64,000 nt of DNA from Sclerodactyla briareus. Lineage: Eukaryota; Echinodermata; Holothuroidea; Dendrochirotida; Sclerodactylidae. The position numbers were made by a program, and so were the translations under genes. The DNA lies in assembly GCA_026419785.1 (NCBI GenBank), contig JAODTK010005890.1, forward strand, positions 203,501 to 267,500, written 5' to 3'. Shown here piece after piece: positions 1 through 64,000 of this stretch. The notes under the pieces were generated by a model that had not been told where the DNA came from, did no database searches, and saw only the letters and a list, made by a program, of their open reading frames with translations. How positions within the stretch are numbered: the first letter of the stretch is position 1; every line of letters begins with the position of its first letter.

Positions 1-878
1 TGAATACTTGCAGGCTTGCATAGCTTAAAGGGAGGTCCACCCAGCCAAAAAATTCAATGTCATATAGTGGTGTGCACTGAAATCATGCCAATCAAACGTT
101 TGTTTTCATGTTCATCGCATTTTTCGGTTATAAAAGTTACGAATTTTTGGAAGATATTAATTTATCACTGCTATTTGGCATTTTTGCAAATTGGCAACAT
201 TTGATGATTATGATCTAACCATTCTAGAAATGGTAGAAGTATGTCTTATCCCTTATAATTGGTAGATATGACATCATAAAAAGTTTGCCGGTTTGCCCTC
301 AAATCACCAAAGTATATGTAATTTGAGAGGAAGCCAATATCTTCCCAACCGAACATGCATAACCCTGAACAAAGTGATATTTGAAATGATTTTTTATTCT
401 TCTTTAACTTATGGATGACATCAAAAAGAGTATTAATTTTGGCTGGACTTTCCCTTTAACCACTCATAGCTAGAGAGTAAATTCCTAGTAGCTATTACAA
501 TGACATTCTGATTTTGAACTAACTACCCAGCTTCTGATGACGATAGCACAGTTGCGTTGGGTACAATCTCCCAATATCGGTCACTGCCCTTGTCACATTT
601 ATTAAAGCCGAATGTTCCATGCGACAGATTGCTTCAAACAAGCAATAGTGAATGAAGGACATATCAAAACACCACAACCGCAATTTGGAGGTTCTAGCAT
701 GGTTGCCTTGCAGGTATTTTGTTTACTTTCAGGATTTTGAAGGAATCTTTTGACACTTTGCGAGCCATGATTTGTACTTTCTACTTTTTAAGAGTCCATC
801 TCAGCAGTTCACAGCAATCCGATGCGATTTAGTTTTTTTCCCACTTACTGAACCTTTAACGAGAAGGAGAATACTTAC
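1..878. other. Unassigned intronic sequence at left edge
   Basis: AT-rich DNA with no convincing exon, repeat or RNA gene. By position it lies in an SZT2 intron, because the exon ending at 879 is followed by a strong GTAAGT donor and the gene must continue leftwards. Nothing further can be seen here. Confidence 0.5.
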
Positions 879-1085
879 CTGGTGAGGACAGAGAGGATAT
901 CCTGTGCTATTATCTGCAGAGAGGCTGCTCCCCCTGGAGCACCCAAATCCATCCGATGGTCAGGTAGCACGGCCAGACGTTTCAGCTTCCTGTCTGGGCC
1001 CTCGGTTCATGTCGACCGGACAGAGGCAACGTCACCCATCACTGGACAGCTTCAGGTCCGAGAAGTCTGGAGGCATCTCTCATAC
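879..1085 (-). CDS. SZT2: SZT2 exon, leftmost seen in window
   Basis: The acceptor is CACCCTCAG and the donor CACCAG/GTAAGTATT. The start reads YE-EMPPDFSDLKL after one base slip and the end reads RMDLGAPGGAASLQIIAQDI then LSVLT. These match human segments beginning YEKLPLDY and ending in LSAIAQLLSILT. The two ends are in different frames, with stops between, so at least two indels are present. The phase fits the previous exon (AA or CA plus G completes the codon before TAT GAG). The next exon lies outside the window. Confidence 0.8.
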
Positions 1086-4000
1086 CTGAGGGTGAAGCAA
1101 ATAAGATTATGTTGAAAGGTACCAGACATTCATCCAGCAAACCCGTACGGATGAAGAAGGGGCCATTCAAACATCGCATTCAACATTTGAAGCACGTCAC
1201 CTCGGTGCGTGATTATCCAATTTTATATCCTGGTAATTTTTACTTGCAGACAACAAAATCACTCATCATCGGACAGCGGCACATTTAGACTAGTTAGGGT
1301 CACATAAGATTCTTGAATAGTCCACGAGATGGCGACTTTCTTTCTTTATTGATTGTGGATGAGCACCGGCGAAACTAGCCTCCGTTTCATCGGAATAGTG
1401 GCTCAGATAAATTGAGTGTGGGTGTGACCATCTGCAACCGCTCTGGGACTGACATTTCAAGTCCCATTGGAAAGAGCCAATCACGGTGAATTCCAGAACC
1501 TGACCACTTTCTCAGACGGAGAAGGCGAAGTTCAAGTTCAACCTGACGTGTACAGCCGACTGACGAGACCTATACGCAAATAGTCCTGTTCACAAAACGC
1601 CCGTCAGTAACCTCAAGAAGTCTCTGCATCTCAGAGGAACCTTGAAGTAAGAACCAAGACCTCGCCCATTGCAACTGTTAGTACAGCTAGTATACGGGAA
1701 ACACGTCTTGTGACTGTTGGAATTCGAACCCGGAATGTTTTGCTGCTTGCAAAGCGTCACTGAACCGCTCTGGCCAACAATGATATTCAGCGGTCTTTAC
1801 CAACACACTACACACAGGGCTCTAAAAGCGTTGTTTTCAGAGTTTAGTTTCCAGGCCATACTCACTGGTCAAGGATAACTTCCACTGGCCTTTGTATCCT
1901 CAGCTGTACCCAGGGCTGTGGAAGCTTTTTTAGAGTTTTAGATTCGGCTCATACTCACTTGACAAGGATAACTTCCCTGGTCTTGTATCAGCTGTATCAC
2001 AGGGCTTCTTGAGGGTAGGTTAGGGTCCTCCCCTTCAGTGACATCTTCCTGCCCTTGGTGATCCTGGTGGGGTCCTTGCTGTGGATCACTCTGAGACTGA
2101 GCAGCCCAGCTAGCTTTCTCCTTCCAACTCATTAACCAGCCTTGTGGACGCAGAAGAGATAGGGATGATTTGAATTTAGTGATAAATTTAGCCATGGCCA
2201 AATGTGAAATTTTTGCTTTCACGTTCTGATATATGTTAGAATAGTAGTACAGATGAAAAAAACATAAAACATCTTTATATAAAGGTAACTTCTTATATCT
2301 CAAACTTGTTATTTTTTTAGCTTTTTTATCACAGGGGACAGCACAGCGAAGTTTCATACCTTATACCGGATGGAAGGGTGTTCAACCTAGGAATTCCAAT
2401 CGCAGGACCACGGTCAGACCCTTACAAACGATGGGAGATGTTAGAATGAAGTTGGAGGGACTGTTCTTATCTCTGAAAAGGAGAAAGACAATAGAAGTGA
2501 AAAAATATGACAGACCTCACACTTCTAGAAGTGGAATATGACAGATTCACTGCAGGAAATATGGTGTATCGTCTTCGGCATATAGAACAAATCTGGTAAA
2601 AGCGCTCACACCTCACACTTAATAGAACGTGGAAGTAGGACAAATCATTGGCAAATTGGCTGGATTCTCACACCTCACCCTAACCAGGAAGCCAAACGGC
2701 TTAAGTGACCTGACTGTTCTGTCAACCATAGCCAGACACATGGACAATGGGAGATAGTACAGCTCATTATAGGCAAACATAAGTCTGACAATTTCTATCT
2801 TTAAACCAATAATAGGGTCGGTACCTTGGTAAGAAAGCTAAATCCTGAATTTTGAGTTTCGACTTTGAACTCTGGTAACCTGAGGTGACCTCCAACCTGA
2901 CCCAAAACAATAGGGTTCATGTATCATCATGGGGAATACAAAACCAATTATGAGCCTCATTCACCCGACCTTTACCAAACAATAGGGTTTCTGTAATCCC
3001 TCTAAGAAAGATAGACACCTAATTTAACCTGATCGTCAACCGTTTGGGACTTATAGTTTTTTTCAAGGTTTCAGACTGTGACTCGGTGACCTCAGATACC
3101 TCGACCTGACACAAAACACGAGGGTTTCATTATACCTCATCATGGGGAACAAACTACCAAGTATGAGTTCCAATCAGGTGGGGTCAAGTTATGTGTTACA
3201 AGCAAAATTGGCTAAAATATTCAAAATTTTTTCTATTTCGATCCACAATTCACTCCTGCACATGACCAAAAACAATAGGGTTCTTGTACTCCCCTAAGAA
3301 AGCTATCACTAATTTCAACTTGATCAGACCAACCAATTAGGACGTATGTGTTTAAAGGTTTTGCAGACTTTGCCGTGGTGACTCAGATGACCTCTGAAAT
3401 GATATCAAAACGAAGGGTCTATACTAATCATGGGGAAAACACATACCAAGTATGAGTTTCATCCTTCAGGGGGGGTCGAGTGATCGTGGTTTTGTTTTTT
3501 ACAAGCCAAAATGGCCACAATATCGAATTTTCACAAATTTTCCATTTCGACCAAAATTCACTCCCGATGAACCAAAAACAATAGGGTTCCTGTACTCCCC
3601 ATAAGAAAAAATATATACACCCTAATTCAACTGATCAGACCAACCATTCGACTAACGTGTTTACAAGAGTTTTCAGACTTGACCCTTGGTGACTCAGATG
3701 ACCTCTGACTGACCCCAAAACAATAGGGTTCATGTAATCATCATGGGGAACACACATACTAAGTATGCGCTTCATACATTCAGGCGGGGGGTCGGTTATC
3801 GTGTTTTCAAGCCCAAAATGGGCCAAAAATCGAATTTTCACAAATTTTCTATTTCAGACCAAAATTCACCCCGACCTGGACCAAAAAACAATAGGGTTCG
3901 TACCCCCATAAGAAAGCTATACACCTCCTTCAACTGATCAGACCAACCATTGGATTATCGTGTTTACAAGGTTTCAGACTTGACTATGGTTGACCTCAGA

Positions 4001-7000
4001 TGACCTCGACCCGACCCCAAAACAATAGGGCAATGTACTCATCAGGGGGAAAACACACATACCAAGTATGAGCTTCATCCATCCAGGTGGGGTCGAGTCT
4101 CGTGTTTACAAGCCAAAATTGGCCAAAACATCGAATTTCACAAATTTTTATATTTTCGAACAAAAAGTCACTCCCAACCTGAAACCAAAACAATAGGGTT
4201 CCTGTACTTCCAGTAAGAAAGAAAGCTATACACTAATTTCAACTTGATTCAGACCAACCATTCTGGAACTTATTGTGTTTACAAGGTTTGTAGCCTTTGA
4301 CCTTGTTGAACCTAGATGACCTCTGACCGACCCCAAAACACAATTAGGGTTCATGAAATCATCAAGGGGAAAAACAACATACCTAAGATGAGCTTAATCC
4401 ATCCGGGTGGGGTAGAGTTATCGTGTTTACAAGCCAAAATTGGCCAAAATATCGAATTTTCCAAATTTTTCTATTTTCGACCAAAATTCCACCCCTACCT
4501 GGAACCAAAAACAATAGGGTTCCTTTACTCCCCTAAGAAAGCTATACACCTAATTTCAACTTGAATCAGACCAACCATTCTGACTATCGTGTTTACAAGG
4601 TTTTTTCAGACTTTGAACCTCTGGGCCTCATATGACCTCTGACCCGACCCCAAAACCATAGGTCATTGTACTCATCATGTTGCACACACATACCAGTATG
4701 CGCTTCATCATCCCTCCCGGTGGGGTCGTAGTTATCGTGTTTACAAGCAAAATTGGCCACAAATATGAATTTCCACACTTTTCTATTTTCACAAAATTCC
4801 CTCCCCCGACTAACCAAAAACAATAGGTTCTGTACTTCCATAAGAAGCTATACCCTAATTATCAACGTGATCAGACCAACCATTCTGGACTTATCGTTTT
4901 AAAGGTTTTTCAAGACTTTGACCTCTGTGACCTCAGACGACCTCTCTCCTGACCCCAAACATAGGTTTCATACTCATCATGGGGAAACACACTACTATAT
5001 GAAAAAGCTTCATCCATCCGGGTGGGGTTCGAGTTATCGTGTTTTCCAAGCCAAAACTTGGCCAAAATATCGAATTTCACAAATTTTCTTTCTATTTTCG
5101 ACCAAAATTCACGCCGACCTGGACCAAAACAATAGGTGTTCCTGTACTTCCCCATAAGACAGCTATACACCAAATTTCAACTTGAATCGGACCACCATTC
5201 TGGACTTATCGTGTTTACAAGGTTTTCAGGCTTGACCTCTGGTGACCTCAGATGACCTCTGACCTGAACCAAAAACAATAGGGTTCATGAACTCATAATG
5301 GGGAACACACATACTAAGTAATGATCTTCATCCTCCGGGTGGGGTCGAGTTATCGTGTTTACCAGCCAAAATTGGCCAAAATATCGAATTTCCCAAATTT
5401 TCTATTTCTTTCGACCCAAAATTCATGCCACTCCCGACCTGAACCAAAAACAATAGGGTTGCCTGTACTCTCTCCCCATAGAAGCTAAACCCCAATTTGC
5501 AACTTTATCAGACGCAACCATTCTGGACTTATCGGTTTACAAGGTTTACATACTTTGACCTCTTGTGACCTCAGAGACCTCTGGACCTGACCCAACAACA
5601 TAGGTTCATGTACTCATCATGGGGAACCACATACCAAGTAGAGCCTGACCAACCCAGACTGATCAAGTTATCGTGTTTACAAGCTGGGCATCACACCCAC
5701 ACGTACACAAACCACACACACACACAACACCACACACACACACACCACCCACACACACACACGATGTGACTGCCTAGATTCCTCTGAATTCGTCAAGGAA
5801 TCAATAAAAGTGATAGACGAGACAGAATCACGGGAAATATGGTGAACCATATTCTGTCATATAAACAGATCTGATAAATCTTACACCTCACACTTGAAAG
5901 AAATATGAAGACTCATTTCAAAGTGTGATGAACTTTATCCATCATATGGACAAATTGGCTGAATCCTCACCCCACCAAAAGTGATCGGACAATAAAGACG
6001 GAGTCACACATAAATACGGTGAACCTTATCTGTCATAAAAAACAAATCTGGTAAAATCCGCAAATCGCACACTCAGTGCCATAATGCACTTGTTTAGTGT
6101 AATGTGTTCTGTGGAGCATATTGGTGAATAGCACACTGGGTACGACCCCTGAGCAAATTATAAGGCCATTCGTTTGAGACCTCCTTTTCCCTTTTTATTG
6201 ATAATCTGTGGAGAGGCTTAATGTGGTAATCCTCCCTTTGCTATAAAAGAATGGAAGACAGGAATGCCTGATGGATACTTACTCATAAGTAATGTTGATA
6301 TAGCTGTGTTTTCCCAGTATGATGAAGCTAGCACTTCCCCCCCCTCTCTCCAGCAGGGCATTGAGCTCTTTCTTCTGCGCCAGCCTTACACTGGACGTTA
6401 CCAAAAACCGACCACCTGCTGTTGCGTGGTGCAGATGCTTGGGCAGGGGTCTGCAAGGGAACAAACCAGCAAAACTCAACAAAAATGAATACAAGCAGCA
6501 AAACTGACGCAGTAAAACTTACGAAAAGATACAGAGCAGTTAAAAAGGAATGGAAGCGTGACAACTTTGAGGAAGTGCTCAGTCCCGCCCCTTGGCCCTC
6601 AACAATCTTGACATACAAGTTACCGGGTAAAGTGTGGGCACAGTATGTGGACATTTGATGTTTTTTTTAGTTACAAAAACTAAACAAAAAGGCTGTATAA
6701 ACAGCAACATAAAGAGATATCATACACCATTGTATATGACTATCTGCCTTGGTATATAATTATCTTTTTTGCATGGTACATTACATACAACTTGAATTGC
6801 TCAGCGTCGTTCCTTAACCACCACATTCTTGACACGGAGTGACAGTAGTTTTGCTAAGTCATTAGGGTTGTTACCCTCTGTTGTCAAGAATGAACCTGTA
6901 GGCAGCAACATAAAAAGCTAATCACAACACCGTAGCACATGGCTATCTGCCTTGGTGTCTAATCAACTTTTTTCGCATGGACATTAGATGAGGTTACTCA

Positions 7001-10000
7001 GCAGAAGAACGTACATGTGTAGTCATCAGACAAACGCCAACTAGGAGGGTGCCCTGGTAGTCCCCAGGACAGACAGCACTGCGGCAAACCATAACCCTGG
7101 TCATGCTTTACTGATTCCAGAAAATTCTTCAAGAAATTGTCGCAAGAGCACTCTCAACCTCCTGGTGCCAGGCCCACCGGGAGGTGGGGGGGGGGGACAG
7201 GCTGTTCCAACGTAGGGGGGGGGGGAAGTACTCCAAATCATGCATCAAACAGCCGGCAACTCTGTGTGTGTGCAAAAAGCCATTTTGCCTGGAACAATAA
7301 GAACAGGGAATTCACAACTATGTATTTTTTCTCCACCTTCTTCTATACAGAACAAAAAAAGTATGCGGAAATGGTGAAATGAAAGATTGTGGTAATCAAC
7401 AGTTAATGTGTTAGTGTACGCACCTGATAAAAAGCCTCCTAATGACAGTTTACCTTGAAAACCACGAACATATAAAAATGCTTCATTAGTCAACAACCAT
7501 TTCGCCCCCCCCCCACGCCCCCCCCCCCCCCCCCCCCCCGCATGATGTTGAAACAGTAGATACATACTAAGTTGTAAAAGAGTACAAAACTACCTTTCAT
7601 TCAATCCAAATATCAAATCATGTACACGACTCTAAAATTGGTTAATTCAACTACTCTATGAAAACCTGAGAGCAACTATTCGGTAACTTGTCATAGTTAC
7701 AACCAACATATTCAGCTGGAATAATGTTACTACCCATAGCTTTGTCCATGAGGGCAATCCCTTCCAAAGCTCAGCAAACATGTGCAAGGATTCATCTCTG
7801 AGAAGAGAAAACATGAATTATACTGAATTAGATCTCCTCCCCATATCTTTGGTCATAGATTCTGGTAGACACAGCGTACATTGTAGCCTTGTTGGGGCCA
7901 TTGGCTTTATAAATGCTCATACAAAGTTTTCAGCTGTTTGTTCCTCAGCTCTGTTTGATCTTTTGCCCTGTATGATCTTCATGGAAGAGGCTTTATACAC
8001 ATCCTTGCGATAATACTTTCAAAACGTAACAATGTGATGGGGCGGCGTGAAATAGCAGAGTGGTATCACCAGAGTTTCACCCTGGTGGCGGTTCTGGCAG
8101 GGGGATGAGCTCCTCCAAGTTATTATGAGAGAGTGTCAGGACCCTGGCTGGATTTCAAACTGATCGTCCTTTCATGAGGCACATGAAATGGTGGTCCTGG
8201 GAGCAGGTTCAGATTGCTTACAACGTGCTTCAATTATCATCTATCACTAGTAGAAAAGGAGAAGGTGAATTATCGTCAGTGCTCATCGAGATAAATATGG
8301 CCAGGGTTCTTGATGGTTTTTAATCATATCAACATTCAGAGCTTTGTTCACAACTTTCTAACCATGGCGATGCTAGAAGATCAATATACAAAACAGTATT
8401 AATGATGGATACTCAAAGACAGCTAAGGTCCACCATTCTGTTGCAGAAGTTTGGCATCTAAGAATCCTTATTCAAAGTGAAAAGCAAACAGTCATAGATT
8501 CAGGGGGAATGCTGGTTTTTGTGTTTCTTCAAAAATATCAGGGGCAAAAGAAAATGCTTGAACCGTAGCTTGAAACATACCTGGATGTTTAACGTGATAA
8601 ACCTCATTCCCAACACGATATACAATCACAAAGATGTCGGGCAAAACGTTCAGTATTCAGGAATATGCACAAAAAGGTTGCACAAAAAGTATGTTGGCAA
8701 TAATAGTCACACAAATGTTGCCTAAGGTTTTCCCAACATTCGCGTTCTTCGGGCATGTGTACTGGCCATATCTGGCAACGCTACATGCGACATTTGTTAT
8801 AAACATTGTGGACTGCCGACAAAAACTGCACATGAATGGTTAAACAGTTCAAGTGTCTCAGACATCTCAAGGAAAACTTTTCTGAATGCCCTTCTTTCAA
8901 CGTTGCATATTCCGCATCCTAAATAATTTACCTTGGCCATTGGGAAATGGTCTTTTATATATCATATACATCTGCTAAAATTCCTCATGTTTTTGGTCAA
9001 TTTTTCTGACAGGAGATAAAAACTAAAAGTTCCCATTGAAAAAAGAATAATATTGCTGGCTTCCACACAATAGAGTGTCCAACATTACTCAGACACAAAG
9101 TTTTTCCCACATCAGAATATCATTCATGAAACGATGACGCACAGTACGACTGGGGTTACTATTAAATTTGGTTGTTTCTGTAATACAGCATCATAAAATG
9201 CAACTGTTGTCACAAGAGGGATTTGGCTACACAAACAGAAATCTGTGTCTGATTGATATGAAATTTTCCATCACCTTAATATTATTTCTACTACTTTTTG
9301 TGGTTGCTGAGCAAGGACAGGATGATCTGAGTTGGGGGGCATGTAGAAGGAGGCATTCCCCTTACTGGTTCCCTCTGGTACCTGGTAGTAGGCAGGGTTA
9401 CCATTTTGAACGGACTGCACATGTGAACTAACAGTTGTCTGTGTCCTCAAAACGGTCAGGAAATGATATCAAAGGGAAAGTTGTCCTCATGAGTGGATGA
9501 GCAGAAATGGCCATTCATGCATCACTTCATAAGTGTTCTTAGGAAATTCCTGGGTTCAAACTGATAAGTGCAGGTTAGATTATAGGCTTGCTTGGGTCTG
9601 GCAGTGCCTCCTTTCTTTAGATTATTAAAGGATAACGGTCATGATGATTTAAACATGGGCTTATTTGATAGATGGATAAAGCACTGAAGGCGTCAGTCCA
9701 AACCTGAAGGTCATAGGACTTTCCTTTAAGAGTTATAGTCATTGAAGTTTGTGTATGGTGGAGCATGTGTATTCGACAAATCGAAATGATGCATCCACCA
9801 TGCAATGATAAATGTATTTTGTCATGGCACAACCCGCAAACATTCTTGTTTTCATTGAAATTCAAACAGTAATTCCACCTCGAAAAAAGTTTAGTTCTAT
9901 GGGCGAGGATTGCTGTATTGGGTTGGTTCGTGTTGATAGTTACTTTGATAGAGAAAGACCACAGAACTCCTGCTAAATGGTGACTTATACAACATAAATG

Positions 10001-13000
10001 AAACAATTCAAATACATAACATAATTCCTTTGTGTCCATGTGTGACAGTATGGTTATTATGCTATTGAGGATTCTCCCCCCAATTTCTCTGCTTTAATGG
10101 CCCAAACTTTGAGGCCAATAACTCCACATAGGAACATGTTATTGAAATGGAATTGGGACCTATATATACAGTGTTCCTCTCTACAATGTAACCTCTGTTG
10201 TATCAAGCTGCGTGTCCTTAATCTATCTCTGCCACTCGTTGTACTCTATGCACTTGAGGGGTCAAAGAAGGGGTGGTGTCTTCTTCAACCCAGTATGCAC
10301 CCACTGCACTCCACGCAAAAAAAAAAAAACCCAGTCCTGACAGTCAATGACCATGAATGAACTGGGGCAGGGAATACCTGATCAGCATGTTCATGATATT
10401 ATGGTACTACAACCATCTGGGTAACGATTGGAACTGGACTGTACAGGGTTCTGGTAAAACCGTTATAGCACCTGAAACTAGAAGTAAACAATGTGTAATT
10501 GCTTCCTGGCTTGCGGATGGAAAAAAGCATGCACTCTTCTGAGGGTTTGCTGGCAACACATTTAATCTGTTGCCACAGAGAGCACGAACTTCAATAATGT
10601 CAATAATTCAAGCCTATTCTTAAAACTAGCTGTCTCTGTCCTCCTAAAACAATAGGGAGTTTATATTTCACACGATGACTGTAACCTACAGCGCGATGGC
10701 GACACCATCACACCAACGTCTGCCGTTACTATGTCGATCCCACACGGGTCTCTCACTTTTCACCGTTGTGCATACCGACCGACCTTGAACCCACTCGCAT
10801 GACAATCATCACCGTGTCCTTCCACCATGGAATTCGAGAATTTTAAACAAAATACGGTCTATCACTCGAATGCGCACTCGCAAAACGGCGTACCTTCTAC
10901 ATACGCAACTGGCACATTGTATATATCTAAAGGCGCATCTTACTGCAGACAAGCACCATGGTCTACATACAAACATCGTGAAAAACATTAACAATCATCA
11001 CTGCCATCACCCTCGTGAAATCTGTAGCTCCCTAATAAGGAAGAGAGAGAGAGGGGAGAGGCAGTGGAGCTGAGGTGAGAGGATGGAGAGAGGGATGTTA
11101 CCTCCTGATCATCTGCCAGAAGTTCTTGATGACCCTCTTCTTCAAGATGCTTTTCGCCTCCTCCTGTTGAGGGGGCAGTTGATGTCATGGATGAACTCGT
11201 AGGTGCCCTCCATCACGACCTCGAGTGAGTGACTCTCCGTATTGAATGGAGAACAAAGATACAACACAATGGAATGAATCAATCCAAACACTACATTCCA
11301 ACCCTGGTGGTGCATGGTTTCTCAAATGATACGAACAACCTGGCACTCTAATTGTAATATTTTCCTCATTGACCAGAGAGCCAAAAAGGCTCAGTGACTC
11401 CCTACTGTCTTGATGGTCAATAACCTCAGATGACATTCGCCATGATCTCAAAACTATGAGGGACAAGTACTCATTCATAGAGAAACCGACTACGTGGAGC
11501 TGATCCATCCAGGTGGGGAAAGTTGTCACAAGCAAAAAATTGACCCGAATATATATTTTTAACAATCACCCAATCTTTACCAACAAGGACCTTTAATCCA
11601 CACCAAAAACAAGCAGGTTTTTTATCCATACTTCCCCAAAGCTACATACCAAATTTCAGCTTGATTGCCCCAAGCATACAGGCCTCTTATTGTGATTCTA
11701 AGGACTAACATGACCACCAATAGGGCTCAGGTTAACCTATAGGGAACCCACATTCAAATATGAGATTCATCCATCAAGGTGGGGTGGTGTTATGTGATCG
11801 AAGCTACATTTGCCAAAATATCTGTTTTTCGCAAAGTGACCCCAATCAATGAAACAAATTGGGGTTTTGTGCCCCGCCAAGCTTGGACTTTCATAATTTT
11901 TTGTCAGACTGACCTTTGACCTACCCAAAAACAGTATGTCCATGTACTCATATGGGGAACCCACATTACCAGTAAGAGTCATCCTCCTAGGTGTGGTCAA
12001 GTATTATGATCTCATGCCAGGGGCCACATACACACACTGGCATAACTGCATAGATTTCTCGACTTTTGTCAAGAAATTAAAAAAACTAACACCACAATCA
12101 CCTTCTCGCACTCTTCATAAGACATTTGTCTGGATCATTATTGCATGAAAAGCAGATTTGTGAAAAGAAAAACAAATCTGTGATCTGGTTGACTCCCTGA
12201 TGGTTTTGTGCACTATGCAATTATGCTGAAAAACAATGAGAACAGTCACAGAAGCTGAAATCCAATTTGCTGACTGTTGTTATCAGGCCAGCCTCACAGC
12301 TTAGTCCAGAGATTAGTGCTGGCTAGTTTCTAGATGGGACAAGAGCTCATAAGTCATCGTGATTCACAATACCTAATTCACACCCTGATTCACAATAACT
12401 AATTCACAATACCTAATTCACACCCTGATCGATCATTGAGTTTTGGGTTACAGAGGCTGCAGGCGCTGGGTGAGGGATAGACAGCAAAGAAATAGCTGGC
12501 ATCTGGCATAGGATCTAGTCTATGAGAGTTGACGAGGCAGGTATGCCTGGCTCTGGGGAACCCATTCCTCATCGTACCGACAGAGTTCAAGTTCAGTCTC
12601 CCTGTACCATGAGGTTTGAACAGGGACCCCGGAGGTATTCACGACCCCATCTTCATTTGGAATAACTGCAATGAATTTAGGAAACTTTATACATGAGAGA
12701 GCTTATAATATGAGCCAGTAATGTGGATTCACAAATCTAGACCCAGAAAGCAAAAAACTGGATTGTTAATTTGCATAAATGTTATGTAGCTCTATAGCTT
12801 CTGATTATAAATATATAATTAAACGTAACATACCTGCTATTTGGAGGTGGCCATGGCGCTTTGGGATATATTCATCTGCCCAGAGTGGGTAAATGGGAGT
12901 GCCATTCGGACATCTATACCGGCCCTTGCTATAAAATAAAGATGACAAGCAATAATTCTCAGCACCAATTGATATGTTACTCTACATTTTCTATTTGATT

Positions 13001-16000
13001 GATCAGGATTGCATGGGCTGTCTGGAAGCCAAGTGAGGGTTCATCTGGGAACCCTGGCCCCATGATAGTGGATGAGCACCAATGTAACTCGCCGGCTCTT
13101 CTCAAATGGTGGTCAGATGATATTGAGGCAGGGGTGTGGAACTAATTCCACCTGCTACCGGGACCCAATTTACATCCCCTCCAGAAGGACGATCAGTGAA
13201 CCCCAGGCCCGACCAACATTCCTCAGACCCAGGTGGAGCGGAAGGTAAAGTTCAACATGACTGCTCACAGCCAACGACAAGACTACAACTATCCTGTTAA
13301 ACGGACCCTAGTAACCAGTGCATCAAAGCAAAACACGAAGTGAAGACCAAGACCTCACCCATCACAAGGGACAAAGTACCTGCCAGACTAGGAAAAAAAA
13401 AAAGTCTGGCAACCAATGGAATCCTGTTCGTTTACCCGCAAAGCAACATGATACACTCTGCTATTCTTACTCTGATATGTACCTCTGCACAATTTTTTGT
13501 TTAATCTATTGCTAAAACTGTTCTGACCAGTTTAATTGCCAGTACCATTACTTATTTTGAAACCACATGACGTGTTTGATGGAGTAACCCTCTCTCAGAC
13601 GGACAGCCATGGAGTTTTGAAGAGACCAGTCTGGAGTGCTTCATCCCTGTGCTTGACTCGTTGCAGAGGGAGGATCGGACTCTTTGCCATTCTAAGACCA
13701 ACCGAGTTTGAGCTGCAGATTAGGAAAAATTTAAAGAAGAATCTGTTTATATATATGTTCAGACTAATTTGTAAGTTTTCACTCTATACTTGATTTGTGA
13801 GTATGAATGTGAGGTGAATGTGGATGGGATGCTTGCCATTCAAAAACTGATAGAGTTAGGAGCTGGAAATATAGAGCAGTGAGTGTTAAAAAAAAGAGGT
13901 TATTTTCCTATAATTTTTCCAAGTATTGCCATATTCGATTGAAGTATAGACATTTTTAAAACTGTCATAAAGTTAACCAATATTGGAAAATAGCTTCGAT
14001 TAAGGGTTAATCAACGGCTGAGCGCTGTTTAACCTTACATGATAGGCAACCAACTCTAACATTGAGTACCATGCGTTATGATACAGCAAAACTTAGGCCA
14101 GAATAAAAACAAAAATCCCACATATTGCCACAGTCATGCTAAACCAGTCACCCATGTTGGCATCATAAAAATATCTTGTGTCAGTCCATGAGTAACATGA
14201 AAAACCAGAAAGCCAAAAGGCTTAGTGATTCCTTGGACACAACGGTATGGGTGTGTTCAAGTTCTTAATTTCCAAACACCAGTCTCATGCTTAAACTGAG
14301 ATCAATAGCAATAATGTACTAGGAATGTTCAGACCAGCCATGGCAGGTTGGACATAGCCTGATTACAAGGTAAAATTAAGTCTGCCAAAAATACCAGAAG
14401 TTTACCAGCGTATATGATGGACGCTTGAACTGTTGCCTACCAACAATAAATAGCGTTCATATACTCATCATGGGAAGCACACCCACCAAGTTGAAATTGA
14501 TTCCCACCAGGCAGGTTGGCTTAGCCTGATACAAGGGGCGGGGTGGGTACATACACACATACATACATACATACATACACACATACACACACACACACAC
14601 ACGCCACGTGTGACTGGCATAGATTACTTGGGATCCCGTCCAAGGATAAACAAAAAATGTGCCAGGTTTTTTAGAATTGTCTCTAAGTTCTGCATGGGAC
14701 GAAAAGCACATACACTGGGCATAGGCAACCAACAACACTATCCCATAAAAATTGTACTCTCAAGTGATCAGGCACTGCAGTATGTGTCCAAATTCTGAAC
14801 AAGCAAAACACCAGTGAAAGGGTCAGGGCTGACACAAATGAACCAGTAACATGCGATTTTAATATTGACTGTATTGGAATACAAATTTAAAAATTCATTG
14901 TTGTTCACTGGCTAGTTGCTATGTTGTCGTGTTTGTATCAACAAGATTTAACACGATCAGCGACTAATATTGACCAATGCTAATATGACTGAATGACCTC
15001 TGACTTCATTCTGGTGGCGCTGTACAATATACCAAATAAATACACATACTGAAACTGGCTATCGCCAACTGTATGAGAAGAGAGAATATCGCACGACATC
15101 TGCAGACACGTGACGTTCTATAGCATAGTTTGCAGGGCTTTTTTATTTTGCTGGGTTGTATACATGCGTTCAGACATACAGTAAAATCCCGATGGAGGGG
15201 ACTGGAACTGGTATCATTGGTTACACCCTCAACCCGATGACCATTCTGATTGGCTGAATCAATCAGGATCCTCCACAAGTATATCTGAGGAGAAAGTTGT
15301 ATTGCATGGCAAAAACCCACACTGAGGTGAAACGGGATTTCTGGCTGCTCTGGTAGCACTGTGCACACTAAAAATGAAATGTGACATTAAAAACTACAGA
15401 GGTACTCTGGGGGTACTACTTTGTGTGTTTGTGAAACAGTGATTTACCAAGAAAAGTAGATACCAACATTGCATGTTCTAAGGCATTTTGTTTCATTTTC
15501 CACCAATCTGTGAATCTGTTATGACTGTGATACCGAAAAAAGTCACTGGTTCATGTCTGTCTGGAATATATTCCATACAAAGCCTGTAACATTAGGTAGC
15601 TGGGAATGGTTCAGCCCACAAAGCTGCCAGATTTGTTTGCAAGGATCACCGCTGCTCAACTAGCGTCACAAGGCTTCTGCAACAGGAGCGGAAGAATGGT
15701 AATGGTATCAGTGACACTTTAACAAAAACCAAAATATTCCGGGTTCGAATTCCAGCAGTGACCAGACGTTTCCCCCTATGTGGCTGCACTCGCAGTTGTG
15801 ATGGGCGAGTCCTTCGTCTTCACTGCATTTCTGGGGTTACTGGGGTTTAATAACGGATATTTTGCAAATAAGTCGGGGCTGTCCGCTGTTGAGCAGTCAC
15901 GTTGTAGTTGAACTTCCGCTCCTCCAGGGTCCAAGAGAGTGGTCAGTCCTGGAGTTCACTGATAGTTCTTTTCATGAATGGGGATGTTAAACTGGCCGGT

Positions 16001-19000
16001 CCCGGAACAGGTTACACCTCTGCCTCGTAATCACTGAGCACTAGTCAAGAAGAGAAGGCGAGTTATCGCCATTGCTCATCCAAGATCAATTTGGCTAGGG
16101 TTCCTTGATTAGCCTTAGTTGGCTTCCTGAACCTGTAGAAATCAAATCAAATCAAAACATTCTTGCCCAGCCTATTGAACCTGAGAGATGTACAATATTA
16201 GGCTTGAGCTGTTCCATTATTCTACTAACAACTCCTGTCACACATGATCATCATCAGTGAAAGAATGATTGATTGATTGGCTGTTAACACTGATGTCTTC
16301 AGGTGGTCCTTCTGGCCAAGGACAATTCCTAGGTTGGAATGTTTCCAGTTTCACCATGCGAGATTAGGTGGTCCTGCAGTGTCTTCTAGCAATGGTGGGA
16401 TCTTGTCCGATATAACCAATTCCTTGTTACATTTGTGCCTGTTGTGTGCTGGGTCCTATGCAGTGATAACCCTAGTTGATGCTTGCCTCGACAGACCAAG
16501 GACATGACCATCTTCTGCAGTCGATATCAATGGATGTAATACCGAAGGGTAGTATAAAACTGTCTTTCTTATATATTCCTGAAAGCGTTTGACTGGTGAG
16601 GCTTTTAGTCAGTCCTGCCTACCCCAGAAGTGGCTCAATCAGGCTCGATGAAATTCCCCGTCTGCTGGTAGCACCCTGCAAGAAAAACAAAAAGGTTCAC
16701 ATCACAAACCATCGACACAATCGAGCATAACACATAATTAAATGTGAACACATCAAGTAAATGTGAACTGTCAGAGTGTCAGAGCTAAGGGGGAACTTTT
16801 GCAGACCTTATTTGATTCTGAAGATCCAGACATACTTATCGGAACAGAATCCTGGCTTAACCCGAACATACCTTCACATAATATTTGCCGGAATCTTACT
16901 TCATCTATAGAAGGACAGATTAAGGGACAGTCATGGTGGCACTTTCATCGCATTGAAGAATACTCTATTCTCTACAGAGTAAATCCCTACTCCAAGTGAC
17001 AAGGAGCTATTCTGGGTCGAAGTGGGACAACATGAAACAGTCCCATTTAACATTGGTGCTTTTATATCGGCCACCATACTCTAGTGCTTCTTACGTTGAA
17101 GTACTTTATCAGGCGGAGCAACATCCATGTGCAATCGACCAGCCAAATTGCAATAATCATTTTATGTGGAGATTTTAACCGTCCAGATATTAATGGTGTC
17201 CATCATTCTTTTTATTACTGTGGGCTTTATCCTGCTCCAAGCAAAATGCTACTGGACATATGCAGATTTTCAGTCTTCTCCAAATAGTTAGATCTTCCAA
17301 CAGAGGCAATTCATTCCTGACCTCTGCCATTACAAACATACCAATAGGATACTAAAAACTCAAGTAAAAAATGGAATCGAAGTCGCGATCATGACAGTGG
17401 TCGTTTTTTGATGCCTCAATCCATCCCACTCGCTCCCGCCAGTTTAGAAGGAAGTCTATTTTTTCTCAAGGGCAACTTCGAAGGCATTTCAACGGAAGCT
17501 ACGCGCTTTTACCATCACATCTTTCCAACTTCCGAGTCTACCACAGTCACGATGCATGGCTTTTTATTTAACAGCACTGTTTTTGGCAATGGATAAACTA
17601 TTCCGAGCAAACCTCATCATCCTAGATTTACACTCCATGGATTGAGTGGCCAAATTACCGTCGTCAGTGAGAATAAAAAGCAACGCCTCTCGCCATAAGG
17701 CTAAGCGTTCATCAAATCCAGAGGATCACCATGTGTTTCGCAGCTTCCGTAGAGAGCTGGACAGATCTATTAGGCAAAGCATAGAGATTGTCTCTCCATC
17801 ACATTATTTGTAGCAGCCTGGACAGTAATAACACTAACCTTTTTGGAATTTATCAAGTCAAAGCGTAACTCCAGCCAAACTTGGTACTCTAATCAAGGGA
17901 ATATTACTGGCAACTCTCCTATTGAGAAGCTTAAGTGCTAAATGAGTACTTCTGCTCATTTTTTATTACTAAGGAAGATACGACCAATTGCCATCTTACA
18001 ACTCCTGTTGAATGCATTCCATCTCAGACATTGAAATCACGGAACATGGTGTGAAGAAGCTTTTAGTAATCTTCAAGTAAAACAAAGCAAGTGTTCCTGA
18101 TGATGTTTCTCCAAACCTCTAAATGTGCTCCGCTCATTTCACATCTTAGTGGACATACTATCAGAAAAATCTATTAATAACTGGTCAAATGCCTTCAGAT
18201 TGGAAGACTGCTGTTGTTGCTCCCCTTTTCAAGAATGGGGAACCCTTCAGACCCCAACAATTACAGGCCTGTTTCACTTAACTCTTCATCCATGTAAAAT
18301 ATTGGGAACATATTTTTCTCACCACATCATGACTCTATGGAACTCCACCAGCTCATGACCCATGTTCAACATGGATTTAGACAACGACACTTCTGTGAAA
18401 CCCACTGGATATACCGTCAGTGATCTAGCAAAGAATCTAGACTGCAAGGCTCAGACAATGTTGTTTTACTGATTTAGTAAAGCCTTTGAACAAAGGTTTC
18501 CCACAAGCGACTGGCTCAATAAGCTTCAACTTACAGCATTAAGTGGTCCACATTCTCACTTGGATATTCATTTTTTGAACCCATCGTAACCCTCATGTTT
18601 TCATAAATGGTGGCAGCTCTCTTGGAATTGTCTCATCAGGGTCCCACAAGGACTACGAGGGTCCATTGCTGTTCTTCTATAAACTCATGATCTCCGACTG
18701 TTGTAGCATCCACTTTCAGAATGTTTGCTGATGACTGCATATCTACCGGACCATCAATGGCATCAATGACAGTTACATGCTCCAGCAAATCTGGATAATT
18801 TTTTTCGCAATGGAGTAAGAATTGGCAGATCGATCTGAATGCCTCAAAATGCAAGTCAATGATTGTCACAAACAAGAGGCAAGTTTGTACCATCCACAAT
18901 GTAAATTGGACGTACTCGCCTTGAACTGGTGAAAGAACATCCCATCTTGGGGTAACCATCACTTCAAAGCTCTCATGGTCAACTCCTATAAACGATTGAG

Positions 19001-22000
19001 TTGGTAAAGCTTACAAGATCCTTAATCTAATCCATAGACATCTGTATGACTGTGCATACTAAACGAAAGACATTGCTTATAAGTCTCCTGGTTCGTCTCT
19101 GTTTTGAATATAGCTCCTCAATTTTGGGATCCATACCAAGCTTGTAACATTAAGACGCTGGAAAATGGTTCAGCGGCAAAGCTGCCAGTTGTTTGTCAAG
19201 GGCCACCGTCCCCGGGGTTTCAACCCAGTGTTGCCGGCTCCTGCAACATCGTGCCTGGCCTACTTTACAGGAGAGAAGGCGCAATGCACGACTCAGCTGT
19301 TTCATAATGCCATTAACGACATATTGGTTTGGCCCGTTTTCCTGATTTTGTGGAGTTACAGACAGCTTAATCGCACACACGATCATCAATAGTGAATGGA
19401 CTTAACTAAAAACATGTTATTGTTAATACCGACGTCTTCAAGGTGGGTCATTGGCCCAGAACAATTTCCAGATTGGAATGCTCGTAGTCCCTCACTATGC
19501 AGGAATTAGTAGTCCATGGTGTTTTTGTCTGGTGATGGGTGTAAAATTTCTTTCATCATCTTCAACGCTTGACTCCTTCAATAAGCTTGTGCCTGTTGTG
19601 TGCTGTCCCCTATGCATTGATTAACCCTATTTGGTGTTTTCTAGTACCAGACAAACAGACAGAAATTCTTTAACCATCCTAGTCTGGCGTTAAAAGACCA
19701 AATTAATTGTTTTTTAAAGCATTCCTTGAACCTAGGATTGGTGTACTTATCTGTCTATAAAAAATATGCCAGCCTCATCTGAATGAATAATCTGATTGAT
19801 ACTGGAGTGTTGTTGGTGGCGTACTGGAGAAACTTGGCGATGTCGGATATAAAGCAGCAGGTTATCGGGAATATCAAGGTCTTAACACAAGACAATATCC
19901 ATCGTTACATGTGATTCTACGCACCTAGGCACCCCCTATCTGTGAAACCTTTGTTTTTTCCACAAAAACTACCTTTGTCTTGGTTTTTTTTCCTTTTACC
20001 TTCTTGTTTTCCTCCCCTCATAGTTAGCTCTTCAATGATAGCTATCCAAATTATTTGCCACAGAACAAGTTGAATCTACGTACCAACAGCGCCAGAATGT
20101 TCAGATTTGCTAAACTGTGTCATCTACCCCTACATACAATATACTGTAGGAGAAATGACTGGTTCCTCCCCTGCTATCTAGGATCTTGTGTAATAGGGAA
20201 TTACCTGTTTTTCCCCCACCTTTCATACTTTATTTTTTTCCTCTTCAAATTCCAACATCTGTGATTGCAAGTACAGTAACTAACAATACAGAAGCATAGA
20301 TAGTTAGGGTAGAAAAGTTAGATTCCATATGAGTGTGTTGTCATGTTATTAAAGGCCTTACCTTTGAGAGGATTAAAGGCCTTACCTTTAAGAGGATTAA
20401 AGTCTTTTTGGAAGCTCCACACGAGTAGAGTAGTGCTGCCTGGTAAACATTCATGTCTTGGGTGGGGTCCTCTGACTGTAAAATAAACATAGCATAGTAA
20501 CCAAATAGCTGTACCATGCAGATGATGACTCCATGATTTCACTGTAATAAATGTTGTATATCTTCGCATCATCATGAACTGTTTTACGTCAGGAGTCCAA
20601 GTGCGAGCATGGGTAAGACGGGAAAACTCAATAGCACACTTTCCACTCCACCCTATCCTGGGCCACTGCAAAGTCAAGTAGCAAGGTCGCTGTGCACAAC
20701 TCCACTACAAGTCTTCCGAGGCCAACCGCTACCTTGCCAGCCAGCCACCTTAATCTGTCTAGACTTCTTGACCCCAGTGACTGCATCCATCCTTCTACTG
20801 CCGAACCACCTCATTCTACCTTTCTGGACACAATCTCGAATATTAGCTAAACCTAGACAATCCCTTAATCCTCAGATGACTGCCTATCTGTTAGCATCAT
20901 TCTACACACCCATCTAATCATTCTCATATCAATTCTTTGCCGTCTAGCATAGAAAATCTTCCCCTTAATGTGTAGGGAGAAAACTCTAGAAATGAAAATC
21001 GGAAGCAGTTCTCCTCAAGCAAAAAGCAGATATCACAGCCATATTTATGACATTGGTTAATGGTTTAGAAAATTGGAAAGTAAACAAGGAGACTCCCTGA
21101 TGGCTTTCCAACTGTACAGGCCATAGAACATAGCAAATAGACGCTGTACCCCACCGAATTGTGCAGACCTATTCTATGAACGGTACAGCACCGAAGTTCA
21201 TTACGGAACTCCTACGTGACTGACTACACACCTGTACGTACCTCTCCGGTCTCAATTCCAGCTACTTCTCCAGGTCCCAAAATTCAACACCCAGTACTAC
21301 TGAAACAGAGCCTTCGACTTCACTGCACCAGTACTCTAGAACAGTCTCCCAATGCCCATTCAGTCCATAAAGTCTCTGGAGTCCTTCAAAACCGCAGTTC
21401 AAGACCTATCTATTCGAATGACAGTCTGTCGTCCCCATATTTATGCCATTTGTTTATTATGGAAGCACTACTGTTGTTGTTTTGTTGTCTAATTATAAAT
21501 TGCTAATGCATTGATAACCATAGTTGGTGTTTACATAGTACCAGACAAGACAAGAGTTTGTGGAGTGCCTAGAGACGGCTACATATTAGGCGCATAAATT
21601 TGTTATAATTATTATTATTATTTAACCGAACGAGACCTGATTAAAGGATCAGAGGATTGATATATCCCAAGGTCAGGCTCTCTCAAGGACATACTAGCAA
21701 GAAATGTGTTAGTTATCTACTTGAAAGAACCACATAGCTCCTTCTGTTCATTTCAATATGATCAGTACCCCTGCATCAAATATCTTCAAAAACACCAGCA
21801 CTTTTGAATCCCTTCCATTGGCTATGAGGAGTGAGAGAAGATCACCGACCAATAAGACAACCTCAAAGCCCTAGGTTACTCAAGATCACAGGAAGAGAGC
21901 AGTGCTGGAAAGACGGCAACTGTAATAATAGGAAGAACATTAAATGTAGCGTCAGAAACCATTTTTTTGTTTGCATATATCATACCAGCGACCGAGTTGA

Positions 22001-25000
22001 AAGAGCCAAAGAAGCTGTGATGCTACTATAGACAGCTAGCCCAGTATGCCAATGTCCTCAAACCTAATCAAAACCTAATTTTGATGACTCACAGCTTCGT
22101 TGTTAGTAACATCTAGGATCTGTTGCCAGCTATTTCACTGTTATTTTATCTTTTCTTTATTTCTCTCAGGCCTGAGGAAACCTCTCTTGGGATTTGCGAT
22201 GCTTGAAAGATAAGAAAATTTATTACTATTATTATGTAGCATCCATCACTCTGCCATGCATTGGGAGAGCCAGAAAAGCGTGCGAGCACCACAGTATGAG
22301 GTTCAAAGTGTCACAGGTTTGAAGTGATACTCATTCCTGTCCTGTTGTCAGAGAGACAAGGAATGGACCTGCCCTTATGTGTGGGTTCCCCAAATAGTGA
22401 TCAGCAACACAGAAATGCCTTGTGGTTGTCTAGGACCAAATCAAGCCTCAGTGAAAAGCTCTGCAATATTATTCTCCTCTTCTTCCCCCCTCTGCGACTC
22501 ACCAAATCGGGACACTGGTCGAGGAAGGAGCCCATGGTAGCAGCCGCGATGAACTGCATGATCTCTGTGTGCGGGATGTAACCGAAAGGACTGTGTGGGA
22601 GGAATCCGTGGCCAACCTGTATGAAGGAGGAAAACAGGCTATGGTGCTGTCCCGAAGCTGAGCGAGGGCGTTGTTCAGGATTGGGTCTTCCCGTACACCG
22701 ACGACACCGTCAGTGATCACAACAATTCCTGCGAGATGAAAAGTCAGTGGGGTTCACTGGCATAATTGTGGATGGCTGAAACCAATTTTTTTTTTTTTGG
22801 GGGGGGGGGAGAGGGGGGGTCACTGAATTCTAAGTCTAGATACAGAAAGTATCAGAAAAACACTTTAAAATAGAATTTGAAATCTGCACTAAACATTACA
22901 TATATTTTTCAACCATTTCACTTGTTATATACTCAATGGACAGTTGTAAGGTCAGGATGTACACCATGAAGCAATGTTATGAAGTCAGATTCAAAGAGAG
23001 ATCAGGTATGCATGCCATGGCTCGTTCAACGCCATACATGCCACCAATGACATACCAGCACTGGCAGTGACAGGCAGCAGAGAGCAGTGTCAAGGCCGGA
23101 TTCCATGTTAGAGCATGTTCATAATAGCACTTGCGCCCCCAGACCCATCCCTGTTGAGCTCAACACAAATATTGTAGTCATGACAAACAAAAACTTGTAC
23201 TACGACAGGGCAGAGCCCCAGTTGTTGTTAAGCGTAAGCGATTCAAATCAGAGCCAGTTCCATAATAGCAGATTTAGGCCCAGACCCTTGTCTGCCCACA
23301 CGAGCACCACATGCACACAAACACATTTACAAGCCATGACAAACCAGCCCTAGAGCATGTTTATGAAGCCAGATTCAGGCCAGCGGCATCTTGAAGTCTG
23401 ATCCCACACACATTAGTACAGTTAGACATACCACAGCACTAGTATTGGCCCAGCGGAGCAGAGCTTTTTAAGAAGCCAGAGATACCACACCAGAGAAAAT
23501 GTTCATGAAGCCAGATTAGGCAGCGGCCATCTCAGTCTGCTTCCATAGAACCACACACACACAACATTCTAACATCAGCACATACCAGCACTAGTATGAC
23601 AGGTAGACAGTTTGTAAGCGCAAGCCCGCTACCACACCAGATCATGCCACCTTCATGAAGCCAGATCAGCCACAGCACCTCAGTAGCCCTCCATAGGAAA
23701 ACACACACACACATCATACAGTCATGACATACCAGACTAGTTTGACAGCCGTGGCAGCAGTTGTAAGGAAGGATACCACACTAAGAGTCAGTTCATGAAG
23801 CAAGATTCAGAGACCAGGGCCCATCGCTATTGCGTCAATGCCTGGGGACGACTGCCGCTTTGTGCTCCAGAGTCAATTTCAGTGTCCTCCGTGTATGATG
23901 TTTTGTTCAAACTAGGAAGGAGAAAGGAAAAATTAGCCATATGGCCCTCATCACACGCCGGAAAAAAACACACAATTCTCAGTGACATCATTCAATGCCA
24001 AACCAACTCTTCTCTCTCCTGCCCCCATAGAGGTGATAAAGGAGAGGCGCTTGAACTAGACACATTAAACAAATGTGGGTTTGAGGTCTTGCTAAAGGAA
24101 CAACTCAAAGCGAACAGGCAGTTACACTGTTTAATTTCTTATGACATGCAAACAACAGATTTTTTTTTATGGAACACTTGCCCCCGAGCCCATTGATTGA
24201 ACCTTTTCAAGGCCCAGCAAGGATGCCAGACCTGGATGGTACTGCACATATATTGATCAGCCTGCCAATCCCTCCCAGCTACACGCGAATAAGGCGATGC
24301 TTCTTTGGTCGCCCGCCTATCTTAATGTGGCGGTGGGGGTAATCCACACGAAGACAGCCAACTTGCATTTGGTCTATTCATCGTTTGTCCTTGACTCCAA
24401 AATCTTGTGCCTGAGCGTCAGCAAGAGGCAACTGGCTACCATTTTCGAAGTATTTGGTATGACCCAACAGCGGGGATCGAACCCTGCTACCGCCAGCGTG
24501 GAAGCGTCTGCACGACTCTACCGACTGTGCCAACCACCAGTGACAGAATATTTGCTAGTAGATATGAAAACACAGGAATTAAAATGCATAATGAGCCAAG
24601 AGCCATTCAAGTATGGAATGCTGCCAATAATCAAAAAGCAAGTTATCGTACAATGGACACTTACTTTGGCAATAGCATTGTTCTCAAAGTTTCCAACATC
24701 TTTATGCGAAGATCTTGCAGAACGTCATCAATAGACTCGGCTGACATCAACAGCGCCAACCTTGCACCCAGAACCTGGAAACAAAACAGAATGAATTCTT
24801 GCATTAGGGTAAATTTCATAAACCCATTGGCAAGGCACATTTTCCCTCAAATGTAGAATGCCCTGCCCCCTTTATTCAGTCAAAAGAATGCCCCACTATA
24901 ACATGATAAACATCAGCCTACACAAGTCTAGCAGTGAATGAAATTTCCATGTAAAATGACAGGATGCCCAGAAACGGAGAGGCTTAGACCTTCGACCTAG

Positions 25001-28000
25001 TAATATGACTGTCAATGCACTAAGAACAGTATGGATGATCACAACATGGTAAAGGGTCAACCAATCGAAGTTATATGCCCAACGCCACTGGTAGCCTTGT
25101 TTTTTCTCTAGTTAAGAAATCAAAAAAAAAGCCGCACTTATGTTCCGCAGCAGTTGAGTTCCCCCTTTCAGCTTCAATGCAAACGGAAATTAGAAATATC
25201 ACTGAAGAAGCCCCATGGCCCTACAATTTCATATACGTTTCCTATACAGCGACCTCAGTTTCTGTGATGCAAGTTAGGGTCGCTGACCCGCAGTCGTTTT
25301 TGCTACTATTTAGATATGTAAACATGCCATCTGATCGGCTTGAAAGTGAATTTTAATAACTCAGGAGCGCCGTAGTGACTGCTTTTTTTGCCTATATTTA
25401 CCATCTTCAGTTTATCTAGCAGCCCCCATGGACCCATTTCCAAGTGTGGGCCACGGTAATGCGTTTACCCTTCCCTACAGACGCACCACCACAAGACAGT
25501 TGGTCTCTTTTTTCAAAATTTTTAGGTATGATCCAACCGACCTCCCCCTGCGGCGGGGACAACAACTGACAGACAATTTGGAGTACACGGCATGTCACAT
25601 TGCAATCGGAAAATTCTGTGATGGAAAAAAACCTTTTTTTACTAGTTTATAGCGAGTAGAGGAGCTGATACCTATTCAAGGCCCCAGACAAGGCGAGACA
25701 GCCTGCCGATACTACACCTATGCCAGCTGTGAATCCCTCCCCAGGTACAGAATAAGGCAATGCACTCTTTGGCCCGGTACCTTTATGTGGGGGTGGGGAG
25801 TGATACACCCGGGACGGCCAACTTGCAAATTGCTACCCCTATGGTTATGTACCAGTTCAAGTCCCTTGCAGCGCTACCATTTTAAAGTCATTGGTATGAC
25901 CCGGCCAGCAATAGAATACCGCACGTCTCCCAACTGTGCCCATACTACTCGGATTAGAACGTATCTCCCATGCAGCTGCAGGGGGGGGGAGGGTGATACT
26001 GCGATGGGAGCACCCCCTCCTTCCAGGTGCTCAATTTTTTGGCCAACACAACTAGGCAGACTTGTTGGAGAACTTTCCAAAACCATTGTTTAGAGCTAAT
26101 AAAATCGCTTGCACGTGCCTAAAACACTATACAATCTCGGAAGGGCCCATAATATTAACAATTTGGAGCATCATTTGTTCAAATCTTATCATGTCTGGTT
26201 TGACATGACATGATGATGATTCCTTCCAGAGCAAAGTTCTATCAATAGTTGATATGACCCGCGGACCGGGTATTCACCAATGAAGATTTGATGAGATTGA
26301 AACAATTACCTGTCTGAGTCATGGCTGCCTGCCAAGGGGGTGTAGCGCTATCACTGACATGCCTAGATCTTGGGAGAGAAGCAGAAGGACGAGCCCAGGA
26401 ACAACAAATGCAAACAGTAAGGGCCCATGATATGAATGGAGATGAATTGAAGGACAACTGCAGGATAAATATAGGCGAGGCTAAAATAGCTAGAGAAAAC
26501 TGAATCCGTTCAGTTCAAAACCCAATGTCATATGACTTTCTGTTACAGACTAAGATGGACCCTTACTTGCCAGTAACAACAAGTAAGGCACCCTAATAGC
26601 CTTTCGTTCCCCATGAAATTTAAACATTAATTTCACTTTTGAAGAATATAAGTTTTATGGGAGAGGATTTGCCACCCGTGATGCCTGGAACGCCAGAAAC
26701 CATTCTGTGGAATGTGGAGTTACTCAGCCACAATAGGATATTGGCAAACATAACATAAATTATACTGTTCTTTTCAACTGTGACCTCATGAATATGTACT
26801 ATAGGCGATTACTCTTCAATTTCTCTGCACAATGCGATCTACTCTAAACATTGAAGGCCAAATAAGCCACATAGGAACATCATATTGAAATGGGCGTTTG
26901 GTTTGGAGTTTCCATTGCCCATGATATAATCTCTATTGATACTCAACAAGCTCACAGTTGACCATCATTATAAGAATTAGCGAAAAGTCCACAATTATAC
27001 TAGAGAGCTTCTCTCTTACATGCGCTTGATATGTCTTTTGCTATTTGACGAGTCCTTATGTATCATTTCTATGCCATTCTCATGCTCTTTTACACATTCT
27101 ATGTTCCTAACACATGTGCCCGATCTATGCCCCTACAGTCATATGCTGATTCATATTGTTTATTCTTATAATCTGTTCATGTATGTAGACATTAATTTCC
27201 TTTCATGAGGAGGGGACAATATCATCCATCCATTCCACCATCCCTCATCATCCACCAAACTGATACGACATGAATGACCCGAAGGGTGGTATGTTAGAAT
27301 AGGAGTGCAAAAGGCGATGCTGCCGTGATTGATGTCGAGATGCCAGCCCTGAGCCGTAAATGTTCACGTGCTAAAACAAACTTTTCATTTGATTTCGTTG
27401 GAAAGTTATACGCAGCCCATATGGTCTCTGAAATTGCACATGTTAGCCTCCATGGACCACTGGAAAAAATGCTGTATACATTTCCTGCGGAGGATGACAT
27501 GTGAGCCCACGAGTTGCCTGCCAGTAGATTGTCCACAAATGTTTGATAAAAGCCCAATCATGTTTGTAATCTCTAGTCCCATGCTTACACACGAAGATGC
27601 CGCTAGTGCATGGCAACATGAGAACGAATGCAGAAAATTAGCATCTTAATTTATTCAAATCAGACAATCATTTTAGACACCATCAACAGACAGTACATGT
27701 TGCAAACATCTAGAATGGTTGAATCTGTGGCTACAGACACTGCCCTCATCCTGCTGGCTTTGTGCCACTGGCCACATGTGGTTATGTTACTGGCAACCTT
27801 TCACTCAATTCATCCCACACCATCTAATTTTCATCACCAAACTGACCCAATCCATCCAGGAATTTGATGATTTTCAACATGTGTTTTCAACAAAACCTTA
27901 CTGCGTTGTGAATCTGTGAAAATACGAATTACATACCCAATTGCACTTTGGCACCCACCCCGCCGCAATTGACATCTGCGCAACTTTTTACAGTAGTCCG

Positions 28001-31000
28001 GTGCCCTGGACAACCCCCATCGTCCTTCTTATGTTTCCCAGGCCAGAGCGACGCTCCCAAGGGAAGGATTGAGCGGTGAAGGCCGCCCGCATCCGCTGCA
28101 CGAAGAGCAGCCCGACCCCGTGAGGGCCCAGGAAGTGGAGGACGGTAGGGGGATAGCGGTGGATGGGGTACGTCCCCAATATGGGTAAGGTATTCGTACT
28201 TCACAGATTCAACAAACCAGCTCAAGTTTTGCTGAAAATCTATTTCACTTACTCAACACACCCCATATTGCACTTGACCACCCCCCTCCCCCGACGAGCC
28301 AGGGCCACGTGAGGCGGCTGCGCGTCCGTGCCGTCACGAGCAGGGGTTGTTGGTCGATTGTAGATGCAGAGCAGCGCTCGTGCCGGCCTGGCCGAGATTG
28401 TGTTGCGAGATTTTGCGCGCACCAGCAGAATTGAAACGAACGTGATGTGCCGGAAACCCCACAGGACGCTCGCCATACCGTCTTCGGCGAAGAAGCGCTA
28501 GCTCGGAGAACGAGAGAGCCGGTCCGACTCTCCAGGCGCGCGGTTTGCAACGGGAGTATAGTGCACATCATGTGAACCCGAGCCGAACCCTGCTCAGAGA
28601 TATGCCCGGCCTGGCGAGGCCTATTCACACGGAATGAGAAGCTTGATGCCCGGATGGGAGAAAAAGCACTGAATACATAGGAAGAAGAGTTGAGTGCCGG
28701 CTTAACAAACGAACTTCGTTTGCACCCAGTACCGCACCGCGTTGCCGTGCACCGCAACCGGAACCCCTGCCCGACACCCACACCTGACGCCTCCACCGTG
28801 GATAGAATTCCGCGGTGCAGAGCGCTAAGCTGTGACGGCTGTGCAACCGACCCACGCAGACCGCCGTGGGGTCTTTTCTCGACCCACCGCCTCGAAGAGC
28901 TGACCTGGTTCGAATGTCGAAAGCGTAGGTGCGCGGCTGCGACGCAGGTTGCGAGAGTACCAATATTTTTTTGGCCCGCGGGGCGGCCTAAAGAGTCGGA
29001 TCACGGAAGTGAGCCCCAAAAAACCACGGCTCGGAGGAGAGTCGATATGGCTCAGGATGGGCCAGAAAGAGTCGGCAGAGGCCCGATCCTCTGCTCGGTA
29101 GGCCGAACTCACATAGCGAAGGCAGGCGAGAGTCGCCCGAATACGGCTATGGAAAGCTCGGGATGCACAATCCCAGCGGGATCGATTGACCCAAGGGAAG
29201 GGGAGGGGGGCTGGCAGGAAGAGTCGGCAAGCTAGATCCCGGCTCGCGTAGAGCCTGATCTCACCAGGAGGGCAGGAAGAGGTCTGACCACTGCGCTGTG
29301 AGTCGCGGGGGTTCCGATCTCGGCTAGTAGGGCCGATCTCAACAGTAGGGCAGGAAGAGTTGGGCTCTGGCTATGCAAGCACGGGATGAGCGAACCCCCT
29401 CACCATGGCAGGGGAGTGGCTTCGGATGGCTTGAAGAGGCGATCCGTGGCTCCAGAGAGATCGGAAAGTCGAACCGCGCTCGGGAGGCTTGATCGGATCA
29501 GGAGGTCGAGAAGAAGAAAGAAGTGGGATGAAGGCTCCGGAGGGGCGGTAGGGCATAACCCTTGGCCCGGGAGAGGCCGATGCGCCCAGGCGGGCTGATA
29601 GAGGTCAGACCACGGAACTGGAAAAACGGGAAGGCCGACCAGGCTCGGGAGGGCCCATCTAAATCAGGAGGGCCGAAGAAGTCCGCCACAGCCCCGGGGG
29701 TCGAAAGAGGTACGACAAACAAGGCTCGAGGCCGGCGACAGAGGACGGTCAGGCTCCTGGAGAGCATACCCACGGCTCCGGAGGGCAGACCGGTTCGGGA
29801 AGGCCGGGGAGAAGACGGTTCCCGGCTCCTGAGGGCAGACACGTTGGATGGTCTATAGGTGAGACAAGTCCCGGCTGGAACACGGAACGCCCCACACCGT
29901 GGCACTACGACTGTCTCTCAAGCAGTTGGGGGCTCACGGGCTAGGCCCGTCTTGTAACAGGGCCGGCTGTGTAGGGATCACGGCTACTCGGGGTAGCCGG
30001 TTGCTCCGTAAATGGGCCGGACGGTTATGTCTCTCAGCGAACGGGCGGGTCGGTCGACGCGAACGTTGCTTGACTTCAGGAAAACGTGTCCGCGTGAAGG
30101 TGATGGACTGCGTTGAGAAAAGCCATGGGGTCCACGAAGTAGACGGCAGAGGCGTCTGCAGAGAGCACGGCTACCTCGGGGTCAGCCGGCTGCTCCGTAG
30201 AAAGGGCCGTGGTTTGTCTCTCAGCGGAAAGGGTGGGCGAATCGAGCGAACGTTGCTGGCTTTCGGGGAAAGCGCGTCCGACGCAGACGTGGTGACTGCA
30301 TCGAAGTAAGCAATTGGGTCCACGGAGTAGACGGCAGACAGAGACAGGCTGCAGAGAGCACGGCTAACTCGGGGTGAGCCGGCTGTCCGTAAACGGGCCG
30401 TTTATGTTATGTCCATCAGCGGACAGGTGGGCGATCGCGCGAACGTGCGGACTTCGGGGGAAAGCGCGTGCGAAGTTGAAGGTGATAAAACTGCGCAAAG
30501 AAGATAGGGTCCACGGAGAAGAGCGGAACGAGATCTTACTCAGCAGAGAACGAGGACGTCGGCGAGATGGCTACTAGGTCAGTCGTCATAACCAAGGCGA
30601 GACGTAGCCCGCCAGCCAAACTCCGGCAGTATCGCCGGCCGTTTCCAGTCGTTGAGCCTCCTATCTTCAGAGTAAGTGTCTATGTAGACGAGCCCTCTAG
30701 AGCTTCGGCTACGGAGGTGAGCGAGAGTGGGCCTAGTAAGAACCCGATGGGAAAGTAGCAACTGCTAGTCTCTCCAACGGAAGCAGTGACGCTTGGAAGG
30801 CCCGACCCGGACCGGAAAAAGAATAACGGCCCTGGTCCTCGACTGGCAGCGTGCTGTACTGCTAGCTAGATAGTGGAGCCTGCAACTCCGCCCGGTGGCC
30901 TTCCGCCGGGGGGGGGGCAGGCTAGAAGGAAGTCCATTCGGCCTGCCGAAAACACTAGTAGTCTTCCGCATCAGTGGCCTCCGCGAAGCCCGCTGATTTC

Positions 31001-34000
31001 TCTTAAAGAGATCCGATTGCAGGGGAGTGGCCGCTCCTGGGGCGGCCGCAGCAAACCCGCCGCTGAACCCGAGCGGCTCCCTAGCTAGGGCGGAGTTATC
31101 GGTTCCTGACGTGGACCTTGGTGGAAGACTCCTTCCGAAGTCGGCTTCCCTTCAGGACTTTAATTATTCCGTCCCTGTAGCCGCCACTTCGTCGAAAATA
31201 TCCCGCAGGAGGATCCGGCCCGCGTGGGCGGGCTATGAAGGCCAATCTTACCGAACGGGGCTGGTCACCAGGGCCTGTGCGCTGTCGTGCGGCCTTAAGC
31301 CACCAGCGCTCAAGTCTGACAGACTGGCCCATGGATGAGGAGGGCCACCGGACAACGAACGCGGAAGAGTCACTTGAATAGCGACAGCGTAGCGAAGTCT
31401 GTCCCGAAGTAGATAACATGTCGGAGAGGACCGAAAACAGTCTCTGGCGATGCGGGACTTAACAACGTCCCTCCCCGAAAAAAAAAAAAAGAGACGCCAG
31501 CGCTAAGTCTCGCTCTCGGTGATCGGGGATCAACGGCGCACTAACAAGGATCTTGTCCATCCGACCCACGAGGACTACCGGCGCGGGGAATAGCCTCGCC
31601 GCTACTGGGTGTAGAACACACTTGCTCCACTTGAGTCGCAATGCCTGAAGAGAGAGACTCCCGGCGCTAAGGCGGTTCGGACGGACGCCTCGTTACTCCC
31701 GGAGAACATCCCGAGAAAATCTTCGGTTTATCGGGGAGCGTCTGTCGTGCTTCCTCCCCCTCTTGCCGGAACACAACAGCTGAAGTTCCTGAGGGCCGTC
31801 GCGGCCTAACTCCCACGAGGAGGGCCGGGAGGTCAGGAGCGTCAAGTCGTTACGGGACCCGGAAAACGCGGCCGCTCTAACTGTCTGAAAACCGGCGAAA
31901 ATGGTTTTGAAAAACATCGCCCCGCAGGCTCGCGGCGTGGCTATCCAATGAACATTTCTGCCTAGCCGCTCCGCTTTCCGAATCCGAGCAGAGACCTTCC
32001 TGGGGAGATATTATAGATCGAGTAGGCCTGTGCTGGAGGCTTGGAGCGATCCCTGATCCCCTGGATCCCTGGTCCCCTGGCGCTGGTCGATGCCTGTGAG
32101 CCGTACCAGCCCGCCGGATCCGCGGGACCGTCGGGACAGGTTCCCGAACGGCACTCGTTCGGGACCTCCGGCCGTTTCGAGGTGTAATCCCACCCCGATC
32201 GGACCCGGCTGGGCGGCCCCGAACCTTGCTTGTAGGGACCCCCGGGCCGTCCCTGAGGTGTAACGACACCCGTTCGGACCTGCTGGGCGGGCCCCGACCC
32301 CTCGCTTGTCGGACCCCGGGCAGTCACGAGGTGGAACCACACCCCGATCGGACCCGGCTGGGCCGGCCGACCTCTCCTGTCGGGACGCCCGGGCCGGCGA
32401 GGTGTAACACCACCCACGTCGGGCCTGGCTGGGCCGGCCCGACCTCTCCTGTCGGGGACCACCGGGCCGTCCCGAGGGGTAACGACACCCCGTTCGACCC
32501 GGCAGGGCCGGCGCCGACCTTACCAGTAGGGCCTGGACCAGGCAAAGTCGAGCCACCTCGGCCCGCCCCGCATGATCGGCCCACCCACCTGTTTGGACCT
32601 CCGGGCCGTCCCCAGGTGTAACGACACCCCATTCAGGTCCGGCGCCGAGGGACGGACCAGCAGAGCCGGGCCTCCTCGACGTGCGACACGAAGCAACCTT
32701 GGCCGCCCCGGCCGGCTTTAGGGTCATGCTGACCAGAGCTCTATGCCTGTGGGAGTTACGGTGCTAACGAGCAGCTGCCCACCGCCCCGGAAAGGGCAGT
32801 CGGGAACGTCCTCTTCTTCGAGCGCCGCCCATATCACTGGGTCTTCTGTGCCGTCGGTAGGTAGTCTTGTAGACAAGGCGGCGCCCCCAGCGTTCTCTGT
32901 TCCAAGGTAGCGAAATGGCCGGAAGGTCCGGTAGCCGACACACTTACCGTACCTGAGGAACGTCCCGCTCGGAAAAATCCTTCAGGAGTATTACTGCTCC
33001 CGAAACGATATACAATAACAATATCACAATAGGAATCCTTCCGGACATGAATGTGATAGGTCATAATACGAGTGTATTGCAGTATAAGATCTACAAAACA
33101 TAACATCGCCGATACGAAAATATCCTTCAGAGTATACCTCCTCCCGAACGATATACAATAAACAATATCACAATAGGAATCACTTCCGACATGAAATGTG
33201 ATATAGGTCAGAATACGAGTGTATGCCAGTATAAAAATTTACAAAAATACAGAACATCAGCCGATACGAACGGCAATGAAATGTGATATGTCATTATACG
33301 AGTGTATTGCAGTATAGACTATACAAAATAACATAAACATCAGCCGATAACCAAATCATCGGCCGGTAACAAGATAACAAATAGGACTACTTCCGACATT
33401 TGATAGTCGAAAAAAATGTCATAGTACGAGTTTATTGCAGTTATAAGAATAGACGAAATACAAACCATCAGCCGAAACGAACGGTATACAAAAGCAATCA
33501 CAAGAAGAATCACTTCCGACATAATATGCGAAATGTCATAACAGTAGTAGGTATAGCAGTAATAAGATATACAAAAAACAAGTAATCGACCGGTAACTAA
33601 ACTCACGAAAAGAGTTAACTTAGACTCCAGGCCAAGTTAACGAAACAAAGTATCCCATTCCCCCGCTCTCATCCGTCTTGCGTAACATCCTAAGCGCGCG
33701 CGCGGAGAGACACACCCCAGGGGAGAAGGGGACAGGGAGGGAAGGGGAAAAACCCAAGGAAGGAGGGAGGAGGAGGGGGGGGTGGGCTCAGCTAGGGAAA
33801 GCACCAGGAAAACAGTCCGCCCCACTGAACCTAACACAATAGGAGACCACACACCCACGTGTGGTAGGCTACGGGGGAGGACCATGCACAACACTATTGT
33901 GCTTGCTAGGAGCAGCCTAGGCTAAATTGGACTTAAGCAAACGAGATCGAGCGGGAGACTTAACCCAAACCAATGTATCACGCAAAACCGCCTAAGGATA

Positions 34001-37000
34001 AAAATATCCTGATAGACGACGTCGAAGGAAGAAAAATGCTCCTAGCAGATTCTGAATGTTCGATGAAGCAGATGGGGTGATTTTCGGCGATGAAAATCGA
34101 TGAAATTTCTTAGCCAAGAGGCTCATGAACTTAAACGTTCAACTGGAAAATAAGAAGGACGATGGGGTTGCCAGCCCGGACTACTGTAAAAAAGTTGCAG
34201 ATGTTCAATGGGCGGGTGGGGTGGGCAAAGTGCAATAGGGGTAAGTTGAGTAAGTGAATAGATTGCAAAAAATTCAGTAAATGGAATAATTAGACAATTG
34301 AAACCAGTCCCTGGCCTTTTTTTCTTTTTTTGGTATATCTGTGTGTATTTCCTAAGATGTAAATGAGCGGGGCACGATGAAGCAACTTGCAGAGGAAACA
34401 CTCTAAGGTTGGTGTGCTTTTCATTGATCATCAACCAGCATTTGAAACAGCAATGATCACTGGGTAGCATTTTCAGAGGTTTTATTTCCGAAAACTGATG
34501 CGAATAGCTCAAAAGGTGTTAGCAATACGCTTTTCATATATGTTGGAGCATTTTACACTGAACACCAGCTATTTAGAATGCTGCAACAAACCACGTACAA
34601 AGGTCATCAGTTTGATCCACTAAACTGCTTATTTAGAGTGCTGCATTCAGAAAAGTGAAAAAGGACCAAGACTGCGGACATGGGAGAGGGGCGACACGAA
34701 CAGGGGGACCAAAAGTCCCAGGCCAGGGCCAGCTTGGGGGCCTCAAAATTCTCTCACACTGTTGTGAAGCGGCATGTGCTCACAGGTTTGGACCGGGCCC
34801 GATGGACTCTCATTAATGCCTCTGACCTGGCACCTCCCATTTTTGTACTCAAACAAAATTCCCCCTAAATGTGGGGGGGATATATGGAACAATGCACTCA
34901 CTGGTTGTATGATGGCCTCTTAGAGTGTTACAGAGGCAGATAAAACTGTTCATAAAGTTAACCTTCCCCAGCTGGAATACCTGCATCAGAGGAGAAATTA
35001 GGGCAGAGATTATAAAAATGGGCCAGTTCGATGGGCTCTTTGTCAGAAGTAAACCAGCAATTAGTATAACGGACGCTCTAGACCCCGAGGCGGGCGGGCC
35101 ATTGTCAAAGGTTAGGTCATACAATTATTGTACTTCAATACCCCCCCCCCCCCACCCCCCCCCTCACCAGTGAATTAGATGACTCACAGTTCCTTCAGAG
35201 TAACCCATCAACAATCAGAGCAAAGTGATGTACTGTACCCCAGAATCAGCTTGTGTTCACCATTTGGGGACCCAATTTATAAATTTAACAATGACCCACA
35301 TTCGACTAATCATGTCCAGGGTTATTAGGGTGCATCGTGCAACTAGGAGTGCATATTACTGAGTACAGAGTAATTCTATCATCAGTGGCAGACCCCAACT
35401 TCTGCTGATCACTCTTGAGACACAATTCCAGTGTGATACTTCAACAAGCCCACCCCGCTGGCCTGCCCCCACTTTCTTGGGGGAACTTTCCCAATAGGGC
35501 GCCAGATGACTGCACTCGATGCTATCTACCGATGCCCCCACTTCACATGTGGGGTGGCATGGAATAATCTAGGAGATATGTCTTGTCCCCAGACACTGAG
35601 GAAAGCCTCACACGCTTTTGAATCGGACTCACACTCATGACAGGTCTGGGGCTATACTGATGAGCTATCACGCGTCTGATACCACTCACACAAATGCATG
35701 TCCAGATGGTGGAATCCATAGTTGACCTACTAAAAAACTAACGTTTATGAATCCTTCATGTTTGGGTATATACCTGCAAACCATAGGCTGAGGAACAAGA
35801 GCAAGTTTAATCAACCATGTATTCAGCTCAACCCATTGATATACTCACTATAAATATACCATATAGGATCGCTATACAATTACTCGCATTTATTCAAGTG
35901 GAAATATGACTTGTCACAAGAGATGTTACTAAAATGCATGAATGGCAAAGTTACACAACAATCGTGGCAAAATTGTTGGAACACCCCGTCCACACCTAAG
36001 CGAATGGATAGAACCCCCGCTCGCCCACACAATGTTGGATAAGAACTGCAACACTGTCGAAATCCACATTGCATGGGGTAGGGGGGGTGTAGATGTAATG
36101 TATCACGCCCACAAAATCACTATTTTCTTGTCATGAGCCATTTGGCGTAAGGTGTCCAAATATTTGGCCAAGATTGTAGAATTGTTCATTGTTTAATATA
36201 ACATCCTGGTGCTGGGAGTTGTACATAAAGTAAACCATGTTTTCCCCTTCTGTCGTAGGAGTGACTGAAATAATAATAGCATCCCTTTTTTCTATAACTT
36301 TGCTGTATCTGAGTGCTCCCACATAATTACCCCTGAATCATTAGAGTTACTTGCAAACTCACTCCACTATACACAGTGCCATTGCTTCTTGTCCCTCGCC
36401 TTACCCGAAGCCGTGGATACTTCCTTGTGTCCACACTGGAGGACTGTTCTGAGGAACAACCACGAGGAGCAACTTATTAAAATGACCTAAACTATATACC
36501 CAACTTGGGATGCTCTAACACACATCTAGCAAATGAAGTTGATAAACGTCACCGTCCTACTGACAATAGAATTAATCTCTCAATCATAAGGCGTTACTGG
36601 ATGATTTGTGGAACCAGTGGGTACTGCTGCCTTGGCACCGGTATCAGTGCTAGTAGCGGTATTCACGTATGTCTATAAAAACATCAGGGATCGTTCTTGT
36701 TGCTTGTTTATACTGTACAACTTAACTTACCGCTGGTGTATCATATCAATCAGTTTAATTCATTTCAAGCTCTCCTTGTATAACCTCCATCCTTGCTGCT
36801 TTTGCCCTATAATAAATATTCTGTTTGAAATCACTTTTTAGTGTGTCAAATTGTCTTTATTTTACAGTGTTCACATAGAGCAGTGGAAATAATAAATATA
36901 ACCTGTTTTACGCTACAGCCCGCAAACCCACATCGCCTATATACGCAATGCAATTAACGTGCTTGCAGGTCTGTAATAAAAAGCCTTAATTTCGGCAGAA

Positions 37001-39231
37001 CTGGTAGTATATGGTTTTTGGTACCCACTTTGACGCGGGAAATCTGACCGCCAACTAGTCAGAGCACTGTAATTTTATCACATGTTTCAACTAACCAATG
37101 ACACCCATGGCGCTGCACTGCCGATCGCATCGCTGTTGCTGAACGTTGCTGTATCTTTTGCAGAAAATGTGAGTTGATATGATACATTGTTCAGTTTGCC
37201 TAAAATTTCGAAATATTTACGGCAATTAAATAGCGATATCCTCAGAACTGATGAGGGGAATTCCCGCAAGTTTTTGTTCCTTAAATTTTCCGAAGTGTTA
37301 TGTAAGAGGAATTTAATTTTTTTACTGAACAGAAAACTCTGGCAATGGAAACCACCATGTAACGTTGTCAGTTGGGTCCTACAATAGTTTGAATTAACGT
37401 GAATGATCACGCACAGTCCTTTGAAAAGTCAACATTCTTTTCGTTGACACATTGACAACAGTTGGCTAAAGCTCAGGAAAAACAGACAACACTTATTTTC
37501 TTACAATAAACAAATGTTATTTTAGTAACAGGAATTTATTTTTTATGAAAAAGACATTTGTTAATGGGTAAAGTTAATGCTTAAACCACGATGTGTGCGC
37601 TGCTGAAATTGACACTTACTACCAGCACCAGTGGTTTTTCACCAGTACTGTACTAGTACCTGTGCATATGGCCGTCGTACTGCAAGTACCGGTACTAACA
37701 CGTGAATACCGTATACCTGCGCAACCCACCCCCCTGTGGCGCAAATATCCCATGATACAATGGCCCCCCCCCAGCCACAAGTTCAACTTTGTTCAGTCCA
37801 TCGTCAATCGATGGTCCGCGCGGCAGCGACCCCACAGCTTTGGAGTGGGGAAGGCTGGGAGAAGGTGGGGTGGGTGAGTCAAATGTAGAACAAATGGAGG
37901 GTGGGTTTCCTTTTGGGAATAAATTCATCTAAGTGTTGAATCCTAAACCCGTCCACAGACGGCAGTGCTGCCATTGCTTACCACAAGCCCAGGATTGACT
38001 GAAGTCAAGTATGAACACCACCTGTACCGTCCTACCAGGGAGTACACATGGGTATTAGGGACCACTCGTGCTGGGGGGTGACGGGCTCGTCGTCATATGG
38101 GTCAGCTCTCACCACCGGTAGGATAGACGGACCTCTAACCTCTTCGTAGATTCCAGCTAGACAAGAGACGGTTGCAGATAGACTGTTGAGATATAGCTCT
38201 CTCAGTAAATAACATGGATTCAGTATAGAAGTTTATTGCTGTATAATTTTTCCCTACCTGCTATTTTTTTCTGCATTGTCAAGTGTGTAATGCACTCCCA
38301 GCACCCTGGACATGGTGAGTGAATTGTTGAGGTCCTTGTTTGATGGTATGGTGATACACCTGCGCCATGTCTTTTGGTCATTGGAGTTACGGAATGTGAG
38401 TCATCGTCAGCCAGTTTTTTCATGTTTCAGCAGGGTTTTGACATTGGTCTCCAAAGTGACTGTGGGTATGTCACTTTCATTAATTGTAAGTCCAAGATTA
38501 CTCAAGTGGTGGTCATTACTTCAGTGACCCACCAAAATGCGCATGACTCACTTTGTCTGGGGTAGCGGGAGTGCCTCCACAACAACAAATGCAAAAAAAC
38601 AGAAGGTAAGGCGAACACAGCATAAATTCCATCATGAACCTTATGTTGTTCGAAGAAAGAGCTCTTCTTAGTTCCAGGTAGTTAGGGTGCCTTATGCAAT
38701 TGACGGTAGAAAAAAGAGCTCATTATTCTAACGGTTTGTTCAGTATCGATGTATCCAAACAGAACCATGGAAATACCCAATACCAATATATTAAAAAAAT
38801 ATATATCAGAGGTTGCTACCCAGTCCCAGAAAGAAAATGTTCTCATTCTTTATTACCCGAAATGGGTTTGTGGCCCAAGCATAGATTATTTGAACAGCCT
38901 GCAACAGAATACAGTGCACAATCTAAACAGAAAGACTTTGAAAGAGAAGAATATGAAGACTATTCCATTGACCTAACTTAGAAGGGGTTGTTAATAAAAA
39001 TGTCAGTGGTAATAGAAAGGCACCAGTGCTGCATGTATCACCCCCCCCACCCCCAGCCCCCCCTGCCACCCTGTCTCTCCTTCACCCAGTTCACCACAAT
39101 CTCTTACCAAGCTATGCGGCTGTTTAACAGCTACGGCCTGATTGAGATGATTGAAGAACATGAGGCTCTGGTGTTACGGATATCCTGTACTCCTCCTTCA
39201 TCAACAGATACAACTCCTCCGCCTCAATCAT
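879..39231 (-). CDS. SZT2: SZT2 homologue, N-terminal part of the gene (minus strand, continues off left edge)
   Basis: SZT2 is the large scaffold of the KICSTOR complex, which tethers GATOR1 to lysosomes and restrains mTORC1 when amino acids are scarce. About fifteen minus-strand exons match the N-terminal part of the family in the correct order. Landmarks include YLLMKEEYRIS (exon at 39.1 kb), VVFILDFSQS (38.0 kb), VVITDGVVGV (22.6 kb), APWPPP (12.9 kb), EGTYEFIHDIN (11.2 kb), ASFYMPPNSDHPVL (9.4 kb), PLPKHLH (6.4 kb) and LQIIAQDILSVLT (0.9 kb). Most borders are GT-AG. Human SZT2 is about 3,400 residues, so only roughly the first quarter is here. Several exons carry 1-2 base frame breaks, which I read as sequence errors because order, splice sites and protein conservation are otherwise kept. 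Some expected segments (for example before the 12.9-kb exon and between 6.3 and 2.4 kb) were not located. MED8 lies divergently to the right. Confidence 0.87.
1340..1785 (-). mobile_element. tRNA-derived SINE, family S1
   Basis: Read on the minus strand, the head near 1785 resembles an RNA polymerase III promoter: an A box (TGGCCAGAGCGGTTCAGTG) and about 45 bp later a B box (GGTTCGAATTCC). The body is shared with copies at 8.04, 13.0 and 15.7 kb, including a GGATGAGCACC-like stretch and a segment near TTCAAGTTCAAC. The tail end is not sharply defined. It lies in an SZT2 intron. Confidence 0.7.
1866..1915 (-). CDS. SZT2: SZT2 small exon (copy b of a duplicated pair)
   Basis: A 50-bp exon with acceptor GCTTCCACAG and donor CCA/GTGAGTATGG. 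It is open in the frame PWVQLRIQRPVEVILDQ, which joins in phase to YE at the next exon. It corresponds to the human PCLVVLHKPLDKLLIR segment. A second, more damaged copy of the same sequence forms the 3' end of the upstream exon (1959-2004), 94 bp away and with the same type of donor. Either copy could be used, or the older copy may be decaying. Confidence 0.7.
1959..2140 (-). CDS. SZT2: SZT2 exon containing SKDPTRITKGRK, with duplicated 3' segment (copy a)
   Basis: Acceptor CCACAAG, donor TGTCAA/GTGAGTATGAG. It begins LVNELEGE and, after a slip, reads SLRVIHSKDPTRITKGRK, matching the basic segment of human SZT2 around SKEPTPKVKRK. The last 46 bp (1959-2004) repeat exon b, with EVILV before the donor; in copy a this reading frame has stops. 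A cryptic acceptor (polypyrimidine stretch before AAG) precedes copy a, so the exon may end earlier or consist of two. Confidence 0.75.
2360..2420 (-). CDS. SZT2: SZT2 short exon (VVLRL-IPRLNTLPSGI)
   Basis: A 61-bp exon with acceptor CGTTTGTAAG and donor ATAAG/GTATGAAAC. It reads GLTVVLRL and then, after one missing G, IPRLNTLPSGI, matching human CMVLRLGFPIGTPAPARH. Its end phase joins RLVNEL of the next exon. Confidence 0.7.
2685..5815 (+). mobile_element. Repeat element with ~9 internal ~305-bp tandem units (family A, longest copy)
   Basis: The left end (GGAAGCCAAACGGCTTAAGTG) matches the left ends of the copies at 11.37, 14.20 and 41.16 kb. The right end is an (AC)n tract followed by TGTGACTGCCTAGATTCC and GTCAAGGAATCAAT. 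Between them, ~305-bp units repeat: an ACAATAGGGTTCATGT-type motif recurs near 3720, 4021, 4336, 4650, 4960, 5278 and 5596, with GGGGAACACACATACC and GGTGGGGTCGAGTTATCGTG. Units carry clustered TGACCT half-sites. No coding capacity is visible. Such conserved ends around variable tandem cores resemble non-autonomous elements described as pearl/HINE-like in molluscs; that assignment is inference. Confidence 0.8.
5816..6282. other. Intronic stretch without recognised gene
   Basis: AT-rich sequence with a loose repeat: two related stretches near 5815-5960 and 5985-6070 share GGTGAACC-TATTCTGTCAT and similar words, also echoed near 2500-2660. No exon is supported. Confidence 0.45.
6283..6450 (-). 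CDS. SZT2: SZT2 exon with PLPKHLH motif
   Basis: A clean 168-bp open exon: acceptor TTCCCTTGCAG, donor TATGA/GTAAGTATCC. It reads PLPKHLHHATAGGRFLVTSS, then RLAQKKELNALLERGGGSAS and FIILGKHSYINITYE. It aligns to human [32 protein letters not shown] and VLVEGYSYVKLL. This is one of the few SZT2 exons here with no frame break. Confidence 0.88.
6451..8039. other. SZT2 intron with poly-G/poly-C tracts
   Basis: No exon could be matched, although a segment of SZT2 (the human WKPVLSM-to-LVLILEHD region) is expected between the 9.3-kb and 6.4-kb exons. Notable are G runs at 7185-7198 and 7215-7227 and a long C run at 7506-7539. A stretch at 7670-7800 is open for a while on the minus strand but was not recognised. 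Confidence 0.4.
8040..8355 (+). mobile_element. tRNA-derived SINE, family S1
   Basis: Starts with an A-box-like TAGCAGAGTGGTATCAC. It shares the body of family S1, including GGAGCAGGTTCAGATTG, AGAAGGTGAATTATCGTC and the GTGCTCATCGAGAT stretch, and ends GGCCAGGGTTCTTGATGG before an AT-rich tail. The B box is poorly preserved. Confidence 0.6.
9295..9414 (-). CDS. SZT2: SZT2 exon with SFYMPPNSDHPVL
   Basis: Acceptor CATGTGCAG. The exon is open throughout: SVQNGNPAYYQVPEGTSKG then NASFYMPPNSDHPVLAQQP. It matches human [20 protein letters not shown] and PVLSLQP. The donor is probably at CACAAAAA/GTAGTAG, which is weak, so the 3' border is approximate. Confidence 0.82.
9415..11101. other. SZT2 intron with a dispersed repeat
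   Basis: No exon recognised. Sequence around 9870-10160 (words such as CTCCACATAGGAACATG and ATTGAAATGG) recurs in diverged form at about 26,640-26,960, so it is an interspersed repeat of unknown class. An A run sits at 10,318-10,330. Confidence 0.45.
11102..11219 (-). CDS. SZT2: SZT2 exon with EGTYEFIHDIN
   Basis: Donor AGGAG/GTAACATC. It reads VVMEGTYEFIHDINC then, after one base slip near 11,170, PPQQEEAKSILKKRVIKNFW and QMIR. This matches human VTMEGGYDILHDVSC and THVIRRFWNTLQ. The acceptor is uncertain: an AG at CTCGAG is used here, but the frame stays open up to about 11,236 (SLEVVMEG), which would also fit the family. Confidence 0.83.
11365..12085 (+). mobile_element. Repeat element family A, short copy
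   Basis: Begins at GACCAGAGAGCCAAAAAGGC, the family left end, followed by GACTCCCTACTGTCTTGA. It carries diverged ~305-bp units (ATCCATCCAGGTGGGG, GACCTTTGACCTACCC) and ends in ACACACACTGGCATAACTGC and TTGTCAAGAAATT, the family right end. About two units are present, against about nine in the 2.7-kb copy. Confidence 0.7.
12366..12430 (+). repeat. Short tandem repeat
   Basis: Words ATTCACAATACCTAATTCAC and CACCCTGATTCACAATA repeat two to three times in 65 bp. It has no visible function. Confidence 0.6.
12834..12928 (-). CDS. SZT2: SZT2 exon with APWPPP
   Basis: Acceptor TTTATTTTATAG, donor AGCAG/GTATGTTACG. It reads RAGIDVRMALPFTHSGQMN, then in the next frame EYIPK and APWPPPNS. It corresponds to human [20 protein letters not shown] followed by APWPLEP. 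One base is missing near 12,857. Confidence 0.75.
13015..13420 (-). mobile_element. tRNA-derived SINE, family S1, diverged
   Basis: Shares the S1 body in inverse orientation (GTGGATGAGCACCAATG, ATCAGTGAACCCCAGGCC, GTAAAGTTCAACATGACTGC). Its head near 13,400 is damaged and contains an A run. Confidence 0.55.
14200..14650 (+). mobile_element. Repeat element family A, minimal copy
   Basis: Left end AACCAGAAAGCCAAAAGGCT and TTAGTGATTCCTTGG; right end an ACATAC/ACAC tract, then CACGTGTGACTGGCATAGATT. Only about one diverged internal unit remains (ACTCATCATGGGAAGCACAC). Confidence 0.65.
15555..16500 (+). mobile_element. CR1-like LINE 3' fragment interrupted by a SINE
   Basis: 15,555-15,680 matches the end of the ORF of the 16.8-19.3 kb LINE (AAGCCTGTAACATTAGG, GGTTCAGCCCACAAAGCTGC). 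16,235-16,500 matches its 3' region (CACATGATCATCATCAGTG, GATGTCTTCAGGTGG, TGTGCCTGTTGTGTGCTG). The part between is an S1 SINE, so the LINE copy is older than the SINE. Confidence 0.65.
15685..16150 (+). mobile_element. tRNA-derived SINE, family S1, with AAATC tail
   Basis: Has the B-box-like GGGTTCGAATTCCAGC and the full S1 body, then GGCTTCCTGAACCTG and a tail of AAATCAAATCAAATCAA type, a usual SINE 3' end. It is the best-preserved S1 3' end in the window and sits inside a LINE fragment. Confidence 0.72.
16763..19680 (+). mobile_element. CR1/L2-like non-LTR retrotransposon, degenerate
   Basis: The endonuclease start reads MNCQSVRAKGELLQTLFDSE then DPDILIGTESWL, followed later by CGDFNRPDIN. 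Reverse transcriptase remnants include a DWKTAVVAPLF-like stretch near 18,200, a DFSKAFE-like motif at 18,470 and an FADDCI-like stretch near 18,725. The C-terminal part (YSSSILDPYQACNIKTLEN) is near 19,120. It has many frame breaks and stops, so it is dead or badly sequenced. The 3' part after 19,400 matches 16,270-16,500. Confidence 0.8.
20354..20410 (-). repeat. 24-bp tandem duplication over an SZT2 splice donor
   Basis: The plus strand shows GGCCTTACCTTTGAGAGGAT then GGCCTTACCTTTAAGAGGAT, exactly 24 bp apart and differing by one base. On the minus strand each copy holds an AAAG/GTAAGGCC donor. Use of the second donor would add 24 nt, keeping the frame. Confidence 0.85.
20386..20475 (-). 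CDS. SZT2: SZT2 exon with VYQAALLYS
   Basis: Acceptor TTTATTTTACAG, donor AAAG/GTAAGGCC. It reads SEDPTQDMNVYQAALLYS and then, one base out of frame, WSFQKDFNPLK. It matches human [20 protein letters not shown] followed by NPEYY. An alternative donor 24 nt downstream arises from the local duplication. Confidence 0.8.
21216..21600 (+). mobile_element. LINE C-terminal/3' fragment
   Basis: Reads SFDFTAPVL, NSLPMPIQSI and KSLESFKTAVQD, the usual C-terminal pattern of CR1/L2-type ORFs. A 3' end with CCATAGTTGGTGTTTACATA follows and then an (ATT)n tail at 21,607. 20,640-21,215 may be earlier parts of the same copy but is too degraded to assign. Confidence 0.6.
21630..22502. other. SZT2 intron, nothing recognised
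   Basis: No exon, RNA gene or clear repeat boundary is seen. A pyrimidine-rich stretch with TCAGGCCTGAGGAAACC near 22,160 resembles the 3' part of common invertebrate LINEs but cannot be assigned. Confidence 0.4.
22503..22728 (-). CDS. SZT2: SZT2 exon with VVITDGVVGV
   Basis: Acceptor TTCATCTCGCAG, donor GATTTG/GTGAGTCGC. It reads GIVVITDGVVGVREDPILNN, ALAQLRDSTIACF, then after one missing base near 22,630 FIQVGHGFLPHSPFGYIPH and TEIMQFIAAATMGSFLDQC. It matches human IIVITDGV, LLNQLRSGTVACSFVQVGG and VELMKFIAMATFGSYLSTC. The hydrophobic strand ending in TDG resembles the corresponding strand of vWA-like folds (inference). The phase joins the repeated exon upstream (TSA plus G). Confidence 0.9.
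22960..23830 (-). repeat. Tandem array of a ~150-bp unit that includes an SZT2 exon
   Basis: About six degenerate units. Each carries, on the minus strand, a CTTCATGAA-containing exon segment, a (C/A)TACTAGTGCTG-like exon end and a GTATGTC/GTATGTG donor, followed by a (TG)n stretch. Donor positions are 23,733, 23,586, 23,432 and, less clearly, about 23,340, 23,190 and 23,054. Units differ by many indels. Confidence 0.72.
23586..23690 (-). CDS. SZT2: SZT2 exon, best-preserved copy in the tandem array
   Basis: Ends T-TSA plus G before donor GTATGTGCTG, joining in phase to GIVVITDG. It begins VADLAS, and includes GLAL in another frame. The human counterpart is [20 protein letters not shown] and LPSNSSAG. 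It has several frame breaks; the neighbouring copy at 23,733-23,815 shows a CGIL-LQLLP-like pattern split between frames. Which copy is spliced in cannot be told from sequence. Confidence 0.6.
24190..24560 (-). mobile_element. tRNA-derived SINE, family S3
   Basis: Minus-strand head at about 24,540: A-box-like TGGCACAGTCGGTAGAGTCG and B-box-like GGGTTCGATCCCCGC. The body (GGTAGCCAGTTGCC, CCACATTAAG, GCATCGCCTTATTCGCG) is shared with 25,670-25,990 and, on the plus strand, 55,870-56,010. Confidence 0.72.
24665..24774 (-). CDS. SZT2: SZT2 exon with VLQDLRIKML
   Basis: Clean exon: acceptor TTTTGTTTCCAG, donor CCAAA/GTAAGTGTCC. It is open in the frame VLGARLALLMSAESIDDVLQ then DLRIKMLETLRTMLLPK, matching human [20 protein letters not shown] and YEQLCLFEDKVATML. 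There is no frame break. Confidence 0.87.
24775..25669. other. SZT2 intron with possible SINE remnant
   Basis: No exon recognised. 25,420-25,600 has words like GGTATGATCCAACCGACC, related to the B-box region of family S3, so it is probably a damaged S3 copy. Confidence 0.4.
25670..25990 (-). mobile_element. tRNA-derived SINE, family S3, diverged
   Basis: Shares with the 24.2-kb copy AATAAGGCAATGCACTCTTTGG, TTTATGTGGGGGTGGGG, GACGGCCAACTTGCA and the GGTATGACC-rich head. A G run (25,981-25,989) follows the head. Confidence 0.65.
25991..27920. other. SZT2 intron, mostly unassigned
   Basis: No exon recognised. 26,640-26,960 is a diverged copy of the repeat at about 9,870-10,160 (AGCCACATAGGAACATC, ATTGAAATGGG). 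The expected SZT2 segment between the 34.9-kb and 24.8-kb exons was not found here. Confidence 0.4.
27940..28045 (+). repeat. Flanking repeat, left copy
   Basis: Shares CTTTTTACAGTAGTCCGG, CCCCATCGTCCTTCTTAT and an ATTGCACTTTG start with the inverse complement of 34,138-34,240. A further fragment (TTTCACTTACTCAAC, ATTGCACTTGACCACCCC) sits at 28,232-28,275. A more distant copy is at 47,135-47,190. Confidence 0.7.
29960..30545 (+). repeat. ~190-bp tandem repeat, three units
   Basis: CACGGCTA(C/A)CTCGGGGT followed by AGCCGG and CTCCGTA recurs at 29,979, 30,168 and 30,358, a spacing of 189-190 bp. Each is followed by a TCTCAGCG-like stretch, GCGAACGTTGC and GGGTCCACG(A/G)AGTAGACGG. Confidence 0.85.
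32150..32640 (+). repeat. ~72-bp GC-rich tandem repeat, about seven units
   Basis: Units share GACACCCCGTTCGGACC, GGCTGGGCCGGCC, GACCTCTCCTGTCGGGAC and CCCGGGCCGTCCCGAGGTG. Starts are near 32,191, 32,266, 32,340, 32,408, 32,484, 32,548 and 32,622. Confidence 0.85.
32990..33600 (+). repeat. AT-rich tandem repeat, ~110-140-bp units
   Basis: Four to five units with CGATATACAATAACAATATC, AATCACTTCCGACAT, GAAATGTGATA and ATACGAGTGTATTGCAGTAT. It directly abuts the GC-rich block, an abrupt switch in base composition. Confidence 0.82.
34138..34275 (-). repeat. Flanking repeat, right copy (inverted relative to 27.9 kb)
   Basis: The inverse complement matches 27,940-28,045 and the fragment at 28,232-28,275 as one continuous ~135-bp sequence. 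The GC-rich block and AT-rich array therefore lie between inverted copies of the same repeat. Confidence 0.68.
34332..34385 (-). CDS. SZT2: Possible SZT2 exon (FIVPRSF...EIHTDI)
   Basis: Acceptor TTTCCTCTGCAAG. It reads CFIVPRSFTS, a stop, then EIHTDI, resembling human FRVPGSC and PEIYVTI. No clear donor is seen before an A-rich run at 34,319-34,332. The position between the 34.9-kb and 24.8-kb exons is correct. The support is weak. Confidence 0.35.
34902..34980 (-). CDS. SZT2: SZT2 exon with GKVNFMNSFICLCNTLRG
   Basis: Acceptor TCTCCTCTGATGCAG, donor AACCA/GTGAGTGC. It is open: VFQLGKVNFMNSFICLCNT then LRG. It aligns to human GEIVFDEVFHALSRCFGGL. Splice sites are strong and the gene order is right; the protein match is moderate. 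Confidence 0.72.
34981..37981. other. SZT2 intron, nothing recognised
   Basis: Three kilobases without a supported exon. A C run lies at 35,143-35,164 immediately upstream of the preceding exon. A minus-strand stretch at 36,400-36,460 has a plausible acceptor and donor but its translation matched nothing I know. Confidence 0.4.
37982..38156 (-). CDS. SZT2: SZT2 exon with VVFILDFSQS
   Basis: Acceptor TTGTCTAG, donor CTTGTG/GTAAGCAATGG. It reads LESTKRLEV, then DPYDDEPVTPQHEWSLIPM, then in another frame VQVVFILDFSQSW. It matches human ELEVLSVLPP, DEPVVPRPFLLVPST and YRFVIELDLSPST. At least three frame changes occur in 175 bp. Confidence 0.78.
39108..39231 (-). CDS. SZT2: SZT2 first recognised coding exon
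   Basis: Acceptor TCCACAG, donor GCTTG/GTAAGAG. It reads MIEAEELYLLMKEEYRIS, then after a slip RNTRAS, then FFNHLNQAVAVKQPHSL. It matches human [20 protein letters not shown] and LSHLHQTVQ. The exon begins with ATG directly after the acceptor, so translation may start here behind a noncoding exon, or a short upstream coding exon exists that I did not find. Confidence 0.88.
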
Positions 39232-39499
39232 CTGTGGAGAAAAATATGAAAAACGAAAATAATGAAGAAAAGAAAAGGGTCGCTCCATACCATGGTTCAA
39301 GTACTACAGTAGCTTTTTGAGTATTGAGGATGGCAAATATCTGTGATGATCTATTTTATACATTGTTGTATCAAATATTTCCTTCGATTTGCTAGTGGGG
39401 CTCAGCGTATCGTCTCATATGGGGTCTAAAGGTGAAATGTGAACACCCCATGGTACCGGCACTAGTCCATGATAATAATGAGTATGATGGTAGAACCCT

Positions 39500-40960
39500 C
39501 AGTTGTTTTTTCACTGATAGCTCAATATGCCCTTCAATGACCTTTGACCTAGAATTGCCTGAACCCCCGAAGGTACCACATTTCGCAGCATTATGCAGTT
39601 TTCCACATAATGGTCAAAGATGTCCCAGGGGCCAATGAACATTTGTCCAAGTTTGGTCACCATTTGTGAGCTCAACAAGACAATGAAAAATGAGAGAGTA
39701 AAATTAGATAAACGGTTATAGGAAGCACAGCACAAGGAACATTCATACTCATATGAGGACTTGCTATTTTTGACAAGATAGCCCATTGTGCCACTTTAAT
39801 GACCCTTGACCGCAAATATTACACTGGAGGAATATTTTGTCCACCTTCTAATAACTCAACTTAATCTGTAGGTGAATCATTTTGACTAATTATGCCTGCT
39901 TTAGACCCCTGAACATCCTGTTGCACCAATGAAGTCAATAAATTACTGGACTATATGTAGACAGTTACCCATTGAATTGACCATGTTTGACCAAGATAAC
40001 CTCTAGATAACCTCTGACCCGGCATTCCTGGAACCCTTTTGTTGTTAATTAGTTATAGCCAACAGAGACCTCGTGTCATGTGATCACGTAGGTCTGTACC
40101 AGAGATGCATTTTGCATGTTTCTATCATAGCTTTTTATGCTCCTTTAATGATTTCTGGCCTCATATTCCTGAACACCCCCATGCACCAATGGTCAATATT
40201 AATATTGACAGAGTGCCATGGTTATTCAATTTTAATTTGTAGGAAATAGATGTTGCAGTTTTTTCAATGTCATTTGACCGTGACCTACACGTGGTCCAAA
40301 TTGGTCCCATCAGTCAATGAATATTGTTTCAAAGTTTCATGACCATCCATTGAAAAAAAAAAAAATACGAAGCCAGAATCCACATTTTGTAGATTACCAT
40401 AATTTCTCACATAATAACGGTACGCCATGTTAATAGCCCTTGCCCTCAAATTTTTCAACATTTCATACTTGTACTGGTGAATGATAGCACTGACCAGGTA
40501 TCATGGTAATCTAAAACCTAATCTGTCAGAAGATGCCGTTGAATTTTTCATATAATAGCTCTTGCACCCCGCCCCTTTGATGAACTTTGACCTTCAATTT
40601 CCGAACACCTCAAATACTGCATGTCGATGACAACACTGAAGTAGAGAGGGTACCCCTGATAAATCAAAACTAATGTGTAGGAGAAAAGGCATTTCACAGT
40701 TTTTGTGCAATTTCCCACAAAATAATTCATTATGCCCCTTCAATGACCACTGACCATAAATTGCTGAACACCCTGTATGTACCAGTGGTCAATGTTAACT
40801 GAGTATCATAGTAAACCAACCAAGTCTGTGAAGGGAAAAGCATTTTGCAGACTGTTGCAATTTTTACATTTAATAATAATAGTTCATTATGCCTCAAGAG
40901 CCCGCTCAAGAGTCAATGAAAGTTGTAGCCAAGTTTAGTCAACAAACTCAACATTCATCA
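39500..40960 (+). repeat. Diverged tandem/satellite-like repeats, family B
   Basis: Recurring words ATTATGCCC(T)TTCAATGACC, TTTGACC, CTGAACACCC, CACCAATGGTCAAT and AATCTGTAGG at roughly 190-270-bp spacing (39,520, 39,790, 40,140, 40,440, 40,560, 40,735). Related sequence in the opposite sense lies at 54,820-55,560. It is noncoding. Confidence 0.65.
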
Positions 40961-41154
40961 AATAATGACTGCTTGGGGGTGGGCCTATAATACATATTTT
41001 CACTCTACTGGCACTATAAAATAATGCAATAAAAATCTGTGTACAAGCTGAAAGTAGCATCACCAGAGGAACATTATGACATAATTTCAGGAAATCTTCT
41101 CTGCTACAATTATTAAGTGGGTGGTCTAGAGTCTGAACACTGGTCTGAATAGGT

Positions 41155-42310
41155 ACCAGAAAGCCAAAAGGCTCAGTGATTCCCTTGACTCTTCCTGACA
41201 CCTATAGCCAGACGCAAGGACAAATGGGAGATTGTACCAGCCTATTATGGGTAACATAACGTCTGACCAATTTCCCATATATTCCTATACTCTTGATAAG
41301 AAAGCTACACAGCTTTCAAAGTTTTCAGACATTGACCTCTGGTGACCTCTGACCTGACCCCAAAACAATAGGGTTTATGTACTCATCATGGGGAACACAC
41401 ATACCAAGTATAAGCTTCATCCATCCAGGTGGGATCGAGTTATCGTGTTTTACAAGCCAAATTTGGCCAAAATATCGACGTTTCACAAATTTTATATTTT
41501 TGACCAAAATTCACCCCAATCTGAACCAAAAACAATAAGCTTCCTGTACCCCCCATATGAAAGCTATACACCAAATTTAAACTTGATTGAACCAACCATT
41601 CTGGACTTTTGGTGTTTACAAGGTTTTCAAACTTTGACCTCTGGTGACCTCTGACCTGACCCCAAAACAATAGGGTTTATGTACTCATCATGGGGAACAC
41701 ACATACCAAGTATGAGCTTCATCCAGGTGGGGTCAAGTTATTGTTTACAAGCTAAAAATGGCCAAAATCTTGACTCTTCACAATTTTTTTGTTCTTCACT
41801 AAAATTCACCCTGACCTAATCCAAAAACGATAGGGTTCTTATACTCCCCATAAGAAAGCTCTTCATTGAATTTCAACCTGATCAGACCAACCATTCTGGA
41901 CTTTTGGTGTTTACAAGGTTTTCAAACTTTGACGTCTGGTGACCTCTGACCTGACCCCAAAACAATAGGGTTTATGTACTCATCATGGGGAACACACATA
42001 CCAAGTATAAGCTTCATCCATCCAGGTGGGATCGAGTTATCGTGTTTAACAAGCCAAATTTGGCCAAAATATTGACTTTCCCATATGTCCTATTTTTGAC
42101 CAATATTTACCCCCGACCTGAAACAAAAACAATAGAGATCCTGTACACCCCATAAAAAAGCTATACACCAAATTTAAACTTGATTGAACCAACCATTCTG
42201 GACCAATCGTGTTTACAAGATTTTCAGACTTTAACCTCTGGTGACCTCTGACCTGACCCCAAAACAATAGGGTTCAAGTACTCATCATGAGGAACATACA
42301 TACCAACATC
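41155..42310 (+). mobile_element. Repeat element family A, copy with four well-preserved units
   Basis: Left end ACCAGAAAGCCAAAAGGCTC followed by AGTGATTCCCTTGAC. About four units of ~300 bp follow, with the CCAAAACAATAGGGTTTATG motif near 41,357, 41,660, 41,955 and 42,255. The right end is missing: the array stops at CATACCAACATCAG. Confidence 0.8.
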
Positions 42311-42513
42311 AGTTACTGTTGCCCGAGGCATTCGCTTCGGGGAACTTTGGGGTAATGTAGGTTAGTGCAAGTAACACTATACACAGGAGTGTTATTTTTC
42401 TTTCCAGACTACACAACTGATTCGATGTTCTTATTAAATTACTGGAGGAATGCAAAATGGTATGGGTGAAATTTTAACAAGATCAACTAATGGAAGAGGG
42501 TTAGATTTGTTTG

Positions 42514-42646
42514 ACGGTACGAATTTAGAATCAGTGTCCGGAAGTAAGAGGTGTCCACGGACCCAACCTGTGAATAGTCACTCTGACACGTGCAACATGT
42601 AACAATGTACGTCACTTCCGGGTACTGATTTCTAAATTAGAGCCGT
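42514..42646. mobile_element. 133-bp MITE-like element with ~32-bp terminal inverted repeats
   Basis: The left end (ACGGTACGAATTTAGAATCA, then GTGTCCGGAAGT) is the near-complement of the right end (ACTTCCGGGTACTGATTTC, then TAAATTAGAGCCGT). Each arm carries a CCGGAAGT core (ETS-type site). The interior has CACGTG. Confidence 0.7.
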
Positions 42647-42649
42647 TTG

Positions 42650-43879
42650 ACCAGCCATTTGTTCATGACCAAACTACTGGCCTGGGCCAGAGCCAGGCAT
42701 ATATTATCATTAAATTAAGCAGAGCGCCACTATCCATTGGATCTTCTGCAGGCCACTTACACTGTATGCATCGCATCATGCATGTCGCAAATTGACCTCC
42801 ACTCGAGAACCCCCGACTGAGGGCCTAGGCCTAGCCTGTTTTAGTGCAGCAAATGTACATGTGAAACTAGCTCAACAGTAAGTTAGACAATGCCCACAGC
42901 CCAGGGGCAAGGCTAGGCTTAACACAGGCTAATTTAGGCAGTGTAGCACACAACACTGTATTTCAACTAACATTTCTCTGTCGAGAGGCAGATCCGTTCT
43001 GTGCCATTGTCAATATAGAATGGAGCTCAGTCTGAGGCTGGAAGTGTGAACGACGCCATCCTCACAAATACAATGTTAATTGGATTCATAAACTGTTAAA
43101 CAACAACGATTTTTACGATTGTTCATCCAGACATGATCACAGATCACACAGCAAGCCAGCTGACCTGACCATATCATTGTTTTTTTTTTAACCAGAATAG
43201 TTGTGGCGAACCAAACTTTGCAATTTGATATCCTGCATCCACGAAACACGCTAGGGTATCTCTCATCCGGAGATGGATTTGAGTTGATTTTAAAATGATT
43301 AAGTGATGTATTGATAATGTCTGATAAGGAATATAGTGATTCGTTTCGTGAAATTGGATTATAATAAATGCATGAAGATGAGACACTTAGGCTCAATATA
43401 AAAGCTACATGGCCTAATATCGTAATTAAAAAATGTTTCAGGGCAATTCGAGGACACTCTTTCAGAGTTGCCAGACAGTGCCATCTCGAAAGCTATCGAG
43501 TTTAACTACAACGTACTGAAGAAGAAGATCAAATACATCATCGTGCATTCAATATAACAATTCGAGGAAACTGTGAAAAACTGATACGGTGTGAAAATTA
43601 CAGGTAATTTTTCGCAGATACTGGTTACGTTTGCATTTACGTATTAATGAATAGCCTAATAGTAGTAACGTAGAAGTCGATTGGCAATTCTCACTGCGAT
43701 ACAGATTTCGTGGAACTAATACATACGATATTAATATAGTCTCAGTTCAAGTTCTGGGCCACTTTCATTATGCTGGTGGGCAAAATGTTGTCTCTCCATC
43801 TAGCCTAGCTGATTTATGTGGCCTATCGTTGTAGGTAGATGGTCTCAACGTAGTGACATCGGAAGACAAATTTACAAAC
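42650..43879. promoter_or_regulatory. Candidate bidirectional promoter interval between SZT2 and MED8
   Basis: Unique-looking DNA between the last satellite upstream of SZT2 and the candidate MED8 ATG. In human the two genes share a short divergent interval, so promoter activity is expected here. No TATA box or sharp element is evident; no SZT2 exon 1 was found. This is inference from position. Confidence 0.4.
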
Positions 43880-43885
43880 ATGCAG
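43880..43885 (+). CDS. MED8: Candidate MED8 exon 1 coding part (ATG CAG)
   Basis: ATGCAG at 43,880 is followed by TGAGTACC; a single lost G would give CAG/GTGAGTACC. Joining to the next exon gives MQ-SKEAL, and human and fly MED8 both start MQR. The match is short, so the call is tentative. Confidence 0.4.
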
Positions 43886-46800
43886 TGAGTACCCAGTATG
43901 GCCCTTTGTGGATAAGGTAGCCTAGGCCTAGATAAAGGTAGCCTAGGCCTAGGCTAGGCCGATTCACTTATTGTTGCCTAGCCTAGGTAGGCCTATGCCT
44001 AGCTAGTACTGTAATGGCCTAGCCTGGCTAGGCCTAGCTTGAGGCTCGGTCACACTAGTATAACTTGACAACGATTCCTGATCCTGAAACAGGAAAACAG
44101 ATCGGGGTATGATTGCATAATGTATAGGCCCACCGATGTGTACCTATTTGTCCGTATATACTGGCACCACCAATAGACCTTTTTGCAAATAGCAATTAGC
44201 ATGTTGCGGTGCACTGTGGGATAGTTTTGATGCATGCTGGGATACTTTGGGGGGCAGTTTTGTGTTAGCACGTATTAGAAAAACTTGTAAATTCCAATTA
44301 TTTTTTTCATTCGCTGTGTATATTCTCCCAAATTTAGTATGTTGTCCCCGATAAGTTTTTACATCTTCATCGTGAGAATTTCAGCTAAAATGTGCTATCT
44401 CTCTCAAGAAAAATCAATTTTATCCGGTGAATTTCCTTCTTTGGCCTTCCATAGATTGCCTACTTTGCCCCCTGAGCTCACCACAATGCATTGCGAGAGG
44501 CTTTTGCGCGAAGGCTAATCAGTGTCGGTCACCTAACTGTCATGTGATTCTCATGCGTTATAATGCAATATGTATGGCAATTACCGCTCATTATACTGAC
44601 CGACTTATGATACATTCACTATAATTGTGACTGTGGGGTACAACGAAGGATCTTGATCACAAAATTGACACTTCCCAAAAAGACCACTGCGCAATGTTCT
44701 AAACATCCGCAATGTTCTCAACATCAGATGGACCTTGAACATTGAAGGACATTGAAGTTTTGGAAAAGCTCCTGAAAGAGCGACAAAAAGTTCTACCATG
44801 ACTGTGTCATCTAAGTTATGAGGAGTGTTTATCAGCTCTACAGCTTCAGGGTCTGGAAAAACATTGGAATCGAGGAGACTTAATAGAAACCTTCAAAATT
44901 CTGAAGGGATTTTTGAAATGTTGGAGGCGGATTCGCTCATTCCAGAAGAGCTTCCAGACTGCAAAATGCATTGGATTGCGAGTTCCTCGCCCAATTGGAC
45001 CCGGATGACCTTTCCTCTGCAGTGCTGTTGTCTGCTGAAATGTGCCACGCCATCCACAGTGTTTGAAAGGGGGTACCTTGTGAGGTGACTTGTGAAGAGT
45101 AGTGAGTGCCATGTGGGGCATATGGGAAGTCCTCCCCCAGGGACCAATGAGCCGACGTACTGGAATGGTGCGTCGGGAGAGAACAAGCAAGAGGTGCGTG
45201 CTATATAGTACGGGTTGTGACAAGTCACTAATGGTCAGGGGTCAATATCTGTGCAAGGCGCTTTGAACATGTCCTCGACGTGGAAAAGCACTACATAAGA
45301 ACGAGATATTATTATTATTATTAACACAGAGACCTTCTTTCATCTGTCTGAAGTGGTACCAGAGAAATAACTTAAAGCTGTTTAAACCCCGACTTACAAA
45401 AGGAATTCAGATCAGGAAGAACTTTTTCAGTCAAAGAGTCAACCACTGGAATGCATTAACGAATTGTGCAGTTGACACCACTACGATCAGCAAATTCAAG
45501 AGGGCTATCGACAGTGATGTTAGTTTGCAATCGAAACTTTTAATATGACACAATATGGGAACCAAAGACTATGCCTATTTTTCTAATCCCAAAAATAAGT
45601 ATGTGGTAAGTAGCAATTCAGGGACATCAACATTAACAGTTTTGAAGAAGCAATAAACCTTGCGCAAGAACGTGATACGTGACAGAGGTTGATCACTGAG
45701 CATGTCGGATAGACGAGACTCAACCTACTACTACTACTATGTGTACCTATGTAGCCGACCTACAAACTCTGTGATGTGACCAACCAAATCCCTTGGTCAT
45801 CCATAGAAGCACATGAAAGACTGAGATTTTTCAGTCACATTGCGAGACTCCAAGAAGAAGCTCCAGCAAAGATCAATCTGAGAGAAGCATTGAGAATTAT
45901 AGTATACTTTAAAGTTTAAGCCAGTTGGGAGACCGTTGACTACGTTGCTTGGAAAAATCAGATCGCATTCAGGGACTCAACGTTACAGTTTTTGAGGAAG
46001 CAATAAATCTTGCGCAACTACTACTATTATGTGTACCTGGTCCTGGGTATATGACTATGAGATTAGTGTTAGGCCAGAATTAGTGGTGGGTTAGGGTTAG
46101 TGAGGGTTAGGGGTTAGCCTACTGTACTCTGTAGGTCTACAAACTAGGCCTAGGTGTTGGTTATCGATAAGATTCAGGATTACATCTGTAACCTCATCTG
46201 TTAGCCTCATCCCTAACACTAACGATCTCATACATCCAGGTACACATGGGTATATATACATTATGCAACCATGCCTAAATTGGTCTGGCCGTAACTCAAT
46301 GAGTTTGACTTTCCAAGTCACATTTGTAACAAAAATCACCTGTTCTTAATCCTGATTTTTTAACCAGTCAGGGAACATTTTTTTTTCATCCTGATCAGAA
46401 TTTGATAGACTAATCAAGAGAATGTTCAGAGCCGCATCACGGTTCAGTCATAAATGTAGAGTAGTTGTACGTGTAAAAAAGTTGCTCGTAACTAATGGCG
46501 ACAACGATAATTGGAAGGCATACTTCATTAACCTGGATTAAACTAGAAAGCAGAGACAGGAGGAATACAATCTAAGAAATCTAAGAATGGAGTTGAGGGA
46601 GCGCAAAGGTAGAGTGAAACGGATCTGATTATCAGAGGAGGGAAGGTAGTGAAAAGAAAGAATGTAACCCAAGACATAGGCCGAGGCACGAACAGGGTTG
46701 ATGAACAAAGAGTTAGAGATACTGGTGCTGTAAGGAAGCAAGCACCAAACCCAAGCATGTCTGGAATCCACCCAATGGAGCGGCGATCCAGTCAAACTTG

Positions 46801-49800
46801 TTGAATGTCACCAACAGTCCCCGCTAATTTTAATTATTGCACAGGTGGTGGTTGCAAAAATGTACATAATCTCACTCAGTTAGATATGGTAGTTGTTCAT
46901 CAGAAATTGAGTTGTGTTTTACTAAACAGTAGAAGTTTGTTAAATAAAATAGACGTATTGGAGCTTGAACCAGAGCAAATGACTACGACCATATATTAGT
47001 TACAGAGGCATGGGCAACAGATGACATACTGAATGCAGAATTAGGACTCAGAGTATACCAGTTGCTATGATGTGATCAACAAAACAGACGTGGGGGGGGG
47101 GGGGGGGGGGGGGGGTGCGGGATGCCTAGCCTGGAAAAAGAGAAGGGCGATGGGGTGCCAACCCGGTACTATGTTAAAATACCAGACACTCGGTGGCATA
47201 TTGAGGGGGTGCATGGTACTATAAACATCATTTAAATGTGATAAAGGATGACGAGCTTTCAGGATTGGAAAATACAGAGACATTGTTTTGTAAATTAAAT
47301 TCAGCGGAAGCTGAGATTGGCATCAGCATCATCTATAACAGCCCTACAAACATGTTAGAAGTGGAGGGCAAGTGATAAATATTCAGAGTTGTTAATTGCT
47401 GTTTTAATCACCAAACTATAAACTGGATGTCATTGCATGCAGAGACTGAAGGGCAAGGTTTCTTGGATCTTGTACAGGGTTGCTATTTGATACAACTAGT
47501 GGAGAAGCCTACTGCCTACCAGAGGTGATGACATCCTTGTTTTTTCTTGGTTCAAATGAGGACCTTGTTGATAGTGTGTCTGTGATCGAAACACCTGGGA
47601 GTAGTGACCATAATATGGTATCATTTAAACTTTAAAGTATGTGTGACAACCCTGCCTGTCTGGAGGAAAACCTGTTCAACTACCGACATGAAGATTATGT
47701 ACAGATGGGGGATTACCTTAGTGGGAGATGAGCATCAGATGTGGGATAAGTTCAAGCATCTCCTGCAGAGTGCAGTGGAGGAGATATGTACCAACCAAAG
47801 AGAGAGGGAAAAGGTCTAATCCAATATGGTAGAATGTAATATAGAAAGAGCAAGAAGAAAGGAGGTGAGTCTGTGGAAAGTTTATAGAAATTCCAGGAAT
47901 ACCTCTGATATGAGAACTACACGATTTCCCTGAACATATTTGATCACATGATCGGACATGCAAAAGCAAAACTGGAGACAAAACTAGCTGACAGTATCCA
48001 AGTTGATTCGAAAGCCTACTACAACTATGTAAGAAAGCAAATGAAAGTAAAGGAGGCAGTTGGACCACTTAAGGAAAATGGTGAAGCATTCCAACCAGGC
48101 TAGAACGGCAGAGATTTTAAACAATTATTTTACAAGTGTGTTTACACATAAAAATTTGGAGAAATGCCAGTGCCATATAATTTATTTGACGATGGAGGTG
48201 AGAAACTTACTGCTGTACGAATTGGACCAGAAGTAGTGAAGAAGAAGTTGGAGCAACTAAAGTCAGCGAAAGCAACTGGTGGGTCAACATTTATCCCATC
48301 GTCCTAAAGAAACTTGCTGTTTACCTTGCTGAGCCGCTTAATCGTCTGTTCCAGAACAGTCTGTCATCTGGTGATGTACCTGATGATTGGCGCTGTGCAA
48401 ATATTACTCCGATACATAAGTCTGGACCCCGATATCTTGCTGAGAACTATGCCAGTGAGTTTGACATCACATGTCAGCAAACTATTGGAATCTATTATCA
48501 AGGATGAAATCATTGAACACATATCTCAACATGGACTATTAAATAGCTCACAGCATGGCTCTCTGTGCAAGAAGTCTTGCCTTAACAAACTTGCTGCATT
48601 TTCTGGATGACGTAACCAGGAGTATGGACATGGGCCATCCAGTTGATGTTTTGTATTTAGACTTTAGCAAAGCTTTTGATAAGTTACCACATGCAAGGCT
48701 CGTTAGAAAAGTTGAAGTGCATGGCATCACTCAGCTGAATGTGCTCATTGGATCAGCAATTGGCTCACTAACAGAAAACAGAGAGTTGTGATCAACAGAG
48801 AACAGTCACCTTGGTCAGACGTGACAAGTGGTGTACCACAGGGGTCGGTTTTAGGACCAACATTATTTCTCTTATATATTAATGATATCGATATTGGAAT
48901 TTCAAGTAAAATGTTAAAATTTGCAGATGATACTAAGCTGTACAGAAAGATTCGACAAAAAGAAGACTGTGTAGCACTGCAAGCAGATTTGGATGTTTTA
49001 ATGCAATGGTCAGCTGATTGGCACAGAAATGCAAGACATTACATGTCGTGAGGAAGAATCCGAAGTATGAGTCAGTATGGAGGAGGACATTGTGTCAAGT
49101 ACTACCGCTGAAAGAAATTTGGGTGTAATTATTCAGGAGGACCTGGGTGTGAGTCATCAGGTGGCCCGGGCAATGAAGGCTGCAAATTAAAGCTCTGGGA
49201 ATCATCATAAGAAATATAACTAACAAGTCTAAAAGAAACATTGTGCGTTTATACAAATCATTAGTAAGACTGCAACTAGAGTACTGTTTCAGGCATGGGG
49301 ACCCTTCCTGCAGAAAGATATTAATAATATAGAGAGGGTATAGCACAGAGCTTGAAAATTATTTCTGGATTTAGCACTCTGTCATATGGAGAACGGTTGA
49401 GGACAGCAGGTTTAATAATACTGGAAAGGAGACGTGTAAGGGCTGATCTTAATGAAGTGTTCAAATAATGAAGGGACTGGATAAAATTCCTCATGGTGAT
49501 TTGTTTGAGTTAAGCAGAGAGGTAAGGGATCACACACCCATGGTTCAGACAAGAGGACACAGCTTAAAATTGTACAAGGAACATTAGGAAATGTTTCTTC
49601 ATTCAGAGATTTATACAACAGTGGAACATTCTTCCTGAAGAGGTAGTTCATGCAGAAACAATGTTTGACATTCAAAAACGGCATTGATCCCATCATGAAT
49701 TAGCAGGGTGGGCTTTATATAAGCCAGAGACTGGGGAGAAGGGTAGGCCTATGTTACTGATAATGGAGTTTGATATTCATAATGAAAAGAGGTCATAATC

Positions 49801-52800
49801 CATGAGATCAGTTATTCATGATAACACAAGGGTCTGATATTCCTAACAGAAAAAAAGTTTGGTATTCATAGTAGAAAAAGTTTCATTATTCATAATTGAC
49901 AGAGGTCTGTTATTCATAGTAGAACGGAAGGTTCATATTCATAATAGGGAAAAAGAATTTGTAATTCATACTTGCCAGTGGAGTTGCCTCAGCCCTAAGT
50001 GGCGTAAGTGAAATTATTCTTGGAGCGGGATGATGGAGCTCAGTAGCCGAAAGAGGATTTTGTTTGTTCAATTTTGTCAACCTGTAGTGGCGTCCCTCTT
50101 AGTCATGTGCACCCCCGGTTGGAATATCCTGTATATGTGCCTGCCTACCATACACCACAGTGTTTTCAGCTTCTATCCGATTTTTCCACCATCCCCATCC
50201 CCCACCTTCCCACTCCCCGCTGTACGACCACTTACGCCACTTGGGGGTTGAGGCAATCCTGATTATGAATCATTACGAACCTATGTTTTCCTATGATATC
50301 AAACCTTACGTCCTATTATGAATAATGGACTTTTTTCCTGTTATATCAAACCTTGAATCCTCTTATGAATAACAAACCTTTTTTCGATTATGAATTATGA
50401 ACCTTTCTATTATGATATCAACCCTTTGTCCAATTGAAGTAATGAACCTTCTTCCTAATATGAATACCAAACCGTTTCCTCATTATGGATATCAAACCTT
50501 TTTTATTAGCTTGAACCAGCTATGGTACCTACCTACCTGTCTGTCTGTCTGTCCATCCATCCATCCAGCTAGGATTGTGTCTATGGTGGTATACATGCCT
50601 TAATCATCAAATGGGAATCCACTCCGGCAGATACATGGAAATGATAATTTTTTTCTCTTGTAGTCAAAAGAGGCCCTAGACACTTCCTTGGAGAATCTGT
50701 CTAAGAGGATACTAGACGTAAAGAAGGCTTTGGCGACTCTACTTATAAAGCTTGAAACAGAGCCAGATACCATTCAGTGGTGAGTATTGTGAGGCTGATT
50801 GTGTGATTAAGTGGTTGAGAAATCTAGGATTGTGGGTCGTACCCTCGTCCTCGTCCACTTCCTTAACTACGCAGTTGTTGGATAGAGACCAGCGAGGAAT
50901 GAGGCACTTGTTGTAGACCCATATGGTATATGAGGTAGCCAGTCTGCCAGTGGCACTTGTTGTTCTGACCCACTGGAAAAATCTGTTGTCAGTGAACAGC
51001 TGAGCCTGCCCGTTACGTACATATAGTCCATGTTGCCATTATTGACCAGAATACGAGATTGTGAGTACTGACAGTGGTAACAGAACATAAAAAAGGATAA
51101 TACTACAAGGCTCCCTTGATCACAAACTCTACCCAAGTATGCTCACGATCTGTCTACAGTATGTGTGGAAATATCTACCTGGGAGTGTCATATGATCCCC
51201 AAAATTCACAGTTTACAGTCACAAGTGAAAGCAAAATGTTAAGTGTTAACTGAGTAATGGTCACTAATTTTAGACAGTTTGAATCTTGTCAAAAATATAT
51301 ATATCAATAGAGTTTTGTTTCCCTTGAAGATGCCTAGATTCTGAGGGCTTCCATCATAAAAAAAACAAAAATTTCTTACTTTGTTCCTGTTGTTGTTCCC
51401 TGTAGAATAAACATGAACAACATTCAAATGATTGTGTTGGTAGAATGTACCAGTCATGGAATGCACTTTTATTTCCAGGATTTCCCTAAAACGATTGCTA
51501 GCCCTAGCTAACTTGTCACTCATTGCATGCAACATTTGAAATTAATGGTACGCAACACCAGCTTAATGATTACACACACATGTGGAGTTAGTTGGGTATA
51601 TATATTTATATCAGATTTTAATTGGTTAAGGCTTCACACTTTTATGTTGTGAGTTTGTTGTTGTGAGTAAGTTGATCCCAAGTAAGTAAAACTTTATCAA
51701 TCTAAAAAAGGAAATTCAAATACTCACACGTACAGACATAGAAATAATAGAAATGAACAGTTAATATAGATTCATATATAAGTAATATAGTGGGCTATAA
51801 AAATGTGACAAAGGAGTTAGCGTCTCTGATTTCTTAAGAAGCTTGATTGCACTAGGGATAATTGAATTTTGATGTCTATTGGGTTTAAGACTCAGTAGTC
51901 TCAGCCTAACGATACCTCTCTCTATAAATCTGTCATGGAGGAGTTGATGAAGAGGGTGACTTGTGTCAGTGTGAATTCCAAGTCATGTTGAAAACTTATC
52001 CCCCATTTATTTCTCACAGATTTTGTGCCAATTGGGTATTTATGAGGAGCAACCTATATTAACAGGTACTCCAGTTATCGTCCTTCTACAGGTTGTTAAT
52101 AATAATGATAATGATTCGATTTCATGTGGCAAACCAATCTCAAAGTGCTTCACAATCATTACCCCTGCTCATTGGTAACTTTTCACACCCACACTCTATA
52201 GTGCACAATCCTTGCTGTTCGCACCTGGCACACTGAACAGTTATGCCAATCTTGTCCCCTGGGGGATTTCCCATAGGTGCAGCCACATACAACGCAATGC
52301 TATATAAGTTACCTAACAGGGTACCCATTTAACCTGGGTGGAGGGAAGCAATCGAGATGAAGCACCATGCTCAAGGGTACAACGGCCAGGGTAATATTTG
52401 CGAAGTGCATACGACACACCCCATGTAAGTTGCACCATATAAATTCTCAAATTTTACCACATTTTAGCATTGTATTTGCAAAGGAGCAGGGATAAGTGGA
52501 GTAGTGCCCTCCAAATTCAGCTGTGACAAATGTAATGAAACAGTGCTACAAGAGTGCAGATGAGAGTTCTCTGTTTCATTTGTTTTCTGCAGGCCTTCCT
52601 TGTTAGACAGCTTTGCCCTGTTATCAGTTGAGTACCAGTACCACCCTGCGATCATAGCCTGTAAGCAGAGATCGATCGTCTTTTGATGCTTTCTCAAATC
52701 ACGGTTGCTCATAATATGGTAGTGCATGATGAATGGTGCATTGTACTTGTTAATATCATAGAAGATACAGTGAAAAGGCAGGCACAATTTTTGCAATCTC

Positions 52801-55800
52801 TCTTGGTAATCCTGGTTGCCCTTCAGTCATTGTGGCATGAGGTGCTGATTGGAGATCCGTAGTACATTGTGAAAAAAAAGTAATATTGTCTGCTTGCTGC
52901 TGCAATGAGAATTATTCTCAGAGGCTCCGAGGATGTGATGAAAGTGACATGTGGTTTTTTCATTGTTGTAGAGAAAACAATTGAGTGAGTGTACTTTTTG
53001 CGATTTATGCATCAGAAACTGTGTTTGGCAATTTGAGATTGGGAAAATTAATTTTTGCTGTGTTGTTTTGTTATTTCGCAAGTTTTGTACTCGTGTTCAT
53101 GATAACGCAGGTCTAATCACAAAATGCAGCATATATCATGGTGAAATATTGGAACACCCATGCTCGTGGTTAGAAGCCCTGATGCCAGAAAAAGGATATC
53201 CAGCCTTTAATCAGGTCACACCAAATACAACCCAAATAAACCTGGTGTGTCATGGTGTCCTGCAAGGTGATTTGGGAAAATCTTAGGACGGGGCTTGGAT
53301 ACTTACAGTTTTGTAGCAGCATATCCTAGTATAACCCAGATTCTTAACATGAATTCGCAGGACATGTGCTCAGGCGGGATTACAGGGGGGGGGGTCAGTT
53401 CGCCGGATTCTCCCCAACTTCTCCCCTTGTTTTAACCTCCCCCCCCTTCAACCTTACTACAATTCTGTGCTCTACAGTTATCCCTGTTCTTGGATCTGAT
53501 CATCAACTTTACCGGCACTCTGATTTTTAGGCACATCCCTGCAATCATGATCTGTGGATATCAACTGAATGGTCACACAGTCGTAGTTAGCCCAGAGAGC
53601 TGGCTACATGAAACATTACAAACAGGGTCCAAATCTCTCTTTGAATTCCGTCATTACCAAAAAAAAATTGATTCTATTGTTTGTCCATTTTTCCTCACTG
53701 CAGGTCATTTGAGTGTCTCAACAATATCTACTTCAAGAATCAAGACAGCACTTGGAGAATGTGATCCTTCGTCCTCTGACCCACGAAGACCCTGAGAGCA
53801 CTAGCATTAGGCTACTGCATGTCTGCTTTTTTGCGATTCCATTACAAGTCAGAGGAAACTATGCTGTCATGAGGGTGTGTGTGTGCGTGTCATGTGTGCG
53901 TGCGTGCTTTTTGTGTTTTTGTGTGGTGTTTGCCTAGTCTTGTTAACACGATAACTTTAACCCCCATCTGGATTAGTGAAGTTCATACTTGGTTTATGGG
54001 TACCCTTTATGAGTACATGATCTCTATCGTTTGGGGTCAGGTAAAGGTCATATGAGGTAAAGAGAGATCAAATCTGAAATTGAGGCAAAAATCTTGTTCA
54101 CACGATACGTCTAGATGCCTGGTCTGCTCAGGGTGAATTTGGTATGAGCATCCCTATGGGGAATTTAAAAGAACCTATGTTTGGTTTTGACCCCAGGGGG
54201 TTCAGTTTTGGGAGAAATTGGAGAACTGAAAAATTGATAATTTGGAAAATTTCAGCTTAGCTTGTAAACAGGATACCCTCGATCCCACCTGGATGGATGA
54301 AGCTTTATACTTGGTAATGGTGTTCCAGTAATAAGTTTACATGAACCCTATTGTTTTGGATCAAGTCAAAGGTCATGAGATCAAGAGGGGGTTCCCTATA
54401 ATGAGTACTACATGAGTACCTAGTGTAAATCTTTGTTTGCATTGCATATGTTACAAGGCATGTGAAGTTGCAAATGCTTAGCTTGATTCAAGTCAGAAGC
54501 GTCATGGAATCACTAACCTTTAGTATTTTTCTGATTTATTACTTGACAAAATTCAGAGGAATCTAGGCAGTCATGACAGGTATTTGTACGTTTACAGTCA
54601 TAGAGTCAAGAATCCAATTGTTTCGGGTCAGGTCGGAGATCATCTGAGGTCAACAGAGATCAAAGTCTGAAAACTAAAACCTTTATTTTACAACCTCCAA
54701 GTATATACACAATTAATACTTTGCTTGATCAGGTTAAAATTGCCTGTAAACTTTTTATCTGTGTGGTCAAAAGTCATCACTGAGTCTTGGTATTCTGGTT
54801 TGGTTTGATGCTTTCTTAATTCTTAGCTCACATCAGCCCTGTGGCTGGGTGAGCTAGCGTGATCGTGCATGTCTCTCTATCTATTTATCTATCTGTTCAC
54901 AATTCATCAGACCCGCTACTCCTCCTACATCATGATGACACTAGGTCACATTGATAACCAAGTGGAATGTTATCTGGGGTGTTGAAACATTGAGGTCAAA
55001 GTTCAACAAGGATCCAATATCTGCCCTTCTGTGAAATATGAAAAATGCTTCTCCTCCAACAGTTTATCTCAAGTGAATATGAAAGCTGGTCAGTATTATC
55101 TGGGATTAAAACTTCATACTGGGTATTTAGAGATTGAGATCAAAGATAATCTTTGGGTCATTTCGTCTGAAATGGCCATTCAGTTGTCATAATGAACAAA
55201 ATGCTTCTTTCTAAATAAATGGCATTGGATGGGTATTAGTCAGTGTTATCTTTGTCCTATGGTATGAATGGTGTGTTCAAATTTTGAGGTCCAAAGGTCA
55301 TTCATGGTGCCCATTTTGGCCATTATGTTTTAAACAGATCAAGCACCTTCTTTCTAACTTCCCTACATATAGGTGGATGATCATGACAATTGATCAGTAT
55401 TATCACTGACCAATGTTACCTATGGGATTTTCAGCAATTTGAAGTCAAGGGTAATTTAGGAGTCAATTTGCCATTTTGTTTGAAAGGTCAAGCAACTTCA
55501 AATGTTAAAGAGACTTGATGAATATCTTTGAACACACTGCCATTACCTTACATGACTACCAGGAATCAATAGGTTAGCTGTTGTGCAATTGACTCTCGTG
55601 ATTATGTTTATCTTGCATCCATAAGATGTGAAGTTGCAGGCACAATGGGTGGTCAGTTCCATTCCTTGTTGTGTTCCAAGTCCTTGGTATGACCTGCACC
55701 AAAGTCAAACTGTGGAGCTGCAGTCAGATGTGTGAACAACTCCAGTAAGAGTGAGCAGGATATTTTCAATGCTCAGACTGCTCAAAGGAAAACTGTACAA

Positions 55801-58800
55801 CTTTCGAGAGGCACTATATAGCTTCTGAGAGAATTGGTGTAATATAACAAAAAAGTACAGAATGTAAACTCCTTCAGTTGGTGAAGCCTCAGCCTTCCAC
55901 CTGGTACCGGAGTAGGCAATTTGCACGTTGCCCTCTGAGTATTTACCCCCCCTCACATTAAGGTACCACTAAAGAGGCATTGCCTTATTCCGTGCACATG
56001 TGAAGAATTCGCAAATGACAAAGACGTGCACTGTGCAGTATCCAGGTTTGATCCTCTGCTCATCAAGTGTATCATAGAAAAATCTTCGCAAAATTAGGAA
56101 TTTCCCTTAATGAGTAATGCAAACAGACTGCATCATTCGTCTCTTTCAGATTCTCACAGAGCGACGTGTTCAGTCATTCAACAATGAGGTCGTCCCAAAC
56201 TACCTGAGAACAAAACCAGAGCCTGCCACTGAGGAGAAGAGAAAGCAAAACAGAAGGATGCTGCGAATGTCAGTCAAGAACTGGCCACTGTAGGTGTCTC
56301 TCCTATTTAGTTTGGTTACTCAGTTACCAGCAGTATGGAAGTGTGCACAGTGACAAAACTTTAACGTGATGAGTCCGAAATTTTGCCTATGACATCTTTT
56401 GTTATCAAGTGTCTTACCCAGTGTTTTTTATGCCTAGTAGGTAGCTGCTTCCTTGCTATGTTGCCCTCTGTACTATTCAGTAGTAGATATCATGTAATAG
56501 TCCTTGTTTTTCTTGCCCTTTTGATACTTTTGTGTTCTGGTACAGTGAAAAAAAATTGATTCAAATCTAGATTGCACAAAATTATTTTATGCAGTTATAT
56601 AGTCAGCCTGTCAGCCTGTAGAATGTATGAGAATGTGAGCGCTGCCCCTAATTTTGTGAAATTGTGTCTTTTTTTTACTTTGCCCTTTTGATGCTTTTGT
56701 GTTTGGGTACAGTGAAATAAAATAGATCAAAATCTAGATTGCACAAAATCATTTTAGCCAGTTATCTAGCAAGCCTATAAAATGTATGAAAATATGAGGC
56801 TGCCACGAAATCTGTGAAAATGTATCTTTTGTAAAAAACTTTGTAACTTTTGTGTCAACGTTCAGTATGTGCATGATAAACTACCGTCCATTTTGCTTGC
56901 AGAGTCAAGCAGCCAATTTCAACCGCTGCCTGGACACTTTGACCAACCACCTTCAGACAGCCAAGGACAACTGGGAGAAAGAGGGTTAGTACCAATACAA
57001 GATACCCATGGGGACATCTCTATTACCAGTAGATACACATGGGACAGACTCTATTACCATAGATACCCATGGGGACATACTCTAATACCAGTAGATACCC
57101 ATGGTGACATACTCTATTACCAGTAGATACCCATGGGGACATACTCTATTACCAGAGATCCCCATGGGGACATACTCTATACCATAGATACCCATGGGGA
57201 CATACTCTATTACCAGAGATACCCATGGGGACTACTCTATTACCAGTAGATACCCTGGGGACATATTACCAGTAGAATACCCATGGGGGACATAATCTAT
57301 TACCAGTAGATACCCATGGGGACATATTACCAGTAGATCCCATGGGGACATACTCTAATACCAGTAGATACCCATGGGGACATACTCTATTACATTAGAT
57401 ACCCATGGGGACATATTACCAGTAGATAACCCATGGGGACATACTCTATTACCAGTCGATACCCATGGGGACATACTCTAATACCAGTAGATACCCATGG
57501 GAACATACTCTATTACCAGTAGATACCCAGGGGGACATACTCTATTACCAGTAGATACCCATGGGAACATACTCTATTACCAGTAGATAACCCATGGGGA
57601 CATACTCTAATACCAGTAGATACCCTGGGACATACTCTATTCCCAGTATATACCCATGGGGACATACTCCTATTACCAGTAGATACCCATGGGGACATAC
57701 TCTATTACCAGTAATACCCATGGGGACATCCTCTATTACCAGTAGATACCATTGGGACATACTCTATTACCAGTAGATACCCATGGGAACATACTCTATT
57801 ACCAGTAGATTACCCATGGGGACATACTCTAATACCAGTAGATACCCATGGGAACATACTCTATTACCAGTAATACCCATGGGGACATACTCTATACCAG
57901 TAGATACCATGGGGACATACTCTATTACCAGTAGATACCCATGGGGACATACTCTATTACCAGTAGATACCATGGGGACATACTCTATTACATAGATACC
58001 CATGGGGACATACTCATTACCAGTAGATCCCATGGGGACATACTCTATTACAGTAGATACCCATGGGGACATACTCTATACCAGTAGATACCATGGGGAC
58101 ATACTCCTATTACCAGTAGATCCCATGGGGACATACTCTATTACCAGTCGATACCCATGGGGACATACTCTAATACCAGTAGATACCCATGGGGACATAC
58201 TCTAATACCAGTAGATACCCATGGGGACATACTCTAATACCAGTAGATACCCATGGGGACATACTCTATTACCCGTAGATACCCATGGGGACATACTCTA
58301 ATACCAGTAGATACCCATGGGGAATACTCTATTCCCAGTAGATACCCATGGGGACTACTCTATTACCAGTAGTACCCATGGACATACTCTATTACCCGTA
58401 GATACCCATGGGGACATACTCCTATTACCAGTAGATACCCATGGGGACATACTCTAATACCAGTAGATACCTATGGGGACATACTCTATTACCGGTAGAC
58501 TGATGGATATGATCTGGTATCTTGATTTGATATCACTGCATCAAGGAGGCACTACTCTCAAGAGCACTCAAAAAACACTTGTATATAGGTGTAATTTATC
58601 ATTATTATTATTAGGAGGGAACCTTGGGGATTTGCTGCTACAAATAGCGAAGACAGACAGAACCGTATGAGTAATCGTAATTCGAGGACTAAGTATCCAG
58701 CGTTCGGAATATCTGTGTCGCTCGCAATATGCTTCCCGAAACGAGCAAGATTGCTACACACTTTAGGACCTGCATGTGCGTCATTTGTTGTACACAAAAC

Positions 58801-61800
58801 AATAGGCAGCATACAGGTTTTCTACCTAAATTGCTACACAAGGGTCTGGCACTATTTCGAACTTCGAAACGCTGCAAGTAAGCTGAGGATATCTCGGTTT
58901 CGAGTGGGTAGCCTCTGCAGGAACATTCCAAATTACCACTACTGTGTTTATTCAGATGCATTAATGCGAACACTGGAGCAAATAGACTGATTCTCAGAAC
59001 TAGAACATGTTCAAAATATACGCATATGACTGGGACACATTGTTCCAACGAAATGAATCAAGGCAGAAAGGCATCCTCACAGCATAATAAAAGAACACCC
59101 CTATTCAATATAGTCAAAGCAAAATTGATGGTTGTGTGATCACTGAAGATGTCTTAAATTTCGACAAAGCTCTGTTTGCAACCTGAAATGTGAGGAAATC
59201 CTATTAGAAAATTACGCCAATTCGACATGGATAATAACCTCCTTGTTCCGCATGGGGTTCTTGGAACCACGTACGTATATACAGCCTCTTTCTGCGTTCA
59301 TGTGCTGAGTGAGCAGGGCTTTTTGGGAGGTGGATTAGCTCAGTTGGTAGAGCTCCAGACTGAAAAACCATTGAATGCGAGTTCGGAGCCCATTGGAAGC
59401 CCGAGGACTTTTCCGCAGTGCATCGGGACAAGGCAAGTCTCCTGAACTGTCCACGCACCACGTGTTAGTAAAAGTGGACCTTGTGAGCTGACTTGTGAAG
59501 AGTAGAGAGCACTGTATGTGGCTGCCCCAATTGGGAAGTCCCCTGGGAGACACGATGAAGTGACGTACTGAAATGGTGCGTCGGGAGTGAACGAGCCAGA
59601 ATTGCATGCTAAGAAGCGCTATATAAGCACTGTATAAGCTCTGTATAAGCTCGTATATTATTAGTCTGATTCCCACTGTGCTTCTACTGGACACATCACG
59701 ATGTTGGTCAAAAACGCCTGTGCACTCCAATTAGGCCATAGGCACCTATTGATACAGTAAAACCCTTCAATGCATCATCTGATTGATATATTACTTGGCA
59801 CACATGTTCATCGTAGGAAAGTATCGGACGGATTCAACAGTGGGTGTCATGGCTGTTGTCACATGGCTAATTCGTGTAATTTATACAATTTTTTGGAGCA
59901 GATTAGTTTGTTTAATTTTAACGGAACTGTGTGGATGGAGAGTACATTTCATAGTCCTGACAAAGTTGCTGCAGGTCAAGTTTGCATAGGTTATACCATT
60001 TTTGAAAGTTTGTCAGGTTTCACCAAAACTCGGTTGATGTGGATGACATTTGGTACTGACAAGAGTGGAGATTGTTTCGAGGTCACTGGGGGTCACTTGA
60101 GATCAGATGAAATAAATCACCAGAATTCGCCAGGTTTCAACCACACTGGTGCATCTTTTACGGTAGCTTATAGGCCTACTTCCCCAGCTGTGCGCACTGC
60201 ATTATGGGTAGGATGTGACCTGATCAAGTGAAACAGCCCCATTGGTTCACTGTAAGACACTCCCAACTTTATTGAATATTTCTGTGCTGGAATCGCATGG
60301 TTGAAAGGTGAAAGTTCACAGAGAGCAAGATCTTTATAATTATCTCTACAACATATGTCAATTTGTGCAAGGATGTGCAAATGTGCAAATAATCCATGAG
60401 GAAGCAGTCGTCAAAACAATTTTTTCCTCCTTGCAAATTTTACAATGAACTGAACACAGACCTTAGTTATGTGAACAGTCATTTCAATGTAATAACGCAA
60501 TAGTTAAAATTTTGGGGCCTAACTTTCGGTCGAAAACACCCTCTATGTATTTATGATGTGGTCTATTATGATACTTCTGATCCCAGGGATTTAGAGTTGG
60601 TGCAGCGAATGCACGTCCAGTTCTCTATTATCCCACAGATCAGCATGCTGGCCGCCGTGATGGAATCTACTCCAACCCCAGCGACACAACCATTCTTGTC
60701 CAGGCTGTGAGCCAGGGAAAGGGACTGAAGCTCTTCAGACCCTCCGGACCCTCCTCCAATATCCCCTCCCCTGGGGGTATTCCCCAGCAAGTGGCCAGAC
60801 CAGCTGAGCAGCATGGTAGGTTGAAATTAGCAGATGGCCACTCTTCAATTAGTCAGATTTTGCTAGAAATGCCTAATAATACTCAGCAGAGTATGCTATC
60901 TTGATTACTCTCGACTGGATGTCCATCGTCTCTAACATTGGTTAAGTCCTCTTTAGATTGAGGGAGCGACATTCTGGGGTTGGAAGTCTCTAAACCTTTA
61001 ATAATTACATGCTGTTCTAAATTATTCAGTGAACCATATGCCCTGGTCCCAAAGGTGTGAGTCAGCTTTCAACAGTTAATTTTCCAATAACAGTCAACTC
61101 TCAATAGTTAATTACGACATTACATGTTGATGTTCAATTGAACAACCACTCAGTCCACTTGCTTCACATAATCACAACCAAAACACTCCAACAAGTCCCA
61201 ATATGATTAAAAAATCTATAAGGTAAAGAAATATTCCTTAAACAGAAATGTTCGCAGATAGGGTTTAAAGGAGTTGAACAGAATATATAATATATGAAAA
61301 CTAAAAAAAAAGATTATTTTTGCTGAGCCTTACAAATGTTTTCAAAATCTATCAAAATCTAGACTGTTCGTTTGTATAATGCATGAACAACAGAGAATTG
61401 CCTTGCATGGAAGCGGGCATTGAATTTGAATCCTTTGGTCAGCTGTGATTCTTTGTCAGACTGTGGAAGGTGCACATCCTTAATATGAAGCCGTTGGTCC
61501 AGTAGAGTGAAGATCCTGGTCTTAGGTTCCACTCATTCCCACCTCTTGTAAGAGGTGGCTAACATGCAGTACTTGTCCTGCCATGCATCCTAACGACATT
61601 ACATGATGATGTCCCATTGAAAAACCCATCAATCCATGTGCTTCATGTAATCTCAACAAAAATCACCCCAACAAGTCCCAAACTATAAAGGAACTGATCG
61701 TGGACTTCAGGCAAAAGAGAATCTGAAGGACCCTCTCATCGATACTGGTTCTGTTGTAGAACAGGTTCATTCATTCAAATTGCTTGGCACATTCATCACG

Positions 61801-62784
61801 TACAACTTATCATGGAACATTAATTCAGATGAGATACTGAAGGAGGGACGCCAGAGACCATTCTTTTTACGGACTCTTAATCTTATGGTGTTAATGAAAG
61901 GATTTTTAGTGAATTTTTACCATGCAATTATTAAAAGCATTTTAACTACAAATATCTTAGTCTGGTTTGGTTGTATTAGTCGAAGGGATCATGATAAACT
62001 ACAATCCATGATTGGAAATGTGAAACGCATTATTGGCACTAGCCTACCGCCTCTGAACTTACTCTACCAAGAAAGGGCACTGAAGCGTGTTAAATGTCAG
62101 ACGAATCCCATCCAGCCACTGGGTATTTTAGGTTTCTTCCTTCAGGCAATAGACTGAGGGCTTTTAGGGGTTCTAAACATTTTACTAACAGTTTTTACCC
62201 TTTTGCTATGAAAATACTCACCGCCTAATGAAAGTTGTAGGTTTGTGACCGTTTGAAGTCTTTACTTATACGTGTGTATCGTTTTGTTTTATATTTCAGG
62301 TGCACATTTTTAATAGTCACCTCTCTTTAAATATTTATTATTTCATGATAGCTTGTTGTATATTTAAGACTTCACATATTCACCATTCATTTCAATGTTC
62401 CACATTCATGTCATTTCAACTTTTATATTCGTTTTCAGAGCTCTTGTGTTCACACACACAATGTATTTATGTGCGATTGGTTGAATAATTCTAATTTGAA
62501 CATAACAAACTTATGGATCAACTTATCATCACAGGACTGGCCCAAAAGGTGGCTAGTTTGACCTAGGTGCTGTAGTCCATGAGATGCTGCGCACACCACT
62601 GAGATTTCTTTAGTATTATCTGACGAGGCAGTGATAATGCATAAACTATGTAGATGGATGTCGCTGAAATAATGTCATTAAACAAAGTCTGCATTCTCTG
62701 TCCCTCTCCCCAGCACCAATGGGCAAAGCACCAAGTGGTATCAGGACGAACATCAAGGCCGCGACACCGTACCAGCACAAATGA
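43880..62784 (+). CDS. MED8: MED8 homologue, Mediator complex subunit 8 (plus strand, complete gene)
   Basis: MED8 is a subunit of the Mediator head module, where it contacts MED17 and, through its C-terminal helix, MED18/MED20; it works in RNA polymerase II transcription in the nucleus. Eight exons (the first tentative) cover the whole family: N-terminal helices (ALDTSLENLSKRILDVKKAL), WPSLLDSFALLS, NEVVPNYLRTKPEPATEE, a helical region (AANFNRCLDTLTNHLQ), YSNPSDTTILVQAVSQGKGL, and the C-terminal signature GKAPSGIRTNIKAA. The predicted length is about 250 residues, against 268 in human; the loss is mostly in the Q/G-rich linker. Exon phases agree at most junctions. Frame breaks near 53,712 and 56,248 and two damaged donors look like sequence errors. 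It lies head to head with SZT2. Confidence 0.92.
43915..44045 (+). repeat. CCTAGG-rich low-complexity run
   Basis: Many copies of GCCTAGG/GGCCTAGG within 130 bp just after the candidate MED8 exon 1, with shorter runs at 42,820 and 42,900. The motif is palindromic. Confidence 0.75.
44860..45545 (+). mobile_element. CR1-like LINE C-terminal fragment split by a SINE
   Basis: 44,876-44,920 reads DLIETFKILKGFL. 45,360-45,530 reads NLKLFKPRLTKGIQIRK, NFFSQRVNHWNALTN and TTISKFKRAID. Both are typical of the end of CR1-type ORF2. The SINE at 44,925-45,320 lies between. It is in MED8 intron 1, sense orientation. Confidence 0.75.
44925..45320 (+). mobile_element. tRNA-derived SINE, family S2, inserted in a LINE
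   Basis: Head GGCGGATTCGCTCATTCC with a B-box-like GATTGCGAGTTCCTCGCC. The body matches 59,329-59,665 (TTGTGAAGAGTAG, GACGTACTGGAATGGTGCGT). The 3' end is AAGCACTACATAAGAACGAG followed by (ATT)n. Confidence 0.75.
45546..46804. other. MED8 intron 1, unassigned
   Basis: A duplicated segment is visible: TTTTGA(A/G)GAAGCAATAAA with CTTGCGCAA and CTACTACTACTATGTGTACC occurs near 45,640-45,755 and again near 45,990-46,040. No exon is recognised. Confidence 0.45.
46805..49700 (+). mobile_element. CR1/Rex-like non-LTR retrotransposon, near complete but frame-broken
   Basis: Endonuclease start KLSCVLLNSRSLLNKIDVLE at 46,900 and TEAWATDDILNAELGLR at 47,010. Reverse transcriptase motifs are DVLYLDFSKAFDKLPHARL (48,645), PQGSVLGPTLFLLYINDI (48,838) and KMLKFADDTKLYRKI (48,910). 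The C-terminus reads TRGHSLKL near 49,552. A ~22-G run at 47,093 interrupts the endonuclease. It is in MED8 intron 1, sense strand. Confidence 0.87.
49750..50515. mobile_element. Foldback-like element: inverted arrays of ~30-bp iterons around an inverted repeat
   Basis: Left arm 49,762-49,983 repeats TATTCATAATAGAAAAAGG(T)-type units about seven times. The right arm 50,258-50,515 repeats the complement (ATTATGAATA-CAAACCTTTT). Next to the core, TTGCCTCAGCCCTAAGTGGC (49,984-50,010) is inverted at 50,229-50,256. The ~220-bp core is noncoding. It lies just upstream of MED8 exon 2. Confidence 0.72.
50664..50779 (+). CDS. MED8: MED8 exon 2
   Basis: Acceptor TTTCTCTTGTAG, donor CAGTG/GTGAGTATT. 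It is open for 38 codons: SKEALDTSLENLSKRILDVK then KALATLLIKLETEPDTIQ. It matches human LEASLDALLSQVADLKNSLG and SFICKLENEY. The last two bases (TG) need a G from the next exon to make the conserved W. Confidence 0.9.
50780..52084. other. MED8 intron 2, unassigned
   Basis: AT-rich intron without recognised exon. 51,820-52,000 has words like CTGATTTCTTAAGAAGC and a possible reverse-strand LINE remnant, too degraded to assign. Confidence 0.4.
52085..52420 (-). mobile_element. SINE-like element, family S4
   Basis: On the minus strand it runs from about 52,420 (GTACCCTTGAGCATGGTG, CTTCATCTCGATTGC) to a 3' end AAGCACTTTGAGATTGG, then an ATTATTATTA tail at 52,100. The AAGCRCTTTGAGA-plus-ATT tail pattern is common in invertebrate SINEs. 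Confidence 0.6.
52593..52627 (+). CDS. MED8: MED8 exon 3 (short, WPSLLDSFALLSG)
   Basis: Acceptor TTTGTTTTCTGCAG. 35 bp reading (W)PSLLDSFALLS plus one base, identical in pattern to human WPSVLDSFALLSG. The phase fits both neighbours. The expected donor reads CAG/TTGAGTACC rather than CAG/GTGAGTACC: one base substituted, or a sequence error. Confidence 0.82.
53704..53820 (+). CDS. MED8: MED8 exon 4 (GHL...VILRPLTHEDPE)
   Basis: Acceptor TTTTTCCTCACTGCAG. It begins GHL in phase with exon 3, then after a slip near 53,712 reads VSQQYLLQESRQHLENVILR then PLTHEDPE. Spacing to human GQLNTLNKVL and RNQVIIPLVLSPDRDE is almost residue for residue. The 3' border at CAT/GTCTGC keeps phase with the next exon but is a poor donor and adds about five residues. 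Confidence 0.75.
53870..54530 (-). mobile_element. Repeat element family A, short copy, inverted
   Basis: On the minus strand: left end near 54,525 (complement of TGGAATCACTAACCTTTAG), internal unit words (complement of TACTTGGTAATGG, ACCCTATTGTTTTGG), right end (TG)n at 53,875. About two units remain. Confidence 0.65.
54538..54800 (-). mobile_element. Repeat element family A, minimal copy, inverted
   Basis: Right end at 54,542 (complement of ACTTGACAAAATTCAGAGGA), one partial internal unit (CAATTGTTTCGGGTCAGGTC), left end at 54,770-54,800 (complement of ACTGAGTCTTGGTATTCTGG). It sits head to tail with the previous copy. Confidence 0.6.
54820..55560 (-). repeat. Family-B-like diverged repeats
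   Basis: Recurring GAGGTCAAAG(G/T)TCA, CATTTTG and GTCAGT(A/G)TTATC words at about 110-150-bp spacing, reverse in sense to 39.5-41.0 kb. The tract begins after a (CTAT)n stretch at 54,875. It is noncoding. Confidence 0.5.
55870..56010 (+). mobile_element. tRNA-derived SINE, family S3 fragment
   Basis: Shares with the 24.2- and 25.7-kb copies (opposite strand) CCTCACATTAAGGTACC and GGCATTGCCTTATTCCGTGC. Confidence 0.55.
56150..56293 (+). CDS. MED8: MED8 exon 5 with NEVVPNYLRTKPEP
   Basis: Acceptor TTCGTCTCTTTCAG, donor CTGTAG/GTGTCTC. It reads ILTERRVQSFNNEVVPNYLR then TKPEPATEEKRKQ. After one A is restored in the run at 56,246-56,251 it continues KQKDAANVSQELAT. It matches human [20 protein letters not shown] and DPEVEEQEKQL. 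This is the most diagnostic MED8 exon. The end phase does not quite fit exon 6, so a further small indel near the border is likely. Confidence 0.92.
   Translation: MLTERRVQSFNNEVVPNYLRTKPEPATEEKRKQNRRMLRMSVKNWPL
56903..56984 (+). CDS. MED8: MED8 exon 6 (helical segment)
   Basis: Acceptor TTTTGCTTGCAG, donor GAGG/GTTAGTACC. It reads SQAANFNRCLDTLTNHLQTA then KDNWEKE, matching human KQIQSLNKMCSNLLEKISKE. It ends in phase 1, which fits the next exon. A 32-bp minisatellite begins immediately after the donor. Confidence 0.88.
56990..58497 (+). repeat. 32-bp minisatellite, about 47 units
   Basis: Unit TACCAGTAGATACCCATGGG plus GACATACTCTAT, repeated without spacers for 1.5 kb. Units vary by single-base deletions and a few substitutions (AATAC for TTAC; GGAACAT for GGGACAT). 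It is in MED8 intron 6. Confidence 0.97.
58498..59328. other. MED8 intron 6, unassigned
   Basis: 58,640-58,990 on the plus strand has the flavour of a LINE C-terminus (SIQVFYLNCYTRVWHYFE, LRISRFR), but no family motif is secure. The rest is unremarkable. Confidence 0.35.
59329..59665 (+). mobile_element. tRNA-derived SINE, family S2, with clear tRNA-like head
   Basis: Head GGTGGATTAGCTCAGTTGGT AGAGC has a good A box (TAGCTCAGTTGG); the B-box region is GCGAGTTCGGAGCCC. The body TTGTGAAGAGTAGAGAGC and GACGTACTGAAATGGTGCGT is shared with 44,925-45,320. The 3' end has AAGCGCTATATAAGCACTG and a TATTATTAG tail. Confidence 0.8.
59666..60638. other. MED8 intron 6, unassigned 3' part
   Basis: 59,770-60,231 is an open frame on the plus strand, but its translation has no family features I recognise and it overlaps no splice pattern of MED8. 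It is most likely repeat-derived or chance. Confidence 0.35.
60639..60815 (+). CDS. MED8: MED8 exon 7 (NPSDTTILVQAVSQGKGL)
   Basis: Acceptor TCTCTATTATCCCACAG, donor CATG/GTAGGTTG. 177 bp, phase 1 to phase 1, open: DQHAGRRDGIYSNPSDTTIL, VQAVSQGKGLKLFRPSGPSS, NIPSPGGIPQQVARPAEQH. It matches human FNPTDTNALVAAVAFGKGL followed by RPSG. It ends in a short P/G/Q linker. Confidence 0.93.
60816..61689. other. MED8 intron 7, direct repeat
   Basis: 61,105-61,200 (GACATTACATGTTGATG, CTTCACATAATC, ACTCCAACAAGTCCCAA) is repeated in diverged form at 61,598-61,682. No exon is recognised. Confidence 0.45.
61690..62160 (+). mobile_element. LINE fragment (Rex/Babar- or L2-like), C-terminal part of ORF2
   Basis: Reads FKLLGTFITYNLSWNINSDE, HAIIKSILTTNILVWFGCIS and KLQSMIGNVKRIIGTSLPPL. 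This is the conserved region after the reverse transcriptase of these LINEs. It has an unusually long open stretch (125 codons), so it may be a young copy. It is in MED8 intron 7, sense strand. Confidence 0.75.
62161..62713. other. MED8 intron 7, 3' part
   Basis: AT-rich sequence after the LINE fragment. Nothing is recognised apart from the pyrimidine-rich acceptor of the last exon. Confidence 0.45.
62714..62784 (+). CDS. MED8: MED8 last exon with C-terminal signature and stop
   Basis: Acceptor CCCTCTCCCCAG. G from exon 7 plus CA gives A, then PMGKAPSGIRTNIKAATPYQ HK and TGA at 62,782-62,784. It is nearly identical in pattern to human GKMPSGIKTNIKSA followed by HPYQR. No AATAAA is seen in the ~170 bp before the next minisatellite. 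Confidence 0.95.
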
Positions 62785-62959
62785 GGAATTATTAGCATAC
62801 AGGGACAAGCCGATGTCTCTATGGATTCTGTTAGAATTCACATCATTCCACCTGGTATTGTCTGCTGTTCTACACCAACAGAAATGTTTGAAAAACCTAC
62901 ATGTAGTTGTGGCTTTTTGACACTGTTACAGTAACTATTGGGTCATGTTCATGGATAAC

Positions 62960-64000
62960 ATACACCAAAACAAGGAACATCCCAATAGTACATACTGGAT
63001 AGTGCAACATAGTGCATCTCATGGGTGTTCACTGGATAGTGCAGTATAGTATATTCCAATAGTGCCCACTGGAAACTGTGGAAAGTGCATAGTGCTATGC
63101 ATGGGGATCTAACGGATAGTGCATTTAATGAGTGCTCACTGGATAGTGAAACACAGTGCATTTCAAGGTTGCCCACTGGATAGTGCAACAGTTTATCTCA
63201 TGGTTGCCCACTGGATAGTGCAACATAGATTATCTCATGGGAACTTGCTGAATGGAGCAACATAGTGCATTTCAAGAGTGCCCACTAAACAGTGCATCTT
63301 ATGGGCACTTACTGTTATGCAAAACAAAGTGTATCCCAAAGACACTCATTTGATAGTGCATCTCAGAGGTTCTCCACTGGATAGTGCAACATAGATTGTC
63401 TCATGGGAACTTGCTGAATAGAACATCATAGTGCATCTCAAGGGTGCCCACTGGATGAGGCGCATTTGTAGGGGCACTTACTGTATAGTGCAACAAAATG
63501 CATCCCAAAGGCACTCATTTGATAGTGCATCTCAGAGGTTGCCCAATGAATATTGCAACATAGTTTATATCATGGGAACCTGCTGAATAGTGCAACATAG
63601 TGCATCTCAAGGGTGCAATAGTACCAATGGATGGTGCCACTCATTGGCACTTACTAGATAGTGCAGCAAAGTGTACCCCAGTCTCAGAAGCACTGATTGG
63701 ATAGTACAATATAGTGCCTCTCAGGGGCATCTACTGGATAGTGAACAGCATAGTGCTTTCTAGGGTTGCATACTGGCTAGTGCTACAAAGTGCATCTCAG
63801 GGTTGCATACTGGATAGTGCAACATAGTGCATCTCAGGGTTGCATACTGGATAGTGCAACATAGTGCATCTCAGGGTTGCAAACTGGAAAGTGCAACATA
63901 GTGCATCCAAAGGTCACTGGATACTGCAACCTAGTGCATCCCGAGGCAACTGGATGGGTGCAACACATTGAATCTCAGACCCAAGCCAAGATGCAATTAT
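62960..64000 (+). repeat. 37-bp minisatellite, runs off right edge
   Basis: Unit TACTGGATAGTGCAACATAG plus TGCATCTCAGGGTTGCA. About 28 units of varying quality; the most uniform are at 63,790-63,900. It starts about 175 bp after the MED8 stop. Confidence 0.92.

Follow-up and report, generated by a model that had tools for sequence, protein, structure and literature searches.

SZT2 and MED8 form a head-to-head pair in the genome of Sclerodactyla briareus. SZT2 lies on the minus strand and MED8 on the plus strand with their 5' ends facing, and a stretch of DNA in which CpG is not depleted sits beside the candidate start of MED8. The arrangement stands up to checking and is probably ancient. Our best explanation, which we hold with modest confidence, is that the two genes are ancestrally linked and that one compact upstream region, at about 42.65-43.9 kb, most likely serves both, with transcription running outward in either direction. 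SZT2 is a subunit of KICSTOR with a full length of about 3,400 amino acids and MED8 is a subunit of Mediator.

Results

The window analysed here is a stretch of 64,000 nucleotides (contig C3133:203,501-267,500) in an assembly of 319 Mb and 3,171 contigs, the whole of which was searched. A further 200 kb to the left of the window was fetched, giving 264 kb in all; negative positions refer to this left flank. Human SZT2 and MED8 sequences served as the queries for tblastn and for spliced alignment. The initial annotation had SZT2 (minus) and MED8 (plus) diverging from about 39-44 kb, and the identities, strands and order that it proposed hold in Pfam, PDB and tblastn searches. Of the exons that were compared with solved SZT2 and MED8 chains, the one at 6.3-6.4 kb, taken alone, was the only one to match none.

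The minus-strand gene is assigned to SZT2 on the similarity of several exons and on their colinear order. With human SZT2 as the query, tblastn returned a minus-strand series, in order, at 39,237-39,178, 22,732-22,506, 13,622-13,569, 11,225-11,104, 9,426-9,301 and 6,449-6,291; the pieces at 22.5-22.7 kb reached an E value of 1.1e-12 and the others were weak singly (E 0.0006 to 0.23). The best SZT2 pieces in the genome search were 45-50% identical, a level that points to a non-vertebrate, and a search for COX1 gave no match. Coding sequence at 22,503-22,732, in one exon or more, corresponds to human amino acids 257-330 (VITDG...GYIPHTEIMQF) and contains a frame break near 22,640. Two window reading frames from 22.4-22.75 kb were joined by hand as a PDB query, and the three matches were all SZT2 chains and nothing else (best whole-sequence E 2.2e-08); searched singly, the two stretches gave E values of 0.14 and 0.012. 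The exon at 9,295-9,430 (human amino acids about 508-549), also found by tblastn, matched SZT2 in PDB when searched by itself (E 0.0032). Another exon, at 11,104-11,232 (about 459-498), was placed by tblastn and its reading frames, which are interrupted near 11,166. Probable exons lie at 13,552-13,630 (about 399-416; tblastn E 0.23) and at 6,283-6,450 (about 591-638), the latter aligned by tblastn (E 0.062) and giving no PDB match when searched alone.

Spliced alignment of the human proteins proved over-permissive and many small exons that it proposed were discarded as noise; we retained those backed by tblastn or PDB and two that are marked as weak. The latter are possible SZT2 exons on the minus strand at 2,761-2,824 (human amino acids about 681-695; E 1.8) and at 1,866-1,903 (about 739-750; spliced alignment only). 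They are the nearest pieces of SZT2 within the window to position 879, which had been given as the left edge of the feature and was not reproduced. The minus-strand series continues in order into the left flank, which means that no more than the 5' part of SZT2 falls within the window: human amino acids 855-1349 are found at -2,145 to -5,761 and amino acids 1,526-1,592, approximately, near -16.5 kb (E 1e-06), and a weak match near -21.0 kb (E 0.79) perhaps extends to about amino acid 1,700. SZT2 was traced in this way to about amino acid 1,590 of some 3,400, with two frame breaks on the way. The pieces in the window and at -2,145 to -5,761 cover 412 of human amino acids 1-1350 (31%), and at that coverage missing short exons are to be expected. 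Human amino acids 28-256 were located neither in the 264 kb nor genome-wide; this is a gap, though one that is not by itself surprising. No second copy of SZT2 was found in the genome search, in which the third match, on contig C3084, had an E value of only 6.07.

The first recognised coding exon of SZT2 is at 39,178-39,231 (MIEAEELYLLMKEEYRIS, human amino acids about 10-27). With the long SZT2 query, its tblastn match (39,178-39,237) had an E value of 0.09 when the window was searched and of 0.37 across the 264 kb; amino acids 1-60 alone gave 0.004 (26.9 bits) in the 264 kb. One of 200 shuffled queries reached 26.9 bits and none of 200 reached 28.5. The exon is preceded by the acceptor ...CTCCACAG| and followed by the donor |GTAACA, and it opens with an in-frame ATG. 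It may contain the start codon of SZT2 or follow an upstream exon.

The plus-strand gene is identified as MED8 by the Pfam Med8 profile and by similarity to solved MED8. The profile had two matches in the whole genome, both within the window, at 56,153-56,254 above the cut-off and at 50,667-50,789 below it; there was no second MED8 copy in this genome-wide search. The exon at 50,664-50,779 (human amino acids about 4-42) and that at 52,593-52,626 (PSLLDSFALLS), both with splice flanks, matched solved MED8 in PDB when spliced together (E 9.6e-09), as did the exon at 56.15 kb (E 1.2e-06). This last exon, at 56,150-56,285, covers human amino acids from about 92 to 123, and perhaps to about 135 in another frame after a break near 56,240. 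It is followed by an exon at 60,639-60,901 (about 174-237; tblastn and reading frames); the 3' boundaries of these two are not fixed. The last coding exon, at 62,714-62,784, found by tblastn and read from the sequence, ends in PYQHK-stop, and the right edge given in the initial annotation, 62,784, is the exact end of the stop codon. Amino acids 54-92 and 124-173 of MED8 were not located.

The exon at 50,664 follows an acceptor, opens in phase 0 and contains no start codon in its frame; MED8 therefore needs a further exon upstream. The best candidate for its start is an ATG CAG at 43,880-43,885 on the plus strand. It would give MQ at the beginning of the protein, as in human MED8. The letters that follow 43,885 read TGAGTA, leaving a phase-0 GT donor one base short. 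An alternative start at 47,826 has a strong donor and fits human MED8 less well. A first exon proposed at 49,510 by spliced alignment was rejected, having no start codon.

Several other features accompany the two genes. A GC-rich block at 28,000-33,500, inside a presumed SZT2 intron, shows a per-kb GC content of 0.59-0.67 between 28 and 33 kb, a CpG observed/expected ratio that is often above 1, and tandem repeats of 188 and 75 bases. A satellite array at 2,959-5,644 (321-base unit) and the array at 41,317-42,306 (302-base unit) have units that look alike by eye. In MED8, a reverse-transcriptase fragment lies in presumed intron 1 (48,543-49,048), a 32-base unit is repeated about 48 times in an intron at 57,000-58,499, and an open reading frame in a later intron (61,651-62,154) matches ALKBH8_N (E 3.2e-07) and is perhaps another piece of a retroelement. 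In the left flank, from about -82.3 to -69.4 kb, there is a long repetitive stretch whose minus-strand frames contain GPNPFTYPMGP-like repeats.

The nearest recognised SZT2 exon is 4.65 kb from the best MED8 start (39,231 to 43,880), or 11.4 kb from recognised MED8 coding sequence should the start at 43,880 prove incorrect. There are 25 open reading frames of at least 80 amino acids wholly within 39,232-50,663; among the 21 that were run against Pfam, 18 had no match and no other gene was recognised between SZT2 and MED8. The matches there were to RVT_1, at 48,716-49,048 (E 3.8e-11) and, below the cut-off, at 48,543-48,788, and to DUF3285, also below the cut-off, at 43,079-43,492. Pfam was run on 26 open reading frames in all, 22 from the window and four from the left flank, one of the four being an SZT2 exon. 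The first six (the four from the flank and two from the window) gave RVT_1, ALKBH8_N and, below the cut-off, AgrB, with three lacking a match; the other 20 gave two matches below the cut-off and 18 blanks. A search of the window against Rfam gave no matches.

Repeats occupy part of the interval. The 302-base tandem array at 41,317-42,306 lies between the recognised coding ends. A comparison of the 264 kb with itself showed no repeat within 42,307-44,922; the genome search places two there, a MITE-like repeat at 42,515-42,644 and a dispersed repeat at 44,170-44,350, just downstream of the candidate first exon of MED8. The MITE-like repeat has inverted ends that carry CCGGAAGT motifs of the ETS type, and among the 42 matches listed, its own included and with 40 of 65 candidates scored, it occurs at about 39 further places in the genome. 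ETS/GABPA motifs are common, and not required, at bidirectional promoters. The window has only two CCGGAAGT sites, both in this repeat, and they are two of the three in the 264 kb. At least one such site is present in nine of the 12 copies of the repeat that were fetched, this copy included, so the motifs arrived with the element, and an origin of the pair of motifs as part of a promoter was rejected. The repeat could be a mobile element able to spread ETS sites.

The CpG-undepleted stretch, at 43,251-43,750, is a candidate promoter core with an observed/expected ratio of 1.28 (19 CpG). This ratio is among the five highest of 1,054 windows in the 264 kb; three of the other four come from the GC-rich section between 30 and 33.75 kb. 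With 35% GC the stretch is AT-rich and does not qualify as a classical CpG island, and it lies nearer to MED8. Its composition points to a probable promoter immediately upstream of that gene, one that could serve MED8 alone. For SZT2, a scan of 42.3-44.4 kb for a start codon with a donor found no convincing coding first exon. On the minus strand, a GTAAGT donor at 42,760 scored 0.8, slightly short of the threshold applied in that scan. An ATG at 43,059 on the same strand, which opens MASFTLPASD-stop when read by eye and so resembles the MAS... start of human SZT2, has no usable donor and was rejected.

Discussion

The order and orientation of SZT2 and MED8 are best accounted for, on present evidence, by a shared region from which both genes would be transcribed. 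On this view plus-strand transcription of MED8 would begin at about 43.4-43.85 kb, and minus-strand transcription of SZT2 within some hundred bases of that point. The first exon of SZT2 would be short and mostly untranslated, spliced over an intron of about 3.5-4 kb to the exon at 39.2 kb, and that intron would now contain the satellite array and the MITE-like repeat. The two proteins need not cooperate: two broadly expressed genes on one open promoter would suffice. The initial annotation had drawn from the pair a functional linkage, most simply a shared promoter; its gene identities, strands and head-to-head order stand, and the promoter itself fares less well, with coding ends 4.65 kb apart and ETS motifs that are repeat-borne. 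We regard the shared promoter as a plausible guess and the leading explanation, slightly better than an even bet, its support being a CpG signal beside one of the two genes and the reports from mammals.

A substantial but lesser probability attaches to separate promoters, with MED8 read from the CpG-undepleted stretch and SZT2 from elsewhere in the interval, for example from near 39.3 kb using the ATG of the 39.2 kb exon. The pair would then have been kept by descent and little rearrangement, or by the harm that a breakpoint would do to a long 5' region. The distance between the coding ends, the in-frame ATG that opens the 39.2 kb exon and the outcome of the scan at 42.3-44.4 kb all speak for this arrangement. 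Against it, the acceptor before the 39.2 kb exon is a good one, so an upstream SZT2 exon should exist, and the CpG observed/expected ratio around 39 kb is low (0.21-0.45).

If a genome of some 25,000 genes is assumed, chance alone would place two given genes side by side in about one case in 12,500, and the adjacency of SZT2 and MED8 that is shared with human is therefore most simply ancestral. Divergent gene pairs are often held together by a shared promoter. It is unlikely, in our estimation, that this adjacency was simply inherited with no regulatory reason. That account is compatible with a sample of a single genome and with the absence from the contig of an ELO-family match, tested for ELOVL1, another neighbour of the human genes (a search of low sensitivity, with only two matches genome-wide). 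Against it, two genes taken at random are unlikely to have stayed adjacent in vertebrates and a non-vertebrate alike; in the leading explanation the shared region would be the reason why the pair was retained.

The reading frames of both genes deserve comment. Within conserved parts of SZT2 the frame shifts near 22,640 and again near 11,166, with both sides aligned by tblastn in each case, and MED8 appears to do so near 56,240, less firmly, the second side having an E value of only 1.3. Actin was searched in the same assembly to see if such breaks are peculiar to this locus. On contig C1260 (170,309-170,820), positions 229-315, 311-351 and 352-410 of the actin profile are matched back to back, each in a frame of its own; on contig C2792 (267,460-267,940), positions 239-331 and 333-410 are in different frames four bases apart, and a second actin stretch on that contig is unbroken across 264-410. 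These frame changes, two on C1260 and one on C2792, leave no room for an intron. Small indels in the assembly are the simplest reading that the breaks in SZT2, MED8 and actin suggest, and would also account for the imperfect first donor of MED8; some of the actin copies could be pseudogenes. That the locus has decayed to pseudogenes or been wrongly joined, as the frame breaks in both genes and the missing SZT2 amino acids 28-256 might indicate, is very improbable given matches in order over more than 60 kb, no other copy found of either gene, and actin copies that also change frame, from which small indels look general.

A more ambitious version of the shared-promoter reading is a long shot: one promoter, in use since before the vertebrates, would have driven MED8 and SZT2 in opposite directions and so coupled a subunit of Mediator to KICSTOR, a scaffold of nutrient sensing, throughout the animals. 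In this lineage the MITE-like element with its paired ETS sites would have inserted there and perhaps taken over part of the promoter. The extension of a mammal-conserved pair to a non-vertebrate lineage makes it likely in any case that the arrangement predates vertebrates. Were the promoter shared, a variant in it could act on both genes, and its limits could be defined with the help of invertebrate genomes; as a mechanism this would be ordinary.

What is new here is the addition of one non-vertebrate genome to the published mammalian head-to-head pair. The excerpts seen in a literature search (titles and the openings of abstracts) contained no account of the SZT2/MED8 pair outside mammals, and a search for SZT2 with bidirectional promoters found none. 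The main texts of PMC3815023 and PMC10887517 name neither gene. A fungal paper describes KICSTOR in early-diverging fungi (PMC11836306). A review states that mammalian SZT2 and MED8 are highly conserved in a head-to-head arrangement, have similar expression and may share a promoter (PMC12732463); the main text of the paper that it cites for conservation (PMC6732301) contains neither MED8, nor promoter, nor head-to-head.

Set beside known systems, the pair described here has both likenesses and differences. The human genes are adjacent and divergent on chromosome 1p34 with starts well under 1 kb apart, whereas here 4.65 kb of DNA, repeats included, separates the recognised coding ends. The review has the same two genes head-to-head in mammals (PMC12732463). 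As at human bidirectional promoters bound by ETS/GABPA (PMC3964217), the interval here has ETS-type motifs, two of them in opposite orientation, but these are the ends of a dispersed repeat. The bidirectional promoters of amphioxus (PMC6292497) likewise lie between divergent protein-coding neighbours and are enriched for housekeeping functions; most of the 372 that are putatively ancestral were lost in vertebrates. Start sites in amphioxus were measured by CAGE, whereas those of the pair in S. briareus are candidates predicted from the sequence.
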